Part shown: positions 1-64,000 of the stretch, in pieces | How the letters are laid out: every line of letters begins with the position of its first letter | Position numbering within the stretch: the first letter of the stretch is position 1 | The notes under the pieces: model-generated | Databases searched by the model: none | What the model saw: only the letters and a program-made list of their open reading frames with translations | Told to the model about the DNA's origin: nothing | Assembly (NCBI RefSeq): GCF_900098925.1 | Contig: NZ_LT622360.1 | Coordinates: forward strand, 449,136-513,135 | DNA length: 64,000 nucleotides | Source: Bacillus massiliglaciei | Lineage (GTDB): Bacteria; Bacillota; Bacilli; Bacillales; DSM-1321 | Direction: 5' to 3' | Made by a program: the position numbers and the translations under genes

Positions 1-203
1 GATATGCTATTTTGCCGGCAATCACTTTGCACGACAAAGATACAAATATTTTTAAAATTCCGTTAATGGATGAACAGAATCATTCAATTGAAAGAGATAC
101 ATGGCTGTGCGGTTATGAATCAGCGTTTCAATTAAAACAGGTGAAGGCGTTCGAGGAAGTAGTCACAGAATATATTCTGGATCAAGGGATGCAGCAGCTT
201 TAG
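1..203 (+). CDS. LysR-family regulator, C-terminal end (partial)
   Basis: Only the last ~66 codons of this gene are present; the frame is open from base 3 and stops at 203. The residues fit the end of a LysR substrate-binding domain (YAILPAITL, then a hydrophobic stretch and a C-terminal helix). In B. subtilis the LysR regulator ccpC lies a little upstream of dapH, so a CcpC-like regulator of TCA-cycle genes is the likely identity. That rests on position and general fold, not on a diagnostic motif, and the DNA-binding domain lies outside the window. Confidence 0.6.
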   Translation, partial: YAILPAITLHDKDTNIFKIPLMDEQNHSIERDTWLCGYESAFQLKQVKAFEEVVTEYILDQGMQQL

Positions 204-310
204 TGCAATAATATGGTAATCCATTAAAAAAATTTATGTTACGGCTTGTGTTACAGGAAGTAGTTTGATAAATTTAGAACGTGCAACGTACATATCAAGG
301 AGGTTCTACT

Positions 311-1021
311 ATGAAACAAATGGATGCTAATGAAATTATTTCTTTTATCGCGAATAGTAAGAAATCAACACCTGTAAAGGTTTATATTAAAGGGGATTTA
401 GAAGGAATCGATTTTGGTTCTGATTCAAAGACTTTTATTACCGGCAATACAGGCGTAATTTTCGGTGAGTGGGCTGATATTCAAACAGCGATTGAGGCAG
501 CAGGCAGCAAGGTTGAGGACTTCGTGGTTGAAAGCGACCGCCGAAATTCTGCGATTCCATTGCTGGACACTAAAGGGATCAAAGCGCGTATCGAGCCTGG
601 CGCAACAATCCGTGACCAAGTGGAAATTGGCGAGAATGCAGTCATCATGATGGGTGCGACGATTAACATTGGGTCTGTGATCGGTGAGGGTTCAATGATC
701 GATATGAACGCAACTCTTGGCGGGCGCGCAACAGTCGGAAAAAATTCACATATTGGTGCGGGGTCTGTTCTTGCAGGAGTCATTGAGCCGCCTTCAGCTA
801 AGCCTGTAGTTGTAGAAGATGATGTGCTGATCGGTGCGAATGTAGTTGTTCTTGAAGGTGTTACAATCGGAAAAGGATCTGTTGTCGGGGCCGGTGCAGT
901 TGTAACAAAAGACATCCCGCCATACTCAGTGGCTACAGGGATTCCTGCCCGTGTTATTAAGCAAATTGATGAAAAAACAAAATCTAAAACAGAAATCATG
1001 CAAGAACTTCGTCAGCTTTAA
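311..1021 (+). CDS. dapH: tetrahydrodipicolinate N-acetyltransferase
   Basis: DapH acetylates 2,3,4,5-tetrahydropyridine-2,6-dicarboxylate with acetyl-CoA in the acetylated branch of diaminopimelate/lysine synthesis, in the cytosol. The 236-residue protein has an N-terminal alpha/beta part (about 1-85). A left-handed beta-helix of hexapeptide repeats follows (about 90-205, such as [24 protein letters not shown]), then a C-terminal helix. The ATG at 311 is chosen because AAGGAGG lies just upstream; an in-frame upstream codon at 281 has no such site. The next gene, dapL, removes the acetyl group two steps later, so the pair forms a pathway operon as in B. subtilis (ykuQ-ykuR). Confidence 0.95.
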
Positions 1022-1063
1022 TGAACTGAGGCAGATCCTTAATACATCTTGAATAGTTTTGGT

Positions 1064-1094
1064 ACAAGGCGTGGATGTCCAATCCACGCCTTGT
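1064..1094 (+). other. perfect 13-bp hairpin between dapH and dapL
   Basis: The arms ACAAGGCGTGGAT and ATCCACGCCTTGT pair perfectly around a 5-base loop. No T-run follows; instead the dapL ribosome-binding site begins a few bases later at about 1100. It is therefore unlikely to be a normal terminator and could be an mRNA stabiliser, a processing site or a translational control element between the two cistrons. Confidence 0.75.
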
Positions 1095-1115
1095 GTAATA
1101 GGAGGTTATTTGTAC

Positions 1116-2249
1116 ATGTCTTCAATGAGTCCGTTTGTAGCCATTCGAAGAGAGCTCCATCAGATACCGGAGATTGGGTTCAAAGAATTTAAAACACAGG
1201 AATACTTATTGAACTATCTTAAAGGGTTAAATAGCGAACACATGGAAATTAAAACGTGGAGAACAGGCATTTTTGTGAAAATAGCCGGAAAGAATCCGCG
1301 CAGAATAATTGGATACCGGGCCGATATAGACGGTTTGCCGATTACAGAGGAGACAGGATTTGAATTTGCTTCCAGGCATGAAGGTTACATGCATGCGTGC
1401 GGACATGACTTCCATATGAGTATTGCGCTTGGTGTTTTAACATATTTTGCTCAAAACCCTTGTGACGACGATCTGCTGTTCATTTTCCAGCCTGCTGAAG
1501 AAGGACCGGGGGGAGCGGAGCCAATGCTTCAATCAGATATTATGAAGCAATGGATGCCTGACATGATCTTAGCTCTTCATATAGCTCCTGAATATCCGGC
1601 AGGGACTGTGGCCTTAAATGAGGGGCTTCTATTTGCGAATACATCTGAGCTTTTTATAGATCTGAAAGGCAAGGGCGGACACGCTGCCTATCCGCATGAA
1701 ACAAATGATATGGTCATTGCGGCATGCTCACTGGTCAATCAGCTCCAGACAGTTGTAGCAAGAAATGTTAATCCGCTGGATTCGGCAGTTATTACAATTG
1801 GAAAAATCACAGGCGGAACGGTTCAAAATATCATTGCTGAAAATGCCCGTTTAGAAGGGACCATAAGGACTTTAAGCGCACAGTCCATGGCAAAGGTTAA
1901 ATCAAGGATAGAAGCCCTTGTGAAGGGCGTTGAGACGGGTTATGAATGTCAGGCTCATATTGATTATGGGGCCATGTACTATCAAGTGGAAAATGACCGT
2001 GAATTGGCTGAAGAATTCATAGAGTATACGGAAAACTCATCACTCATGAATTTTCAGAGATGTTCTGAAGCAATGACCGGCGAAGATTTTGGTTATATGC
2101 TAAAAGAAATACCAGGTGTCATGTTCTGGCTGGGTGTGTCATCTGAATACGGGCTGCACCATTCCAAATTGAACCCTCAAGAAGAGGCGATTGATAAAGC
2201 AATCCGGCATCTTGTTGGCTATCTGCAGTTTAAAGGAAACCAGAACTGA
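1116..2249 (+). CDS. dapL: N-acetyldiaminopimelate deacetylase
   Basis: DapL hydrolyses N-acetyl-LL-diaminopimelate to LL-diaminopimelate and acetate (B. subtilis YkuR). The protein is an M20D-family metallopeptidase of 377 residues, close to the family length. Metal-site motifs are visible: HACGHDFHM near residues 90-100 and [14 protein letters not shown] near 125-140. A dimerisation domain follows in the middle and a GEDFGYML motif lies near the C-terminus. The start at 1116 follows GGAGGT at 1101; ATG 1125 or TTG 1110 are alternatives. It is the second gene of the dapH-dapL unit. Confidence 0.93.
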
Positions 2250-2375
2250 TGGAAGAGTGAGGATATAAAAAACTTGGTGTTTACTGCCATCTAAAGCAAA
2301 ACTATAATAATGGTAGTTATATATACATTGGAAGCTTTGAAGTTGCCATTCTGGTAATTTGTTGGAGGTGTTTTT

Positions 2376-3035
2376 ATGAAGAAACAATATGCAGTGATTG
2401 GGTTAGGACGGTTTGGGGGCAGTATTGTCCGCGCACTCGCAGAGGAAGACATGGAAGTCCTTGCTATTGATATGGATGAGGAAAGAGTGAATGAATTTGC
2501 TAAGATTGCCTCACACTCTGTAGTAGGAAATACAACAGATGAAAATGTTCTTAAAAGCATTGGAATTAGGAACTTTGATCATGTAATTGTAGCCATTGGA
2601 GAAAATATCCAGGCGAGTATCCTAACGACTTTGATATTGAAAGAGCAGGGAGTTCAAAATGTCACCGTTAAGGCTCAAAATGATTATCATGAGAGAGTTT
2701 TATTAAAAATTGGCGCTGATTATGTAGTCCATCCCGAAAGAGATATGGGAAGAAGAATTGCCCACAATATTTCATCAAATAATATTTTAGATTACCTTGA
2801 ATTATCAGATGAACACTCAATTGTTGAAATTGTTGCAAGTGAAAAATTAAACGGGAACTCGATATTTGACCTGGATATCAGGGCTAAGTACGGATTAAAT
2901 ATTGTAGCGATTAAAAGGGGGACGAGCATTAACGTCTCACCGCAGGCAGATGATTTCATACGAACTGGGGATATATTAATTGTGATTGGCGCAGATACAG
3001 ATATTAATCGATTTGAAAAGAAAATATTTCAATAA
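2376..3035 (+). CDS. ktrC: Ktr potassium uptake system RCK subunit
   Basis: This is the peripheral, nucleotide-binding gating subunit of a Ktr potassium transporter; it binds NAD/ATP and cyclic di-AMP in the family. The 219 residues contain an RCK_N Rossmann fold with GLGRFGGS at residues 8-15 and the acidic end of beta-2 (AIDMDEE). An RCK_C domain follows from about residue 135. A good site, GGAGG, precedes the ATG. No membrane subunit (KtrB/KtrD) is adjacent. KtrC rather than KtrA is chosen because in B. subtilis ktrC (ykqB) sits beside rnjA, as here. Confidence 0.88.
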   Translation: MKKQYAVIGLGRFGGSIVRALAEEDMEVLAIDMDEERVNEFAKIASHSVVGNTTDENVLKSIGIRNFDHVIVAIGENIQASILTTLILKEQGVQNVTVKAQNDYHERVLLKIGADYVVHPERDMGRRIAHNISSNNILDYLELSDEHSIVEIVASEKLNGNSIFDLDIRAKYGLNIVAIKRGTSINVSPQADDFIRTGDILIVIGADTDINRFEKKIFQ

Positions 3036-3040
3036 AAAAA

Positions 3041-3054
3041 CGGGCATCTGCCCG
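3041..3054. repeat. left 14-bp target duplication of IS copy 1 (ktrC terminator stem-loop)
   Basis: CGGGCATCTGCCCG is a hairpin preceded by seven A's, the left half of a bidirectional terminator between ktrC and rnjA. The same 14 bases recur at 4620-4633 on the other side of the element. The duplication may extend by AAA/TTT because the element ends in TTT...AAA. Confidence 0.85.
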
Positions 3055-3058
3055 TTTC

Positions 3059-3106
3059 AGGCTGTAGACAAACTCGTGAAAATCGAGTTTATCTACAGCC
3101 TTTTTT
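3059..3106 (+). terminator. inward terminator hairpin at left end of IS copy 1
   Basis: AGGCTGTAGACAAACTCG pairs with CGAGTTTATCTACAGCCT around a 7-base loop, followed by six T's. It would stop transcripts from ktrC before they enter the transposase gene. The same structure, with compensating base changes, is present in copy 2. Confidence 0.75.
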
Positions 3107-3147
3107 ATATTAAAATGGAGGTAACAAATTTACTTGAGGTGACCAAT

Positions 3148-4506
3148 ATGCTTTCCAAATATTCTTCTACTCAAAGAAATCAAATTGAAATGATTGCGCT
3201 GGATGAACTTGTTCCTGCGAACCATTTGGTTCGCAAACTAGAAAAAGCGATCGATTTTTCATTTATTTATTCGTTAGTAGAGGATATGTATTCAGATGTA
3301 GGTCGTCCAAGTATTGACCCGGTAATTCTTATTAAAATGACATTTATTCAGTACATATTTGGTATCCGCTCCATGCGCAAAACGATTGAAGAAATCCAGA
3401 CCAATATGGCTTATCGATGGTTTTTAGGATTCGGATTTCATGATAAAATCCCCCATTTTTCTACCTTCGGTAAAAACTACGAACGCAGATTCAAAGATAC
3501 GGATTTGTTTGAACAGATTTTCTATCATATTATAAGCGAAGCTGCTAAGAAGAAGTTAATCAGTGCCGAACATATTTTTATTGACTCTACACACGTTAAA
3601 GCTAGTGCGAATAAACGAAAGTTTCAAAAGAAAGTTGTCCGTAAAGAAACAAAAGCATATGAACAACGTCTTCAAGAAGAAATCAATCAGGACCGAGAGG
3701 ACCATGATAAGAATCCCTTCCCTCCAGATAAATTCGAAAAAAATGAAACGAAAGAAATCAAAGAAAGTACGACAGATCCTGAGAGTGGATATTATGTAAA
3801 AGATGAAAGAACGAAGCAGTTTGCTTATTCTTTTCACGCTGCTTCAGATAGGAATGGATTTGTATTAGGGACCATCGTAACTCCTGGTAATACGCATGAT
3901 AGTCAGATACTTGAGCCTTTGGTTGAGAAAGTAATGGAAGAAGTTGGGAAGCCTGAAGCTGTTGCTGCTGATGCAGCCTATAAGACACCAGTAATTACAA
4001 ATTATCTAATAGAAAATGACATCACGCCCGTTTTACCTTATACACGTCCGCGTACAAAAGAGGGATATTTTCGGAAACATGACTATGTTTACGATGAGTA
4101 CCATGATTGCTATTTATGCCCGCAGGGCAATGTGTTGAACTACTCAACGACTACTAAGGAGGGGTATCGTCAGTATAAGTCTGATCCTAAAATATGTAAA
4201 GATTGTCCAGTGATCATGAATTGTACCCAAAGTAAGAACCACCAAAAGCTCATTCAGAGACACATATGGGAAGGGTACGTAGAAGAAGCAGATCATCTCC
4301 GACACCATCAAACCATAAAAGATATCTATGCCAAACGTAAAGAAACCATTGAGCGAGTCTTTGCGGATGCAAAAGAAAAGCATGGCATGCGTTGGACAAC
4401 GTTAAGAGGTCTAAAAAAATTGTCCATGCAGGCGTTGCTTACTTTTGGTGCCATGAATTTAAAGAAGATGGCAAATTGGACTTGGGTCAATCCTCAAACC
4501 GGCTAA
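3148..4506 (+). CDS. IS1182-family-like DDE transposase
   Basis: The transposase has 452 residues. The N-terminal region carries GRPSIDPVILIKM (about 50-62) and FSTFGKNYERR, typical of DUF772/IS1182-type enzymes. The catalytic core has FIDSTHVKASANKRK, a YSFHAASD segment, AADAAYKTP, and a C-terminal KETIERVFADAKEKHGMRWT block. A cysteine cluster (CYLCPQG, CKDCPVIMNC) lies near residues 325-355. ATG 3148 is chosen because GAGGTG lies six bases upstream and it aligns with the start of the second copy; an upstream in-frame codon at 2986 would run into ktrC and the element end. The frame is intact, so the element may be active. Confidence 0.9.
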   Translation: MLSKYSSTQRNQIEMIALDELVPANHLVRKLEKAIDFSFIYSLVEDMYSDVGRPSIDPVILIKMTFIQYIFGIRSMRKTIEEIQTNMAYRWFLGFGFHDKIPHFSTFGKNYERRFKDTDLFEQIFYHIISEAAKKKLISAEHIFIDSTHVKASANKRKFQKKVVRKETKAYEQRLQEEINQDREDHDKNPFPPDKFEKNETKEIKESTTDPESGYYVKDERTKQFAYSFHAASDRNGFVLGTIVTPGNTHDSQILEPLVEKVMEEVGKPEAVAADAAYKTPVITNYLIENDITPVLPYTRPRTKEGYFRKHDYVYDEYHDCYLCPQGNVLNYSTTTKEGYRQYKSDPKICKDCPVIMNCTQSKNHQKLIQRHIWEGYVEEADHLRHHQTIKDIYAKRKETIERVFADAKEKHGMRWTTLRGLKKLSMQALLTFGAMNLKKMANWTWVNPQTG

Positions 4507-4567
4507 TTATGGGGCTCGATGAGCCCTCAAAATTAAAAATACAACGATTAAATAGGAAAAATAACAG

Positions 4568-4604
4568 AAAGGCCTTCGGAAGGGATTCCTTCCGAAGGCC
4601 TTTT
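4568..4604 (+). terminator. terminator hairpin at right end of IS copy 1
   Basis: AAAGGCCTTCGGAAGG pairs perfectly with CCTTCCGAAGGCCTTT around GATT. It ends transposase transcription just before the right terminal repeat. Confidence 0.8.
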
Positions 4605-4619
4605 GTCGACAATCTGAAA

Positions 4620-4633
4620 CGGGCATCTGCCCG
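4620..4633. repeat. right 14-bp target duplication, also the surviving rnjA terminator
   Basis: This second copy of CGGGCATCTGCCCG is followed by nine T's on the plus strand and preceded by AAA on the element side. It is also the hairpin nearest the end of rnjA, so insertion left a terminator stem on both sides. Confidence 0.85.
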
Positions 4634-4650
4634 TTTTTTTTTAGCATTTA

Positions 4651-6318
4651 TCAGACTTCCATGATGATAGGAAGAATCATCGGGCGTCTTTTTGTTTTTT
4701 CATAAAGGAAAGGTGCTAATGTGTCTGTAATCTCATTTTTGATTTCTGACCATTGAGTCGTCTTACGCTCCATGACTTTATTTAAATGCTTAGTAATGAG
4801 AGATTGAGCATCATTGATTAAATCGCCGGATTCACGCATATATACAAATCCGCGAGAGATAATATCAGGTCCGGCAGCAATCTTGAATTCCTTCATATTA
4901 ATGCTCACTACGACAACAACAAGTCCTTCCTCAGAAAGGATGCGGCGGTCGCGCAATACGATATTGCCTATGTCGCCGATTCCGCTTCCGTCGATGTAGA
5001 CATTTCCAGAAGGAATCTTTCCGGAAACTTGGGCTGTATTTTCACTCAAAGCCAGTACATCTCCATTGTCCATAATGAAGCAGTTCTCTTCAGGGACTCC
5101 GCAGTCGATTGCATGTTGGGCATGAATCTTCTGCATCCGGTATTCACCATGAATCGGCATGAAAAATTTAGGTTTAATGAGACGAAGCATCAGTTTCTGT
5201 TCTTGCTGTCCGCCATGTCCTGATGTATGAATATCATTTAATGGACCGGAAATCACATCAGCTCCGGCGCGATACAATTGATTGATGGTTCTGGATACGC
5301 TGATTGTATTGCCTGGGATAGGGGATGAAGAAAAAACAACCGTATCTCCCGGGTTTATTTGGATTTGTCTGTGAGTGCCGTTAGCAATCCGTGAAAGAGC
5401 TGCCATAGGTTCGCCCTGACTTCCCGTACACAGGATGGTTACCTTGTTGGCAGGGAGTCTGTTCAGCTGCTGAGCATCGATAAATGTGTCCTTGGGAGCA
5501 ACAATATAGCCTAAGTCCTGACCGATTGATATAGCTGCATCCATACTCCTTCCGAAAACAGCAATTTTCCTGCCATTGGCAACGGCAGCTTCTACAACTT
5601 GCTGAAGGCGATGGATATTTGACGCGAAGGTCGCGAAAATAATCCGTCCATCTACTTTGCGGAAGATATCTTGAATACTGTCACCTACGCGGCGTTCTGA
5701 CATAGTGAAATTTTGGACTTCACTGTTTGTGCTGTCTGAAAGCAGGCAGAGAACGCCTTCTTTCCCGATTTCAGCCATTTTTGTCAGGTTAGCTGGTTCA
5801 CCGACAGGCGTGAAGTCGAATTTAAAGTCACCTGTATGGACAACTTGGCCTGGAGGTGTCTTAACAACAATCCCGTAAGAATCGGGAATGCTGTGGGTCG
5901 TACGGAAGAAGTAAACAGACGTCTTACGGAATTTAATAACATCCTCTTCCTGAATTTCAACTAATCGGGTTTGGCGCAGCAGTCCATGTTCTTCAAGTTT
6001 GTTGCGCAGCAGTCCTAAGGCTAATTTTCCGCCATAGACAGGGATGTTTACTTTCCTTAACAAATAAGGGATTCCGCCAATATGGTCTTCATGTCCGTGA
6101 GTGATGAAAAGACCTTTGATTTTGTCCACATTTTTTTCTAAATAAGTGTAATCAGGTATAACATAATCAATCCCCAGAAGTTCGTCCTCTGGAAATTTAA
6201 TCCCAGCGTCAATAAGGATGATTTCATCCTGGAATTGAACTGCGTATGTGTTTTTCCCGATTTCGCCTAATCCGCCCAATGCGAAAACGGCCGTTTGGTC
6301 ATTTTTAACAAATTTCAT
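4651..6318 (-). CDS. rnjA: ribonuclease J1
   Basis: RNase J1 is a 5'-to-3' exonuclease and endonuclease that drives mRNA turnover and rRNA maturation in Firmicutes. The 555-residue protein is full length. It has a metallo-beta-lactamase domain with HGHEDH at residues 74-79, a beta-CASP domain, and a C-terminal domain. A motif close to [11 protein letters not shown] lies near residues 365-375. It is the second gene of the rpoY-rnjA unit, with the start only three bases after the rpoY stop. Confidence 0.97.
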
Positions 6319-6321
6319 ATA

Positions 6322-6534
6322 TTATCCTAACTCCAATACTTTATAATCTTCATTTAATTTTTCGTATTCTAGATACGCTCCGCTTACTTCAACTACCGAT
6401 TCAACATTAAAAGATTTTGATTTTAATTTCTCCCTGACGTCACGAACGGATGTACCTTCTATAAACATCGATTTCGTATTTTCTCTAATCGGTACCTCTA
6501 TTGCACTTACTTGATAGTATACCTTATAAATCAT
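6322..6534 (-). CDS. rpoY: RNA polymerase epsilon subunit
   Basis: This 70-residue protein (B. subtilis YkzG/RpoY) is the small accessory epsilon subunit of Firmicutes RNA polymerase. It begins MIYKVYYQ and carries the EVPIRENTKSMFIEG segment typical of the family. It is transcribed with rnjA, which follows after three bases, as in B. subtilis. AGGAGAG lies upstream of the ATG. Confidence 0.92.
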   Translation of the reverse strand: MIYKVYYQVSAIEVPIRENTKSMFIEGTSVRDVREKLKSKSFNVESVVEVSGAYLEYEKLNEDYKVLELG

Positions 6535-7245
6535 TTTTATCTCTCCTCACTTTTGATAGTGCTTTTTTCATTATATATAAAAAAAACATTTTTTTCATGT
6601 TTTACAACATCTTACAAATCGAGTTATGAGTGCCTTGCGAAGCAGCCTGACGGGGCTATCTGTCACCCGAAAAATCTCATTTTTAATCGTGGCTGCCAGA
6701 ATAGCTGCTGTTCCTAAAGAACCGTCAAGGTAAATCCCGGTTTCATGTAGTTTTAAAAACGATAAAACAGGAATTTGGGGACTTATGTATGCAGATCGTG
6801 CTGGAATCTCTCTTTGCACTTTACAACATGGAAGAAGCCCTTCGCAAGTTTTTGAAGGGCAGAATGAAAAATATCGCGGATATATGGCTTACTTATAGAC
6901 CGTCGGCTGGATTATGCCTCTTATGCGATAGTTTTTTTTCTTAACAGATCATTCCATTGTTTAAGCAGCTTTTTCCGCAGCTTTTTCAACATGATGATCA
7001 CACTCCCTTACTATTATTGTATAGGAATATTAAATAAAGTAAATAAGTCTTTCTCCCACTTCGCAGCTTTTTTCAAAAATAGGTTCTTATTCCGCAAAAT
7101 CTCCTCTATATGATAATCTTCCCATCAATATTGAGATATTGTGTGTTTGTTTTTCCCAGCCGTACTGAGACTTGACTTATTTCCTAGACAATTATTAAAT
7201 GAGGGCATATGTAAATGTACAGGAAGAAAGGAAAGTGACTGCCCA
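6535..7245. other. 711-bp divergent intergenic region between rpoY and ykrA
   Basis: This gap carries the promoters of rpoY-rnjA (leftward) and ykrA (rightward). A possible tiny minus-strand gene lies at 6921-6992. A hairpin GCCCTTC-N10-GAAGGGC is at about 6837-6860. The sequence TTTACAACAT occurs twice in direct orientation (about 6601-6610 and 6820-6829). A 74-codon minus-strand frame at 6595-6819 has no ribosome-binding site and no recognised domain, so I do not call it a gene. Confidence 0.6.
6921..6992 (-). CDS. possible 23-residue cationic amphipathic peptide
   Basis: The frame encodes MLKKLRKKLLKQWNDLLRKK followed by TIA. It has nine Lys/Arg and one Asp, with Leu/Trp at positions 2, 5, 9, 10, 13, 16 and 17, which would make one face of a helix hydrophobic. 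AAGGGAG lies ten bases before the ATG. Upstream on the same strand are a -10-like TACAAT and a -35-like TTTACT separated by 16 bases (about 7016-7045). I do not recognise the family. It could be a membrane-active or regulatory peptide, or chance; promoter, site and composition together make it worth listing. Confidence 0.4.
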   Translation of the reverse strand: MLKKLRKKLLKQWNDLLRKKTIA

Positions 7246-8022
7246 ATGGATAAAAAGATCGTCTTCTTTGATATTGATGGAACATTATTAGATCACGAAA
7301 AAAAGCTGCCGGATTCTACGAAAACAGCCATTCAAGAATTAAAAGAGAATGGGGTTTTTGTAGCCATTGCAACCGGAAGAGCCCCTTTTATGTTTGAACC
7401 GCTTCGCAAAGAACTGGGAATCGATACATATGTTAGCTTTAATGGACAATATGTTGTTTTTGAAAATGAAGTCATTTATCAGAATCCGATGGATTCAAAC
7501 CAATTGCAAAAAATTAAAGAAGATGCATCAAAAACTGATGAAACTCCAATTGTTTTCATGAATGAGAAGACGATGAAATCAAGTGTGGACCATAGCCGTA
7601 GAATCGCAGAAGCACTGGGGAGCCTTAAGTTTCCCCACCCGGAATCTGATCACCGCTTCCATGAAACCCACCAAATATACCAAGCACTTCTATTTTGTAC
7701 AAAGGAAGAAGAGGAGCGGTTTTTAGATAAGTATGAGAAATTCCAATTTATCCGCTGGCATGAATTTTCTACGGATGTTTTGCCAAAAGGAGGTTCTAAG
7801 GCGGAAGGAATTAAGAAAGTCATGGAGAGAATTGGCTTTGATATCGAAGATGTTTATGCTTTTGGAGATGGATTGAACGATATCGAAATGCTGAAGGAGG
7901 TTGGTCACGGTGTTGCTATGGGCAATGCCCACCAAGCTGTAAAGGACATAGCCGATTATGTCACGAAGGACGTAGCAGAAGATGGCATCCTTCATGGTTT
8001 AAAAGAGTTCGGACTTCTCTAA
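7246..8022 (+). CDS. ykrA: HAD-superfamily Cof-type phosphatase (YkrA-like)
   Basis: This is a 258-residue haloacid-dehalogenase hydrolase of the Cof/IIB class, which dephosphorylates sugar phosphates or related metabolites; the substrate cannot be read from sequence. Motif I is FFDIDGTLL (Asp nucleophile about residue 8), motif II sits in AIATGRAPFM, and motifs III and IV are the Lys in PKGGSKAEGI and GDGLNDIEML. The start at 7246 is chosen by homology of the N-terminus (MDKKIVFFDIDGT), with AAGGA upstream; an in-frame upstream codon at 7141 lacks support. It is convergent with def. Confidence 0.88.
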   Translation: MDKKIVFFDIDGTLLDHEKKLPDSTKTAIQELKENGVFVAIATGRAPFMFEPLRKELGIDTYVSFNGQYVVFENEVIYQNPMDSNQLQKIKEDASKTDETPIVFMNEKTMKSSVDHSRRIAEALGSLKFPHPESDHRFHETHQIYQALLFCTKEEEERFLDKYEKFQFIRWHEFSTDVLPKGGSKAEGIKKVMERIGFDIEDVYAFGDGLNDIEMLKEVGHGVAMGNAHQAVKDIADYVTKDVAEDGILHGLKEFGLL

Positions 8023-8031
8023 TCCAGAAGG

Positions 8032-8067
8032 TCAAAGCCCCTCCGCAAAAAGCAGGAGGGGCTTTGA
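8032..8067. terminator. bidirectional terminator between ykrA and def
   Basis: TCAAAGCCCCTCC pairs with GGAGGGGCTTTGA across a short A-rich loop. It lies between two convergent genes and serves both, though its T-runs are short. Confidence 0.8.
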
Positions 8068-8070
8068 CTA

Positions 8071-8625
8071 TTATCGTTCAATCATGAAAGCATCTTTCGG
8101 CTGAAAAAAAGGATCTTGTTTGTTAATCCGATCATAAAAAAGAATTCCGTTTAAATGGTCAATCTCATGCTGGAAACAAATGCTTGCGAGACCCTTCAGC
8201 CTGATTTTTTCTATTGAGCCGTCTAGGTTAGTGCCCGAAACAGTAATTTCCGCATGCCGTGGGACATATCCTTCGATAGGCCTGTCTACTGACAGACAGC
8301 CTTCCCCGACTGATAAAAAGGATTTTTCTTCTGAATGTTCGATGATTTTAGGATTAAAAAGTGCGTAACTGCATACTCCGCCGTCTTTTTCTTTCAAATG
8401 AACGACTATCATTCTTTTCGAAAAGCCGATTTGGGGCGCAGCGAGTCCTATGCCGGGTCTGATCCCGAATGCTTTGGAAATTTCCGGGTCCTGGCTGCAC
8501 TGAATATATTCCATCATACTTTGTAAAATGCTCCTGTCTTCTTCAGAAGGGGGCATCTTTACTTCTTTAGCAGTTTTTCTTAGAAGCGGGTTATCTTCTT
8601 TAATAATTTCCCATACTTTTAGCAT
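8071..8625 (-). CDS. def: peptide deformylase
   Basis: Peptide deformylase removes the formyl group from the N-terminal methionine of new proteins, using a metal-bound water. The three family motifs are present: GIGLAAPQIG (about residues 61-70), EGCLSV, and QHEIDHLNG with the HExxH metal ligands. The length is 184 residues, equal to B. subtilis DefB (YkrB). I choose the ATG at 8625, six bases after GAGGTG; a GTG at 8634 would lie inside that site. Position next to ykrA matches B. subtilis. Confidence 0.95.
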   Translation of the reverse strand: MLKVWEIIKEDNPLLRKTAKEVKMPPSEEDRSILQSMMEYIQCSQDPEISKAFGIRPGIGLAAPQIGFSKRMIVVHLKEKDGGVCSYALFNPKIIEHSEEKSFLSVGEGCLSVDRPIEGYVPRHAEITVSGTNLDGSIEKIRLKGLASICFQHEIDHLNGILFYDRINKQDPFFQPKDAFMIER

Positions 8626-8728
8626 CTTCAGCACCTCGAGCTTCTGGCGGCCATATTCACTTGTCTATTATATGTCTTATTTTATCAAATCCATATTTAA
8701 ATAACCAGAAGCCGGGCTCCTGGCTTTA

Positions 8729-8753
8729 TAAAAAAGGGGCCGGTACGCCCCTT
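8729..8753 (-). terminator. terminator downstream of the YjcZ-like gene
   Basis: On the minus strand AAGGGGC-GTACCG-GCCCCTT is followed by TTTT. It lies about 130 bases beyond the YjcZ-like stop codon. I see no gene in the stretch between 8626 and 8885. Confidence 0.6.
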
Positions 8754-8885
8754 GTCATAATCGAATTCTATATGGTATCTAAGATTTGAGGTAAACAGGG
8801 ATAAAACGGAGAAAAATAGGGTAAAGAAAATTAGCTCTGCGGCTGCCTTGGTTTTTGATATGCTAGTAAAGCGAAGGGAGCGGAA

Positions 8886-9083
8886 TTACCAGCAAAGACA
8901 AGCCCCGACAATAATCAATAAAATGAACAGAACAATGATCAGCGCAAAGCCGCAGCCAAAGCCGCCTGTTTGCCCTCCGCCATAACCATATCCATAAGCG
9001 GGTGCCGTGGCAACGGGATAACAAGAAGTAGGTGCCGTGGCAACAGGGTAACAGCAAGCATCTTCAAAACCGCCGTGATACAT
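8886..9083 (-). CDS. YjcZ-like small sporulation peptide with repeated N-terminus
   Basis: The 65-residue protein ends in FALIIVLFILLIIVGACLCW, the hydrophobic tail typical of YjcZ/YhcB-type small spore-associated peptides. A Gly/Tyr-rich stretch (YGYGYGGGQTGGFGCG) precedes it. Unusually, the N-terminal half carries a ten-residue tandem repeat containing CYPVATAP twice, encoded by a 30-bp DNA repeat (9001-9023 and 9031-9053). GGAGGT lies seven bases before the ATG at 9083; an upstream codon at 9098 would overlap it. The exact role of the family is unknown. Confidence 0.72.
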   Translation of the reverse strand: MYHGGFEDACCYPVATAPTSCYPVATAPAYGYGYGGGQTGGFGCGFALIIVLFILLIIVGACLCW

Positions 9084-9265
9084 ATGCAATACCTCCATTA
9101 TTTTTTTGTTTCTGCCCTTTCAGGCTCTTATAGCCTATGCGCAAGAGGGCGATAGGTGTAGGCAGCGGCCCAGTTTAAGACAATCTAAAAAAAGATAGGC
9201 GGCCGGATAGAGAGCGGATTCTCTGACGAGCCGTTAAAAAGTAATTTTTTATAGGGGGAATTTTT

Positions 9266-9934
9266 TTGTTAAACGCTGTCAGGATTACCAGTCTATTTAT
9301 TGTGTGTCTCATCTTTTTAAGCGGCTGTATGTTTGGGGCGTCACCGGAAGAAAAAATAGCAAAAACAATCAATAAGACGGCCGAAATTGAAACCGACTTG
9401 AATGCACAGCAAAAGGAACTGGCTGAATTTGAAGAAGAAGAAAATAAATATTATGAAAAAATAGTAAAAATGGGGATGAAGGAATTTGATGAAATAAAAA
9501 AAGTTTCGGATCAAGCCCTTGAAAATATTGATGACAGGGAAAAGAAAATCCAGGAAGAGCAAGATATTATGAATGACTCCAAAAAAGAGTTTGAAAAAGT
9601 CGGAGACCAAATTGAAAAAATAAAAGATGAGAAAATAAAAGACAAAGCAGAGACCATGCAGAAAGACATGCAGGAAAGATATCAGCTCCACCAAGAGCTT
9701 CAAAAAGCATATATAAAAGGACTGGAAGCAGACCGTAAATTATATGAGATATTCAAAAAGGAAAATTTAAAAATGGATGAGCTTAGAAAACAGGTGGATG
9801 CAAGCAATGAAATTTATAAAAAGATAAAGGGAAAAAATGATCAATTCAATAAAAAAACAGAAAGTTATAATAAAGGCAAAACAGAATTCTTTAAAGCCGC
9901 ATCTATTGAGGAGAAGGGAAAAAAGAACGAATAA
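9266..9934 (+). CDS. ykyA: YkyA-family cell-surface lipoprotein
   Basis: A 222-residue predicted lipoprotein: signal peptide with lipobox LSGC at residues 18-21, then a long charged, Lys/Glu-rich region that is almost certainly coiled coil (heptad-like stretches about 45-200). It matches the YkyA family of putative cell-wall-binding lipoproteins, which lies just upstream of pdhA in B. subtilis. The start is TTG with AGGGGGAA a few bases upstream. No enzymatic motif is visible. Confidence 0.82.
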   Translation: MLNAVRITSLFIVCLIFLSGCMFGASPEEKIAKTINKTAEIETDLNAQQKELAEFEEEENKYYEKIVKMGMKEFDEIKKVSDQALENIDDREKKIQEEQDIMNDSKKEFEKVGDQIEKIKDEKIKDKAETMQKDMQERYQLHQELQKAYIKGLEADRKLYEIFKKENLKMDELRKQVDASNEIYKKIKGKNDQFNKKTESYNKGKTEFFKAASIEEKGKKNE

Positions 9935-9941
9935 AAAATTA

Positions 9942-9988
9942 AACCGGATTCAGCACTGTCCACTCAAAGTGCTGGATCCGGTTTTTTT
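9942..9988 (+). terminator. ykyA terminator
   Basis: AACCGGATTCAGCACT pairs with AGTGCTGGATCCGGTT, with one mismatch, and is followed by seven T's. Confidence 0.88.
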
Positions 9989-11556
<1,568 letters not shown>

Positions 11557-11558
11557 AA

Positions 11559-12536
11559 ATGGCTCAAATGACAATGATACAAGCAATCACGGATGCATTG
11601 CGTACAGAATTAAAAAATGACGAGAATGTATTAGTTTTTGGGGAAGACGTTGGTGTAAACGGCGGGGTTTTCCGTGCCACAGAAGGACTTCATAAAGAAT
11701 TCGGCGAGGACAGAGTGTTTGATACGCCTTTAGCAGAGTCCGGTATTGGCGGTCTTGCAATCGGATTGTCACTTCAGGGATTCAGGCCGGTTCCGGAAAT
11801 CCAGTTCTTTGGTTTTGTTTTTGAAGTAATGGACTCAATTGCAGGTCAAATGGCGAGAATGCGCTACCGTTCTGGCGGAACGTATAATATGCCCGTTACG
11901 GTTCGTTCGCCATTCGGAGGCGGCGTACATACGCCGGAAATGCACTCTGACAGCTTGGAAGGTTTGATGACACAATCACCTGGATTGAAAGTCGTCGTTC
12001 CTTCTACACCATATGATGCAAAAGGATTGCTTATTTCATCTATCCGTGACAATGATCCGGTTATCTTCCTTGAGCATTTAAAACTATATCGTGCTTTCCG
12101 TGAAGAGGTGCCTGAAGAAGCATATACGATCCCTCTTGGAAAGGCGGATGTGAAGCGTGAAGGCAAAGACCTGTCTATTATCACGTATGGAGCAATGGTA
12201 CATGAATCATTAAAAGCAGCGGATGAATTAGAGAAACAAGGCTATTCTGCAGAAGTCATCGATTTACGCACCATTCAGCCGCTCGATATTGAGACGATCA
12301 TCGCTTCTGTTGAAAAGACAGGCAGAGCAATGGTTGTTCAAGAAGCACAGAAACAAGCCGGAATTGCTGCAAATGTGATTGCTGAAATTAACGAACGCGC
12401 GATTTTAAGTCTGGATGCTCCTGTTCTTAGGGTGGCGGCAGCAGATACAGTCTATCCTTTCTCTCAAGCAGAGCAGGTTTGGCTTCCTAATTACAAGGAT
12501 ATTATTGAAACAGCATTGAAAGTATTGAAATTCTGA
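11559..12536 (+). CDS. pdhB: pyruvate dehydrogenase E1 beta subunit
   Basis: The 325-residue beta subunit completes the E1 heterotetramer and supplies the other half of the thiamine-diphosphate site ([15 protein letters not shown] near the N-terminus; the catalytic Glu region PLAESGIGG about 57-65). The C-terminal transketolase-type domain holds [19 protein letters not shown] in the end of pdhA serves as its ribosome-binding site, so the two are translationally linked. Confidence 0.97.
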
Positions 12537-12653
12537 TTATCTTTTTCAGACAGGCTGAAAGTCATTAAAACAATTGACCAATTGATAGAAAATTCTAGAT
12601 AAATGACTTTATTCAAGCCGTTAAGTATGATTTAATATAGGAGGTTGAATTCA
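12537..12653 (+). promoter_or_regulatory. pdhB-pdhC gap with inverted repeat and weak promoter-like sequence
   Basis: AAAGTCATT (12558-12566) and AATGACTTT (12602-12610) form a 9-bp inverted repeat enclosing TTGACC-N16-TAGATA, a weak promoter match. A separate promoter for pdhCD would fit the higher demand for E2/E3, and internal pdh promoters are known in B. subtilis. The evidence here is modest. Confidence 0.35.
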
Positions 12654-14015
12654 GTGGCATTCCAATTTAGACTCCCTGATATCGGTGAGGGTATACGCGA
12701 AGGCGAAATAGTAAAATGGTTTGTTAAACCAGGAGATAAAGTTCAGGAAGATGACGTACTTTGCGAAGTGCAAAATGACAAGGCGGTTGTCGAAATTCCT
12801 TCCCCGGTTGAAGGAACGGTAGAAGAGGTCCTTGTTGAAGAAGGTACGGTAGCTGTAGTCGGAGATGTCCTAATTGTGTTAGATGCACCTGGTTATGAAA
12901 ACCTTTCATTTAAGGGTGACCATGGCGAGGAAGCGGATACAAAGGGCGAGGAGAAAACGGAAGCACAAGTTCAATCCACTGCTGAAGCGGGACAGAATGT
13001 GAAAAAGGAAGAAGCTCCGAAACAAGAACAAGCAGGTGCAACAGGAGCCGGAACCCAGCCGAAAACGGACGCAGATCCTAACCGCCGCATCATTGCGATG
13101 CCGTCAGTCAGGAAATTTGCCCGGGAACAAGGCGTAGACATCAAACAGGTAATAGGTTCTGGAGATAATGGCAGAATCATGAAGAGCGATATTGAAGCGT
13201 TCATGAATGGAACTGCAGAATCTCAAGAAACTGAACAAACTGAACAAACAGCTTCTGCCGAACAGCAAAATACTGCTGATCAGAAGCAGCAGACAGCTAT
13301 CCCGCAAGGTCAGTATCCTGAAACACGCGAGAAAGTCAGCGGCATTAGAAAAGCGATTGCTAAAGCAATGGTCAAATCTAAGCAGACGGCTCCGCATGTT
13401 ACATTGATGGATGAAGTGGATGTAACACAGCTTGTTGCTCATAGAAAGAAATTTAAAGAAATAGCGGCAGAGAAGGGCATTAAGCTGACATTCCTTCCAT
13501 ATGTCGTAAAGGCGTTAACAAGTGCGCTGCGCGAATACCCAATGCTAAATACATCTCTGGACGATGAAGCAGGAGAACTTATTCATAAACACTATTACAA
13601 TATCGGTATAGCAGCGGACACTGAAAAAGGCTTGCTTGTTCCTGTCGTGAAGGATGCCGATCGAAAATCAACCTTTGCTATTTCTAATGAGATTAATGAA
13701 TTGGCGACTAAGGCCAGAGACGGGAAATTGTCACCTGATGAAATGAAGGGGGCTTCATGTACCATAACCAACATTGGTTCTGCTGGTGGACAATGGTTTA
13801 CACCTGTCATTAACCATCCTGAGGTCGCAATCTTAGGAATAGGCCGTATTGCTGAAAAAGCGATTGTCCGTAACGGAGAAATCGTAGCTGCTCCAGTACT
13901 AGCTCTTTCTTTAAGCTTTGATCACCGTGTAATAGACGGAGCTACAGGACAGCATGCATTAAATCACATCAAAAGGTTACTGAACGACCCAGAATTATTG
14001 TTAATGGAGGCGTAA
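12654..14015 (+). CDS. pdhC: dihydrolipoamide acetyltransferase E2
   Basis: E2 forms the core of the pyruvate dehydrogenase complex and transfers the acetyl group to CoA. It has 453 residues: one lipoyl domain (lipoylated Lys43 in [12 protein letters not shown]), an Ala/Gln/Glu-rich linker, a subunit-binding domain (about 145-185, [14 protein letters not shown]), a second linker, and the catalytic domain ending with [10 protein letters not shown] near residue 425. GTG 12654 is the start: AGGAGG precedes it and the N-terminus ([13 protein letters not shown]) aligns with B. subtilis. Confidence 0.96.
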
Positions 14016-14018
14016 AAA

Positions 14019-15431
14019 ATGGTAGTAGGGGATTTTCCGATTGAAACAGATACTTTAGTAATTGGTTCCGGCCCAGGGGGATATGTAGCTGCGATTCGCG
14101 CTGCACAGCTTGGACAAAAAGTAACAGTTGTGGAAAAAGGTTCGGTTGGCGGAGTTTGCTTAAATGTTGGATGTATTCCTTCAAAAGCCCTAATTACTGC
14201 AGGTCATCGTTTTCATGAGGCACAGCACTCTGATGACATGGGGATTACTGCTGAAAATGTGAAACTTGATTTTTCTAAAGTACAGGAGTTCAAATCATCT
14301 GTCGTGAAAAAACTGACAGGCGGTGTGAGCGGTCTTTTAAAAGGAAACAAAGTAGAAGTTGTTTCAGGTGAAGCGTATTTCGTGGATGAGAACAATGTAC
14401 GTGTTATGACAGAAACTTCTTCTCAAACATATACGTTCAAAAATGCTATTATTGCAACTGGATCATCACCGATTGAATTGCCTACTTTTAAATATTCAAA
14501 GCGTGTCATCAATTCAACTGGAGCGCTTTCTCTTGAGGAAGTTCCTTCTTCCATGGTTGTAATCGGCGGCGGAGTTATCGGTGTTGAACTAGGCGGCGCT
14601 TATGCAAACATGGGTACAAAATTAACAATCCTTGAAGGATTGGATGATATTCTTTCCGGCGGATATGAGAAACAAATGACCAGCCTTGTTAAGAAAAACC
14701 TAAAAGCTAAAGGTGCAGAGATCATTACAAAAGCCAAGGCTAAAGGTGTGGAAGAAACAGAAAATGGTGTTGTTGTAACATATGAAGCAAATGGAAAAGA
14801 AGAAAAAGTTGAAGCGGATTACGTTCTTGTAACGGTTGGCCGCCGTCCGAACACAGCTGAAATCGGACTAGAGCAAGTCGGCATTAAAATGACTGAACGC
14901 GGTTTAGTGGAGATTGACGCACAATGCCGTACAAATATCAAAAACATTTATGCTATTGGCGATATCGTCGCTGGTCCTCAATTGGCACACAAGGCGTCTT
15001 ATGAAGCTAAAATTGCTGCAGAAGCCATTGCCGGACATCCATCTGAGATTGATTATCTGGGAATTCCAGCGGTTGTGTTCTCTGAACCTGAGTTAGCGAC
15101 GGTAGGATATACTGAGAAATCAGCAAAAGACGAAGGTCTGGATATTAAAGCATCTAAGTTTCCATTTGCAGCGAATGGACGTGCCCTTTCATTGAATAAT
15201 GCTGACGGTTTTATGAAACTGATCACACGTAAAGAAGACGGCTTAGTTATCGGTGCACAAATTGCCGGACCTAATGCTTCAGACATGATCGCTGAACTTG
15301 GTCTTGCGATTGAAGCAGGTATGACTGCGGAAGATATTGCTATGACAATTCACGCGCATCCTTCTTTAGGTGAAATTACAATGGAAGCTGCAGAAGTGGC
15401 TCTTGGAACACCTATTCACATTATTAAATAA
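14019..15431 (+). CDS. pdhD: dihydrolipoamide dehydrogenase E3
   Basis: E3 reoxidises the lipoyl groups with FAD and NAD. The 470 residues show the FAD motif [10 protein letters not shown] (about 17-26), the redox-active disulfide Cys47/Cys52 in [14 protein letters not shown], the NAD motif [11 protein letters not shown], and the C-terminal HAHPSLGE active-site His of the partner subunit. Last gene of the pdh operon, three bases after pdhC. Confidence 0.97.
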
Positions 15432-15443
15432 TTCAGCATACCC

Positions 15444-15482
15444 AAAAAAGCACATTATCTCAAGGATAATGTGCTTTTTTTC
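15444..15482 (+). terminator. pdh operon terminator
   Basis: AAAAAAGCACATTATC pairs with GATAATGTGCTTTTTT around a 5-base loop, with a T-run. Confidence 0.92.
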
Positions 15483-15608
15483 TTGTGGAATTTTCACTTG
15501 GATATATTTAGGTTTTTAACAGCATCATAAGGGATATAGGAAATAAGATAGTCTAAAAAAGCTCAGTATTAAAAGTAATCCAAAAGATTCAAAACAGGAG
15601 GTGGAAGG

Positions 15609-16388
15609 GTGAAGTATATATATTTCTTGTTAATATGCATTGGCCTGTTATTGGCAGGCTGTGCTGCAGAAAAAACGAGTACTGAACATGAAAAGGCAGT
15701 AAAGGAAGAAAGTCATACAGAGAAAGACAAAACGGCAGAGAAGCAGCTTGAGGAAGAACCCAAATACCGGATAAATGAGAACAATTGGTCAGTTGAACCT
15801 ATTGCAGATGCCAATCCAAAAGTAATCCTGCTGACATTTGATGATGCCCCTGATAAATATGCTGTACAAATTGCCAAAACTTTAAAAGAGTTACATGTTA
15901 AGGCAATATTCTTTGTTAACGGTCACTTTCTTGAAACTAAAAAAAATCAGGAAATGCTAAAAGAAATTCACCAATTAGGTTTTCCAATCGGCAATCATAC
16001 ATATAACCATGTGAACTTGAAAGAACTGTCTGAAGAGGAACAAAAAAAGGAAATCGTTCAGCTGAATGATCAAGTGGAAGAATTAATCGGCGAACGTCCT
16101 AAATTCTTTCGCGCTCCATTTGGAGGCAATACGGACTTCTCCAAGAAAACGGCTAAAGATGAAAAGATGCTCATCATGAACTGGACATATGGGTATGATT
16201 GGGAAAAGCAATATCAGAATAAAGAAGCTCTGACAAAAATAATGACAGACAATCCTTATTTGACGAATGGTGCCAACTTATTAATGCATGACAGAAAATG
16301 GACAAGTGAAGCAATTGCTGATATTGTAAAACAATTGCAAAAAAAAGGATATACGATAGTGGATCCTTCACTTATTAAGACGCCTTAA
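15609..16388 (+). CDS. polysaccharide deacetylase lipoprotein (NodB domain)
   Basis: A secreted, membrane-anchored carbohydrate esterase of family 4. Residues 1-18 are a lipoprotein signal peptide with lipobox LAGC; a charged linker follows to about 55. The NodB domain motifs are TFDDAP (76-81), HTYNH (130-134, metal ligands), RAPFG (168-172) and LLMHD (224-228). The usual TFDDGP is TFDDAP here, a mild change. The substrate is probably peptidoglycan or another wall N-acetylglucosamine polymer. It occupies the place of the slp lipoprotein gene in B. subtilis. The start is GTG with AGGAGG upstream. Confidence 0.85.
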   Translation: MKYIYFLLICIGLLLAGCAAEKTSTEHEKAVKEESHTEKDKTAEKQLEEEPKYRINENNWSVEPIADANPKVILLTFDDAPDKYAVQIAKTLKELHVKAIFFVNGHFLETKKNQEMLKEIHQLGFPIGNHTYNHVNLKELSEEEQKKEIVQLNDQVEELIGERPKFFRAPFGGNTDFSKKTAKDEKMLIMNWTYGYDWEKQYQNKEALTKIMTDNPYLTNGANLLMHDRKWTSEAIADIVKQLQKKGYTIVDPSLIKTP

Positions 16389-16441
16389 AGAAAACAGTCC
16401 GAAGCAAAGGATCATATGCTTCTGGCTGTTTTCTTTCTTTT
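16387..16441 (+). terminator. terminator after the deacetylase gene
   Basis: AAGAAAACAG and CTGTTTTCTT form the outer stem and GAAGC/GCTTC the inner stem, followed by a T-rich tract. Confidence 0.75.
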
Positions 16442-16499
16442 TTATTGAATGGATCTTTCTTCTGTCAATGCTTCTTCTTATCAAGAACACTTGCCAGAA

Positions 16500-16660
16500 T
16501 GATTTTAATAAATACAGCATAACTCTTTATAATAGAAGTCTATTTAGTTGAAGTGAAAAAGGTGGAGAGGCTTTTGTATACATCTTATTTCTTTTTTGTA
16601 AGATACAAGAAAAAAGGGACTGCGGCTGTTTATTTAAAAACGGTGCAGTCCCTTTATTAT
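16500..16660 (+). promoter_or_regulatory. hutH leader with intrinsic terminator/attenuator
   Basis: A -10 TATAAT (16528-16533) lies 17 bases after a weak -35-like TTAATA. Between it and hutH is a hairpin, AAAGGGACTGC (16613-16623) with GCAGTCCCTTT (16645-16655), followed by ATTAT. This terminator-like hairpin ends only about 25 bases before hutH and so could stop transcription before the gene. UAG/AAG triplets upstream (about 16533-16553) recall HutP RNA targets, but no hutP gene is present in the window. Confidence 0.5.
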
Positions 16661-16679
16661 GTTAGAGGGGTGAGGGGAT

Positions 16680-18182
16680 ATGGTTATTTTGAAGGGGAGT
16701 GACTTGACACTTTCTGAGCTGAAACTGGTTCTGTATCAAAAGGCAGCAGTTTCAGCCTCAAAGGATTCATTAATAGGCGTTATGCAAAGCAGAAGAGCAG
16801 TAGAGAACATTGTAACGGAAAAAAAGATTGTTTACGGCATTACCACAGGCTTTGGGAAGTTCAGTGATGTTTGGATTGAGTCTGAATATGTCAAGGAGCT
16901 TCAATATAATTTGGTTGCTTCTCATGCGTGCGGGACCGGTGGGCCTTTGCCGGAACAGGTTTCAAGAGCAATGCTTCTGCTGCGGGCAAATGCACTTCTC
17001 AAGGGTTGTTCCGGTGTCAGACCGGAAGTAATTGAACAGCTGATTACGCTTCTTAATCATGAGGTTCATCCTGTTATTCCAGAACAAGGGTCTCTTGGCG
17101 CCAGCGGAGACCTTGCTCCCCTTTCGCATTTAGCTCTCGTTCTTATCGGCCGAGGAGAAGTTTTTTACAAACATCAAAGGATGGAAACTAAGACCGCCTT
17201 TTTGGCAGAGGGGATACTTCCAATAGAGCTGGAAGCGAAAGAAGGCCTTGCGTTGATAAATGGAACTCAAGCTATGACAGCTATAGGGGCAGTGGCTTAC
17301 CTTGAAGCAGAAAAACTTGGGTATTTGGCAGAAATGGCAGCAGCCCTGAGCATTCAAGGTCTGCAGGGAATTACGGATGCTTTTAATGAACAAATTCATC
17401 TTGCCAGAGGGTATAAGGAACAGCTGGAGGTAGCTCTCAGAATGAGAAGCTGGCTTGAGGGAAGCAGGCTCACAACGAGACAGGGAGATTTGAGAGTGCA
17501 GGATGCTTATTCACTCAGATGTATTCCGCAAGTACTTGGAGCCTCCTGGCAGGTTTTCAATTATGTAAAAGACAAATTGGAAACGGAGTTTAACGCGGCA
17601 ACCGATAATCCGCTCATTTTTGATGAAGGAAAGACTGTTATCTCAGGAGGGAACTTTCATGGTCAGCCCATTGCCTTTGCTATGGATTTTCTGAAAATAG
17701 GTGCAGCTGAACTCGCAAATATTTCAGAGCGAAGAATCGAGCGGATGGTTAATCCGCAATTGAGCGACCTGCCTCCTTTCTTAAGCCCTGAACCTGGACT
17801 TCAGTCGGGCGTGATGATACTGCAGTACTGTGCAGCTTCACTTGTCTCAGAAAATAAAACATTGGCTCATCCAGCAAGTGTTGATTCCATTCCTTCTTCA
17901 GCTAATCAGGAAGATCATGTAAGCATGGGGACCATTGCAGCCAGGCATGCTTATCAAATTATTCAAAATGTAAAAAAGGTTCTCGCCATAGAGCTCATCG
18001 TTGCATTGCAGGCGGCAGAATACCGAGGAGTTCTTGGTCTTTCAAATAAAACGCATTCCATATACAAAGAGTTACGTACCATCATTCCCAGTATTACAAA
18101 AGACCGAAGTTTCTCTTGGGATATAGATACATGTGTCAGTTGGGTGGATTCCTGTTCAGCAGAAAAATTCATGCCTTTATAA
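16680..18182 (+). CDS. hutH: histidine ammonia-lyase
   Basis: HutH deaminates histidine to urocanate. The 500-residue protein looks intact: the autocatalytic MIO prosthetic group would form from Ala141-Ser142-Gly143 in [14 protein letters not shown], and the family signatures [35 protein letters not shown] and [12 protein letters not shown] are present. The start is ATG 16680 after GAGGGGTGAGGGG. The downstream genes for the next steps (hutU, hutI) are broken, so this enzyme would make urocanate with no local route onward. Confidence 0.94.
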
Positions 18183-18199
18183 AGGAGGATAACAGAAAG

Positions 18200-18319
18200 A
18201 TGAGAAAAATGCCTGAATATAAAGGAGAAAAACTCCATGCGAAGGGATGGGTGCAGGAAGCCGCTATCCGTATGCTTTTAAATAATCTGGATGCAGAGGT
18301 AGCAGAAAACAGAATTTGA
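18200..18319 (+). pseudogene. hutU: urocanate hydratase, N-terminal remnant
   Basis: The 39-codon frame reads like the first part of urocanate hydratase: [21 protein letters not shown] compares with GWEQEAVLRMLRNNLDPEVAE as I recall it from B. subtilis HutU. AAGGAGG precedes the ATG. After NRI the frame stops where hutI sequence begins in another frame. About 500 codons of hutU are missing, so no urocanate hydratase can be made from this locus. Confidence 0.85.
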
Positions 18320-19301
18320 ACAACGGCTGAAGGGTGATACCTATATGGAAATTATGAAAAAAGGAGGAGGAATTTACCAAACAGCCAAAATGGTGAAAGA
18401 AGCGTCTCCGGAAGAATTATTCAGTCTGGGGTACAGCCGGCTGAATGAATTTTTGCTTCAGGGAGTGACGACGATTGAGGCAAAAAGCGGTTATGGCCTT
18501 GACTGGGAAACGGAAAAAAAACAACTAGAAACAGTCAGGCGCCTCAATGAAGATCACTGTATCGATATTGTTTCCACGTTCATGGGAGCTCATGCGATTC
18601 CTGAACACTATAAACAAATCCCTGATCTCTATGTAGATCTCATTATAAATGAAATGATTCCTATAGTCTCAAAGGAGAAACTTGCTGAATTTAATGACGT
18701 ATTTTGTGAAAAAGGCGTATTCACGCCAGAGCAGGCACAGCGGATACTGACAGCAGGGAAGAAATGGGGGCTTTCCGCAAAAATTCATGCAGATGAAATC
18801 GAGTCCTGCCAGGGGGCTGAACTGGCTGCTGAAGTTGGAGCCATATCAGCAGACCATCTGCTTAAAGCTTCTGAAGAAGGAATGAAAAGGATGGCAGAAG
18901 CAGGAGTTGTTGCTGTTTTGCTCCCCGACACTGCCTATTTCTTAAAGAAAGACTTTGCCAATGCCCGCAAAATGCTTTATTTAGGGGTGCCTGTAGCTTT
19001 GGCTACTGATTTTAATCCGGGATCCTCCCCTACGGTTTCTCTCTCTTTTATCATGAATCTTGCCTGCATGAAAATGAACATGACTGCGATGGAAGCCTCG
19101 GCGGCAGCAACTATCAATGCCGCACATGCGATAAACAGAGGAAAAGAAATTGGAAGTATCGAAAAAGGAAAAAAGGCTGACCTTGTCATCCATCGGGTCG
19201 ATCGGTTAATTAAACTGCATTATTATTATGGCATGAATCATACTGGGACTGTTATTAAGGAAGGAAAAATTGTAGTCGATGAGGGGAAGGTTATTCACTA
19301 A
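18303..19301 (+). pseudogene. hutI: imidazolonepropionase, N-terminally deleted
   Basis: The frame begins at about 18303 and reads [20 protein letters not shown], the middle of imidazolonepropionase, then continues to the normal C-terminus (318 residues from the first ATG at 18345; the family has about 420). Later motifs are kept: EAKSGYGLDW, GAHAIPEHY, IHADEIES, ATDFNPGSSPT. The first ~100 residues, including the first HxH metal pair of the amidohydrolase fold, are gone. A deletion joins hutU to hutI out of frame near 18303-18312. The rest is well preserved, so the event looks recent. Confidence 0.85.
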
Positions 19302-19336
19302 ATCTGTTTTGCTCAGCGGCTAATTGTGATCATAGT

Positions 19337-19376
19337 AAAAAACGGTTTCGCACTACTCCTGCGGAAACCGTTTTTT
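19337..19376. terminator. bidirectional terminator between hutI and praH
   Basis: AAAAAACGGTTTCGC pairs with GCGGAAACCGTTTTTT. It lies between convergent genes and has a T-run in both directions. Confidence 0.9.
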
Positions 19377-19384
19377 CATTTCTT

Positions 19385-20323
19385 TTAGAGATTCAGCAAA
19401 CTTTCAGCCGCTGCTTTATTATAAGAAGAAGGCGGCCAGGCACTTAAATCAAAAGGATAATCAGAACCTGCCACAATTCTATCTTTTCCTACAGATTCAG
19501 TGAGATATCGTAAAGCATTTTCGTTCCAAAGTACATTATCGTACCAGAATTTCCTAAGGTAATAGGATGGATGCTCATTTAGAGATACTGATATATTTGA
19601 CCAGCTTTGAAAACCTTTATTCAGTCTGCCAATTTGATAGGGCAAGAAACCGCCTCCATGTGCAAGCAGAATTTTAACATGCGGAAAGCGGTCTAAAAGG
19701 CCGCTTAATAATATATCTGCGGCGCAGATTGTCGTTTCCCACGGAACACCAATCAGATTCGGGAGCATCCTCCTTTTTAGGCGTGAATCCTCTGCCAGCA
19801 GAGGATGAATAAATATAATGGCCCCTTGGTTATTTGCCTCTTCCCACAAAGGTATGAAAACATCGTCAGTAAGCATATTTGAAACTGTTCCTGGCCCAAT
19901 TATTACGCCTTTCAGCCCTAACTTCATACATCGCACAAGTTCTTCTGCAGCTTGAATAGAATCATTCAACGGAACTGTTCCTAAAGCCATTAATCTATCA
20001 GGGTAGGTTTTAATTAACCTGGCTAAACTCATGTTATATAAAGAAGCTAATTCTGATGTAATACTTATTTCTGATCCATAAAGAAAGAGCTGCGGAATAG
20101 GGGAAAGAAGGGATTTTGTTACTTTTGCCTGTTCTTGTTCTTCTAAATAAAGACCGATATTTAGAAATGAATCTTTCAGTTCGAAGCTCCATTTCTGGTT
20201 GATAAGGAGAAATTCAGTATCGCGGTCAGGCTTTGATTCCCTTACAGCATCTACATTTTTTTTATTTTGTTCGAGCCATTCCATAACTTCTTCAGGTATA
20301 AAATGTGTATGAAAGTCAATCAT
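19385..20323 (-). CDS. praH: ACMSD-type amidohydrolase, probable 5-carboxy-2-hydroxymuconate-6-semialdehyde decarboxylase
   Basis: The 312-residue protein belongs to the metal-dependent decarboxylase branch of the amidohydrolase superfamily (amidohydro_2, like ACMSD). The N-terminal HTH metal pair is His5/His7 in MIDFHTHF; further ligands lie in IIFIHP, LLAHGGG and AGSDYPFD. The protocatechuate 2,3-cleavage pathway of Paenibacillus JJ-1b needs such a decarboxylase to convert the ring-fission product to 2-hydroxymuconate semialdehyde, and the neighbouring genes supply the other steps. It lies 15 bases after praR on the same strand, so the two are probably cotranscribed. The name rests on family plus pathway logic. 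Confidence 0.72.
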   Translation of the reverse strand: MIDFHTHFIPEEVMEWLEQNKKNVDAVRESKPDRDTEFLLINQKWSFELKDSFLNIGLYLEEQEQAKVTKSLLSPIPQLFLYGSEISITSELASLYNMSLARLIKTYPDRLMALGTVPLNDSIQAAEELVRCMKLGLKGVIIGPGTVSNMLTDDVFIPLWEEANNQGAIIFIHPLLAEDSRLKRRMLPNLIGVPWETTICAADILLSGLLDRFPHVKILLAHGGGFLPYQIGRLNKGFQSWSNISVSLNEHPSYYLRKFWYDNVLWNENALRYLTESVGKDRIVAGSDYPFDLSAWPPSSYNKAAAESLLNL

Positions 20324-20338
20324 AATCTCTCTCCTTTA

Positions 20339-21115
20339 TTATCGTTTCCAGTATCCCAAGGATTCTGATATTTCCAACGCAGTTTTTTTCACTTTACGTA
20401 TTAGATATTCGTTTGAAGGGTTCATTCTATGTACAGGTCCTACTACACTGAGTGCGTATACAACTTTGCCAGTATAATCTTTAATCGGAGCAGCGAGAGA
20501 GCAGACACCAACTCTGAGTTCTTCTTTACTTACACTGTATCCTTGCTCTTTTACCGATTGAAGAAATTCTTTGAAAGGTTTTTGAGAGGTAACAGTCTTT
20601 GGAGTATAGGCCTCAAGTCCTTTATCAATATAAGAATCTATGAAATCCTGTGACTGGTGCGCTAAGAGGATCTTACCAGAACTTGTACAGTGCAAAGGGT
20701 TCCGCCTTCCGATATGGGATAAGATTTGAACAGGCTGTTTACAGTCAATACGGTTAAGGTAAACAATGTTATCATCTTCTAAAACTGCAATGTGAGCGGT
20801 TTCATTTATCTCGTTTACTAACTCTTTTAATATAAGAGCTGATTCCCTTGTCACCTCTAAATGGGAGGTGATGATGGTATTTAAATTAAGGATCGACAGC
20901 CCTAGTCTGTACCTTTGGGTTTCAGAATCTTTTGTTACGAAGCCTTCACTAGCTAACGTTGCCAATAATCGGCTGACAGTACTTTTCCCCAGCTTAAGAT
21001 CTTTTGCCAGTTCTGTAACCTTTTTCTCCGGATTATCAATGGAGAAGCTTTGTAGGACCCGTAAAGCATTTTTGACAGAAGAAAGTAAATAAGCATCCTG
21101 GGACTCGATTTTCAT
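20339..21115 (-). CDS. praR: IclR-family regulator of the pra genes
   Basis: The 258-residue protein has an N-terminal winged helix-turn-helix (about 15-75; TELAKDLKLGKSTVSRLLAT) and a C-terminal IclR effector domain with typical NETAHIAVLE and GRRNPLHCTSSGKILLA stretches. It is divergent from praB across about 220 bp containing palindromes. In Paenibacillus JJ-1b an IclR-type repressor (PraR) controls the pra operon. The start at 21115 follows AAAGGAGTG; earlier in-frame codons up to 21286 would run through the promoter region. Confidence 0.85.
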   Translation of the reverse strand: MKIESQDAYLLSSVKNALRVLQSFSIDNPEKKVTELAKDLKLGKSTVSRLLATLASEGFVTKDSETQRYRLGLSILNLNTIITSHLEVTRESALILKELVNEINETAHIAVLEDDNIVYLNRIDCKQPVQILSHIGRRNPLHCTSSGKILLAHQSQDFIDSYIDKGLEAYTPKTVTSQKPFKEFLQSVKEQGYSVSKEELRVGVCSLAAPIKDYTGKVVYALSVVGPVHRMNPSNEYLIRKVKKTALEISESLGYWKR

Positions 21116-21135
21116 AAAAGATTCACTCCTTTCAT

Positions 21136-21158
21136 GTTGTCGCTTATAAAAGAACAAC
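21136..21158. promoter_or_regulatory. palindromic site in the praR promoter region
   Basis: GTTGT and ACAAC arms enclose an A/T-rich core (CGCTTATAAAAGA). It lies about 20 bases before the praR start and partly resembles the other proposed PraR sites (TTC followed by an A/T core). It could allow autoregulation. Confidence 0.4.
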
Positions 21159-21243
21159 ATTCTTTTATGGTATACCGAAAAGTGTAACATGGAAAAAAAT
21201 AAGAGAGAAGAAAAATTAAAAAAATTCAGATTTTTATTTTTGT

Positions 21244-21260
21244 GTTCCATATAAAGGAAC
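21244..21260. promoter_or_regulatory. proposed PraR operator at praB
   Basis: GTTCC-ATATAAA-GGAAC is a 5-bp-arm palindrome that contains a -10-like TATAAA (21250-21255), so a bound protein would block the promoter. Its core TTCCATATA-N3-GAA recurs upstream of the transporter gene (27748) and, on the minus strand, upstream of pobA (30912-30926). Confidence 0.6.
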
Positions 21261-21336
21261 GGAGGTGTTGTATAAGGGAGATTCATATTTTACGATGTTT
21301 TTGAAAAGAAAAATCCCCAGACTAGGAGGAATTATT

Positions 21337-22812
21337 ATGACATCGCAAACAGTATTAGAAAAAACAGTTAAAGCTTTTGATTGCAAGCATTTTATAAACG
21401 GTCAGTACCTGCCTTCCGATAATGGGAAAAGTTTTAATAATATTAACCCAGCTACAAAAGAAGTTCTTGGTACAGTCGCTGAGGGCGGTAAAGCGGAGAT
21501 AAATCTCGCTGTCAGTGCTGCAAGAAGGGCACTGAACGGACCGTGGAAGAGAATGACCTCAGATGAGAGGATAAAAGTAATCAGAAGGATTGGCGATATC
21601 ATTTTGGAAAGGCAGGAGGAATTAGCCCGTCTTGAATCACTTGATACAGGTAAGCCGCTTTCTTTATCCAATTCATTGGATATTCCCCGTTCTGCTTTTA
21701 ATTTCCATTTCTTCGCTGATTATTTAAGAGGCATTGGAACAGAGGCATATCAAACAGATAATTTGGCCATTAACTATGCAGTCCGCAGGCCAGTAGGAGT
21801 AATTGGTCTTATCAATCCTTGGAATTTACCATTATTGCTATTAACATGGAAGCTTGCCCCGTGCTTGGCAGCAGGAAATACAGCCGTTATTAAGCCTGCT
21901 GAACTGACGCCAATGACGGCTACACTCCTTGGAGAAATCTGTAAGGAGGCTGGAGTGCCGGATGGCGTTGTTAATATAGTTCACGGTTTCGGACCGGACT
22001 CTGCTGGTTCAGCTTTATCTGAGCACACAGATGTAGATGCGATATCTTTTACAGGAGAAACGACCACAGGAAAGGTAATTATGAAAGCGGCATCATCTAC
22101 ACTGAAAAAACTTTCCTATGAATTAGGCGGTAAAAATCCAAACATTATTTTTGATGATGCAGATTTAGATGAAGTAATTGAAACGACGATTAAGTCGAGT
22201 TTTGCCAACCAAGGACAGGTTTGTATGTGCGGATCACGTATTTATGTTGAACGGTCAGTTTATGATGAATTCTTGCAAAAATTTGCAGCCAAAACAGAGC
22301 AGCTGGTTGTAGGAGATCCATTTGATCCAAATACAAATGTAGGCTCACTTGTATCTGAGGAACATTTTGAACGGGTTAAAAGTTATATCGATTTGGCTGT
22401 GGAAGAAGGCGGCACTATTTTGACAGGAGGCAAAACACCAGAAGGGCTGGAAGGAGGTTATTTTCTGGAACCCACAATTATTACTGGACTTGACAGGTCT
22501 TGCAGGGTTGTCCGCGAAGAGATTTTTGGACCGGTAGTTACCGTAATTCCATTTGATCAGGAGGAAGAGGTAATTGCCCAGGCTAATGATACGGATTATG
22601 GCTTAAGTGCATCTATCTGGACAAACGATCTCCGTCGGGCGCATAGGGTTGCTGGTGAAATTGAAGCCGGGATCATTTGGGTTAATTCATGGTTCCTTCG
22701 TGATTTAAGGACACCATTTGGAGGAATGAAACAAAGCGGGATCGGAAGAGAGGGCGGAGCCCATAGCTTTGAGTTCTACAGTGAATTATCTAATATCTGC
22801 ATAAAACTTTAA
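21337..22812 (+). CDS. praB: 2-hydroxymuconate semialdehyde dehydrogenase
   Basis: A 491-residue NAD-dependent aldehyde dehydrogenase. The catalytic Glu262 (in YELGGKNPNI) and Cys296 (in GQVCMCGS) are visible, with the cofactor motif FTGETTTG. It is similar to the DmpC/AmnC group that oxidises 2-hydroxymuconate or 2-aminomuconate semialdehyde. In this operon it would form 4-oxalocrotonate from the PraH product. Start ATG 21337 follows AGGAGG; an upstream codon at 21265 lacks one. First gene of the praBEGFDCA operon. Confidence 0.86.
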   Translation: MTSQTVLEKTVKAFDCKHFINGQYLPSDNGKSFNNINPATKEVLGTVAEGGKAEINLAVSAARRALNGPWKRMTSDERIKVIRRIGDIILERQEELARLESLDTGKPLSLSNSLDIPRSAFNFHFFADYLRGIGTEAYQTDNLAINYAVRRPVGVIGLINPWNLPLLLLTWKLAPCLAAGNTAVIKPAELTPMTATLLGEICKEAGVPDGVVNIVHGFGPDSAGSALSEHTDVDAISFTGETTTGKVIMKAASSTLKKLSYELGGKNPNIIFDDADLDEVIETTIKSSFANQGQVCMCGSRIYVERSVYDEFLQKFAAKTEQLVVGDPFDPNTNVGSLVSEEHFERVKSYIDLAVEEGGTILTGGKTPEGLEGGYFLEPTIITGLDRSCRVVREEIFGPVVTVIPFDQEEEVIAQANDTDYGLSASIWTNDLRRAHRVAGEIEAGIIWVNSWFLRDLRTPFGGMKQSGIGREGGAHSFEFYSELSNICIKL

Positions 22813-22823
22813 GGAGGATGACT

Positions 22824-23615
22824 ATGGAAACAGCTGCTATTCAAATTGAAAAAATGGCCGAGCATCTTCAAGAAGCAGAAGCCAAAGGTCAAGGGACGGT
22901 CCCCTTGACTGAGCTTCACCCTGATCTTACTCCTGAAGATGCCTACCAGGTTCAATTGCTTACTATTCAAAAAAAGACTTCTGCAGGTCAAACAATAACT
23001 GGTAAAAAAATTGGATTAACTTCAGCTGCAATGCAGGAAATGCTTGGTGTCAGCCAGCCTGACTACGGCCATCTGCTAGATAGTATGGTCATTGAAAATG
23101 GGGGCGTTATCAAACAAAAACAAGTTATACAGCCAAAAATAGAGGCTGAAATAGCTTTTGTTTTAAAAAACGATTTATACGGACCTGGCGTAACTGCTTT
23201 GGATGTAATGACTGCAACTGACTATATTGTGCCTGCACTCGAAATTGTGGACAGCAGAATAGCCGAGTGGAAGATTACACTGTCCGACACTATAGCAGAC
23301 AATGCTTCTTCCGGCCTGTATGTACTCGGAGAAAAGAAGACTATTCCAGCAGGACTGGATATCTCGCAAATAGGAATGGCTTTTTATAAAAATGGCGAAC
23401 TGGTCAATACAGGAGTCGGTGCTGCTGCTTTAGGAAATCCGGCAGCTTGTGTTGCATGGCTGGCCAATAAACTTTCAGGATTCGGGATAGGACTGAAAGC
23501 GGGAGAAGTGATATTGTCCGGTGCCTTATCTGCTGCTGTTTCTGGAACAGCCGGGGATGAATTTACAGCAAGGTTTGCACATTTGGGAGAAGTGTCGGTA
23601 AGGTTTGATCTATAA
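22824..23615 (+). CDS. praE: 2-hydroxypenta-2,4-dienoate hydratase
   Basis: The 263-residue protein belongs to the fumarylacetoacetase-like hydratase/decarboxylase family (DmpE/MhpD). It hydrates 2-hydroxypentadienoate to 4-hydroxy-2-oxovalerate. The segment [26 protein letters not shown] resembles hydratases more than the decarboxylase paralogue at 25599. Metal ligands are expected in PKIEAEIAF and [12 protein letters not shown] 22824 lies six bases after AAGGAGG; the ATG at 22818 overlaps that site. Eleven bases separate it from praB. Confidence 0.82.
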
Positions 23616-23632
23616 AAAGGAGGCGTGGGAAC

Positions 23633-24517
23633 GTGAGCAAAGTAAAGGTGGCTATTTTAGGGTCAGGAAATATCGGTACAGATTTAATGATGAAAATTGA
23701 ACGCTCAAATGAGCTCGAATTGACAACTATGATTGGAATAGACCCTGAATCTGACGGCTTGCTGCGGGCAAAGGAAAAGGGATATGAAATCGTTTCTAAT
23801 GGAATTGAAGGATTTTTGGAAGAACCAAGCCGGGCAGATATTGTTTTCGATGCAACTTCTGCCAAAGCTCATGTCCGGCATGCCAAGCTATTAAGAGATG
23901 CTGGGAAATTAGTATTGGACTTAACACCTGCAGCTGTAGGAGAACTTGTTGTCCCTTCAGTAAATCTGGAAGAGCATATTAACAAAACCAATATAAATTT
24001 AATAACCTGCGGCGGGCAGGCAACGATACCGATTGTTCATGCCGTCAATAGGGTTCTGCCAGTGGAATATGCTGAAATTGTTGCTACGATATCCAGTAAA
24101 AGTGCAGGGCCAGGGACACGGGCTAATATAGATGAATTCACTGAAACTACTTCTAAAGGGATTGAAGCGGTGGGCGGTGCCCAAAAAGGAAAAGCGATTA
24201 TTATTTTAAATCCTGCAGAGCCACCGATTTTAATGAAAGATACCGTTCATATTTTAGCAGCGGAAAGTGTTGGTAAAGAAGATGAGGTTTTAACTTCCAT
24301 CTATAATATGGTGAAAGAGGTACAGAGTTATGTTCCTGGATATAGGCTGAGAACAGACCCTGTAATAGACGGAAAGAGGATTTCGATATTTATTGAAGTG
24401 GAAGGAGCTGGGGATTATCTGCCTAAATATTCCGGTAACCTGGATATTATGACCGCAGCAGCGGTAAAAGTGGCAGAAGTATTTGCTAAAGAAAAATTAT
24501 CGAAACAAACAGTATAG
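23633..24517 (+). CDS. praG: acetaldehyde dehydrogenase (acylating)
   Basis: A 294-residue DmpF/MhpF-type enzyme converting acetaldehyde, CoA and NAD to acetyl-CoA. The N-terminal NAD motif is [12 protein letters not shown] and the catalytic Cys126 lies in [12 protein letters not shown]. In this family it forms a channelled complex with the aldolase encoded by the next gene, so toxic acetaldehyde is not released. Start GTG 23633 follows AAGGAGG. Confidence 0.92.
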
Positions 24518-24528
24518 GAGGGGAAAAC

Positions 24529-25560
24529 ATGGAAACTGGGAGAGATGTTTTGTTAACCGAGGTTGCCTTGAGGGACGGCAGTCATGCGATTGCCCATCAA
24601 TATACAATTGAACAAGTTAAGGCTGTTGCAAAAGGATTGGACGAAGCGGGAGTCCCTTACATTGAAGTGGCCCATGGAGATGGTCTGTCGGGTTCATCTT
24701 TACAATATGGTCTCTCTAAAACGGATGAATGGGAATTAATTGAAACTGCTGTTTCAGCCTGCACTAATTCTAAGATAGCGGTATTGCTTCTTCCTGGGAT
24801 TGGAACAGTGAAAGATCTAAAGAGAGCGGCTGGGTTGGGGGTCAGGATGGCACGTATTGCGACACATGTGACAGAAGCGGATGTTTCGGCCCAGCATATT
24901 AATATGGCTAAAGATTTAGGATTAGAAACAGTTGGTTTTTTAATGATGTCCCATATGGCTCCAGTAAGCAAATTAATTGAGCAGGCAAAATTAATGGAGA
25001 GTTATGGTGCAGATGTAGTATATGTGGTCGATTCTGCAGGTTCCCTTCTTCCTCATCAAGTGAAAGAAAGAATTGCTGCCTTAAAAGAAAACCTGGGGGT
25101 TGAAATTGGATTTCATGCTCATAATAATTTATCACTTGCAATGGCCAATTCTCTGGCTGCTATTGAAAGCGGTGCCACTCGAATTGACGGAAGTATCCGC
25201 TGCCTGGGTGCTGGAGCAGGGAATACCCAAACTGAAGTATTGGTGGCGGTTCTTGCCCGGCTTGGAATGAAAACAGGAGTCGATTTATATAAAATGACTG
25301 ACTTATCCGAGAATGTGATCGCTCCAATCTTACAGGCACCGCAGGAAATCACAAAAGACAGCTTAATGTTAGGATATGCAGGGGTCTATTCGAGTTTTCT
25401 GCTCCATGCTCAGAGAACAGCAAAGAAATATCATGTAGATTCAAGAGATATTTTGGTTGAGCTTGGAAAACGCAATGTAGTAGGGGGACAGGAAGATATG
25501 ATTATAGATGTTGCTGCAGAGATAGCAGAAAAGGCAAATCGGACTGTGGAAGCAAAATAA
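24529..25560 (+). CDS. praF: 4-hydroxy-2-oxovalerate aldolase
   Basis: A 343-residue DmpG/MhpE-type aldolase that splits 4-hydroxy-2-oxovalerate into pyruvate and acetaldehyde. It has the HMGL-like TIM barrel opening with ALRDGSHA (catalytic Arg and metal Asp) and the metal-binding FHAHNNLSLA, plus the C-terminal communication domain that contacts the dehydrogenase. It starts 11 bases after praG with AGGAGG. Confidence 0.93.
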   Translation: METGRDVLLTEVALRDGSHAIAHQYTIEQVKAVAKGLDEAGVPYIEVAHGDGLSGSSLQYGLSKTDEWELIETAVSACTNSKIAVLLLPGIGTVKDLKRAAGLGVRMARIATHVTEADVSAQHINMAKDLGLETVGFLMMSHMAPVSKLIEQAKLMESYGADVVYVVDSAGSLLPHQVKERIAALKENLGVEIGFHAHNNLSLAMANSLAAIESGATRIDGSIRCLGAGAGNTQTEVLVAVLARLGMKTGVDLYKMTDLSENVIAPILQAPQEITKDSLMLGYAGVYSSFLLHAQRTAKKYHVDSRDILVELGKRNVVGGQEDMIIDVAAEIAEKANRTVEAK

Positions 25561-25598
25561 CCAATCCAGTGATATCCTTGATAAGGAGAGTGTTTCAA

Positions 25599-26384
25599 TT
25601 GATCGAAACAAAATATAAAGAAACTGCAGAATTTTTGCAGGCAGCGGAAATGGACAAAAAAGAAGTAACGAGAATAACGATGGATCTGCCGGATTTGACA
25701 GTTGAGAAAGCCTATCAAATACAGGAGGAGCTAGTTTCGATAAAACTAAAACAGGGTCATCGAATTATTGGTCCCAAAATGGGTTTGACCAGTGAAGCAA
25801 AAATGAAACAAATGAATGTAGAAGACCCCATATACGGATATGTATTTGATTATATGGATATTAGCGATGATGGAACAATTTCTCTTAAAGAACTTATCCA
25901 TCCTAAAGTGGAAGCCGAGATTGCTTTTATTATCGGAAAAGATCTTGAAGGTCCGGGTATTACTGCTCAAGATGTTCTTTCAGCCACTGAGTATGTAATT
26001 CCAGCCCTGGAGATTATCGACAGCCGTTATGAAAATTTTCAGTTTACATTGCCGGATGTAATTGCAGACAACGCCTCTTCATCAAGAGTGATCTTTGGGA
26101 ATCAATTAACAAAGCCTGAAAGACATGAACTTGAACTTGTAGGTGTCACGTTATCCATTAATGGGGAAATAAAAGATTCTGGCGCCGGAGCGGCTGTTTT
26201 GGGACACCCTGCAAATTCGGTTGCAATGCTCGCCAATATGCTTTCCAGAAAAGGAAAGAAAGTTTCAGCTGGAGAAATAATTCTTACCGGCGGAGTAACA
26301 GGTGCCGTTCTGCTTTCAGAAGGAGATCATATAACAGCCAAATTTGATGGACTTGGAGATATTTCATTTAGGGTAACCGAATAG
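25599..26384 (+). CDS. praD: 4-oxalocrotonate decarboxylase
   Basis: A 261-residue paralogue of PraE in the same fold. GPKMGLTSEAKMKQMNVEDPIYGYVFD matches the decarboxylase (DmpH/XylI) subgroup, which produces 2-hydroxypentadienoate for the hydratase; in other systems the two form a complex. Metal-binding stretches HPKVEAEIAF and ALEIIDSRY are present. Start TTG 25599 follows AAGGAGAG; an alternative upstream codon at 25569 precedes that site. Assignment of decarboxylase versus hydratase between the two paralogues is probable, not certain. Confidence 0.8.
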   Translation: MIETKYKETAEFLQAAEMDKKEVTRITMDLPDLTVEKAYQIQEELVSIKLKQGHRIIGPKMGLTSEAKMKQMNVEDPIYGYVFDYMDISDDGTISLKELIHPKVEAEIAFIIGKDLEGPGITAQDVLSATEYVIPALEIIDSRYENFQFTLPDVIADNASSSRVIFGNQLTKPERHELELVGVTLSINGEIKDSGAGAAVLGHPANSVAMLANMLSRKGKKVSAGEIILTGGVTGAVLLSEGDHITAKFDGLGDISFRVTE

Positions 26385-26393
26385 GGGGATATC

Positions 26394-26585
26394 ATGCCAA
26401 TTGTAAATATTCAAATACTTGAGGGCAGACCTCAGGAAAAAATTGAGGCTGTTATCAAAAATGTAACCGATGTCATTTCTCAAACATTAGATGCTCCTAA
26501 AGAAAATGTAAGAGTTATTGTGACTGAAATTCCTAAAACCCATTGGGGTGCAGGCGGAGTTTCTATGAAGGCAAATGGCAGGTGA
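26394..26585 (+). CDS. praC: 4-oxalocrotonate tautomerase
   Basis: The 63-residue protein has the tautomerase hallmark Pro as the residue after Met (catalytic Pro1 in MPIVNIQILEGR), and an Arg in NVRVIVTEI near position 39. It interconverts the enol and keto forms of 4-oxalocrotonate before decarboxylation. The size matches the family. It follows praD after nine bases. Confidence 0.92.
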   Translation: MPIVNIQILEGRPQEKIEAVIKNVTDVISQTLDAPKENVRVIVTEIPKTHWGAGGVSMKANGR

Positions 26586-26614
26586 AAGTTCAAAATAAAA
26601 GGGAGGAAGAAGAA

Positions 26615-27448
26615 ATGACAATTGAGTTAGGAATGCTAGTACCGCATACACCTCGAATGTGCCACGAAGAAAAAGCCCCGGATTTTCAAAAGGAAATTAT
26701 TCAAGGTATGCACAAAACAAGGTCTGTCATAGAACAAATCAGACCTGATGCAATTGTCATCGTATCTTGCCACTGGCTTTCTAGTTTTCATCATTTTGTT
26801 GAAGCTACTCCTGATCATAAAGGTGTTTTAACTGCTTTTGAATGTCCCGAATTGATATCAGATGTCCATTATCATTTTCCAGGGGATACGGAATTAGCAC
26901 GTGAATTAATAGCTGCGGGGCAGAGTGCCGGTCTGCAAGTAGTGGAAGTCAACGATCCCACTTATAACTGGGATTATGGAACGATTGTACCGTTACGATA
27001 TCTCATTCCAAACGAAGATATTCCAGTTATTGATCTTTCTGTAACTTGGGCGGCGAATTTAGAAGAAACCTTTAAGTGGGGGAGGGTAATAGGAGAAGTT
27101 TTTCAAGAAAGTGAGAAAAAGGTGGTCTTTATCAGTTCAGGCGCCTTAGCGCACAACCTTGTCCGAAACCCTCAAGCGATGCCTACCATTACAGAGCAAG
27201 CAATGGACAAACAATTTATAGAATATTTAAACAATAACGAATTAAACAAAGCGTATGAGATGCTCCCTCAGTATTCAAAAAATGCAGGAGTAGAAGCCGG
27301 CGGCCGTCACCTTGCAATGCTGCTGGGAGTTCTAAAAGGACAATATAGAAGCAAATACTATGGTTATGGGCAATCATCCGGGAGCGGGAATGTTGTCATG
27401 ACATTTAAGCCTGTACATTCGCCATTACCATCAAAAACACTGGCGTGA
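26615..27448 (+). CDS. praA: LigB-type extradiol dioxygenase, probable protocatechuate 2,3-dioxygenase
   Basis: The 277-residue protein belongs to the type II (LigB) extradiol ring-cleavage dioxygenases. Likely iron ligands are His11 (MLVPHTPRM), His53 (SCHW) and Glu227 (GVEAGGRH), by analogy to LigB. The surrounding genes (PobA, PraH, PraB-G) point to protocatechuate 2,3-cleavage. Without PraH the same fold could serve 2-aminophenol or homoprotocatechuate, so the substrate is inferred. Start ATG 26615 follows GGGAGG. Here praA closes the operon, whereas in Paenibacillus JJ-1b it is first. Confidence 0.78.
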   Translation: MTIELGMLVPHTPRMCHEEKAPDFQKEIIQGMHKTRSVIEQIRPDAIVIVSCHWLSSFHHFVEATPDHKGVLTAFECPELISDVHYHFPGDTELARELIAAGQSAGLQVVEVNDPTYNWDYGTIVPLRYLIPNEDIPVIDLSVTWAANLEETFKWGRVIGEVFQESEKKVVFISSGALAHNLVRNPQAMPTITEQAMDKQFIEYLNNNELNKAYEMLPQYSKNAGVEAGGRHLAMLLGVLKGQYRSKYYGYGQSSGSGNVVMTFKPVHSPLPSKTLA

Positions 27449-27483
27449 TTGCTTTAATTATCAACAAGCACTTCTTCATGTCC

Positions 27484-27529
27484 GAATGGCCGGGGCTTTT
27501 TGGAATTTCCAAAAATCGCGGCCATTTTA
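27484..27529 (+). terminator. terminator of the pra operon
   Basis: AATGGCCG and CGGCCATT form the outer stem, with a second inner hairpin TTTTTGGAA/TTTCCAAAAA, followed by TTTAT. The transporter gene downstream therefore needs its own promoter. The 27449-27882 gap otherwise holds only the regulatory sites listed; a 75-codon frame at 27486 starts inside this hairpin and has no ribosome-binding site. Confidence 0.75.
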
Positions 27530-27739
27530 TAGCTTAATAGCTGTACTTTTTTTAACTGTTTCAGAAATGCTGAATGTGCAACTAAAAGGTCTCTGTTATC
27601 CAAATTTGATCATTAAACAAATTAGGGAACTTCAAGGCTTTTATATCGGAGATGAAAGCAGGCGTTGTTTCCTGGAAAGAGAGATCGAAATAACGTTCTT
27701 TACAACTTATTAAAAAGTTTTCGAAAGAGCACAAAAATT

Positions 27740-27762
27740 TATAATGATTCCATATAGGAGAA
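27740..27762 (+). promoter_or_regulatory. transporter promoter -10 with proposed PraR operator
   Basis: A consensus -10 TATAAT (27740-27745) is followed at once by TTCCATATAGGAGAA (27748-27762), the same TTCCATATA-N3-GAA core found at praB and pobA. A protein there would cover the transcription start. Confidence 0.55.
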
Positions 27763-27831
27763 TAACGATATTGTAGAAGAAACAAGTGAAACGTAAACTG
27801 GGATGAGACACAAGAAAAATATAGAAGTTAT

Positions 27832-27845
27832 TGTATGCGCTTACA
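27832..27845. promoter_or_regulatory. cre-like site (CcpA) before the transporter gene
   Basis: TGTATGCGCTTACA matches 13 of 14 positions of TGWAANCGNTNWCA. It lies between the promoter and the transporter start, a roadblock position. Confidence 0.65.
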
Positions 27846-27882
27846 ATATGTCGCGATAACTTTATAATTGGGAGGGAAAGAA

Positions 27883-29262
27883 TTGAAAAAAATTAATGCG
27901 CTTGAAGTTGTGGCTGCCAGTAAATTTAATCGTTTTCATTTGTTTATTTTCCTTTGGTGTTTCTATGCAATTGGTTTCGATGGCTATGAAATCGTTATGT
28001 TTGGCGTTGGACTTCCTTGGATGATGGATGAATGGAGTTTAACCTCCATCCAGGTTGGGGCAATGGGCAGTTATTCCTTGATTGGAATGATGCTTGGTGC
28101 ATTGATATTTGGACCGCTGGCTGATAAATTGGGCCGAAAGAATATACTCGCCATTTGCATGATTTTATTTAGTTTGTTTACACTCGGAGCAGGCTTGGCA
28201 CCAAATCCTATATTCTTTACAGTAATGCGCTTTATCTCTGGATTAGGGATGGGAGGGCTGATGCCCAATGTTATTTCTTTAATGACTGAATATTCTCCTA
28301 AGAGAAATAGGGCAATTATTGTAGCAACCATGTATTGCGGTTATTCTTTGGGAGGTGTAGTCGCGTCATTAGTAGGAATGTATATTATTCCGTCCACGGA
28401 TTGGAGAGTATTATACTGGATAGGCATCCTTCCGCTTTTAACTTTACCGTTCTTCATGATGAAATTTCCTGAATCTCTTTCCTATTACTTATCAAGAGGG
28501 CAAATTGATAACATCACTGATGTACTTAAAAAAGTCGATCCTGACGGTAATTTCAGTAAAACCGATGATTATCAAATTGAAGAAATGAAAGAGTCATCAA
28601 AAGGCTTCCCTGTAAAAAAACTTTTTACAAACAAAAGGACTGTCAGCACCCTGGCCATCTGGCTCGCCGTTTTTAGCTGTTTGCTGATGGTATATGGGCT
28701 GAATACTTGGCTTCCTAAAATGATGCAGCAATCCGGATATGGGTTAACATCCAGTCTGTCTTTCAATATGACACTGTGTATTGGACAAATCTTTGGCTCA
28801 GTTATAGGCGGATACTATGCAGAAAAAATTGGACATCGGCGTGTACTTGTTATTCTCTTTGGAATTGGAATATTCTGTTTTGCCGGATTAAGTTTAACTT
28901 CAAATGTTATTCTTCTATATCTGTTAATCTTAATAGGAGGAGCTTGTACTGTAGGAACAATGAATTTAGCAAATCCATATATTTCAGAATATTATCCGCG
29001 TGAGGTTCGTGCAACTGGAATGGGATGGGCTCTTGGAATAGGAAGAATCGGAGCCATTCTTGCCCCGACCTTATTTGCCATGGTATTAGCTACTGGCATA
29101 GATTCACAAACAGCTTTTGTGTTTTTTGCAATTCCTAGTCTAATCGCTGCTTTAGCTTTGCTTTTAATCCAGGAAAAGCATGCAAGCTTCGATACAGTGG
29201 AAGATGTATCCTTAGAAGAGGATAGTGTGCTGCATTCGATACAAAAGGAAGTAATCAAATAG
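27883..29262 (+). CDS. MFS aromatic acid:H+ symporter
   Basis: A 459-residue, 12-helix major facilitator protein of the aromatic acid:H+ symporter type (BenK/PcaK/MhpT-like). The N-terminal DGYEIVMFGVGLPW in helix 1 is characteristic of this group, and the loop 2-3 motif is GPLADKLGRKN. It most likely imports 4-hydroxybenzoate or protocatechuate for the enzymes around it. TTG 27883 is six bases after GGGAGGG; TTG 27868 would sit before that site. It has its own promoter, proposed operator and cre site. Confidence 0.85.
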   Translation: MKKINALEVVAASKFNRFHLFIFLWCFYAIGFDGYEIVMFGVGLPWMMDEWSLTSIQVGAMGSYSLIGMMLGALIFGPLADKLGRKNILAICMILFSLFTLGAGLAPNPIFFTVMRFISGLGMGGLMPNVISLMTEYSPKRNRAIIVATMYCGYSLGGVVASLVGMYIIPSTDWRVLYWIGILPLLTLPFFMMKFPESLSYYLSRGQIDNITDVLKKVDPDGNFSKTDDYQIEEMKESSKGFPVKKLFTNKRTVSTLAIWLAVFSCLLMVYGLNTWLPKMMQQSGYGLTSSLSFNMTLCIGQIFGSVIGGYYAEKIGHRRVLVILFGIGIFCFAGLSLTSNVILLYLLILIGGACTVGTMNLANPYISEYYPREVRATGMGWALGIGRIGAILAPTLFAMVLATGIDSQTAFVFFAIPSLIAALALLLIQEKHASFDTVEDVSLEEDSVLHSIQKEVIK

Positions 29263-29270
29263 TCTTTTAA

Positions 29271-29308
29271 ACAGGGATCATGGATAACACATGATTCCTG
29301 CTTTTTTA
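29271..29308 (+). terminator. transporter gene terminator
   Basis: CAGGGATCATG pairs with CATGATTCCTG and is followed by six T's. Confidence 0.88.
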
Positions 29309-29312
29309 TAAA

Positions 29313-29323
29313 TATGCTATACT
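29313..29323 (+). promoter_or_regulatory. CcpN box 1 upstream of SR1
   Basis: TATGCTATACT matches every position of the CcpN operator consensus TRTGHYATAYW as I recall it. It lies just upstream of the SR1 -35. Confidence 0.65.
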
Positions 29324-29330
29324 TTTTTTC

Positions 29331-29359
29331 TTGAATTTATAAATGTGTTATATTATTAT
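29331..29359 (+). promoter_or_regulatory. SR1 promoter with overlapping CcpN box 2
   Basis: TTGAAT (29331-29336) and TATTAT (29354-29359) are 17 bases apart. TGTGTTATATT (29344-29354) between them again matches TRTGHYATAYW in full. In B. subtilis CcpN represses SR1 under glycolytic conditions through two such sites. Confidence 0.7.
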
Positions 29360-29419
29360 TTATATAAAGCGGTTACATTATGAGGAACAAACATATTATA
29401 TGGAAAAGGAGTGGAATAA

Positions 29420-29542
29420 ATGGGGACTATTATTTGTCAAAGCTGTAATGATACCATTGAGCATTTTGAAGATGAGAAGGTAACTGTTCTGTATTCACAC
29501 TGCTGCCATCAATGTAACTCAGAAAATCAAAATAACAACTAA
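29420..29542 (+). CDS. sr1p: GapA-binding peptide SR1P
   Basis: The 40-residue peptide begins MGTIICQSCNDTIEHFEDEK, which I recognise as the SR1P family. SR1P binds the glyceraldehyde-3-phosphate dehydrogenase GapA and helps it interact with RNase J1, whose gene rnjA lies in this window. Two CxxC-like pairs (CQSC, CCHQC) are present. AAAAGGAGTGG lies before the ATG. The C-terminal NQNNN tail is variable in the family. Confidence 0.85.
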   Translation: MGTIICQSCNDTIEHFEDEKVTVLYSHCCHQCNSENQNNN

Positions 29543-29555
29543 TTCATACGATAGC

Positions 29556-29589
29556 AAAGGATGCCTATTTCATACAGGCATCCTTTTTT
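29556..29589. terminator. bidirectional terminator for SR1 and pobA
   Basis: AAAGGATGCCT pairs with AGGCATCCTTT and has a T-run on the plus strand; it lies between convergent transcripts. Confidence 0.88.
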
Positions 29590-29594
29590 ATGAG

Positions 29595-30847
<1,253 letters not shown>

Positions 30848-30911
30848 AAAAAGGCGGTATTATCTTACATCCCTATTATAATCCAAACTTGTTCTGCAAG
30901 AAATAACTTGA

Positions 30912-30926
30912 TTCTTTTATATGGAA
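30912..30926 (-). promoter_or_regulatory. proposed PraR operator upstream of pobA
   Basis: On the minus strand TTCCATATAAAAGAA fits TTCCATATA-N3-GAA, inside longer arms CTTG...CAAG (30907-30930). It lies about 45-58 bases upstream of the expected start, a position typical of activation rather than repression. Confidence 0.55.
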
Positions 30927-30943
30927 CAAGCGGTCATAAAAAA

Positions 30944-30979
30944 TAAGAACCCGTTCGGATTTTCTGAACGGGTTCTTTT
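30944..30979. terminator. terminator downstream of speA
   Basis: AAGAACCCGTTCGG and CTGAACGGGTTCTT form the stem, with T-rich sequence beyond it on the minus strand, the direction of speA. Confidence 0.85.
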
Positions 30980-30985
30980 CAGCAT

Positions 30986-32440
30986 TTATTTTATAACACG
31001 AAGGAACTTAATTTCCGGATCTTCTGGACCTTGGACGGGCAGGCCGACTTCAAGGTTCTTTTGGATATAGGTGATATTTTCCTCGGTGATTCTTTCTCCC
31101 GGTATGAAAATCGGGATACCAGGAGGATAGACCATGATAAATTCTGCGCTGATTCTGCCTGCTGTTTCTTCAATCGGAACGACTTCCGTTTCTGCATAGA
31201 ACGCTTCTCTTGGTGACAGTGCCAATTCAGGAGCCTCAGGGAGCAGGACAGTAATTTCTTGCTCGGTGTAGCCCTCTTTTTGGAAAAGGTCTGCCAGATC
31301 CTGAAGAGCGTGAATTAATATATCTGCCTCTTTCTTTGTATCTCCTGGAGTAATAAGGCAAAGGATATTGTACAGGTCAGAAAGTTCGACTTCAATCGAA
31401 TATTTCTCACGAAGCCATCTTTCCACGTCGTAACCAGTGATTCCTAATCCTTTAACGGAGATGATTAATTTCGTCGGGTCATAATCGAAAGCTGCTTTAG
31501 ATCCTAATATTTCTTCACCGACACAATACAGATACGGAATTTCATTAATGGCTTTCCTCATGTAATTGGCAAGACTTATAGCCTGTTCTGCCATTGCATG
31601 TCCTTTCATGGCAAGCTGTTTCCTGGCAGTGTCCAGAGAGGCAAGAAGGATATAAGACGTAGAAGTAGTTGTTAGCATACTCAGAATGGATTGTACTCTG
31701 TTAACAGAGACAAGGCCTTCTTTGACATTTAAAATTGAGCTCTGCGTCATAGAACCGCCTAGCTTATGGACGCTTGTAGCAGCCATATCAGCACCAGCCT
31801 GCATGGCGGACATTGGAAGTTCATCATGAAAATGAATATGAACACCGTGTGCTTCGTCAACCAAAACAGGCATCCTGTAAGAATGAGTGATTTCAACAAT
31901 TCTTTTGAGGTCGGCAGCAATCCCAAAATAAGTCGGGTTGATGACAAGCAAACCTTTAGCATCAGGATGAAGAGCCAGTGTTTTTTCTACTTGTTCTACA
32001 GAAATCCCGTGTGAAATCCCCAGTGTTTTGTCGATTTCTGGATTAATAAAAATGGGAACAGCACCGGAAAAAACAATAGCAGACATAACGGATTTATGAA
32101 CATTCCTCGGTACGATGATTTTGTCTCCAGGCCCGCAAACCGTCATAACCATCGTCATAATGGCACCGCTTGTACCTTGTACAGAGAAAAATGTATGGTC
32201 AGCTCCGAATGCCTCAGCAGCCAAATCCTGTGCCTGTTTAATGATACCTTTCGGCTGATGAAGATCATCTAATGGAGCAATATTGATCAAGTCAATGGAT
32301 AATGCATTATCGCCAATAAATTGGCGGAATTCAGGATCCATTCCGGTTCCCTTTTTATGGCCGGGAATATGGAATTGGATAGGTGCTTTTTTAGCATGCT
32401 CTAGTAAGCCCGTAAATAAGGGAGTTTCATTTTGTGACAA
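30986..32440 (-). CDS. speA: arginine decarboxylase (Orn/Lys/Arg decarboxylase family)
   Basis: A 484-residue PLP-dependent decarboxylase of the short Orn/Lys/Arg class, as in B. subtilis SpeA, which makes agmatine for polyamine synthesis. The PLP-binding Lys lies in SVHKLGGSMTQSS (about 223-235), preceded by LVDEAHGVH. A C-terminal domain ends in VYPPGIPIFIPGE. Substrate specificity is taken from the SpeA resemblance and its place after the SR1 gene. Confidence 0.9.
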   Translation of the reverse strand: MSQNETPLFTGLLEHAKKAPIQFHIPGHKKGTGMDPEFRQFIGDNALSIDLINIAPLDDLHQPKGIIKQAQDLAAEAFGADHTFFSVQGTSGAIMTMVMTVCGPGDKIIVPRNVHKSVMSAIVFSGAVPIFINPEIDKTLGISHGISVEQVEKTLALHPDAKGLLVINPTYFGIAADLKRIVEITHSYRMPVLVDEAHGVHIHFHDELPMSAMQAGADMAATSVHKLGGSMTQSSILNVKEGLVSVNRVQSILSMLTTTSTSYILLASLDTARKQLAMKGHAMAEQAISLANYMRKAINEIPYLYCVGEEILGSKAAFDYDPTKLIISVKGLGITGYDVERWLREKYSIEVELSDLYNILCLITPGDTKKEADILIHALQDLADLFQKEGYTEQEITVLLPEAPELALSPREAFYAETEVVPIEETAGRISAEFIMVYPPGIPIFIPGERITEENITYIQKNLEVGLPVQGPEDPEIKFLRVIK

Positions 32441-32622
32441 TTCTTTTTGGCCCCTTTACTGAATAATAACTTTATAATAAAACAAAGAGAATTATAGCAT
32501 GTTCTCTATAGTGTTGCCTAGCTGGACTTTACATACTCCGGGAAGGGAGCACTAGTGATTGATGAGGCAAGGAATATTTGCCATAATGACAGAGAGGGAT
32601 TAGGGATAAGGGGGGAAGGGTT

Positions 32623-33582
32623 TTGAACTGGAAAACTCGAGTTACGGAACTGTTAGGGATTCAATATCCAATTGTACAGGGCGGCCTGGCCTATTTAGCA
32701 TATTCTGATCTTGCAGCTGCAGTATCGAACGCTGGAGGCCTGGGTCAGGTGACCGCGATGTCCCTGGAAACACCGGAAAAACTGGTCGATGAAATACGCA
32801 GGACAAAGTCTTTGACAGACCGGCCGTTTGGCGTTAATTTTGCGATTGGCCAGCACGGCCGGCCATATGAGCATTTCTTAGAAGCGGCTTTAAATGAAGG
32901 GATTGCTGCAGTATCTGTTACTGGAGGAAATCCAGCTCCTTTTCTTGACTTTGTAAAAGGTTATCCTGTAAAAAAACTTGTACTTGTTGCCGCAAAAAGA
33001 CAGGCCGTCAAAGCAGAAGAGCTAGGGGCTGATGCTGTTATGGTTGTGGGGCAGGAGGGCGGAGGACATTTAGGAAGAGAGGATATAGGAACTTCTGTCC
33101 TTGTTCCTCAAGTAGTGGATTCTGTAAAAATACCAGTTATTGCTTCCGGTGGAATCGGTGACGGCCGGGGCCTGATGGCTGCCATGGCCTTGGGAGCAGA
33201 AGGTATTGAGATGGGGACAAGATTTATTGCTGTAAGAGAATGTTTAGATGCCCATCCGTTATATAAAGAAGCGCTTGTAAATGGAACGGAAAGTGATACC
33301 GTCGTTATTAAGCGATCAATTGGCGCTCCTGCACGCGTGATTCAGAATAGCTGGACGGAGAAGATTTTAGAGATTGAAAAGGAACAGGGCGGGTATGAAA
33401 AGATAAAAGATTACATAAGCGGTACAGCCAATCAGCGTTATATTCATCAAGGTGAAATAGATAATGGTTTTGGCTGGGCCGGCCAGGTAATGGGTCTCAT
33501 TCATGATATACCGTCTGCTTCGGAACTATTCAGCAAGATTATAGGAGAGGCGGAGGAAATCAGGAGAAAATGGGCAGACTGA
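32623..33582 (+). CDS. nitronate monooxygenase-type flavin oxidoreductase
   Basis: The 319-residue FMN-binding TIM-barrel protein belongs to the 2-nitropropane dioxygenase/nitronate monooxygenase family (also related to FabK). The signature GQEGGGHLGR (about 143-152) and the phosphate-binding IASGGIGDGRG and GAEGIEMGTRF are present. It may detoxify alkyl nitronates; FabK-type activity cannot be excluded. Start TTG 32623 follows a G-rich site (AAGGGGGGAAGGG). Confidence 0.82.
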   Translation: MNWKTRVTELLGIQYPIVQGGLAYLAYSDLAAAVSNAGGLGQVTAMSLETPEKLVDEIRRTKSLTDRPFGVNFAIGQHGRPYEHFLEAALNEGIAAVSVTGGNPAPFLDFVKGYPVKKLVLVAAKRQAVKAEELGADAVMVVGQEGGGHLGREDIGTSVLVPQVVDSVKIPVIASGGIGDGRGLMAAMALGAEGIEMGTRFIAVRECLDAHPLYKEALVNGTESDTVVIKRSIGAPARVIQNSWTEKILEIEKEQGGYEKIKDYISGTANQRYIHQGEIDNGFGWAGQVMGLIHDIPSASELFSKIIGEAEEIRRKWAD

Positions 33583-33614
33583 AAGTATAAGACCTGTAGA
33601 AAAGAGGGGCTGTA

Positions 33615-33890
33615 ATGGAATATCAATATCCAATGGACTTTGAGTGGTCAACTGAAGAAATTGTAGATGTCATTCATTTTTTTGAAGCTGTTGAAAAAGC
33701 ATACGAAAGCAAAATACAAAAAGAAGAACTAATGAAAGCTTATAGGAGATTTAAAGAAATTGTCCCCGGCAAAGCAGATGAAAAAAATTATACAGATGAA
33801 TTTCAGAAGAGTAGCGGCTATTCAGCCTATCAGGTTATCAAAGCTGCCAAGAATGCAGAAGACGGTGCCTGGATCCAGCTGAAAAAATAA
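33615..33890 (+). CDS. yktA: UPF0223 protein YktA
   Basis: A 91-residue small acidic protein of the UPF0223 family (YQYPMDFEWSTEEIVDVIHF). Function unknown. It follows the nitronate monooxygenase gene after 32 bases with AGGGG upstream. In B. subtilis it lies next to speA and yktB; here the trp operon separates it from yktB. Confidence 0.85.
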   Translation: MEYQYPMDFEWSTEEIVDVIHFFEAVEKAYESKIQKEELMKAYRRFKEIVPGKADEKNYTDEFQKSSGYSAYQVIKAAKNAEDGAWIQLKK

Positions 33891-33915
33891 CAACAAGAAA
33901 ATTCGGATAATTGGG

Positions 33916-33944
33916 TTGACAAAAGTTCAAAAGAGGATTAGTAT
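33916..33944 (+). promoter_or_regulatory. trp operon promoter
   Basis: TTGACA (33916-33921) and TAGTAT (33939-33944), 17 bases apart, precede the T-box leaders. TATAAC just downstream is an alternative -10. Confidence 0.7.
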
Positions 33945-33949
33945 AACAA

Positions 33950-34228
33950 GTAAGATTTTAATGAATAAAGGCATTGACGAAGAAAAGTAACTTTATGCTG
34001 TTCTCAAGAGAGCCGGTGGGTGGTGCGAACTGGCGGACAAAGTAAAGTGAATGGCCTTCCGAGCTCCAAACCGAAACTTTTAAGGAGTAGGCTTTGGCGA
34101 AAAGTCCCATCGTTACAAGGGAAAGGTGTTCAATTTGGATACCGTAAAGTGAGCTGTTTTAGCTAATAAAGGTGGTACCACGGGTTCCTCGTCCTTTGGA
34201 TGAGGGCCCTTTTTGCGTTTTTTTAATA
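33950..34228 (+). promoter_or_regulatory. tryptophan T-box riboswitch 1
   Basis: The conserved T-box AAAGGTGGTACCACGGG (34168-34184) is followed by a terminator (CCTTT...GGGCCC and a T-run). Stem I has AGAGAGCC and ends with GTGAATGGCC, giving specifier TGG (Trp) at 34052-34054. Uncharged tRNA-Trp would stabilise the antiterminator. This is the first of two in series. Confidence 0.88.
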
Positions 34229-34387
34229 GGGCCTTATAAAACAAATGCAGCTTTTATCATTTTCAGTGAAGCCTAAATAGAAATGGGGAACAGGTAAGGA
34301 TCCTTGCAGAAAACGTTCTGTTAGGGTTAGAACAGTAAAGTTTATGAGAAGCTTCTAATAATTGGTAACTGAATATTCAAAATCTTT

Positions 34388-34645
34388 GATTAAGAGTAGT
34401 AGCTTTTTTAGATGCGTGACAGAGAGCTGGGATGGTGGAAACCGGCATGCTATAAAAAGGTGAATGGACTTATGAGTGATTTCTTGAAACAGCAGTAGGG
34501 AAATCCGGTGATTCGCCGTTATCTGAATCTTAAAGATTGTTTATCTTTAAGGAAAGTGGGAAAATTCATTTTTCCAAACGAGGTGGCACCGCGGTCAAAA
34601 TCGTCCTCTGCAGGCAGTTATTATGCATGCAGGGGATTTTTTTAT
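34388..34645 (+). promoter_or_regulatory. tryptophan T-box riboswitch 2
   Basis: Stem I has AGAGAGCTGGGATGG and GGTGAATGGAC, with specifier TGG (Trp) at 34465-34467. The T-box AACGAGGTGGCACCGCGG is at about 34577-34594, then a terminator CCTCTGCA...TGCAGGGG with seven T's. It lies immediately before trpE; the tandem arrangement should sharpen the response to uncharged tRNA-Trp. Sequence between the two leaders shows no gene. Confidence 0.9.
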
Positions 34646-34668
34646 TACCAAAATGGGGGTATAAGCAC

Positions 34669-36057
34669 ATGAATCAGACAAAAATGCCGAAGAAAATTCA
34701 CTTTTCGATAGAAACAATTGAGGGAGATATTCATACACCGATTGCCATATTCCAGAAAATTGCCGGTGAGAAAAAGTTTCTTCTGGAAAGCTCCCATTCT
34801 CATCATGATAAAGGACGTTATTCCTATATTGGGAACCATCCATACTTGGAAGTTGCGGCTTATGGATCCGAAATTGTCATTCAGGACCATGTGATTGATA
34901 CGGCTGAAAGAAAGAATATGAACATTGTAGACTTTCTGAAATCAGAGCTGTGTGTGGAAGTGGATGAATTGCCTGAGAAACTTCCATTCAACGGCGGAGC
35001 CATTGGGTACTTTGGATATGATGTCATACGGCAGCATGAAAATATAGGAACGGTCCCTGCTGATGAACTGGGTATGCCGGATGCACATTTCTTATTTTTT
35101 AAGCAGCTCTTCGTGTTTGATCATTTAAAGCAAAAAATCCATTTGATCACAGCGGAGGAAAATAAAGAAGAGAGCTTTGCGGAAATGAAAAAATTAGCTG
35201 AGAGGCCGCTGATCCATGAAGACCTTGAGTTTGAGCCGCTGAATTATCATTCGAATTTTACGAAGGAAGAATTTGTAGAAATGGTAGAGAAAGCGAAAGA
35301 AGCAATCATAGACGGCGAAGTATTCCAAATTGTGCTTTCTCAACGATTCCAGGCAGCGTATAAGGGCGACCCTTTCCAGGCATATCGCCGACTGAGGCTG
35401 GCCAATCCATCTCCTTACATGTTTTATATTGAATTCGGTAATGTGACCGTTCTGGGATCTTCACCGGAAAGTTTAATAAGCGTATCGGACGGAGTTGTTC
35501 ACGTTAATCCGATTGCCGGAACAAGGCCGAGAGGAAAGACAGTGGAGGAGGACTTAGGCTATGAAAAAAGTCTGCTTAAAGATGAAAAGGAATTAGCAGA
35601 GCACAGGATGCTGGTGGACCTGGGCCGAAATGATTTAGGAAGAGTGTGTGAAATAGGCTCAATTAAGCTGACGGAAGAAATGAAGATTGAACGATATCAG
35701 CATGTTATGCACATTGCCTCTAAAATCAGCGGACAACTGAAAGAAGGGGTAAATGGGTTGGATGCCTTAGCAGTTTGCCTGCCGGCAGGGACAGTATCGG
35801 GTGCTCCGAAAATCAGAGCGATGGAATTAATCAATGAACTGGAAAACAGCAAAAGAGGCCTGTATTCCGGTTCCATCGGGTACATTGGTTTTGGCGGCCG
35901 GCTTGATATGGCCTTGGCTATCCGCACGATGATCATTAAAGACGGAAAAGCAACCGTGCAGGCGGGAGCAGGAATTGTTTACGATTCTAATCCTGAAAAG
36001 GAATATGAAGAAACGCAAAATAAAGCAAAAGCGCTGATGGAGGTTCATAAAAAATGA
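34669..36057 (+). CDS. trpE: anthranilate synthase component I
   Basis: TrpE converts chorismate to anthranilate using ammonia from TrpG. The 462 residues include an N-terminal regulatory part with the LESSHSHHDKGRYSYIG segment (feedback site region) and the chorismate-binding domain with IVLSQRF, PIAGTRPRG and LPAGTVSGAPKIRAM. ATG 34669 follows GGGGGT and is right after the T-box terminator; an upstream in-frame codon at 34537 lies inside the T-box. First of seven trp genes, overlapping trpG by four bases. Confidence 0.96.
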   Translation: MNQTKMPKKIHFSIETIEGDIHTPIAIFQKIAGEKKFLLESSHSHHDKGRYSYIGNHPYLEVAAYGSEIVIQDHVIDTAERKNMNIVDFLKSELCVEVDELPEKLPFNGGAIGYFGYDVIRQHENIGTVPADELGMPDAHFLFFKQLFVFDHLKQKIHLITAEENKEESFAEMKKLAERPLIHEDLEFEPLNYHSNFTKEEFVEMVEKAKEAIIDGEVFQIVLSQRFQAAYKGDPFQAYRRLRLANPSPYMFYIEFGNVTVLGSSPESLISVSDGVVHVNPIAGTRPRGKTVEEDLGYEKSLLKDEKELAEHRMLVDLGRNDLGRVCEIGSIKLTEEMKIERYQHVMHIASKISGQLKEGVNGLDALAVCLPAGTVSGAPKIRAMELINELENSKRGLYSGSIGYIGFGGRLDMALAIRTMIIKDGKATVQAGAGIVYDSNPEKEYEETQNKAKALMEVHKK

Positions 36058-36662
36058 TATTGCTCATCGATAATTATGATTCATTCACCTATAATCTGTA
36101 TCAATATTTAGGAGAAGTCGAAAAAGATATTCTTGTAAAACGAAATGATGAAATTTCACTGGGAGAAATAGAGAGTCTGAATCCAGATTCTATTATTATT
36201 TCACCAGGGCCCGGAAGGCCGGAGAATGCTGGAATCAGTGTAGATATGATTAAACGGTTTTATAAGGAAAAGCCAATTCTCGGTATTTGTCTGGGGCACC
36301 AGGCGATAGGTACAGCGTTTGGAGCCGAAGTAGTCGGGGCTCAGAATATTATGCATGGCAAAACCTCTATCGTCAAACATGACGGTTCAGATCTGTTTAA
36401 AAATCAGGAAGAAGCTTTTCCTGTGATGCGGTATCATTCACTTGTGATTCAGAAAGGGAGTCTGCCGGAGGAGCTGAAGGCTGCCGCCTATTCTGATGAC
36501 GATGGTGAAATTATGGCGATACGCCACAGTACATTTCCACTGTATGGCTTGCAGTTTCATCCGGAATCAATCGGAACACTGACAGGAAAAGAATTGCTGC
36601 ACAGATTTCAAAGAATCGCTTTGGACTTTCACAAAGAACGGATGAAGGAAATTACTCAATAA
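36054..36662 (+). CDS. trpG: anthranilate synthase glutamine amidotransferase
   Basis: A 202-residue class I glutamine amidotransferase with the nucleophile Cys in GICLGHQAIG and catalytic His-Glu in GLQFHPESI. It supplies ammonia to TrpE. In B. subtilis the single trpG/pabA lies in the folate operon; here it is in the trp operon, so it may be dedicated to tryptophan unless no other copy exists. Confidence 0.93.
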   Translation: MILLIDNYDSFTYNLYQYLGEVEKDILVKRNDEISLGEIESLNPDSIIISPGPGRPENAGISVDMIKRFYKEKPILGICLGHQAIGTAFGAEVVGAQNIMHGKTSIVKHDGSDLFKNQEEAFPVMRYHSLVIQKGSLPEELKAAAYSDDDGEIMAIRHSTFPLYGLQFHPESIGTLTGKELLHRFQRIALDFHKERMKEITQ

Positions 36663-36686
36663 AATTCAAACATGGAGGAATGAGTT

Positions 36687-37709
36687 TTGAAGAGATATTT
36701 AGAGAAGTTAGCAGAGCGTCGTAATTTGACAGAAGAAGAGATGAGCATAGCGGCAAAGTCCTTGTTTGAAAATGAAATCAATGACAGTGAGATTGCAGCC
36801 TTTATGGTTGCATTAAAATCAAAAGGTGAAACAGCAGGAGAAATTGCGGGAATCGTCAACACGATGCGGAGTTTTTCAATGTCTGTTGAAATAGATGGCG
36901 ATAATGTCATGGATAATTGCGGTACAGGCGGAGATGGTTCCCAAAGTTTTAATATCAGTACAACATCCGCTTTTGTTTTGGCCGGGGGAGGGCTGAAGGT
37001 TGCCAAGCATGGTAACCGGAGCATTTCCAGCAAAACTGGGAGTGCGGATGTGCTGGAAACGCTGGGTGTCGATTTGAATATGGACTCTGCTCAAATGGAA
37101 AAAGCATTAAATGAGATTGGCATCGCCTTTTTGTTTGCACCGTCTGTCCATCCGAAAATTGCGAGAATCATGAAGGTCAGGAAAGAATTAAAGATCCCGA
37201 CTGTATTTAACCTGATTGGTCCATTGACGAACCCTGTTGATTTGAAAACGCAGCTTCTTGGAATAAACCGAAGAGATATGCTGCCGCTTTTTGCAGAAGT
37301 CTTAAGAAAATTGGGCAGAAAAAGGGCTGTAATCGTAAATGGAGCAGGAGGGATGGATGAAGCCAGTCTCCAAGGAGAAAATTCCCTGGTTCTGCTGAAT
37401 GAAGGGAACATAACGTCTTTCACACTGACTCCGGAAGAAGCAGGGCTGACTCGATTTGATAACGAGAAAATCAAGGGAGGTAATGCGAAGGAAAATGCGG
37501 AAATCCTGCTTAGAATTTTAAAGGGAGAAAAGGGTCCATACAGAGATACGGTATTGCTTAATGCTGGGCTGGGTTTTTTCGCTCATGGGACGGCATCAAG
37601 CATTCCTGAAGGCGTAAACTTGGCCAGAAAAAGTATTGACAGCGGTGCAGCATTAAACAAGCTGGAATCTTTAATCACGCTGGGAAATCGGAATAAGGCG
37701 GTTTTATAA
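36687..37709 (+). CDS. trpD: anthranilate phosphoribosyltransferase
   Basis: A 340-residue phosphoribosyltransferase with the PRPP loop DNCGTGGDGSQSFNIST and the KHGNRSISSKTGSADVLE motif. It attaches phosphoribose to anthranilate. Start TTG 36687 lies eight bases after GGAGG. Its stop is directly followed by the trpC start. Confidence 0.95.
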   Translation: MKRYLEKLAERRNLTEEEMSIAAKSLFENEINDSEIAAFMVALKSKGETAGEIAGIVNTMRSFSMSVEIDGDNVMDNCGTGGDGSQSFNISTTSAFVLAGGGLKVAKHGNRSISSKTGSADVLETLGVDLNMDSAQMEKALNEIGIAFLFAPSVHPKIARIMKVRKELKIPTVFNLIGPLTNPVDLKTQLLGINRRDMLPLFAEVLRKLGRKRAVIVNGAGGMDEASLQGENSLVLLNEGNITSFTLTPEEAGLTRFDNEKIKGGNAKENAEILLRILKGEKGPYRDTVLLNAGLGFFAHGTASSIPEGVNLARKSIDSGAALNKLESLITLGNRNKAVL

Positions 37710-38477
37710 ATGGAAAACATTTTAACTCAAATTATTAATAAGAAGAAAGTGGAAATCGAACATTTAAAAAAGAATAAACTGACGGCGGAATCAGTCAGCA
37801 ATGGTCCTTCGCTTGTTGAAAAACTGAGAAAGGCCAGCCGCCTGGAGATTATCTCTGAAATAAAAAGGGCTTCCCCGTCAAAAGGAAATATTAATCTTGA
37901 TGTAAACCCTGTGCAGCAGGCAATGGAATATGAAAGAAATGGGGCTGCTGCGATTTCGGTGCTAACGGATGAGAGTTTTTTTAAAGGGACGTTCAAGGAT
38001 CTGCATGATGTAAGTGAAGCTGTATCTATTCCAAGGCTTTGCAAGGACTTCATTATTAACGAAGTTCAAATTGATTATGCAAGACATCATGGAGCAACTG
38101 TTATTCTTTTGATAGTAGCAGCGCTTCCGGCCAATCGGTTAGAACAGTTGTATCGTTATGCGAAAAGTTTAGGACTTGATGTGTTGACTGAAGTTCACGA
38201 TGAATTTGAATTGGAAACTGCTTTAACATTAGAGGCTGAACTGATCGGTATAAATAATCGGGATTTGAAAACATTTGAGGTGCATCTTTCAGTAACAGAG
38301 AGACTGGCCAAGAATATTGATTTAAGCCGGCATATCCTTGTAAGTGAAAGTGGTATCAAGACGAGAGAAGACGCGATAAGAGTGAAAGAGGCCGGTGCAA
38401 AAGCAATTCTTGTCGGTGAAACTTTAATGCGTGCCAATAATGTTTCACAAATGGTCAAAGCGCTGCAGGTAACCTGA
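37710..38477 (+). CDS. trpC: indole-3-glycerol-phosphate synthase
   Basis: A 255-residue TIM barrel closing the indole ring. Typical motifs are EIKRASPSKGNI (catalytic Lys), VLTDESFFKGTF, CKDFI, and SESGIKTRED. The ATG directly follows the trpD stop with no clear ribosome-binding site, so translation is probably coupled. Confidence 0.95.
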   Translation: MENILTQIINKKKVEIEHLKKNKLTAESVSNGPSLVEKLRKASRLEIISEIKRASPSKGNINLDVNPVQQAMEYERNGAAAISVLTDESFFKGTFKDLHDVSEAVSIPRLCKDFIINEVQIDYARHHGATVILLIVAALPANRLEQLYRYAKSLGLDVLTEVHDEFELETALTLEAELIGINNRDLKTFEVHLSVTERLAKNIDLSRHILVSESGIKTREDAIRVKEAGAKAILVGETLMRANNVSQMVKALQVT

Positions 38478-38491
38478 TGGAGGCGGAAAAC

Positions 38492-39112
38492 ATGTTAGTG
38501 AAGATATGCGGCATACAAACAGCGGAAGCCGGCCGGTTAGCGGCTGAAGCAGGAGCAGATCTGCTTGGGTTCATTTTTGCTGACAGCAGCAGAAGAATAG
38601 AGCCTGAGGATGCTGCCTCGATTATAAACCAACTGCCAGGGGGGACAAAGACAGTAGGCGTCTTTATGAATCAGGAATATGAAGAGGTTATCCGAACTGC
38701 TGCTGAGGCAGGCGTTGATTTCATACAGCTTCATGGCTCGGAACCTGAAGAATTTGCGAGGGAGCTGCCTTATCCGGTTATTAAAGCATGGTCCATCCGG
38801 ACTTTAGAGGATTTAAAAGCCGCTGCCGATTATCCCGCAGAATTTCATCTATTGGATCTGCCAAAAGAAAAACAGGCTGGATCCCGAAAAACACTTGACT
38901 GGGTAATCCTGAAAGACTCCGGTCTCCTCCCTGAGAAAATTTTGCTGGCCGGCGGCTTAACTCCGGAAAATGTCGGAAAAGCCATCCAGTCAGTATCCCC
39001 GGCCGGAGTGGATGTAGCAAGCGGGGTAGAGACAGAGGGAAAAAAGGATCCAAAAAAAATACGAGATTTCATTAAAATGGCAAAAAAACCAATAAGAGAG
39101 GACGAGGCATAA
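38492..39112 (+). CDS. trpF: phosphoribosylanthranilate isomerase
   Basis: A 206-residue TIM barrel with the catalytic Cys in [10 protein letters not shown] and the Asp in the phosphate-site region ([11 protein letters not shown]). ATG 38492 follows GGAGGCGG; an ATG at 38477 overlaps the trpC stop and lies before that site. It ends one base into the trpB start. Confidence 0.94.
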
Positions 39113-40320
39113 TGGGAGTATATACACAGCCTGATCAGAACGGACATTATGGAATATACGGGGGTAAATTCATACCTGAAACATTGGTGGCTGCCATTCA
39201 AGAGCTTGAGCAAGTCTATCATGATGCTAAACTGGATCCGGCTTTTCAAACAGAGCTGGATTACTATCTGGAGCAATATGTTGGCAGGGAAACGCCCCTT
39301 TATTTTGCCGAAAATCTGACGAAAGCTGCAGGAGGAGCCAAAATATATTTAAAAAGGGAAGATTTAAATCATACGGGCGCACACAAAATTAATAATACAA
39401 TCGGCCAGGCACTGCTGACGAAAAGAATGGGAAAGAAGAAGGTAATTGCAGAAACTGGAGCGGGTCAGCATGGTGTAGCAACAGCGACAGTCTGTGCCTT
39501 GCTGAACTTGGAATGCATCATTTTTATGGGCGCTGAAGATATCAGAAGGCAAAAGCTAAATGTCTTCCGAATGGAATTGCTGGGAGCCAAAGTGGTATCT
39601 GTTGAACAGGGAAGCGGAACATTGAAGGATGCAGTGAACGAAGCCTTAAGATTTTGGGTGGCCAACGTTGATGATACTCATTATATTATGGGGTCGGTTT
39701 TAGGACCGCATCCTTTCCCGGTGATTGTCCGTGATTTTCAGAGTGTCATAGGTACAGAGACACGAAGGCAAATCCAAGAAGCAGAAGGCGGGCTCCCTGA
39801 TGCAGTTGTGGCATGTATAGGGGGAGGAAGCAACGCAATGGGGATGTTTTATCCGTTTATTGAAGACGCAGCAGTCCGTCTTTATGGAGTAGAAGCAGCA
39901 GGACACGGACTGGATACCGGCCTTCATGCATCTAGTCTTACGAAAGGGAAGCCGGGGGTGCTTCATGGATCATTTATGTACGTTCTGCAAAATGAAGACG
40001 GTCAGATACAGGAAGCGCATTCTATTTCTGCCGGTCTTGATTACCCTGGTGTAGGTCCTGAACACAGTTATCTTAAAGATATCAATCGGGTTCAGTATCA
40101 TTCCGTGACCGATCAGGAAGCTTTGGAGGCTTTAACAATGCTGTGCAGGCAGGAAGGGATCATCCCTGCATTGGAAAGCTCTCACGCTGTAGCTTTTGCT
40201 ATGAAGCTTGCTAAAGAAATGAGCAAAGATGAGAGCTTGGTTATTTGTCTGTCCGGAAGAGGGGACAAGGATGTAGAAACCGTTCAATCTAAACTAGGAG
40301 GAGCAGAACATGGAGAATAA
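39112..40320 (+). CDS. trpB: tryptophan synthase beta chain
   Basis: A 402-residue PLP enzyme that condenses indole with serine. The PLP Lys is in [15 protein letters not shown] (about 85-99) and the phosphate cup is [12 protein letters not shown]. It partners with TrpA, whose gene overlaps its end by 11 bases. Confidence 0.97.
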
Positions 40321-41095
40321 CCGAATTGCGCAGGCACTTAGGGCAGAAAAAGAAAGAGGAGAAAAAGCGTTTATCCCGTATATCATGGCCGGTGACGGCG
40401 GACTGGAACGGCTGAAAGAAGATTTATTGTTTTTTCAAAAGAATGGGGCAACGGCAATCGAACTTGGAATACCTTTTTCTGACCCCGTTGCAGACGGCCC
40501 CGTGATTCAGCTTGCTGGTATAAGGGCATTAGAAGAAGGAGTGACTTTAAATAACATTTTGCTGGAGCTGGAGCGGATATCCTCTGAAGTAACTATTCCG
40601 GTGATTTTGATGGGCTATACTAATTCCATTTTAGCCTATGGGATCGAGCGCTTTGCTGAGAATGCTGTAAAGGCTGGCGTAGCCGGGTGTATTATTCCTG
40701 ATCTGCCTCCTGAAGAGGAAGTGATTTTTAGTCCGATAAAATCCGCCGGGATCACTCTGATCAGATTGATTACGTTGACTTCTTCAGAAGAAAGGGTCAA
40801 AGCCATTACAAAAGAGGCGGAAGGATTTATTTATGCTGTTACTGTAAAAGGAATTACAGGTGCCAGAAAAAGCTTTGGGAAAGAGGTCGGCGAATATCTT
40901 AAGACAGCCCGTGAATTAAGCCCTGTTCCTGTGCTGGCCGGTTTTGGGATTTCTACGCCAGAGCATGTACGGGAGACAACGGCTTATTGCGACGGCGTGA
41001 TTGTGGGCAGTAAAATTATTCAATGCCTGCAAGAAGGAAGAAAACAGGAGATTATTGATCTCATTCAATCCGCTAAAATTGCTGTAACAAAATGA
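40310..41095 (+). CDS. trpA: tryptophan synthase alpha chain
   Basis: A 261-residue TIM barrel that releases indole from indoleglycerol phosphate. The catalytic Asp lies in [15 protein letters not shown] and Glu in ATAIELG; the phosphate site is [16 protein letters not shown] in the trpB end precedes the ATG. Last gene of trpEGDCFBA. Confidence 0.96.
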
Positions 41096-41117
41096 ACTCA
41101 GCAAATAGGACGAGAAG

Positions 41118-41160
41118 AAAACAGGCTGCCCGTATATTAGACCGGACAGCCTGTTTAATA
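41118..41160. terminator. terminator between trpA and yktB
   Basis: AAACAGGCTG pairs with CAGCCTGTTT across an 18-base loop that can form extra pairs (CCG/CGG). It lies between convergent genes and T-runs are short. Confidence 0.7.
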
Positions 41161-41176
41161 ATAGAAATGATTCGGT

Positions 41177-41797
41177 TTATCTCAAAGAATACAGGGGTAT
41201 TAAATGGTCAAATGTATCTTGAATAGTTTTCAAAAATTCCTGTTCAGACATTTTGGTGACCAAATCTCTAGGGAGCTTCACACCGCAAAGAATTTCAGCT
41301 TTTTTGACACTTTGCAGTCTTTGGAACAAAGCTTTGAGCTCTTCTTTAGATAGAACTTCATGAGGGATAACTTCTGGTTTGGTATGATCTTTTGACCAAA
41401 CAAAATGAGATGGAATCTCTTTGTAGAGCCGGTCAAGATTATCTTCCAGTTCCTTTCCAATCTCAGCTTTGTTAGGCGCCTCATAAATTACGGCAAACCA
41501 AATGAAAGCATGGGTGCCCCAAAGGCCAATTTGAAAATGCGGAAGCATTTTATATCCGCGGCTGTTTGCTGCAAAAGCAACCCAGGTATCGTTTGGAGGA
41601 TTGATGGTTCTTCTGGCATGTTTGGCTACATGAGCATGTAGCTCATCACCTGTCTGAATGGACAGTTTTGGAGTGAATTGTTCCGCGAGTCCTTCAAGTT
41701 TTGGGCGGATATTTTCTTTCAAGGCTTCCATGCGGGCATCCAGTCCGTCTATTTGGAAAACATCAAAATCTTTTTCTGTAAATTTCAGCATAGTCAT
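41177..41797 (-). CDS. yktB: UPF0637 protein YktB
   Basis: A 206-residue conserved protein of the UPF0637 (DUF1054) family, beginning [20 protein letters not shown]. Function unknown; no catalytic motif is apparent. TAGGAGAG precedes the ATG. It is normally beside yktA. Confidence 0.85.
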
Positions 41798-41999
41798 TAA
41801 ATCTCTCCTACAGCATAGTTTGTTTATATTTTAGCACAGGTGGGAAGTAAGTAAAAAATCATCCGTCTACTTACTATGAAATTTTTCTATATAGTCATAA
41901 GTATAATTTTGTTGCTATTTATGTTCGAACATCATATGATAGGAGAAACATAAATAAATTCTGAAAATTATGTGAATTAACGAAGGGAGAATGTTAATT

Positions 42000-42197
42000 A
42001 TGAAACAAGTCATGAACCAAGCGTTAAAGGCTAAAGAAGTCGAAAAACATCGTGCTGCGGTCTTGAGAATGGAAATGGACTATGAATTAGCAACTCTTTT
42101 TGAAGCGATTGGTGAAGATAATGAAAATAAAAAAACACAATGTAAGAAAAAACTTGAAAAAATCCGTGTGGAATTACTTAAATTGAAAGCATTGTAA
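42000..42197 (+). CDS. ykzI: small conserved protein YkzI
   Basis: A 65-residue helical, charged protein (MEMDYELATLFEAIGEDNE), matching the small YkzI protein found between yktB and yktC in B. subtilis. Function unknown. ATG 42000 is about ten bases after AGGGAGA; ATG 41991 is too close to that site. Confidence 0.7.
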   Translation: MKQVMNQALKAKEVEKHRAAVLRMEMDYELATLFEAIGEDNENKKTQCKKKLEKIRVELLKLKAL

Positions 42198-42272
42198 ATG
42201 AATGATGTTTTTTAATAAGGGAGATATACAAAAGCATGTATAAGCGGGATGATTTGGAAGCATATAATAAGT

Positions 42273-42318
42273 AGGCGGACACTTTATGTATCATCACGAA
42301 GTGTCCGCCTTTTATTTT
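42273..42318 (+). terminator. ykzI terminator
   Basis: GGCGGACACTT pairs with AAGTGTCCGCC, followed by TTTTATTTTT. Confidence 0.88.
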
Positions 42319-42408
42319 TAAACGGAATATGTCAAAATAAAGGTAAATTATTTGTTTATTTGTACCAACTATTTGATTGCTTGTCACAGTAAAGGGCGGG
42401 GTTAAACG

Positions 42409-43200
42409 ATGATACCGATAAAGGAAATGGAAAGTTCAGCAAAACAATGGATTAGGGAAGCGGGACAAAGAATTATTGCGTCTTTCACGACTAAGATTAA
42501 TATTCAGGCAAAATCTAATCCCAATGATCTAGTGACGAATATTGATAAGGAAACTGAAGAATTCTTTATTGGGAAAATCAAAGAAAGATATCCTGGCCAC
42601 AGGATATTAGGAGAAGAGGGAATGGGGGATGAAGTCAGGGACCTGAAAGGGGTAGTCTGGATCATTGATCCTATTGATGGAACCTTGAATTTTATCCATC
42701 AACAAAGGAATTTTGCTATTTCAATCGGTGTTTTTGAAGATGGAATAGGGAAATTTGGCATGGTGTATGATGTTGTGCTGGATGAACTTTATCATGCTGT
42801 TAAAGGAGAAGGGGTCTTTCTAAATGATGTGCCACTTTCTAAACTGACGGATGGCAAGCTGGAAGAGTCCATTGTTTCATTGAATGCAAGCTGGGTTACG
42901 GAAAACAAAAGGATTGATCACCAAGTGCTTGCCCCTCTCGTCCACGATGTCCGGGGGATGAGATCTTATGGTTCCGCGGCATTAGAACTCGCTTATGTCG
43001 CTGCGGGCCGCCTTGATGTCTATATAACCATGCGACTGGCCCCATGGGATTTTGCCGGAGGGGTACTGTTAGTGGAAGAGGCAGGCGGAGAAGTCAGCAA
43101 TGTGTACGGCGAGGAACTAGATTTTATTGATGGAGGCTCTCTGTTTGTTTCAAGGCCAGGCCTTCATGAAGTGATTCTTAATCGATATATGAACAAATAA
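42409..43200 (+). CDS. yktC: inositol monophosphatase family protein
   Basis: A 263-residue metal-dependent phosphatase with the family motifs GEEGMGDE, WIIDPIDGTLNF and APWDFAGGVLLVEEAGG. B. subtilis YktC acts on inositol phosphate and, in vitro, NADP; the true substrate here is not evident. Confidence 0.9.
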   Translation: MIPIKEMESSAKQWIREAGQRIIASFTTKINIQAKSNPNDLVTNIDKETEEFFIGKIKERYPGHRILGEEGMGDEVRDLKGVVWIIDPIDGTLNFIHQQRNFAISIGVFEDGIGKFGMVYDVVLDELYHAVKGEGVFLNDVPLSKLTDGKLEESIVSLNASWVTENKRIDHQVLAPLVHDVRGMRSYGSAALELAYVAAGRLDVYITMRLAPWDFAGGVLLVEEAGGEVSNVYGEELDFIDGGSLFVSRPGLHEVILNRYMNK

Positions 43201-43224
43201 AAAAGGCCGCAGACGGCCTTTTTT
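43199..43224. terminator. terminator between yktC and ylaF
   Basis: AAAAAAGGCCGCAGACGGCCTTTTTT, a compact hairpin with T-runs both ways, lies between convergent genes. Confidence 0.88.
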
Positions 43225-43250
43225 ATTTAAACCAATGAAAATCAAAAAAC

Positions 43251-43433
43251 TTATAGTTTTCCTGATTCCCGCAGTTTTTTCTTTCTCGTAAACCCAAATC
43301 CCATTATAAAAATAATTAAAGCGACTGCAGCCAGAGCTCCAATCCAGCTTTTCACAGCAATAAAAACGCCGATTGAGCCGATTGCGATAGTGGCTAAGAC
43401 AGCCAATAATAGAAAATCCCATTTGATATTCAT
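43251..43433 (-). CDS. ylaF: YlaF-family small membrane protein
   Basis: A 60-residue protein with two predicted transmembrane helices (about 7-24 and 29-47) and a basic C-terminus (FTRKKKLRESGKL). It matches the YlaF/DUF5325 type by size and position, divergent from typA. Function unknown. ATG 43433 follows AGGGGTG; upstream in-frame codons run into the typA promoter. Confidence 0.72.
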   Translation of the reverse strand: MNIKWDFLLLAVLATIAIGSIGVFIAVKSWIGALAAVALIIFIMGFGFTRKKKLRESGKL

Positions 43434-43556
43434 TATTTTCACCCCTAATAATGCTATTGTACCTAATTTTATTATTTGATTCCAGTATGTTTGTGATATA
43501 ATATATAAGTTAATGCTAAAGATACGTTTATACAATTTTATATAGGAGTGAATCTT

Positions 43557-45401
43557 TTGAAATTAAGAGAAAATATTAGAAATATAGCCATTATCGCCCA
43601 CGTTGACCACGGGAAAACAACATTGGTTGACCAATTATTGAAACAGTCAGGTACCTTCCGTGAAAACGAACATGTGGAAGAGCGTGCTATGGACTCTAAC
43701 GATATAGAAAGAGAACGCGGTATTACTATTCTTGCGAAAAATACAGCAGTTCAATATCAAGACACACGCATCAACATTCTGGATACTCCTGGACATGCCG
43801 ATTTCGGCGGTGAAGTAGAGCGAATCATGAAAATGGTTGACGGCGTAGTTTTGGTTGTCGACGCTTATGAGGGCTGCATGCCTCAAACTCGTTTTGTACT
43901 AAAAAAAGCGTTGGAACAAAAACTTGCTCCAATTGTAGTAGTAAACAAGATTGATAAAGATTCAGCCCGTCCGGAAGAGGTTGTGGATGAAGTAATTGAC
44001 CTATTCATTGAATTGGGTGCAGATGATGATCAGCTGGACTTCCCAGTTATTTTCGCTTCAGGTATTGCAGGTACTTCAAGTAAAGATCCAGATCCGGCTA
44101 AACAGGAAGAAAACATGGTTCCATTGTTTGAAACTATCATTGAAACAGTACCGGCTCCTGTTGATAACAGTGAAGAATCTCTTCAATTCCAAGTGGCACT
44201 GCTTGATTATAATGATTATGTCGGCCGTATTGGTATCGGACGTGTCTTCCGCGGAACTATGAAAGTTGGCCAGCAAGTATCCCTTATGAAACTTGATGGA
44301 TCGGTTAAACAATTCCGTGTCACAAAAATCTTTGGCTTTATTGGTTTGAAAAAAGTTGAAATCGAAGAAGCGTACCCAGGAGACCTAATTGCTGTTTCCG
44401 GTATGGAAGATATCAACGTAGGTGAAACAGTCTGCCCGACAGAACACCAAGAGGCATTGCCGGTCCTTCGTATTGATGAACCAACATTGCAAATGACATT
44501 CCTTGTCAACAACAGTCCATTTGCGGGACGTGAAGGTAAGTATGTGACTGCTCGTAAAATCGAAGAACGTCTTCGTCTTCAATTGCAGACAGATGTAAGC
44601 TTAAGAGTTGATAATACAGATTCTCCAGATGTTTGGACAGTTTCCGGACGCGGTGAATTGCATCTATCTATTCTTATTGAAAACATGCGCCGTGAAGGAT
44701 ATGAGCTTCAAGTGTCGAAACCTGAAGTTATCGTCCGTGAAATTGACGGGGTACGCTGTGAGCCGGTTGAGCGCGTCCAGATCGATGTGCCTGAAGAACA
44801 TACTGGAGGCATTATGGAATCAATCGGTGCCCGTAAAGGTGAACTTCTTGATATGATTAATAACGGCAGCGGACAAGTCCGTCTGATCTTTAATGTTCCA
44901 GCACGCGGATTAATCGGATATTCTACAGAATTTCTAACTCTTACACGCGGTTATGGTATCATGAACCATTCTTTTGACAGCTATCAGCCAATGCAGTCCG
45001 GACAGGTTGGCGGCAGACGTCAAGGTGTTCTTGTATCGATGGAAACAGGAAAAAGCACACAATATGGTATTATGGGAGTAGAGGATCGCGGAGTTATTTT
45101 TGTAGAGCCCGGCACTGAAATTTATGAAGGTATGATTGTCGGCGAACATAATCGTGAAAACGATCTGACTGTTAATATTGTTAAAGCAAAACAGATGACA
45201 AATATGCGTTCAGCAAACAAAGACCAAACCACATCCATGAAAAAGCCAAGGATTTTATCTTTAGAAGAAGCATTGGAATACTTGAATGACGATGAATATT
45301 GCGAAGTTACACCAGAATCTATCCGTTTACGGAAAAAGGTCCTCAACAAGAACGAACGTGAAAAAGCAGCTAAAAAGAAAAAATACGCTGAATCAAATTA
45401 A
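43557..45401 (+). CDS. typA: ribosome-associated GTPase TypA/BipA
   Basis: A 614-residue translational GTPase related to EF-G that binds 70S ribosomes and supports growth under stress and 50S assembly. G motifs are visible: AHVDHGKTT (G1), RGITI (G2), DTPGH (G3), NKID (G4). The C-terminal domain with SRGLIGY-like [11 protein letters not shown] is present. Start TTG 43557 follows AGGAGTG and gives the expected [12 protein letters not shown]. Confidence 0.96.
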
Positions 45402-45427
45402 TGAGTAACGTCTGAGGAGGAATGAGA

Positions 45428-45757
45428 TTGGGTATCCAAGAGCGACTGTCATTTTTTGCAGCATTATTCAGGGTAGATGAAAATCCAGAAGCGGGAATGT
45501 GGTATTTGTATATAACGGTTTTCGTATTATGTATAATCGTATACCAACTAGGTTTTGCTAAAAAACTGCCTTTGCTTAAAAATGTTGTGATTTATGCTGT
45601 AATGGCTTTTGGATGCACCTTTCTTTGTTTCTTAGCAGTCTTTTTGCCAATGGCAGAGGCGCTGCTGATAGCAGCCGCCGTTCTCGGCATATACCGGCTT
45701 CGGCTTCGGCAATCGAAGAAAGAAGGCCGGGAAGGTATGACTTCAAGACAGCCATAA
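45428..45757 (+). CDS. ylaH: YlaH-like membrane protein
   Basis: A 109-residue protein with three predicted membrane segments and the family-like N-terminus [20 protein letters not shown]. Function unknown. TTG 45428 is seven bases after GAGGAGG, while ATG 45422 almost abuts it. It follows typA by 26 bases. Confidence 0.78.
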
Positions 45758-45778
45758 TAATTTACAGGCGATATAGAT

Positions 45779-45808
45779 AAAAAAACCGTACAAATGTACG
45801 GTTTTTTT
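45779..45808. terminator. terminator between ylaH and ylaI
   Basis: AAAAAAACCGTACA-AAT-GTACGGTTTTTTT has runs in both directions and lies between convergent genes. Confidence 0.92.
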
Positions 45809-45833
45809 ATGTTCAATAGCTATTCTTTTTAAA

Positions 45834-46034
45834 TTACCATTCCTCTTCTTTTGCTGCTGTTCTATACAGTCGGAATTTACCCGTTTCGATTCGGGCCTTC
45901 GTTCTTTCTTCGATGCGCTGATGGCATTTTTGACACATATATGTATGGATGGGACGATTGCGAAGTTTTTTTGCTTCAGGGCAATCATCGGCGATTGATT
46001 CAATTTCATCACAAATGACACATTTTACTCTCAT
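45834..46034 (-). CDS. ylaI: YlaI zinc-ribbon-like protein
   Basis: A 66-residue protein with two CxxC pairs (CVICDE and CQKCHQR), likely a zinc ribbon (DUF2197). Function unknown; a nucleic-acid or protein-binding role is only a guess. Position next to typA-ylaH matches B. subtilis. Confidence 0.8.
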   Translation of the reverse strand: MRVKCVICDEIESIADDCPEAKKLRNRPIHTYMCQKCHQRIEERTKARIETGKFRLYRTAAKEEEW

Positions 46035-46398
46035 TTATTAAACCCTCGCTTTCATAATCCATTTTAGTATACCATGTTTGATGACAGCCATGAAGGATGA
46101 AAAGCAGTATTAAAATATAGAGCGGTTTTTTACCTTTCTTTGCCTGAAAAGGAGGGCGGTGCGCTGTTTTTCACTCCTCACCATTTTCTAACATATAGGG
46201 TATATATACATTGGAGTAAATTTCATGCTTTTTATTTTGTTAAGCTAAACTAACAAAATTTTTAATAGTGTTCAAATGTTCTTCTATCTTTATTTGCAGA
46301 AACATATATTTTATCATCAGTCTCGTCCGCTACATAAGCTGCAAGGTGAGGGCTTATGATAGGGCTTTTTCGACAATTAGCAGGCAGGAGGCGTCTTA
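46035..46398. promoter_or_regulatory. ylaI-ylaK intergenic region with two inverted repeats
   Basis: ATTTTGTTA (46234-46242) and TAACAAAAT (46251-46259) form a perfect 9-bp inverted repeat. CATAAGC (46333-46339) and GCTTATG (46352-46358) form a second. The region should hold promoters for both genes. The B. subtilis gene ylaJ, which lies here, is absent. Confidence 0.45.
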
Positions 46399-47730
46399 TT
46401 GGGCAAAATCTATGTGTTAGATACGAATGTATTATTACAGGACCCATATGCGATATTCCAATTTGAAGAAAATGAAGTAGTCATTCCAGCTGTTGTGTTA
46501 GAAGAACTGGATTCGAAAAAAAGGTATATGGACGAAATTGGAAGAAATGCCAGGCAAGTATCCAAGCTGATTGATGGTTTCAGGGAAAAGGGGAAACTAT
46601 ATGAAAAAGTTCCTCTGCATAATGGAGGGACACTGCGGATTGAGCTGAATCACAGATCGTTTCATAAGCTGCAGGAAATTTTTGTGGAAAAGACCAATGA
46701 TAATCGGATACTTGCCGTTGCTAAAAATTTATCATTAGAAGAAGAAACAAAAGAAGCAGGAAAAACGGTCATTTTAGTCAGCAAGGATACGCTGGTTCGA
46801 GTAAAGGCAGATGCAATCGGTTTAGAAGCAGAGGACTTTTTGAATGATCGGGTTGTCGAACTGGACCATATCTATACGGGGTTTAAAGAAGAATTTCTGC
46901 CGATTGACAGTCTTAACAAATTTTATTTAAATGGATACATGCCGCTTCAGGACAAGGGCGGAGAAACTGGCCATTATCCTAATCAATTTCTCCTCATGAA
47001 GGATGAGCTTGGCGGTTCCTCTTCAGCAGTTGGAATTATTGATCATGAACGTAAAAATGTGAAAAAGCTGAGGTATGATGGGGAGCATGTCTGGGGAATA
47101 AAACCGAGAAATGTACAGCAGACAATGGCGCTTGAGGCATTACTTCGAATGGATATCCCTCTGGTTACGCTTATAGGGCAGGCTGGAACGGGGAAAACCC
47201 TTCTTGCCCTTGCCGCCGGATTAATGCAGACAGAAGATTTAGGCTTTTATAAAAAGCTGCTGGTGGCAAGGCCGATTGTTCCTGTCGGTAAAGATATTGG
47301 CTATTTGCCAGGGGAAAAAGAGGAGAAACTGAGGCCGTGGATGCAGCCGATATTTGATAATTTAGAATATTTATTTAATACGAAAAAGCCCGGTGAATTA
47401 GATGCCATTCTTGCCGGTATGAGTTCTATAGAAGTGGAAGCCCTGACATATATCCGCGGAAGAAGCATACCGGATCAATTCATTATCATAGACGAGGCAC
47501 AGAACCTTACAAAGCATGAAGTGAAGACGATTCTTACACGGGTAGGAGATCGGAGTAAGATTGTTTTAATGGGGGATCCTGAACAAATTGATCATCCATA
47601 TCTTGATGAATATAATAACGGTCTGACGTATGTTGTAGAGGTTTTTAAACAGGAAAAAATGGCTGCACATGTCAAACTGATCAAGGGAGAGCGGTCTGGT
47701 ATTGCTCAGCTATCAGCTAAATTGCTTTAA
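46399..47730 (+). CDS. ylaK: PhoH-family PIN domain-ATPase protein YlaK
   Basis: The 443-residue protein joins an N-terminal PIN nuclease domain (LDTNVLLQDPYA at residues 6-17, VVLEELDSKK) to a C-terminal PhoH ATPase (Walker A GQAGTGKTLLALA near 259-271, Walker B FIIIDEAQN, MGDPEQIDHPYLD). PIN-PhoH proteins are ATP-dependent RNA helicase/RNases in the family. Start TTG 46399 follows AGGAGGCG. Confidence 0.92.
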   Translation: MGKIYVLDTNVLLQDPYAIFQFEENEVVIPAVVLEELDSKKRYMDEIGRNARQVSKLIDGFREKGKLYEKVPLHNGGTLRIELNHRSFHKLQEIFVEKTNDNRILAVAKNLSLEEETKEAGKTVILVSKDTLVRVKADAIGLEAEDFLNDRVVELDHIYTGFKEEFLPIDSLNKFYLNGYMPLQDKGGETGHYPNQFLLMKDELGGSSSAVGIIDHERKNVKKLRYDGEHVWGIKPRNVQQTMALEALLRMDIPLVTLIGQAGTGKTLLALAAGLMQTEDLGFYKKLLVARPIVPVGKDIGYLPGEKEEKLRPWMQPIFDNLEYLFNTKKPGELDAILAGMSSIEVEALTYIRGRSIPDQFIIIDEAQNLTKHEVKTILTRVGDRSKIVLMGDPEQIDHPYLDEYNNGLTYVVEVFKQEKMAAHVKLIKGERSGIAQLSAKLL

Positions 47731-47758
47731 AAAAAACGGCAAGAGAAGTTCTTGCCGT
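47731..47758 (-). terminator. ylaL terminator
   Basis: ACGGCAAGA pairs with TCTTGCCGT; on the minus strand eight T's follow. It may also stop ylaK transcripts weakly. Confidence 0.8.
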
Positions 47759-47765
47759 CGTCATT

Positions 47766-48275
47766 TTACTTAACAGTGAATGAGCGAACATTCGTGATGG
47801 GGCTGTCCAAATTTGAACCGTTTCCAAAATAAATATGCATTGGACCGCCTTCCTCAGGTTTCAGCGGTTTTCCGTCTTTTGAGAAACCAATAAAGAAGTT
47901 TTCTGCTTCTTCCATTGAAAAAGTGGATTCCTTGCCATCAGCAAGTACAATCACTTCAGAGGTTCCTTTCAAAGGTTCTGCGTTTTTTAAGAAAGGCTTA
48001 AAAGGAATCCCAAATGTTCCCGTCATCAATTTAACTTTCTCAAATTTCCGTTCGGTTTTCAGAGTCGGCGGAAGGATCGCCCCTTCAGCAATTTCCTTCT
48101 GCCAAAACTTAGCAGCTTTCATTGTATAGTTTTCAAGTTCGTCCTTTTCGTCTGTACGCTTATCGCGAAAATATTCATCAATTTCAACTTTCCTGTCATC
48201 AAAAATCCAAACGCCCGGATCGAGAGTGATTGGGTATTGCACTTTGCCGTTGATAAACACGATGGAGGAGTCCAC
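47766..48275 (-). CDS. ylaL: conserved protein YlaL
   Basis: A 169-residue cytosolic protein without an evident motif; INGKVQYPITLDPGVWIFDD near the N-terminus resembles YlaL of related Bacillaceae, which lies between ylaK and ylaN. The GTG at 48275 is nine bases after AAGGGA; the ATG at 48284 abuts it. Function unknown. Confidence 0.7.
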   Translation of the reverse strand: MDSSIVFINGKVQYPITLDPGVWIFDDRKVEIDEYFRDKRTDEKDELENYTMKAAKFWQKEIAEGAILPPTLKTERKFEKVKLMTGTFGIPFKPFLKNAEPLKGTSEVIVLADGKESTFSMEEAENFFIGFSKDGKPLKPEEGGPMHIYFGNGSNLDSPITNVRSFTVK

Positions 48276-48398
48276 ATATAACATTCCCTTCTTTTCTTAT
48301 TCAGTCTTCATTATAAGCAAACTTAATGGAAAAGTCATATTGAGAAGGTCCCCGAGTTTGGGCAAAAAAGACTATTCTTATTTTGTCCGCTGATCTTC

Positions 48399-48427
48399 TT
48401 GCTTTTTTGCCAAACTAAAGGTAAAAT
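48399..48427 (+). promoter_or_regulatory. ylaN promoter
   Basis: TTGCTT (48399-48404) and TAAAAT (48422-48427) are 17 bases apart, about 40 bases before ylaN. Confidence 0.55.
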
Positions 48428-48467
48428 TTATAGATAAGATTTAATCGCTCTGAGCGGGGGGATTTTC

Positions 48468-48749
48468 ATGGCATCTGAAATGCTTGTCAATCATCGTGAA
48501 AAAGCTTTTGCTTTATTAAAAGCAGATGCTGACAAGATTCTAAAATTGATAAAAGTACAAATGGATAACTTGACTATGCCTCAATGTCCTCTATATGAAG
48601 AGGTTCTGGATACTCAAATGTTCGGCTTATCACGTGAAATAGATTTTGCCGTTCGTTTAGGCCTGGTTGACGAAACAGAAGGAAAATCGCTTTTGGAAAC
48701 GTTAGAGAGGGAATTATCTGCTCTTCACGAGGCTTCCTTAAGAAAATAA
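48468..48749 (+). CDS. ylaN: YlaN (UPF0358)
   Basis: A 93-residue helical protein of the UPF0358 family; B. subtilis YlaN is needed under iron limitation and has been linked to Fur. The sequence [20 protein letters not shown] and [16 protein letters not shown] fit. In B. subtilis ftsW follows; here an insertion sequence and then pyc follow. Confidence 0.9.
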
Positions 48750-48767
48750 ATATCCTGCTAAAAAAAA

Positions 48768-48790
48768 CCCAGACAATATAATTGTTTGGG
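48768..48790. repeat. left 23-bp target duplication of IS copy 2 (ylaN terminator)
   Basis: CCCAGACAATATAATTGTTTGGG is a complete terminator stem-loop preceded by seven A's. It is repeated exactly at 50518-50540. AAA/TTT on either side could extend it to 29 bp. Confidence 0.88.
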
Positions 48791-48794
48791 TTTC

Positions 48795-48841
48795 AGCCTG
48801 TAGACAAACTCGAAATTTCGGGTTTGCCTACAGGCTTTTTT
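48795..48841 (+). terminator. inward terminator hairpin at left end of IS copy 2
   Basis: AGCCTGTAGACAAAC pairs with GTTTGCCTACAGGCT, followed by six T's. Relative to copy 1 the base pair near the stem end is swapped (GGC/GCC to GCC/GGC), which keeps pairing. Confidence 0.75.
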
Positions 48842-48878
48842 CTTTTAAAATAATAGTAATAGTTTTTGAAATAGTGTT

Positions 48879-49004
48879 AGTTGATTTTCGTTTCGGCGGA
48901 CGCTTTCCGCGGGCGTGGCCCAATCCTCCTCGTCGCTTTGCTCCTGCGGGGTATCGGCCTTCACGCTTTTCCCGCAGGAGTCGCCGCCTGCACTACAATC
49001 AACT
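48879..49004. repeat. GC-rich MITE-like repeat with inverted ends inside IS copy 2
   Basis: AGTTGATT at the left and AATCAACT at the right enclose a GC-rich stretch with GGCGGACGCTTTCCGCGGGC and CTCCTGCGGGG/CCCGCAGGAG inverted repeats. I recognise the pattern as a repeat common in Bacillus-type genomes. It has no coding capacity. Copy 1 of the element lacks it. Confidence 0.7.
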
Positions 49005-49036
49005 CCTTTCTAAATAAATGTCTGAGGTGAATGGAT

Positions 49037-50395
49037 ATGATGACAAAAAATCAAATAAGTGAACGTGATCAAATGGAAATGATTACAATAGAGCAACTTG
49101 TACCACAGGATCATTTGGTCAGAAAGCTTGAATCAGCTATTGATTTTTCTTTCATCTATCCACTAGTTGAATCACTGTATTCAACACTAGGTCGACCTAG
49201 TGTTGATCCAGTCGTATTAATTAAAATGACATTTGTTCAATATGTATTTGGAATTCGTTCAATGCGTCAAACAATAAGAGAAATTGAAACAAATATGGCG
49301 TATCGTTGGTTTTTAGGGTTTGGATTTCATTCAGAAGTACCGCACTTTTCTACCTTCGGTAAAAATTATGAACGTCGTTTCCAAGATACGGATATCTTCG
49401 AACAGATTTTCTATCGAATTCTTAAAGAAATTGCAGATAAAGGACTACTAAGTGCTGACCATGTCTTCATCGATTCAACACATGTTAAAGCAAGTGCGAA
49501 TAAACGTAAATTCGAAAAGAAGATAGTTCGTAAAGAGACTCGGGCATATGAAGCTAAACTTCAAGAAGAATTGAATCAGGATCGAGTTGATCATGGGAAG
49601 AAACCTTTCCCATCAGATAAATTTGAAAAAGAAGAAGTTAAGGAGATTAAAGAGAGCACAACAGATCCTGAAAGTGGCTATTATGTAAAAGATGAAAGAA
49701 CGAAACAGTTTGCTTATTCATTCCATGCGGCTGCGGACCGGTATGGGTTTATACTTGGGGCGGTTGTGACACCTGGAAATGTTCATGATAGTCATATGCT
49801 TCAGCCACTTGTTGAAAAGGTTATGGAAAAAGTGAAGAAGCCACTTGCTGTTGCTGCCGATGCTGCTTATAAAACTCCTGCGATTACTAAATTCTTATTT
49901 GAACATGAGATTCAACCAGTACTTCCTTATACAAGACCCAAAACGAAAGATGGGTTTTTACGCAAGCACGATTATGTATATGACGAGTACTATGATTGCT
50001 ACCTATGTCCGGAAGGACAGGTTCTAAAATATTCAACTACCACCAAAGAAGGCAAACGCCAATACAAGTCGAACCCAGTTCAATGTGCCAATTGTCCTTT
50101 ACTCGCTCAATGTACAAATAGTAAGGAACACAGAAAAATGATTGAACGTCATATTTGGGCGCAGTATGTGGAGGAAGCAGATCATCTTCGTCATCAAAAC
50201 GATATCAAACAAATATATGCAAGACGCAAAGAAACGATTGAACGTGTCTTTGCGGATGCGAAAGAAAAGCATGGTATGCGATGGACAACCCTTCGAGGGA
50301 TTAAAAAATTGTCCATGCAGGCGATGCTTACTTTTGCTGCTATGAATTTAAAGAAGCTTGCCAATTGGACATGGCAAGCTTCGGCTATGGTCTAA
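49037..50395 (+). CDS. IS1182-family-like DDE transposase
   Basis: 452 residues, the same length as the transposase at 3148 and clearly homologous throughout (FSTFGKNYERR, FIDSTHVKASANKRK, AADAAYKTP, KETIERVFADAKEKHGMRWT). Many substitutions separate the two, about a fifth to a quarter of residues by eye. ATG 49037 lies seven bases after GAGGTG; ATG 49031 would be too close. The frame is intact. Confidence 0.9.
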   Translation: MMTKNQISERDQMEMITIEQLVPQDHLVRKLESAIDFSFIYPLVESLYSTLGRPSVDPVVLIKMTFVQYVFGIRSMRQTIREIETNMAYRWFLGFGFHSEVPHFSTFGKNYERRFQDTDIFEQIFYRILKEIADKGLLSADHVFIDSTHVKASANKRKFEKKIVRKETRAYEAKLQEELNQDRVDHGKKPFPSDKFEKEEVKEIKESTTDPESGYYVKDERTKQFAYSFHAAADRYGFILGAVVTPGNVHDSHMLQPLVEKVMEKVKKPLAVAADAAYKTPAITKFLFEHEIQPVLPYTRPKTKDGFLRKHDYVYDEYYDCYLCPEGQVLKYSTTTKEGKRQYKSNPVQCANCPLLAQCTNSKEHRKMIERHIWAQYVEEADHLRHQNDIKQIYARRKETIERVFADAKEKHGMRWTTLRGIKKLSMQAMLTFAAMNLKKLANWTWQASAMV

Positions 50396-50464
50396 AATAG
50401 AATACTCGAAGAGCATTTTGCTTAAAATCAGACCATAAAATACCTAAGAAAATCTCAAAAAGAC

Positions 50465-50502
50465 AAAAGGCCTTCAGAATGAGACCATTCTGAAGGCCTT
50501 TT
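50465..50502 (+). terminator. terminator hairpin at right end of IS copy 2
   Basis: AAAAGGCCTTCAGAATG pairs perfectly with CATTCTGAAGGCCTTTT around AGAC. Bases differ from copy 1 on both sides of the stem but pairing is kept. Confidence 0.82.
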
Positions 50503-50517
50503 GTCGACAATCTGAAA

Positions 50518-50540
50518 CCCAGACAATATAATTGTTTGGG
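50518..50540. repeat. right 23-bp target duplication of IS copy 2
   Basis: An exact repeat of 48768-48790, here followed by TTTTTTT, so this copy retains the T-run of the original terminator. Confidence 0.88.
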
Positions 50541-50932
50541 TTTTTTTACTTTGCTCAGTTTGAATCGTGCAGTGAAAAATAGAAAGAAAAAAATCATCAA
50601 TATTTGAATTTTTTTGTTGAATAAAGTAAATTTTCGTATTATTGTTATACTATTATTGAAAATATTTATAATTCATTTTTTAATGATTATTCAAAAAAAT
50701 AAGGATCAGTAAACGTTGAAATATATGTATAGAGGAAAGCGCTTACTGAAAAATGAGGCGCAGGTAATTATTTAATATATAAGGGTTGCTTTATAGCAGG
50801 GCTAAACCATTTATATTAAAATAATAAAATGGTTCAATTTATAACCGTTCAATTGTGTTAGAGAATTAAAAAGCTTAAAAAATAGGCTTTTTTTCTATAT
50901 ATCCATTAAATACATAAAAGTAGGTGTTAAAT
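50541..50932 (+). promoter_or_regulatory. pyc leader region with cre-like site and hairpin
   Basis: AT-rich stretch with no gene. GGAAAGCGCTTACT (50734-50747) matches 12 of 14 cre positions. AAAAAGC...GCTTTTT (about 50868-50893) is a weak terminator-like hairpin 40 bases before pyc. In B. subtilis ftsW occupies this place; no trace of it is visible. Confidence 0.5.
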
Positions 50933-53900
50933 ATGGAGAGACGAATTGAGAAAGTGCTGGCGGCAAACCGAGGAGAAATTGCTATCAGGATTTTCCGGGC
51001 ATGTACAGAATTAAATATCCAAACAGTGGCGATTTATTCGAAGGAGGATTTCGGATCTTATCACCGCTATAAGGCGGATGAAGCGTATTTAGTCGGAGAA
51101 GGGAAAAAACCGATTGATGCCTATTTAGATATTGAAGGAATCATTGAAATTGCAAAAATGAGCGGTGTCGATGCGATTCACCCAGGATATGGTTTTCTTT
51201 CTGAAAACATTGAATTTGCAAAGCGTTGTGAAGAAGAAGGGATTATTTTTATAGGCCCTGAAAGCAGGCACCTTGATATGTTCGGGGATAAGGTCAAAGC
51301 AAGAACACAGGCTGAGCTTGCTAAAATCCCTGTAATTCCAGGCAGTGACGGGCCTGTTTCAGATGTGAATGAAGTATCAGATTTTGGCCGGAAATATGGC
51401 TACCCAATCATCATTAAAGCGTCTCTCGGAGGCGGCGGCCGCGGAATGCGGATTGTGCATGATGAAAATGAAGTTTCTGAAGCTTATAAGCGTGCCAAGT
51501 CAGAGGCAAAAGCGGCATTTGGCAATGATGAAGTCTATGTGGAACGTTTCATTCAAAATCCAAAACATATAGAAGTTCAAATTTTAGGTGACAAATACGG
51601 AAACATCGTTCATTTATATGAAAGAGACTGTTCTGTTCAAAGGAGACATCAGAAGGTTGTTGAAGTTGCCCCATCTGTTTCGCTCAGTGATGAACTAAGA
51701 GAAAAAATCTGCAATGCAGCAGTTGACCTTATGAAAAATGTTGACTATGTGAATGCGGGGACGGTTGAATTTCTTGTATCCGGAGACGAATTTTATTTTA
51801 TTGAAGTCAATCCAAGGGTACAAGTTGAACATACAATTACTGAAATGATTACCGGAATAGATATCGTTCAGTCGCAGATTCAAATCGCCAGGGGACATAA
51901 CCTGCATGATGATGTTGTCGCAATTCCAGCTCAGGAGGACATCCAGACTATCGGGTATGCCATCCAATCACGAATCACAACTGAAGATCCATTAAATAAT
52001 TTCATGCCTGATACTGGAAAGATCATGGCATACCGTTCAAGCGGCGGCTTTGGCGTAAGGCTTGATGCTGGTAATGGTTTTCAAGGTGCAGTCATTACGC
52101 CTTATTATGATTCTCTTCTTGTTAAACTGTCGACACAGGCTCTTACATTTGAGCAGGCAGCAATAAAAATGCTTCGGAATTTAAAAGAATTCCGAATCAG
52201 AGGCATTAAGACGAACATCCCATTCTTAGAGAATGTCGTTCAGCATGAAAAGTTTTTAAATGGAAAATATGATACATCTTTTATTGATACGACTCCTGAG
52301 TTATTCAACTTTCCGGTGCGCAAAGACAGAGGAACTAAACTGCTTTCCTATATTGGGAATGTGACAGTTAATGGTTTCCCAGGTATTGAAAAAAAGAAAA
52401 AACCCGTTTTTGAATCAGTGGCTGTTCCTGAAACGAAGGGCCTGGAGTACATAAAAGGGACCAAGGATATCCTTAATGAACAAGGGGCAGACGGACTTGT
52501 AAACTGGATTAAAGATCAAAAGGAAGTATTGATAACAGATACGACATTCCGAGATGCCCATCAGTCTCTGTTGGCTACAAGGGTGCGGACAAAGGATCTT
52601 CTGGAAATTGCAGAACCTACAGCTAAGCTCACTCCAGATTTATTCTCGATGGAAATGTGGGGAGGCGCCACTTTTGATGTGGCCTACCGTTTCTTGAAGG
52701 AAGACCCTTGGGAAAGGCTTATTGCACTGCGGGAAAAAGTTCCGAATGTTTTATTTCAAATGCTGCTGAGAGCATCCAATGCAGTCGGTTATAAAAATTA
52801 TCCTGACAATGTTATTCGTGAATTTGTTGAAAAGTCTGCCCAAACTGGCATTGATGTTTTCCGGATTTTCGACAGCCTGAACTGGGTGAAAAGTATGGAA
52901 GTGGCGATAGATGCAGTTCGCCAAGCAGGTAAAATTGCAGAAGCGTCCATTTGCTATACAGGTGATATTTTCGATCCAAACAGAAGCAAATATAATATCG
53001 ATTATTATAAAACAATGGCTAAAGACCTTGAAAATGCCGGTGCTCATATTCTAGCCATAAAAGATATGGCTGGACTGCTAAAGCCCGAATCAGCTTACCG
53101 TTTAATTTCAGAACTGAAGGATACGGTTTCTCTTCCAATTCATCTTCATACGCATGATACAAGCGGAAATGGCGTTTTTATGTATGCAAAGGCAATTGAA
53201 GCTGGTGTGGATATTGTTGATACGGCAATCGGATCAATGGCAGGTTTGACATCTCAGCCAAGCACACAGACTCTCATGTATGCTTTGGGAGGATCAAACA
53301 GAGAGCCTAAACTTGATATTGACCATTTAGAAGAACTTTCTCAATATTGGGAAGGAATCCGTCATTATTATCGAGACTTTGAAAGCGGTATGGTGTCTCC
53401 TCATACTGAGGTTTATAAGCATGAGATGCCAGGCGGACAGTACAGCAATTTACAGCAGCAGGCAAAAGCTGTCGGACTGGGAGACAGATGGAACGAAGTA
53501 AAACGCATGTACCAGCGTGTGAATGATATGTTTGGCGACATTGTTAAGGTTACCCCTTCATCTAAAGTGGTAGGGGATATGGCACTGTTTATGGTCCAGA
53601 ATAATCTTTCAGAAGAAGACGTATTGAATAAAGGCAAATCTATTGATTTCCCTGATTCAGTTATCGAATTATTCGAAGGATATCTAGGACAGCCTGTCGG
53701 TGGATTTCCTAAGGAACTTCAGGATGTTATTTTAAAAGGCAGAAAACCAATTACAGTGCGTCCGGGCGAATTGCTTGAAGAAGTAAATTTTGATGCCCTG
53801 AGGGAGGAACTGTTCCAAGAAATCGGCAGACCGGTAACGGATTTTGATGTACTTGCCTATGCCCTTTATCCGAAAGTTTTCTTGGATTATGCTAAGACGT

Positions 53901-54370
53901 GCGACCAATTTGGAGATGTTTCGAATTTAGATACAGCTACCTTTTTATATGGAATGCGCCTAGGGGAAGAAATCGAGGTTGAGATCGAAAAAGGGAAGAC
54001 GTTGATTGTTAAGCTTGTATCCATTGGACAGCCGCTGGCAGATGGAACCCGGTTAATCTATTTTGAATTAAACGGACAATCCAGGGAAGTTGTGATTAAA
54101 GATGAAAATGTGAAAACTTCTGTCCAGTCAAAAATTAAAGCAGATTCGAAAAATAAAGAGCACATCGGTGCAACGATGCCGGGGACTGTTATTAAAGTAG
54201 TGGTGGATAAAGGAGATCAAGTTAAGCAGGGCGATCATCTTATTATTACAGAAGCGATGAAGATGGAAACGACTGTACAAGCTCCATTTTCCGGAACCAT
54301 TAAAGATATCTATGTAAACGATGGAGAAGCAATCAGCACAGGTGATTTATTAATTGAACTTACAAAATAA
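50933..54370 (+). CDS. pyc: pyruvate carboxylase
   Basis: Pyc makes oxaloacetate from pyruvate and bicarbonate with ATP, refilling the TCA cycle. The single 1145-residue chain has the biotin carboxylase domain (KASLGGGGRGMR, EVNPRVQVEHT), carboxyltransferase domain (TTFRDAHQSLLATR), the tetramerisation region, and the biotin carrier with Lys1110 in EAMKMET. ATG 50933 follows AGGTG; the earlier ATG-like codon at 50924 lies in that site. Confidence 0.97.
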   Translation: MERRIEKVLAANRGEIAIRIFRACTELNIQTVAIYSKEDFGSYHRYKADEAYLVGEGKKPIDAYLDIEGIIEIAKMSGVDAIHPGYGFLSENIEFAKRCEEEGIIFIGPESRHLDMFGDKVKARTQAELAKIPVIPGSDGPVSDVNEVSDFGRKYGYPIIIKASLGGGGRGMRIVHDENEVSEAYKRAKSEAKAAFGNDEVYVERFIQNPKHIEVQILGDKYGNIVHLYERDCSVQRRHQKVVEVAPSVSLSDELREKICNAAVDLMKNVDYVNAGTVEFLVSGDEFYFIEVNPRVQVEHTITEMITGIDIVQSQIQIARGHNLHDDVVAIPAQEDIQTIGYAIQSRITTEDPLNNFMPDTGKIMAYRSSGGFGVRLDAGNGFQGAVITPYYDSLLVKLSTQALTFEQAAIKMLRNLKEFRIRGIKTNIPFLENVVQHEKFLNGKYDTSFIDTTPELFNFPVRKDRGTKLLSYIGNVTVNGFPGIEKKKKPVFESVAVPETKGLEYIKGTKDILNEQGADGLVNWIKDQKEVLITDTTFRDAHQSLLATRVRTKDLLEIAEPTAKLTPDLFSMEMWGGATFDVAYRFLKEDPWERLIALREKVPNVLFQMLLRASNAVGYKNYPDNVIREFVEKSAQTGIDVFRIFDSLNWVKSMEVAIDAVRQAGKIAEASICYTGDIFDPNRSKYNIDYYKTMAKDLENAGAHILAIKDMAGLLKPESAYRLISELKDTVSLPIHLHTHDTSGNGVFMYAKAIEAGVDIVDTAIGSMAGLTSQPSTQTLMYALGGSNREPKLDIDHLEELSQYWEGIRHYYRDFESGMVSPHTEVYKHEMPGGQYSNLQQQAKAVGLGDRWNEVKRMYQRVNDMFGDIVKVTPSSKVVGDMALFMVQNNLSEEDVLNKGKSIDFPDSVIELFEGYLGQPVGGFPKELQDVILKGRKPITVRPGELLEEVNFDALREELFQEIGRPVTDFDVLAYALYPKVFLDYAKTCDQFGDVSNLDTATFLYGMRLGEEIEVEIEKGKTLIVKLVSIGQPLADGTRLIYFELNGQSREVVIKDENVKTSVQSKIKADSKNKEHIGATMPGTVIKVVVDKGDQVKQGDHLIITEAMKMETTVQAPFSGTIKDIYVNDGEAISTGDLLIELTK

Positions 54371-54380
54371 CGGACCATTG

Positions 54381-54409
54381 AGAAGCTGTCTGATTTTAAG
54401 ACAGCTTCT
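54381..54409 (+). terminator. pyc terminator 1
   Basis: AGAAGCTGTCT pairs with AGACAGCTTCT; the following T-run is short. Confidence 0.7.
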
Positions 54410-54415
54410 TCGGGT

Positions 54416-54452
54416 AAAAAAAGTATTGAGGAATACGCTCGATACTTTTTTT
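54416..54452. terminator. pyc terminator 2
   Basis: AAAAAAAGTAT...ATACTTTTTTT with inner GAG/CTC forms a second, stronger hairpin just downstream. Confidence 0.8.
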
Positions 54453-54509
54453 ATTTTCCTAGTAAAGAAGAATGAAGCGGATTTCTGCAGATGCACCTTT
54501 CCCTTGAAA

Positions 54510-54527
54510 AGAAAAGACGTCACAATT
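54510..54527. terminator. left half of terminator split by the IS3 element
   Basis: AGAAAAGACGTCAC followed by AATT is one arm; its partner, AATT-ATGACGTCTTTT, lies at 55964-55977 beyond the element. Joined, they form AAAAGACGTCA-CAATTA-TGACGTCTTTT, a bidirectional terminator between pyc and ctaA. Confidence 0.75.
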
Positions 54528-54528
54528 T

Positions 54529-54580
54529 GAACTGCACCCCAATTGTTAGACACATCTAACAATTGGAGGTGCAGTTTTTT
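54529..54580 (+). promoter_or_regulatory. left-end hairpin covering the orfA ribosome-binding site
   Basis: AACTGCACC-C-CAATTGTTAGA pairs with TCTAACAATTG-GA-GGTGCAGTT, followed by T's. The GGAGGTG site of orfA lies in the 3' arm, so transcripts entering from outside would be terminated or untranslated. Confidence 0.65.
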
Positions 54581-54582
54581 AT

Positions 54583-55089
54583 ATGGCTAAATTTACAGCA
54601 CGACAGAAAACACAAGCTGTACAGAGGTATTTAGGAGGAATAGAGGGGCAAAAAACTATAGCTAAGTCCATTGGTGTTCACCAATCAGTATTACTTAATT
54701 GGATTCATCAGTATAATCATCATGGAGTGCGTGCATTTGAAAAACGCTATACAACTTATACGGCAGAAGATAAACTGAAAGTACTTGAATATATGAATGA
54801 ACAAGGGACGTCAATCCGTGAAACCGCTGCGTTATTCAATATTTCTTCTCCTTCTACCATCAGTCAGTGGCGAAGCCAATATGAAGCAGGAGGAGTAGAC
54901 GCCCTTATAACAAAGAAAAAGGGGCGTCCATCTATGGGGAAAGAAAATAAGAAACCATTTGAAGAAGGGTCGTTAGAGGCTTTAAAGGCAGAAAATGAAC
55001 GGTTACGTGTGGAGAATGCCTATTTAAAAAAGTTGAGAGCCTTAGTTCAGGAAAAAGAGGAATTAGCACGCAAGAAAAAGCGAAAGTAG
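54583..55089 (+). CDS. IS3-family transposase OrfA
   Basis: 168 residues with two helix-turn-helix regions (about 10-55 and 60-110) and a C-terminal leucine-zipper-like coiled coil ([20 protein letters not shown]). It binds the element ends and provides the N-terminus of the fused OrfAB transposase. The A-rich stretch AAGAAAAAGCG near 55072-55082 is where the -1 frameshift to orfB probably occurs. Confidence 0.88.
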
Positions 55090-55928
55090 TACACGAACTA
55101 AGGGCAGAATGTAACTTAAAGCTACTTCTATCTGTCGCAAATATCGCAAGGAGCACTTATTATTATTGGATAAACGCCTTTCGGCGTCAGGATAAATACG
55201 CAGAGATCAAGCCTGTCATTGAAGAAATCTTTCATTCACATAGAGGAAGGTATGGATATCGACGAATTACTTTAGAATTGCGTAATCGGGGGATTAAGGT
55301 GAACCATAAAACAGTGCTTCGGTTAATGAATAAGCTGGGGTTAAAATGTATGGTAAGGATGAAGAAATATCGTTCTTACAAAGGCAAGGTGGGAAAGGTT
55401 GCGCCTAATCTACTCCAAAGGGATTTTAAGGCCACCAAGCCTCATGAAAAATGGGTGACGGACGTGACGGAATTCCATTTATATGGTGAAAAATTGTACC
55501 TATCTCCCATCCTTGATTTATTTAATGGAGAAATCATCGCCTACCAAATAGAGTCACGTCCTACCTATTCGTTAGTCCACAAGATGTTGGACCAAGCCAT
55601 CAAGCATTTAGAATCAGGAGATACACCCATTCTCCATTCAGATCAAGGTTGGCATTATCAAATGAAATCCTATTCCCAATCCTTGAAGACACATGGCATT
55701 ACACAAAGTATGTCCCGAAAGGGAAATTGTCTCGATAACGCCGTTATAGAAAATTTCTTTGGGCTACTAAAATCTGAATTACTTTATTTACAAGAGTTCG
55801 ACAGCATGGAGCATTTCAAACAAGAACTAGAGGAGTATATCCATTATTACAATCACCAACGTATTAAAACGAAATTAAAAGGCATGAGCCCGGGTGATTA
55901 CCGAGTTCATGCCCTCAAGGTTGCCTAA
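55074..55928 (+). CDS. IS3-family transposase OrfB (DDE, by -1 frameshift)
   Basis: The -1 frame runs open from before 55074 to 55928; reading across the shift gives [20 protein letters not shown], the normal start of OrfB, so the stretch upstream of the first ATG (55278) belongs to it. The integrase core is visible: WVTDVTEF (first Asp), LHSDQGWHY (second Asp), and [14 protein letters not shown] (Glu). The gene looks intact. Confidence 0.87.
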
Positions 55929-55965
55929 CTAAATAAAGTGTCTAACTTTTTGGGTTCACTTCAAA

Positions 55966-56994
55966 TTATGACGTCTTTTCTTTTATATGTATATTTTTTT
56001 GTACGGGCAGAGGGGCATCAGCCTGTTCTTTGCTTTCAGAAGGAACAGGCTGTGTCTTCTGATCTGCAAGATCGACAGCATTCTTGCGGCTTCTTGAACT
56101 GAGTAGGACCATGTAGCTCATTACCCCGAAAAAACAAGCAATAAAGAGAGCATGGGACAAAGCAATAAGAAGATTCAGTCTGGAAAAAATAATAGATGCT
56201 CCTGCAGCAACTTGAAGAGTCACTAAACTTAGCGCAGCTAACCAGCCGCCAATTATTACCTTTTTCTGACGATAACGCCTAACAGCTAAATAGGCAGCAT
56301 AGGCAACCCACAGAAAGAGTATGCCGGCAATTGCCCGATGTCCCATTTGCACCCATTCGTAAAAATTTCCCGGTAGAAGTGAGCCGTTTTTTGTACAGGC
56401 GGGCCAATCTTTGCAGACAAGACTTGCATTGGTGTGGCGGACTAAAGCTCCTGTATACACGACGATAAAACAATAGATTAGTATGCCGTTGATATGGAAC
56501 TTCATTCTTTTATCTACAACGAGTTTATCGGCTTCAAATTTTTTATCAATTTCAAAAATTAATAAGGTCAATAAAAATACGGCTGAGAATGAAATAAGTG
56601 AAATTCCGAAGTGGAGGGCAAGAATGAAATCAGACTGTGACCAGATCACTGCAGCTGCTCCAATAAGTCCCTGCAGAACTAAAAACGCAAAAGAAGTAAT
56701 AGAAAGAAAAGCTGTTTCACGGACCTGGCCAATTTTTCTCCAAGACCATATGGAGAGGATAAGCACCATGATGCCTACTGATCCGGAAACGAGACGGTGG
56801 GCTAATTCTATAACTAATGCTAAAGTGATATCCTGAGGAACCAGTTCTCCGTTACATAGAGGCCAAGATCTCCCGCACCCCATACCAGAATCAGTTTTGG
56901 TTACCAGTGATCCACCAATCAGCACGAAAAGCATGCCAACAGTTGTTAAGACAGCAAACCATTTGAGAGACGACGGAACTTTGATAATTTTCAC
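55966..56994 (-). CDS. ctaA: heme A synthase
   Basis: CtaA oxidises the C8 methyl of heme O to the formyl of heme A for the caa3 oxidase. The 342-residue protein has eight predicted membrane helices, the cysteine pairs [10 protein letters not shown] and VCKDWPAC, and conserved His residues (AHRLVSG, LHFGIS, RHTNAS, GHRAIAG). A hydrophilic tail of about 40 residues extends beyond the usual end. The stop codon overlaps the AATT target duplication of the IS3 element, and the last codons lie in the terminator stem. Confidence 0.93.
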
Positions 56995-57454
56995 CTTCTT
57001 TATTCATAAGTTTCTTGAATAACTTAGCTGGAAAAGAGGCGGAATTAATTTTCAGTATATTCTTGATTTTCTCTCTCGATAGTACACAAAACAGGAAGGA
57101 TTTACAAGCAAACTCTTTCTTTTTTTGGAAATATTAAGGTAAACAGTTGAAACTTGGTAAATACTTTGATAGAAATAAAGAGAATCGATTGTTTATTTTT
57201 ACTATATAATTCTTGTATGGAAATAATAAGCGAATCTTAAGATTTTCTCATTCTTTATCTGATTATCAATCAGATACAAAATGGCTGAAAAATATTCTAT
57301 AAAATTCCCAAAAAATATCTTAATTGTGTTTTAATGGATTATAAAAGATCCATACTTTTCGAAAAATTTGTGTTTTTAACAATTTAACTTGGATAGAAAG
57401 GATCAGAAGAGCAGTAATTCTCTATTCAGGTTCTTCAGAGGAGGAAATGGATTT
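56995..57454. promoter_or_regulatory. ctaA-ctaB divergent control region with perfect palindrome
   Basis: 460 bp of AT-rich sequence between divergent genes. TATCTGATT-ATC-AATCAGATA at 57256-57276 is a perfect 9-bp-arm palindrome, about 180 bases before ctaB. In B. subtilis this region is controlled by ResD and CcpA; I cannot assign the palindrome to either. No gene is visible here. Confidence 0.5.
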
Positions 57455-58384
57455 ATGCCGAATTTTCGGGCAATAACGGAGGCGACTGAAAGTGAGAGAA
57501 CCCTTCAATCTATCGGGGAAACAACTGCCTTAAATGATTTTATGGCTCTCATTAAAGTGGGAATCGTCAATTCAAACATTATCACTGCTTTTACAGGTCT
57601 ATGGCTTGCCTTGCATTTTTCAGGCGCAAGCTTCCTTGGAAATCTTGATCTTGTTTTTTTTGTAGTTGCCGGATCAGCATTCATTATTGCAGGCTCTTGT
57701 TCATTTAATAATTTCTATGACCGAGATATAGACCAGCTGATGGAGAGAACGAAAAAAAGACCGACTGTAACAGGGAAAATCAAACCGGCAGGAGTTCTTA
57801 CAATAAGCTTTTTATTTATAGGGTGCGGGCTTGCTTTATTGGCTGCGGCAAACATCATGACTGCGGTGTTAGGTTTTCTTGGCGTCTTTACATATATTTA
57901 TTTGTATACTGTGGTGTCTAAAAGAAGGTTTGTATCTAATACCATTATAGGGAGTCTCTCAGGGGCTGTCCCCCCCTTAATCGGGTGGGCCGCTGTGGAA
58001 CCGCATCTTGATATAATGGCCTGGACGCTTTTTGGCATCATGTTTCTCTGGCAGCCGCCTCACTTTTATGCGCTAGCCATGAAGCGGGCGGAAGAATACC
58101 GGGCTGCTGACATACCGATGCTCCCTGTCGTAAAGGGTTTTAAAAGAACGAAAAATTCTATCGTAATGTGGGTTGTTTTCTTAATGGGAGTGCCTTTCTT
58201 TTTAGGTCCCCTTGGCTGGCCCGTTGTTATTTTATCTTCGGTATTGGGCGCAGGCTGGCTCATCCTCGGTTTAATAGGTTTTAAGATGCAGGATGATATT
58301 AAATGGGCCAGACTGATGTTCGTGTATTCTCTGAATTATATGACGATCTTATTTGTGGCTATGGTTATAGCTACACTGATATGA
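57455..58384 (+). CDS. ctaB: protoheme IX farnesyltransferase (heme O synthase)
   Basis: CtaB adds a farnesyl group to heme B to make heme O, the substrate of CtaA. The 309-residue UbiA-family membrane protein has the aspartate-rich NNFYDRDIDQLMERT and a second YRAADIPMLPV loop. ATG 57455 follows GAGGAGG; an upstream in-frame start at 57389 is less likely. Confidence 0.93.
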   Translation: MPNFRAITEATESERTLQSIGETTALNDFMALIKVGIVNSNIITAFTGLWLALHFSGASFLGNLDLVFFVVAGSAFIIAGSCSFNNFYDRDIDQLMERTKKRPTVTGKIKPAGVLTISFLFIGCGLALLAAANIMTAVLGFLGVFTYIYLYTVVSKRRFVSNTIIGSLSGAVPPLIGWAAVEPHLDIMAWTLFGIMFLWQPPHFYALAMKRAEEYRAADIPMLPVVKGFKRTKNSIVMWVVFLMGVPFFLGPLGWPVVILSSVLGAGWLILGLIGFKMQDDIKWARLMFVYSLNYMTILFVAMVIATLI

Positions 58385-58631
58385 ATCATGGAGAGAATTG
58401 CGAAGGATCTTTCAGCAGGACTAATGACACTTCATCCTAATGTATGCACAGGCTTTTACTGTATTTGAAAAGGCAGGCCATCATGATTATCAAACTTGCT
58501 TCCCTTTTTTAATAGCGTTTTCATAAATTCCTGCAGGGAATTCTTTCTTTCAAAGAAGTTGATATAAACTAGAAGGAATTTTCACGTTTTATTCTGGAAG
58601 AAATTTATACGAAGAGGGGGTTTTACAAGTT

Positions 58632-59714
58632 ATGAAAATTAGATTGCGCAAATTTCGCCTCGCCTTCTTAATCAGCGTAATGGCGATTATCCTGGCCGGG
58701 TGCGGCAAGCCGTTTTTATCCACTCTTAAGCCTGCTGGCGAGGTGGGGCAATCTCAGTATGATTTGATGATTCTCAGTACATGGATCATGGTTCTAGTTA
58801 TCATCGCAGTCGTTATTTTATTTACAATCGTAATCTTTCGTTTTCGCCGTAAAAAGAATGACGAGTCCATTCCAGAACAAGTGGAAGGGAACCATAAATT
58901 GGAGATTTTATGGACGGTCATTCCAATCCTTTTATTGATCATTCTGGCTGTCCCGACTGTTATTCAAACGTTCGAGCAAGCAGATACAAAGGCTATGAAT
59001 GTAAAAGATGAAGAAGGAAAGACAAAGGATGCGCTGGTGATCAACGTCAGAGCCAATCTATATTGGTGGGAGTTTGAGTATCCGGATTTAGGAATCATAA
59101 CAAGTCAGGATTTGGTGGTTCCAACAGATCAAAAAGTATATTTCAATTTGACTTCTTCGGATGTGAAGCATTCCTTTTGGATTCCGGCAGCAGGAGGGAA
59201 AATGGATACCAATCCTGAAGGAACCAATCAGTTCTATCTTGAATTTAACAGTGAAAAAACAGCAGAGGCCGGCGACGTTTTTTATGGGAAATGCGCTGAG
59301 CTGTGCGGACCATCACACGCCTTAATGGATTTTAAGGTGACGCCAAAGACTAAAAATGGTTTTGACAGCTGGGTAAAAGACATGCAGGCGATAAAGAAAC
59401 CTGTTGCAGAAGGGGATTTGGCTAAACAGGGAGAAGAGGTTTTTAATAAAAGCTGTATTGGCTGCCATGCAGTGACTCCAAATGACAGCAGGCCGGAAGC
59501 CGCACGGCAGGCACCAAACCTTGCAACTTTCGGTGAGAGAGAGCGGATTGCAGGTGTAATGGAACATAACGAGGAAAATCTTAAAGAGTGGCTTGCAGAT
59601 CCTGAAGCGCAGAAACCGGGAAACTTAATGACAGGTACGTATGGCAAGCTCTCTGATCAAGAAATAGACGCACTTACAGAATACTTAATGGGTCTTAAAG
59701 CAGAAGAAAAATAA
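58632..59714 (+). CDS. ctaC: cytochrome caa3 oxidase subunit II with cytochrome c domain
   Basis: A 360-residue subunit: lipoprotein-like signal (ILAGCG near 20-25), two membrane helices, then the CuA domain (HSFWIP and GKCAELCGPSHALM ligands), and a C-terminal cytochrome c domain with the heme motif CIGCH. The fused heme domain identifies the caa3 type. The 247-bp gap after ctaB has no gene; AAGAGGGGG precedes the ATG. Confidence 0.95.
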   Translation: MKIRLRKFRLAFLISVMAIILAGCGKPFLSTLKPAGEVGQSQYDLMILSTWIMVLVIIAVVILFTIVIFRFRRKKNDESIPEQVEGNHKLEILWTVIPILLLIILAVPTVIQTFEQADTKAMNVKDEEGKTKDALVINVRANLYWWEFEYPDLGIITSQDLVVPTDQKVYFNLTSSDVKHSFWIPAAGGKMDTNPEGTNQFYLEFNSEKTAEAGDVFYGKCAELCGPSHALMDFKVTPKTKNGFDSWVKDMQAIKKPVAEGDLAKQGEEVFNKSCIGCHAVTPNDSRPEAARQAPNLATFGERERIAGVMEHNEENLKEWLADPEAQKPGNLMTGTYGKLSDQEIDALTEYLMGLKAEEK

Positions 59715-59737
59715 GATATTGGATGGGAGGTAAAATT

Positions 59738-61609
59738 GTGACTACCTATGCGAAGAAGCAGGGATTCGGTTCGACCTTATGGGACTATTTAACAACAGTT
59801 GACCATAAGAAGATTGCCATACTTTATCTTGTTGCCGGCGGACTATTTTTTGTGATTGGCGGCTTGGAGGCTATGTTTATACGAATCCAGCTGGCCATTC
59901 CAAACAATAATTTTGTCAGCGCAGGGTTTTACAATGAAATATTAACGATGCATGGGACGACAATGATCTTTCTGGCAGCCATGCCGTTGGTCTTCGCTGT
60001 TATGAATGCTGTAGTCCCTTTGCAAATTGGGGCCCGGGATGTGGCCTTTCCTTATTTGAATTCTCTAGGTTTTTGGCTGTTCTTTTTTGGCGGAATATTC
60101 TTGAATCTTTCTTGGTTCATGGGAGGAGCCCCTGATGCAGGGTGGACTTCCTATGCATCTCTTTCCCTTCATTCGGCGGGGCATGGAATTGATTTTTATG
60201 TTCTTGGACTGCAAATATCTGGCTTGGGAACATTGATTGCAGGGATTAATTTTTTGGCTACTATCATTAATATGCGCGCCCCCGGTATGACCTATATGCG
60301 AATGCCTCTATTTACATGGTCAACCTTTGTGGTTTCAGCATTGATATTATTTGCCTTTCCGCCTTTAACAGTAGGGCTTGTACTGATGATGTTTGATCGC
60401 ATGTTCGGGTCCAATTTCTTTGATGTAGCTGCCGGCGGCAATACGATAATCTGGGAGCATTTATTCTGGATTTTTGGACATCCGGAAGTTTACATATTAA
60501 TACTTCCTGCCTTTGGTATTTTTTCTGAAGTGTTTGCTATTTTTTCAAGAAAAAGGCTGTTTGGGTATTCCTCAATGGTCTTTGCGACCGTATTAATTGG
60601 TTTTCTGGGGTTCATGGTTTGGGCCCACCATATGTTCACAGTGGGTCTAGGGCCGATTGCGAATGCCATCTTTGCTGTTGCTACAATGGCTATTGCTGTT
60701 CCAACAGGTATTAAGATCTTTAACTGGATTTTTACCATGTGGGGAGGAAGCGTAAAGTTTACTGTCCCGATGCTTTATGCCGTCGCTTTTATCCCTTCTT
60801 TTACAATGGGAGGGGTAACAGGGATCATGAATGCAACGGCCCCTGCTGATTATCAATTTCATGACAGCTACTTTGTAGTGGCACATTTTCACTATGTTAT
60901 TGTAGGAGGCGTCGTGCTCGGACTTCTGGCAGGTATCACTCTATATTGGCCAAAAATGTTTGGCACCATGCTTAATGAAACACTAGGTAAGATTACATTC
61001 TGGACCTTTCTGATTGGATTCCACCTGACTTTCTTCATCCAGCATTTTCTCGGCTTGATGGGAATGCCGAGGCGTGTATTTACCTTCCTTCCGGATCAGG
61101 GACTGGATACAGGCAATGCAGTCAGCACAGTTGGCGCCTTTTTAATGGCGGTTGGAGTAATTGTGATGGTGATTAATATCATCATTACTTCGGTAAAAAA
61201 TGAAAAAGTCGGCAATGATCCTTGGGGAGACGGTCGCACACTGGAATGGGCTCTGCCTTCTCCGCCTCCGTTTTATAATTTCAAGCAGCTTCCGTTGGTG
61301 AGAGGACTCGATCCTTATTGGGTTGAAAAAATGGAAGGGAAGCAGGAAATGACACCTGCAGAGCCTTTGGGGGATATCCATATGCCTAATTCCTCTATAT
61401 TGCCATTGACGACTTCCTTTGGTTTGTTTGTAGCTGCTTTTGGTGCTTTATATCATCTGGACGATAAACCCTGGACAGTCCCAGTAATTGCAATAGGGCT
61501 TTCAATTACTTTCGTATCCATGCTGATTCGGTCCGTGAAAGATGACCATGGATACCACATTCATAAGGAAGATTTAATGGACGATAAGGATAAGGAGGTT
61601 AAGGGGTAA
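59738..61609 (+). CDS. ctaD: cytochrome caa3 oxidase subunit I
   Basis: The catalytic, proton-pumping subunit of 623 residues, with heme a and the heme a3-CuB centre. HGTTMIF holds a heme a His, HPEVYILILPAFG the CuB His cross-linked to Tyr, VWAHHMFTVG the other CuB His, and HFHYVIVGG the a3/a ligands. GTG 59738 follows GGAGGT; the ATG at 59723 overlaps that site. Confidence 0.96.
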   Translation: MTTYAKKQGFGSTLWDYLTTVDHKKIAILYLVAGGLFFVIGGLEAMFIRIQLAIPNNNFVSAGFYNEILTMHGTTMIFLAAMPLVFAVMNAVVPLQIGARDVAFPYLNSLGFWLFFFGGIFLNLSWFMGGAPDAGWTSYASLSLHSAGHGIDFYVLGLQISGLGTLIAGINFLATIINMRAPGMTYMRMPLFTWSTFVVSALILFAFPPLTVGLVLMMFDRMFGSNFFDVAAGGNTIIWEHLFWIFGHPEVYILILPAFGIFSEVFAIFSRKRLFGYSSMVFATVLIGFLGFMVWAHHMFTVGLGPIANAIFAVATMAIAVPTGIKIFNWIFTMWGGSVKFTVPMLYAVAFIPSFTMGGVTGIMNATAPADYQFHDSYFVVAHFHYVIVGGVVLGLLAGITLYWPKMFGTMLNETLGKITFWTFLIGFHLTFFIQHFLGLMGMPRRVFTFLPDQGLDTGNAVSTVGAFLMAVGVIVMVINIIITSVKNEKVGNDPWGDGRTLEWALPSPPPFYNFKQLPLVRGLDPYWVEKMEGKQEMTPAEPLGDIHMPNSSILPLTTSFGLFVAAFGALYHLDDKPWTVPVIAIGLSITFVSMLIRSVKDDHGYHIHKEDLMDDKDKEVKG

Positions 61610-62238
61610 TGCATGCAGATGAAAAGTTTACTAATACTACATGGCCTGCCTCTCCTGAAAAAGCCACTCTTGAAGGGAAGAATAAGTTTTTAGGTTTCTG
61701 GTTATTCCTTGGAGGAGAAACGGTACTTTTTGCATCCCTGTTTGCCACATACCTGGCCCTGAAGGATAAGGTTCCTAATGAAGAGGCTGCTTTAGCAAAG
61801 GATTTATTTGAATTGCCGCTAACTTTTGTGGCGACTATGCTGCTGCTGACAAGTTCATTGACAAGTGTTTACGCTATGTACCATATGAAAAACTTTGATT
61901 TTAAAAGGATGCAGAATTGGATTTTGCTGACGGTAATATTAGGAATGGGGTTCCTTGGCCTTGAAATTTATGAATTTAATCATTATGTTCATGAGTTTGG
62001 GCACACTTTTACAAGCAGTGCTTTTGGATCCGCTTTTTATACACTGGTTGGTTTTCATGGAGCGCATGTAGCTTTTGGACTTCTCTGGTTTATAACCTTA
62101 ATGATCCGCAATGCCGGAAGAGGGCTGAATTTGTATAATGCCCCTAAATTTTATGTAGCGAATCTTTATTGGCATTTTATCGATGTTGTTTGGGTATTTA
62201 TATTTACAGTTGTATATTTAATGGGAATGGTGGGATGA
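61609..62238 (+). CDS. ctaE: cytochrome caa3 oxidase subunit III
   Basis: A 209-residue membrane protein of the CoxC family with GFHGAHVAFGLLW and WHFIDVVWVFIFTVVY motifs; it supports subunit I. Its ATG overlaps the ctaD stop by one base. Confidence 0.95.
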   Translation: MHADEKFTNTTWPASPEKATLEGKNKFLGFWLFLGGETVLFASLFATYLALKDKVPNEEAALAKDLFELPLTFVATMLLLTSSLTSVYAMYHMKNFDFKRMQNWILLTVILGMGFLGLEIYEFNHYVHEFGHTFTSSAFGSAFYTLVGFHGAHVAFGLLWFITLMIRNAGRGLNLYNAPKFYVANLYWHFIDVVWVFIFTVVYLMGMVG

Positions 62239-62242
62239 ACTG

Positions 62243-62578
62243 ATGGCGAATGAACAATCAAATTCAGCGAACCCAAGTGCCGATTTAAAATATCGCCGTA
62301 AGAAAAATGCAGAAGAAATGAAGCATCAGCTTATTTCATTCATACTGATGATTTTTTTCACTTTGCTTGCCTTTGCTGCAGTCGGAATTGATGGATTTTC
62401 TCAATGGTTCATTAAACCTGTCATTCTGCTGTTCGCAGCTGTCCAAGTTATTTTTCAGCTTTACTATTTCATGCACATGAAGCATAAGGGACATGACACG
62501 ATTACGTTATTTCTTTTTTCTGGTCTGGCTGTAGGGCTGATTACAGTTTTGACATTTTTGACGATTGTATGGATTTAA
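62243..62578 (+). CDS. ctaF: cytochrome caa3 oxidase subunit IV
   Basis: A 111-residue membrane protein with three predicted helices and the subunit IV signature QLYYFMHMKHKGHD. It follows ctaE after four bases and ends the oxidase operon. Confidence 0.93.
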   Translation: MANEQSNSANPSADLKYRRKKNAEEMKHQLISFILMIFFTLLAFAAVGIDGFSQWFIKPVILLFAAVQVIFQLYYFMHMKHKGHDTITLFLFSGLAVGLITVLTFLTIVWI

Positions 62579-62585
62579 GATAGGG

Positions 62586-62614
62586 AAAAACGGCTGCGTC
62601 AGCCGTTTTTCTTT
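62586..62614 (+). terminator. cta operon terminator
   Basis: AAAAACGGCTGCGTCAGCCGTTTTT, followed by more T's. Confidence 0.92.
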
Positions 62615-62698
62615 TTTAGATATTGGCGGTTTTAATTGTATGAGTATTCTGGATTCTTTATAATGAAAGTAAAATTTTGATCAGCGAGGTGAAAAACA

Positions 62699-63598
62699 AT
62701 GTCTATCGAGGTTTTTGGATTCCGAGCTCTATGGAGCCCGCTTTATTTTACCGTCCTTGTGTTAATTTCGGCAGGGTATTTTATTTTGATGAGGCGCTGC
62801 CGATCCATTCAAGCAGTTCCTTCTCTTACAAAGAGACAAATTTGCTATTTCTTAATTGCGATTGTTTTGCTTTATGCAGTAAAGGGTTCTCCAATAGATT
62901 TACTAAGCCATATTATGTTCAGTGCACATATGACTCAAATGGCTATTCTTTATTTAGTGATTCCTCCTTTGTTCATAATTGCTATACCGAATTGGCTTTG
63001 GAAAACGATGATAGAAAACAGGGCAATCAAAAGAAGCTTTCAATTTTTTACAAAACCCCTTTTTGCGCTTCTGTTGTTCAATGTTCTTTTTTCTATGTAC
63101 CATATTCCTCTTATTTTTGATTATGTTAAAACAGGGGTGCTGATTCATGCGGTCAGCACAGTGCTTCTTTTTATTACTGCGATCTTTATGTGGTTTCCGC
63201 TCGTTAATCAGCTCCCTGAAGAAGAGAGTTTGTATGGTGTCAAAAAGATCGCCTATATTTTTGGAAGCGGTATTTTGCTTACCCCTGCATGCGCCTTGAT
63301 TATATTTGCCGATCAGCCGCTTTATCACACTTTTTCCAACCCGGAAGCATGGGGGCATGCTATGTCGTTATGCGTGCCGGCATCTTCTTTGGCAGGATTG
63401 ACATTAAGTGGACCGGAAATGTTTAATGGGCTGCCGGCGCTGGATGATCAGCAGCTGGGTGGAGTATTGATGAAAGTAATCCAGGAAATCGTTTTGGGCT
63501 ATGTCCTCGGGGTTGCTTTTTTTGCTTGGTTTAAGAAAGAGAACGGCGATCATGATCAAGTGGACCCGCTTCCGCCTGAATTTCGGACAGTTGAGTGA
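62699..63598 (+). CDS. ctaG: cytochrome oxidase assembly factor CtaG
   Basis: A 299-residue protein with about seven membrane helices of the caa3_CtaG family, needed for active caa3 oxidase (probably copper delivery). Conserved stretches include LLSHIMFSAHMTQM, MYHIPLIFD, and PLYHTFSNPEAWG. GCGAGGTG precedes the ATG. Confidence 0.92.
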   Translation: MSIEVFGFRALWSPLYFTVLVLISAGYFILMRRCRSIQAVPSLTKRQICYFLIAIVLLYAVKGSPIDLLSHIMFSAHMTQMAILYLVIPPLFIIAIPNWLWKTMIENRAIKRSFQFFTKPLFALLLFNVLFSMYHIPLIFDYVKTGVLIHAVSTVLLFITAIFMWFPLVNQLPEEESLYGVKKIAYIFGSGILLTPACALIIFADQPLYHTFSNPEAWGHAMSLCVPASSLAGLTLSGPEMFNGLPALDDQQLGGVLMKVIQEIVLGYVLGVAFFAWFKKENGDHDQVDPLPPEFRTVE

Positions 63599-63708
63599 AG
63601 GAAAAGTCTATACAAATGATTCCCGCTGAGCATTAAAATTAAAATAAATGATAAAAGATAAAAGTGAGCATTCTGTTAATATTTGACGAATAGATTGTTT
63701 TTTGAGAG

Positions 63709-63759
63709 CCTCTCTTATAAAATAAATGAAGATGAATAATTAAAGAGAGGATTTTTTTA
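63709..63759 (+). promoter_or_regulatory. hairpin over the ribosome-binding site of the next gene
   Basis: CCTCTCTT (63709-63716) pairs with AAGAGAGG (63744-63751), which contains the AGAGAGG ribosome-binding site, and a T-run follows. It could be a terminator/attenuator after ctaG or a translational switch. Confidence 0.5.
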
Positions 63760-63762
63760 CAT

Positions 63763-64000
63763 ATGTCTTTGCCGATGCTTCCGACCATCAGTACTTCCTT
63801 TATTGTGCTAAGTGCCATTACAGTGGCAATTGGCTGGTATCAAATCAAACAAAGAAAAATTGAAACGCATCAGAAAACGATGCTGACAGCGGCGGTTTTC
63901 GCTGTGATTTTCTTTGCTATTTATTTATCCAGAACCGTCTTTATAGGCAGCACTTCCTTTGGCGGACCTGATGATATCAAAATTTATTACACAATCTTTT
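63763..64000 (+). CDS. DUF420 membrane protein (partial, runs off the end)
   Basis: The first 79 residues are present (MSLPMLPTISTSFIVLSAIT), with two predicted membrane helices and SRTVFIGSTSFGGPDD. This matches DUF420/YozB-type membrane proteins, often beside heme-copper oxidase genes. Function unknown; the C-terminus is outside the window. Confidence 0.75.
   Translation, partial: MSLPMLPTISTSFIVLSAITVAIGWYQIKQRKIETHQKTMLTAAVFAVIFFAIYLSRTVFIGSTSFGGPDDIKIYYTIF

Follow-up and report, generated by a model that had tools for sequence, protein, structure and literature searches.

Two insertion sequences and the question of duplication length

The textbook rule is that each transposase cuts its target with a fixed stagger. 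In the window, i.e., the whole stretch of 64,000 nucleotides from Bacillus massiliglaciei analyzed here, two insertion sequences are each flanked by a repeated hairpin, and the two hairpins differ in length. A target duplication whose length varies with a hairpin departs from the fixed-stagger rule.

Copy 1 (3058..4616, forward strand, 1559 bp) and copy 2 (48794..50514, forward strand, 1721 bp) both begin with CAG and end with CTG. The former lies between two copies of the 20-bp hairpin AAACGGGCATCTGCCCGTTT (3038..3057 on the left and 4617..4636 on the right), and the latter between two copies of the 29-bp hairpin AAACCCAGACAATATAATTGTTTGGGTTT (48765..48793 and 50515..50543). A sequence-only reading of the window had located both repeats correctly, and two matches were obtained in none of 100 shuffles, but it had given them lengths of 14 and 23 bp, with edges placed 3 bp short on each side. 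Because the three letters that had been assigned to the element (TTT) vary between copies (TTT, CTT, CTG, TCT, CCT, and ATA), the element itself was taken as CAG...CTG.

Both elements encode a DDE transposase on the forward strand. For copy 1, the ORF as listed begins upstream, at 2986, and we chose as start codon the ATG located after GAGGTGACC, giving a protein of 452 aa (3148..4506); that of copy 2 comprises 454 aa (49031..50395). The two proteins are 76% identical, reach 468.1 and 476.3 bits with NCBIfam NF033551 (IS1182; cut-off 270) and contain DUF772 and DDE_Tnp_1 / DDE_Tnp_1_6 domains; their DDE triad is intact, D148, D277, and E404 of copy 2 being invariant among the 22 sequences of alignment A1. 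As in other members of the IS1182 family, terminal inverted repeats of the CAGAYTGTMGACAAA type are present, with 11–16 matches over 18 positions at nearly all loci with a detected hairpin duplication. A sequence search of the PDB for transposase relatives returned nothing meaningful (best E 0.21), and the single Foldseek match below 0.001 was Mos1, with a TM of 0.18–0.23 that is not meaningful alone.

Inspection by eye indicated that the elements also carry hairpins of their own. In copy 1, the left-end hairpin (3059..3101, forward strand) holds the terminal inverted repeat and is followed by a T-run, and an A-run/hairpin/T-run is found at the right end (4568..4604). Copy 2 is organized similarly, with a hairpin and then a T-run on the left (48795..48836, forward strand) and an A-run/hairpin/T-run on the right (50465..50502). 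Hence, in both window elements a T-run with the element's own hairpin sits just inside the left end.

Duplications of variable length in one clade of transposases

Among 80 named relatives, the duplication was exact in 63 and near-exact in 4. Together with 13 cases from this genome, these 63 make up 76 distinct exact duplications, which are mutually different and represent 76 of the 81 duplications called. Their lengths take 18 different values from 19 to 42 bp (n = 76), and a duplication of fixed length, as in canonical DDE insertion sequences, was rejected. These 76 cases bear out the earlier proposal that the trait recurs throughout the group; duplications that are both of fixed length and non-palindromic were sought as counter-examples and were not encountered among the clade loci examined.

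No duplication was called automatically at 13 of the 80 named loci. Eight of them are cut by contig ends, L062 and L119 show one end only, the hairpin copies of L118 differ by an indel, and the hairpins at the two ends of L104 and L130 differ from each other. In this genome, an exact duplication is missing from 4 of the 16 near-full-length copies. An anchored hairpin adjoins 42 of the 45 element ends, being absent at the remaining three, versus 1098 of 20,000 in the null.

The duplicating transposases form one clade, which gathers 43 of the 69 tree rows (SH-aLRT 99) and leaves the other 26 rows all outside. Palindromic duplications were found down to 41% identity, including on an Alphaproteobacterial plasmid (L152) and on an Enterococcus faecium plasmid (L151). 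Inside the clade are the ISEfa7-like elements of E. faecium plasmids, with transposases about 55% identical. Among such plasmid elements, the two ends of L151, whose annotation goes no further than IS1182 family, share a palindrome of 23 bp (21 bp assuming CAG...CTG ends). L149, an E. faecium element of the clade, shows a hairpin at just one of its ends. In contrast, ISSau3 (L155, annotated as IS1182-like), which shares about 27% identity with window copy 2, belongs to the 26 rows outside the clade. IS1182 and ISSep1 of staphylococci, from the same family by annotation, are among the matches listed.

Coupling of the two cuts through the hairpin dyad

The center of the duplication coincides with the hairpin dyad in 75 of the 76 cases, the exception being L131, off by one base. 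Watson-Crick pairing from arm to arm was observed at positions 2–8 in 72–75 of 76 sites and at position 9 in 66, compared with 19 to 40 for shuffled partners. At position 1, pairing (62/76) was close to expectation (60.2), reflecting a letter preference and no pairing signal. When both cuts fell inside A/T runs, they were symmetric in 28 of 30 sites, for an expected 4.3 or 9.0. The two cuts are thus coupled via the hairpin dyad.

The sequence-only reading had considered that the complete stem-loop is duplicated and that the duplication follows hairpin size. A hairpin of variable length is indeed duplicated, but at least one extra base pair lies outside the duplication in 56 of the 76 sites, so that the palindrome often exceeds what is copied. 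Moreover, the duplication length correlates weakly with the full palindrome span (0.24), and the equality of both lengths was rejected on this ground. Because the palindrome extends past the cut and this correlation is weak, cleavage does not take place where the maximal palindrome ends. The same reading had also proposed cutting of an extruded cruciform at the stem base; of this proposal, cleavage at a hairpin foot is retained as the best-supported model, with dyad-coupled cuts at a cruciform that would be extruded, and the idea of a cut at the outer limit of the maximal palindrome is abandoned.

Strand breaks occur in the context 5'-AAA/ARR (the slash marking the break), usually 1–3 nt away from the stem's first G:C pair, on its outer side. 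Over 152 half-sites, A is found at −1 in 84% and at +1 in 89%; there is a clear letter preference at the cut, and therefore recognition is not purely structural. This preference, seen on both strands, would be expected if linear DNA were read as two inverted A-rich motifs (AAA/ARR) with variable spacing, hairpins being passengers since terminators have A- and T-runs. Indeed, the full motif A/ARR...YYT/T is present on both sides at 40 of the 76 sites. Such a reading is nonetheless improbable, as the motif is missing on at least one side at the other 36 and the 19–42 bp lengths span all helical phases. In a motif-only control, where pairs of flank motifs were taken from 215 kb of background, 122 of 6307 motif pairs (1.9%) had five or six base pairs over the six positions 4–9, against 75 of 76 targets. 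The dyad-coupled cuts at the slidable sites also argue against linear reading and for recognition of the hairpin itself.

Most targets resemble terminators, probably because no other kind of short strong palindrome with A/T-rich feet is as frequent in these genomes. With a threshold of at least 6 of 8 for a strong tract, T on the right only was found at 24 sites, A on the left only at 17, both at 20, and neither at 15 (n = 76). The sequence-only reading had insertion leave a working terminator on both sides. This is not supported as worded: the upstream hairpin copy has a shortened U-tract, since only the T's inside the repeat are kept (three followed by CAG in both window copies), although the element's own hairpin and T-run lie just inside the left end, and these 15 targets lack a strong A- or T-tract.

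The abundance of terminators would also be compatible with a hairpin offered by the single-stranded DNA of the lagging strand, or by a transcription complex that has stalled on reaching a terminator, rather than with a duplex cruciform. In the same direction, the insertion at L067 follows a 5S rRNA gene and that of L204, a hairpin-deleting element, follows a tRNA gene, both observed by eye. However, strand transfer must hit both strands symmetrically, and the orientation of the element shows no clear bias relative to the T-tract (24/17/20/15), which makes this explanation unlikely.

Dyad symmetry also bears on whether the duplication could arise after a short fixed cut at one hairpin foot, host repair through template switching or hairpin processing copying the stem-loop afterwards. 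Repair errors should yield partial or asymmetric copies, whereas 76 of the 81 duplications are exact and 75 of the 76 dyad-centered; such an origin is thus very improbable. One locus recalls it: the two hairpin copies of L261 differ solely in a two-base loop, GA versus TC, which are reverse complements, but this single case may reflect two mutations.

Empty sites with a single hairpin

At the L092 site, a single hairpin with the same flanks was found in the 13 relatives aligned, which lack the insertion. This hairpin is present once in each of L353 and L354 and twice in the insertion-bearing genome. An unrelated insertion sequence occupies this site in G013, and no match to its hairpin was found in G013, G017, G018, and G030. 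It is hardly conceivable that both hairpins existed beforehand, or that the symmetry arose when copies recombined with each other by homology, with no duplication upon insertion. Unlike hairpins at the two ends of an element, as in L104, L130, and L202, are what recombination would give; yet this origin is refuted for the L092 site, and the 76 exact duplications are all mutually different, in agreement with duplication upon insertion.

For window copy 2, all eight orthologous regions fetched align through the place of the hairpin into the T-run, with no element end. For copy 1, five of the ten regions fetched align across the site, and L341 shows one plain hairpin. Because these relatives have diverged (63–76% identity), the window empty sites show position and not an identical hairpin. 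Matches resembling element ends in L341, L350, and L351 proved to be chance matches when the sequences were read.

Loss of the hairpin outside the clade

A reverse outcome was observed for related elements outside the clade. In G312 and G239, to which this count applies (G185, G241, G038, G130, G182, and G190 being left out), comparison with empty sites revealed the deletion of a 20–32 bp hairpin in 7 of 8 insertions; for the eighth, L207, no alignment across the junction was obtained. Deletions were read from the closest subjects, because some more distant ones align with several gaps. Beside 28 outside-clade elements examined on their flanks alone, residual hairpin arms pair at only a slight excess.

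This outcome recalls IS1272 (TnSha1), an IS1182-family DDE element described in the available text of PMC4923244 and PMC5678879 as targeting stem-loops, often terminators, of varied sequence and size. Its insertion removes the hairpin wholly or partly, with no duplication (Furi et al., 2016, PMC4923244; Wan et al., 2017, PMC5678879), and three IS1272 copies were reported with non-palindromic targets (Wan et al., 2017, PMC5678879). Two strings sought for the end sequence of IS1272 are absent from the available text of PMC4923244 and PMC5678879. The window clade shares with IS1272 the family, the DDE enzyme, and the stem-loop targets, but it keeps the hairpin on both sides, with 76 exact duplications, whereas IS1272 loses it. 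The outside-clade elements of G312 and G239 resemble IS1272 in hairpin loss. Targeting of palindromes was noted for some IS1182-family members (Siguier et al., 2015, cited in PMC4923244 and PMC5678879), and the window clade displays this trait. Hairpin targeting by IS1182-family elements is therefore already known; within a limited search of the literature, duplication throughout a clade and the split between duplicating and deleting elements appear new. Elements targeting REP palindromes and IS1111 relatives targeting attC also insert in or at palindromic DNA, but they differ in their enzymes and have specific target sequences.

Proposed mechanism and significance

As judged from sequence comparison, a palindrome of 19–42 bp, single in the comparable empty site, ends up on both sides of the element, and the two breaks mirror each other across the hairpin dyad. 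This suggests that the enzymes read a folded DNA shape rather than letters. It is likely that in a distinct IS1182-family clade the DDE transposase picks a dyad-symmetric stem-loop, not a specific stem sequence, and performs strand transfer at the 5' feet of a putative cruciform. The enzyme would act either on the four-way junction formed when a cruciform extrudes or on a hairpin in DNA that is briefly single-stranded. On each strand, a 3' end of the transposon would attack close to the 5' foot of this hairpin, and the repair of the gaps would then leave a hairpin copy on either side. The phosphates attacked at a junction would be equally far apart whatever the stem length, which would account for duplications of variable length.

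Duplication of the whole stem-loop was drawn as hypothetical pathway b in Fig. 13 of Wan et al. (2017; PMC5678879). The geometry of the products fits this pathway, in which both 5' feet of the extruded hairpin would receive the transposon ends, and it is the best-supported model. Elements outside the clade would make the reciprocal choice, by which the hairpin is lost. A broader proposal, for which the chances are a little short of even, is that IS1182-family transposases are junction-directed recombinases docking on the four-way junction that a terminator forms upon extrusion. Both transposon ends would be directed to one of two symmetric pairs of junction strands, i.e., the 5' feet in one clade (duplication) and the 3' feet in the others (deletion), the choice being fixed by the protein.

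There is a long-standing debate on whether terminators and other short perfect hairpins form extruded cruciforms in living bacteria. Elements marking the foot of each hairpin found would make cruciform extrusion in vivo testable. If these transposases are indeed junction-directed recombinases, the family would provide a natural set of polarity-resolved probes with which to follow how cruciforms extrude in living cells. Besides, with both outcomes present in one family, a scheme that was only drawn (Wan et al., 2017, Fig. 13) becomes a concrete question of mechanism that natural enzymes can be compared to address.

Hairpin targeting may also explain a high copy number with little damage, because terminator targets sit at gene ends. 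In this genome, 16 near-full-length copies of the element were found, and one Neobacillus drentensis genome contains 12 loci of such elements.

Boundaries of the two window elements

The sequence-only reading had described two IS1182-family elements in the window, each flanked by a palindromic direct repeat, and both elements and both repeats were found where it had placed them; two occurrences of either repeat were obtained in 0 of 100 shuffles. Element ends were set by comparing the copies present in the own genome of Bacillus massiliglaciei (51 transposase matches). The outermost three letters that the reading had assigned to the element differ among these copies according to the target and hence belong to it. 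The element proper is therefore CAG...CTG, located at 3058-4616 for copy 1 (1559 bp) and at 48794-50514 for copy 2 (1721 bp), and the repeats, initially given as 14 and 23 bp, measure 20 bp at copy 1 and 29 bp at copy 2. In both copies, the upstream hairpin copy retains three T's ahead of CAG. Both elements also carry a hairpin and T-run of their own just inside the left end and an A-run/hairpin/T-run of their own at the right end. These end hairpins may supply the terminator function that the sequence-only reading proposed for both sides of an insertion.

Hairpin duplication in the own genome and in relatives

Among the 16 own-genome copies whose transposase match is near full-length (L001-L008, L011-L018), 12 carry exact palindromic repeats (L002, L003, L005-L008, L011-L016), the repeat of L012 enclosing a 2047-bp composite. 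In L001 only the right end shows a hairpin, and the loci of L004, L017 and L018 yielded no right end. In a pattern search including partial copies, 42 of 45 own-genome element ends adjoined a hairpin anchored to that end, compared with 1098 of 20,000 random window positions in the control.

Several arrangements were observed in this genome. At C16:170998-173945 (L009, L011), a copy-1-type element is nested in a hairpin that lies just past the transposase stop codon of a copy-2-type element, with a palindromic duplication of 19 bp, GAATACTCGAAGAGTATTT. The L012 composite (C17, ~192.6-194.7 kb) has two right ends and consists of a copy-1-type element and an inverted, internally deleted copy-2-type piece, with one 28-bp palindromic duplication around the whole, as if moved as a unit. 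Short, internally deleted, MITE-like derivatives occur at C12:13213 (L033), C16:306748 and C17:194407, and another (L025) just past the right end of the window; those with both ends read (L033, L025) are also located at hairpins.

Named relatives, i.e., the best 80 of 527 loci from one scan of named genomes, were submitted to an automatic caller that found ends by inverted repeat and then required a direct repeat. It returned exact duplications in 63/80 and near-exact ones in 4/80 (L054, L066, L096, L114). The remaining 13 loci were read by eye: eight are interrupted by a contig end (L105, L120, L124, L125, L126, L128, L129, L132), the left-end and right-end hairpins of L104 and L130 differ from each other, L118 has hairpin copies differing by an indel, and at L062 and L119 a single end is visible. 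A hairpin adjoins every end with a readable flank in these 13 loci. According to its flanks, the target of L067 (Cytobacillus oceanisediminis) lies directly 3' of a 5S rRNA gene.

Geometry of the duplication

The set of distinct exact duplications comprised 76 sites (13 own, 63 named), with lengths of 19-42 bp (18 different values). The duplication centre coincides with the dyad of the hairpin in 75/76. Arm positions 2-8 are paired in 72-75 of the 76 sites and position 9 in 66, while pairing at position 1 shows no excess (62/76 vs 60.2 expected from letter preference) and pairing just outside the duplication (positions -1 to -4) is slightly over expectation (z ~1.4 to 2.9). At 30 sites both cuts fall within A/T runs of at least 4, where slippage is possible; 28 of these have mirror-symmetric cuts, where uniform, independent cutting predicts 4.3 and shuffling of the partners gives 9.0 (maximum 18). 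The cut context on each strand is 5'-AAA|ARR, with A in 84% of half-sites at -1, A in 89% at +1 and a purine in 98% at +2 (n = 152), and the first G:C pair is at position 2, 3 or 4 in 65/76. Both cuts thus fall symmetrically within the A/T-rich foot, usually 1-3 nt below the stem's first G:C pair.

The earlier proposal that the complete stem-loop is duplicated holds insofar as a hairpin of variable length is duplicated. In its strict form it is not what happens, because the palindrome extends beyond the cut in 56/76 sites and its full span is a poor predictor of duplication length (r = 0.24).

Letter preference at the cut was considered as an explanation of the hairpins; it is strong, yet insufficient. 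A 215-kb background (window and stretches of named loci) contained 6307 motif pairs with a spacing of 19-42, of which 122 had at least 5/6 pairs at positions 4-9, versus 75 of the 76 real targets.

Most targets resemble terminators. Strong A and T tracts are both absent at 15/76, and orientation relative to the T-tract shows no clear bias (24 vs 17).

Empty sites

The joined flanks of the L092 insertion (Peribacillus frigoritolerans) align unbroken to 13 relatives (L266-L278), each with a single hairpin at the site. The matching hairpin is also present once in two further relatives (L353, L354), and twice in the genome bearing the insertion (L355), where the two copies flank the element. Hence, at least at the L092 site, the duplication arises upon insertion. 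No match to this hairpin was found in G013, G017, G018 and G030; in the last three genomes the sequence after its place differs, and in G013 (L349, C1:2735300-2737400) the position held by the target hairpin in relatives is occupied by an unrelated insertion sequence containing two reading frames.

At the place orthologous to copy 2, the alignment of 8/8 fetched regions runs through the hairpin position and on into the T-run (68-73% identity), with no element end in any of them. For copy 1, 5/10 fetched regions align across (63-76% identity), one of which, L341, has one plain hairpin, GAAAAACCGTTCCCATTGGGAACGGTTTTTC, and the other five align partially. Because the relatives' hairpin has diverged at both window sites, these empty sites show position only.

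Duplication and deletion within one transposase family

Palindromic duplications reach transposases down to 41% identity, in genomes G056, G174, G072, G238, G040, G270 and G327, in the Aminobacter plasmid pSR1 and in an E. faecium plasmid. A quick maximum-likelihood analysis of 69 transposases gave a tree with some long branches, in which one clade of 43 rows (SH-aLRT 99) comprises 35 rows labelled as palindromic duplication and 8 recombined, cut or mismatched rows where a readable end bears a hairpin; the other 26 rows all fall outside this clade. The labels of two of these 35 rows are less firm: L124 is contig-cut and was labelled from L125 and L126 of the same genome, whose hairpin halves match, and L183 (G104) has hairpin copies whose loops differ. 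The topology is compatible with more than one outside group as the sister of the clade.

Also in G104, the hairpin copies beside one element (L261) differ only in their two-base loop, GA vs TC (its reverse complement), which could reflect a loop flip or two mutations. In G269 (L223, L225; five copies of the inner unit fetched), an outer pair of element-like ends with a palindromic duplication encloses a distant (~25%) IS1182 transposase gene that has ends of its own, in a nested or hitch-hiking arrangement.

Outside the clade, elements of G312 and G239 have transposases ~29-32% identical and ends GAGGCTGTCC or GGGGCTGTCC, with no palindromic repeat beside them. For 7/8 of these insertions, the comparison places (a congener in six cases; for L210, a paralogous site elsewhere in its own genome) have 20-32 bp more than the joined flanks, located precisely at the junction. 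On inspection by eye, each of these additional stretches is a hairpin absent from the insertion-bearing site. The hairpin is thus replaced by the insertion, as reported for IS1272 and TnSha1 (PMC4923244, PMC5678879). Since the clade duplicates the hairpin whereas the G312/G239 elements delete it, different groups of one transposase family either duplicate or delete targets of the same kind. It is already published that IS1182-family members target palindromes and that IS1272 deletes hairpins (PMC4923244, PMC5678879); a limited literature search returned no report of hairpin duplication as a clade-wide rule or of a duplication/deletion split inside the IS1182 family. As read from its flanks, the target of one G239 insertion (L204) lies directly 3' of a tRNA gene.
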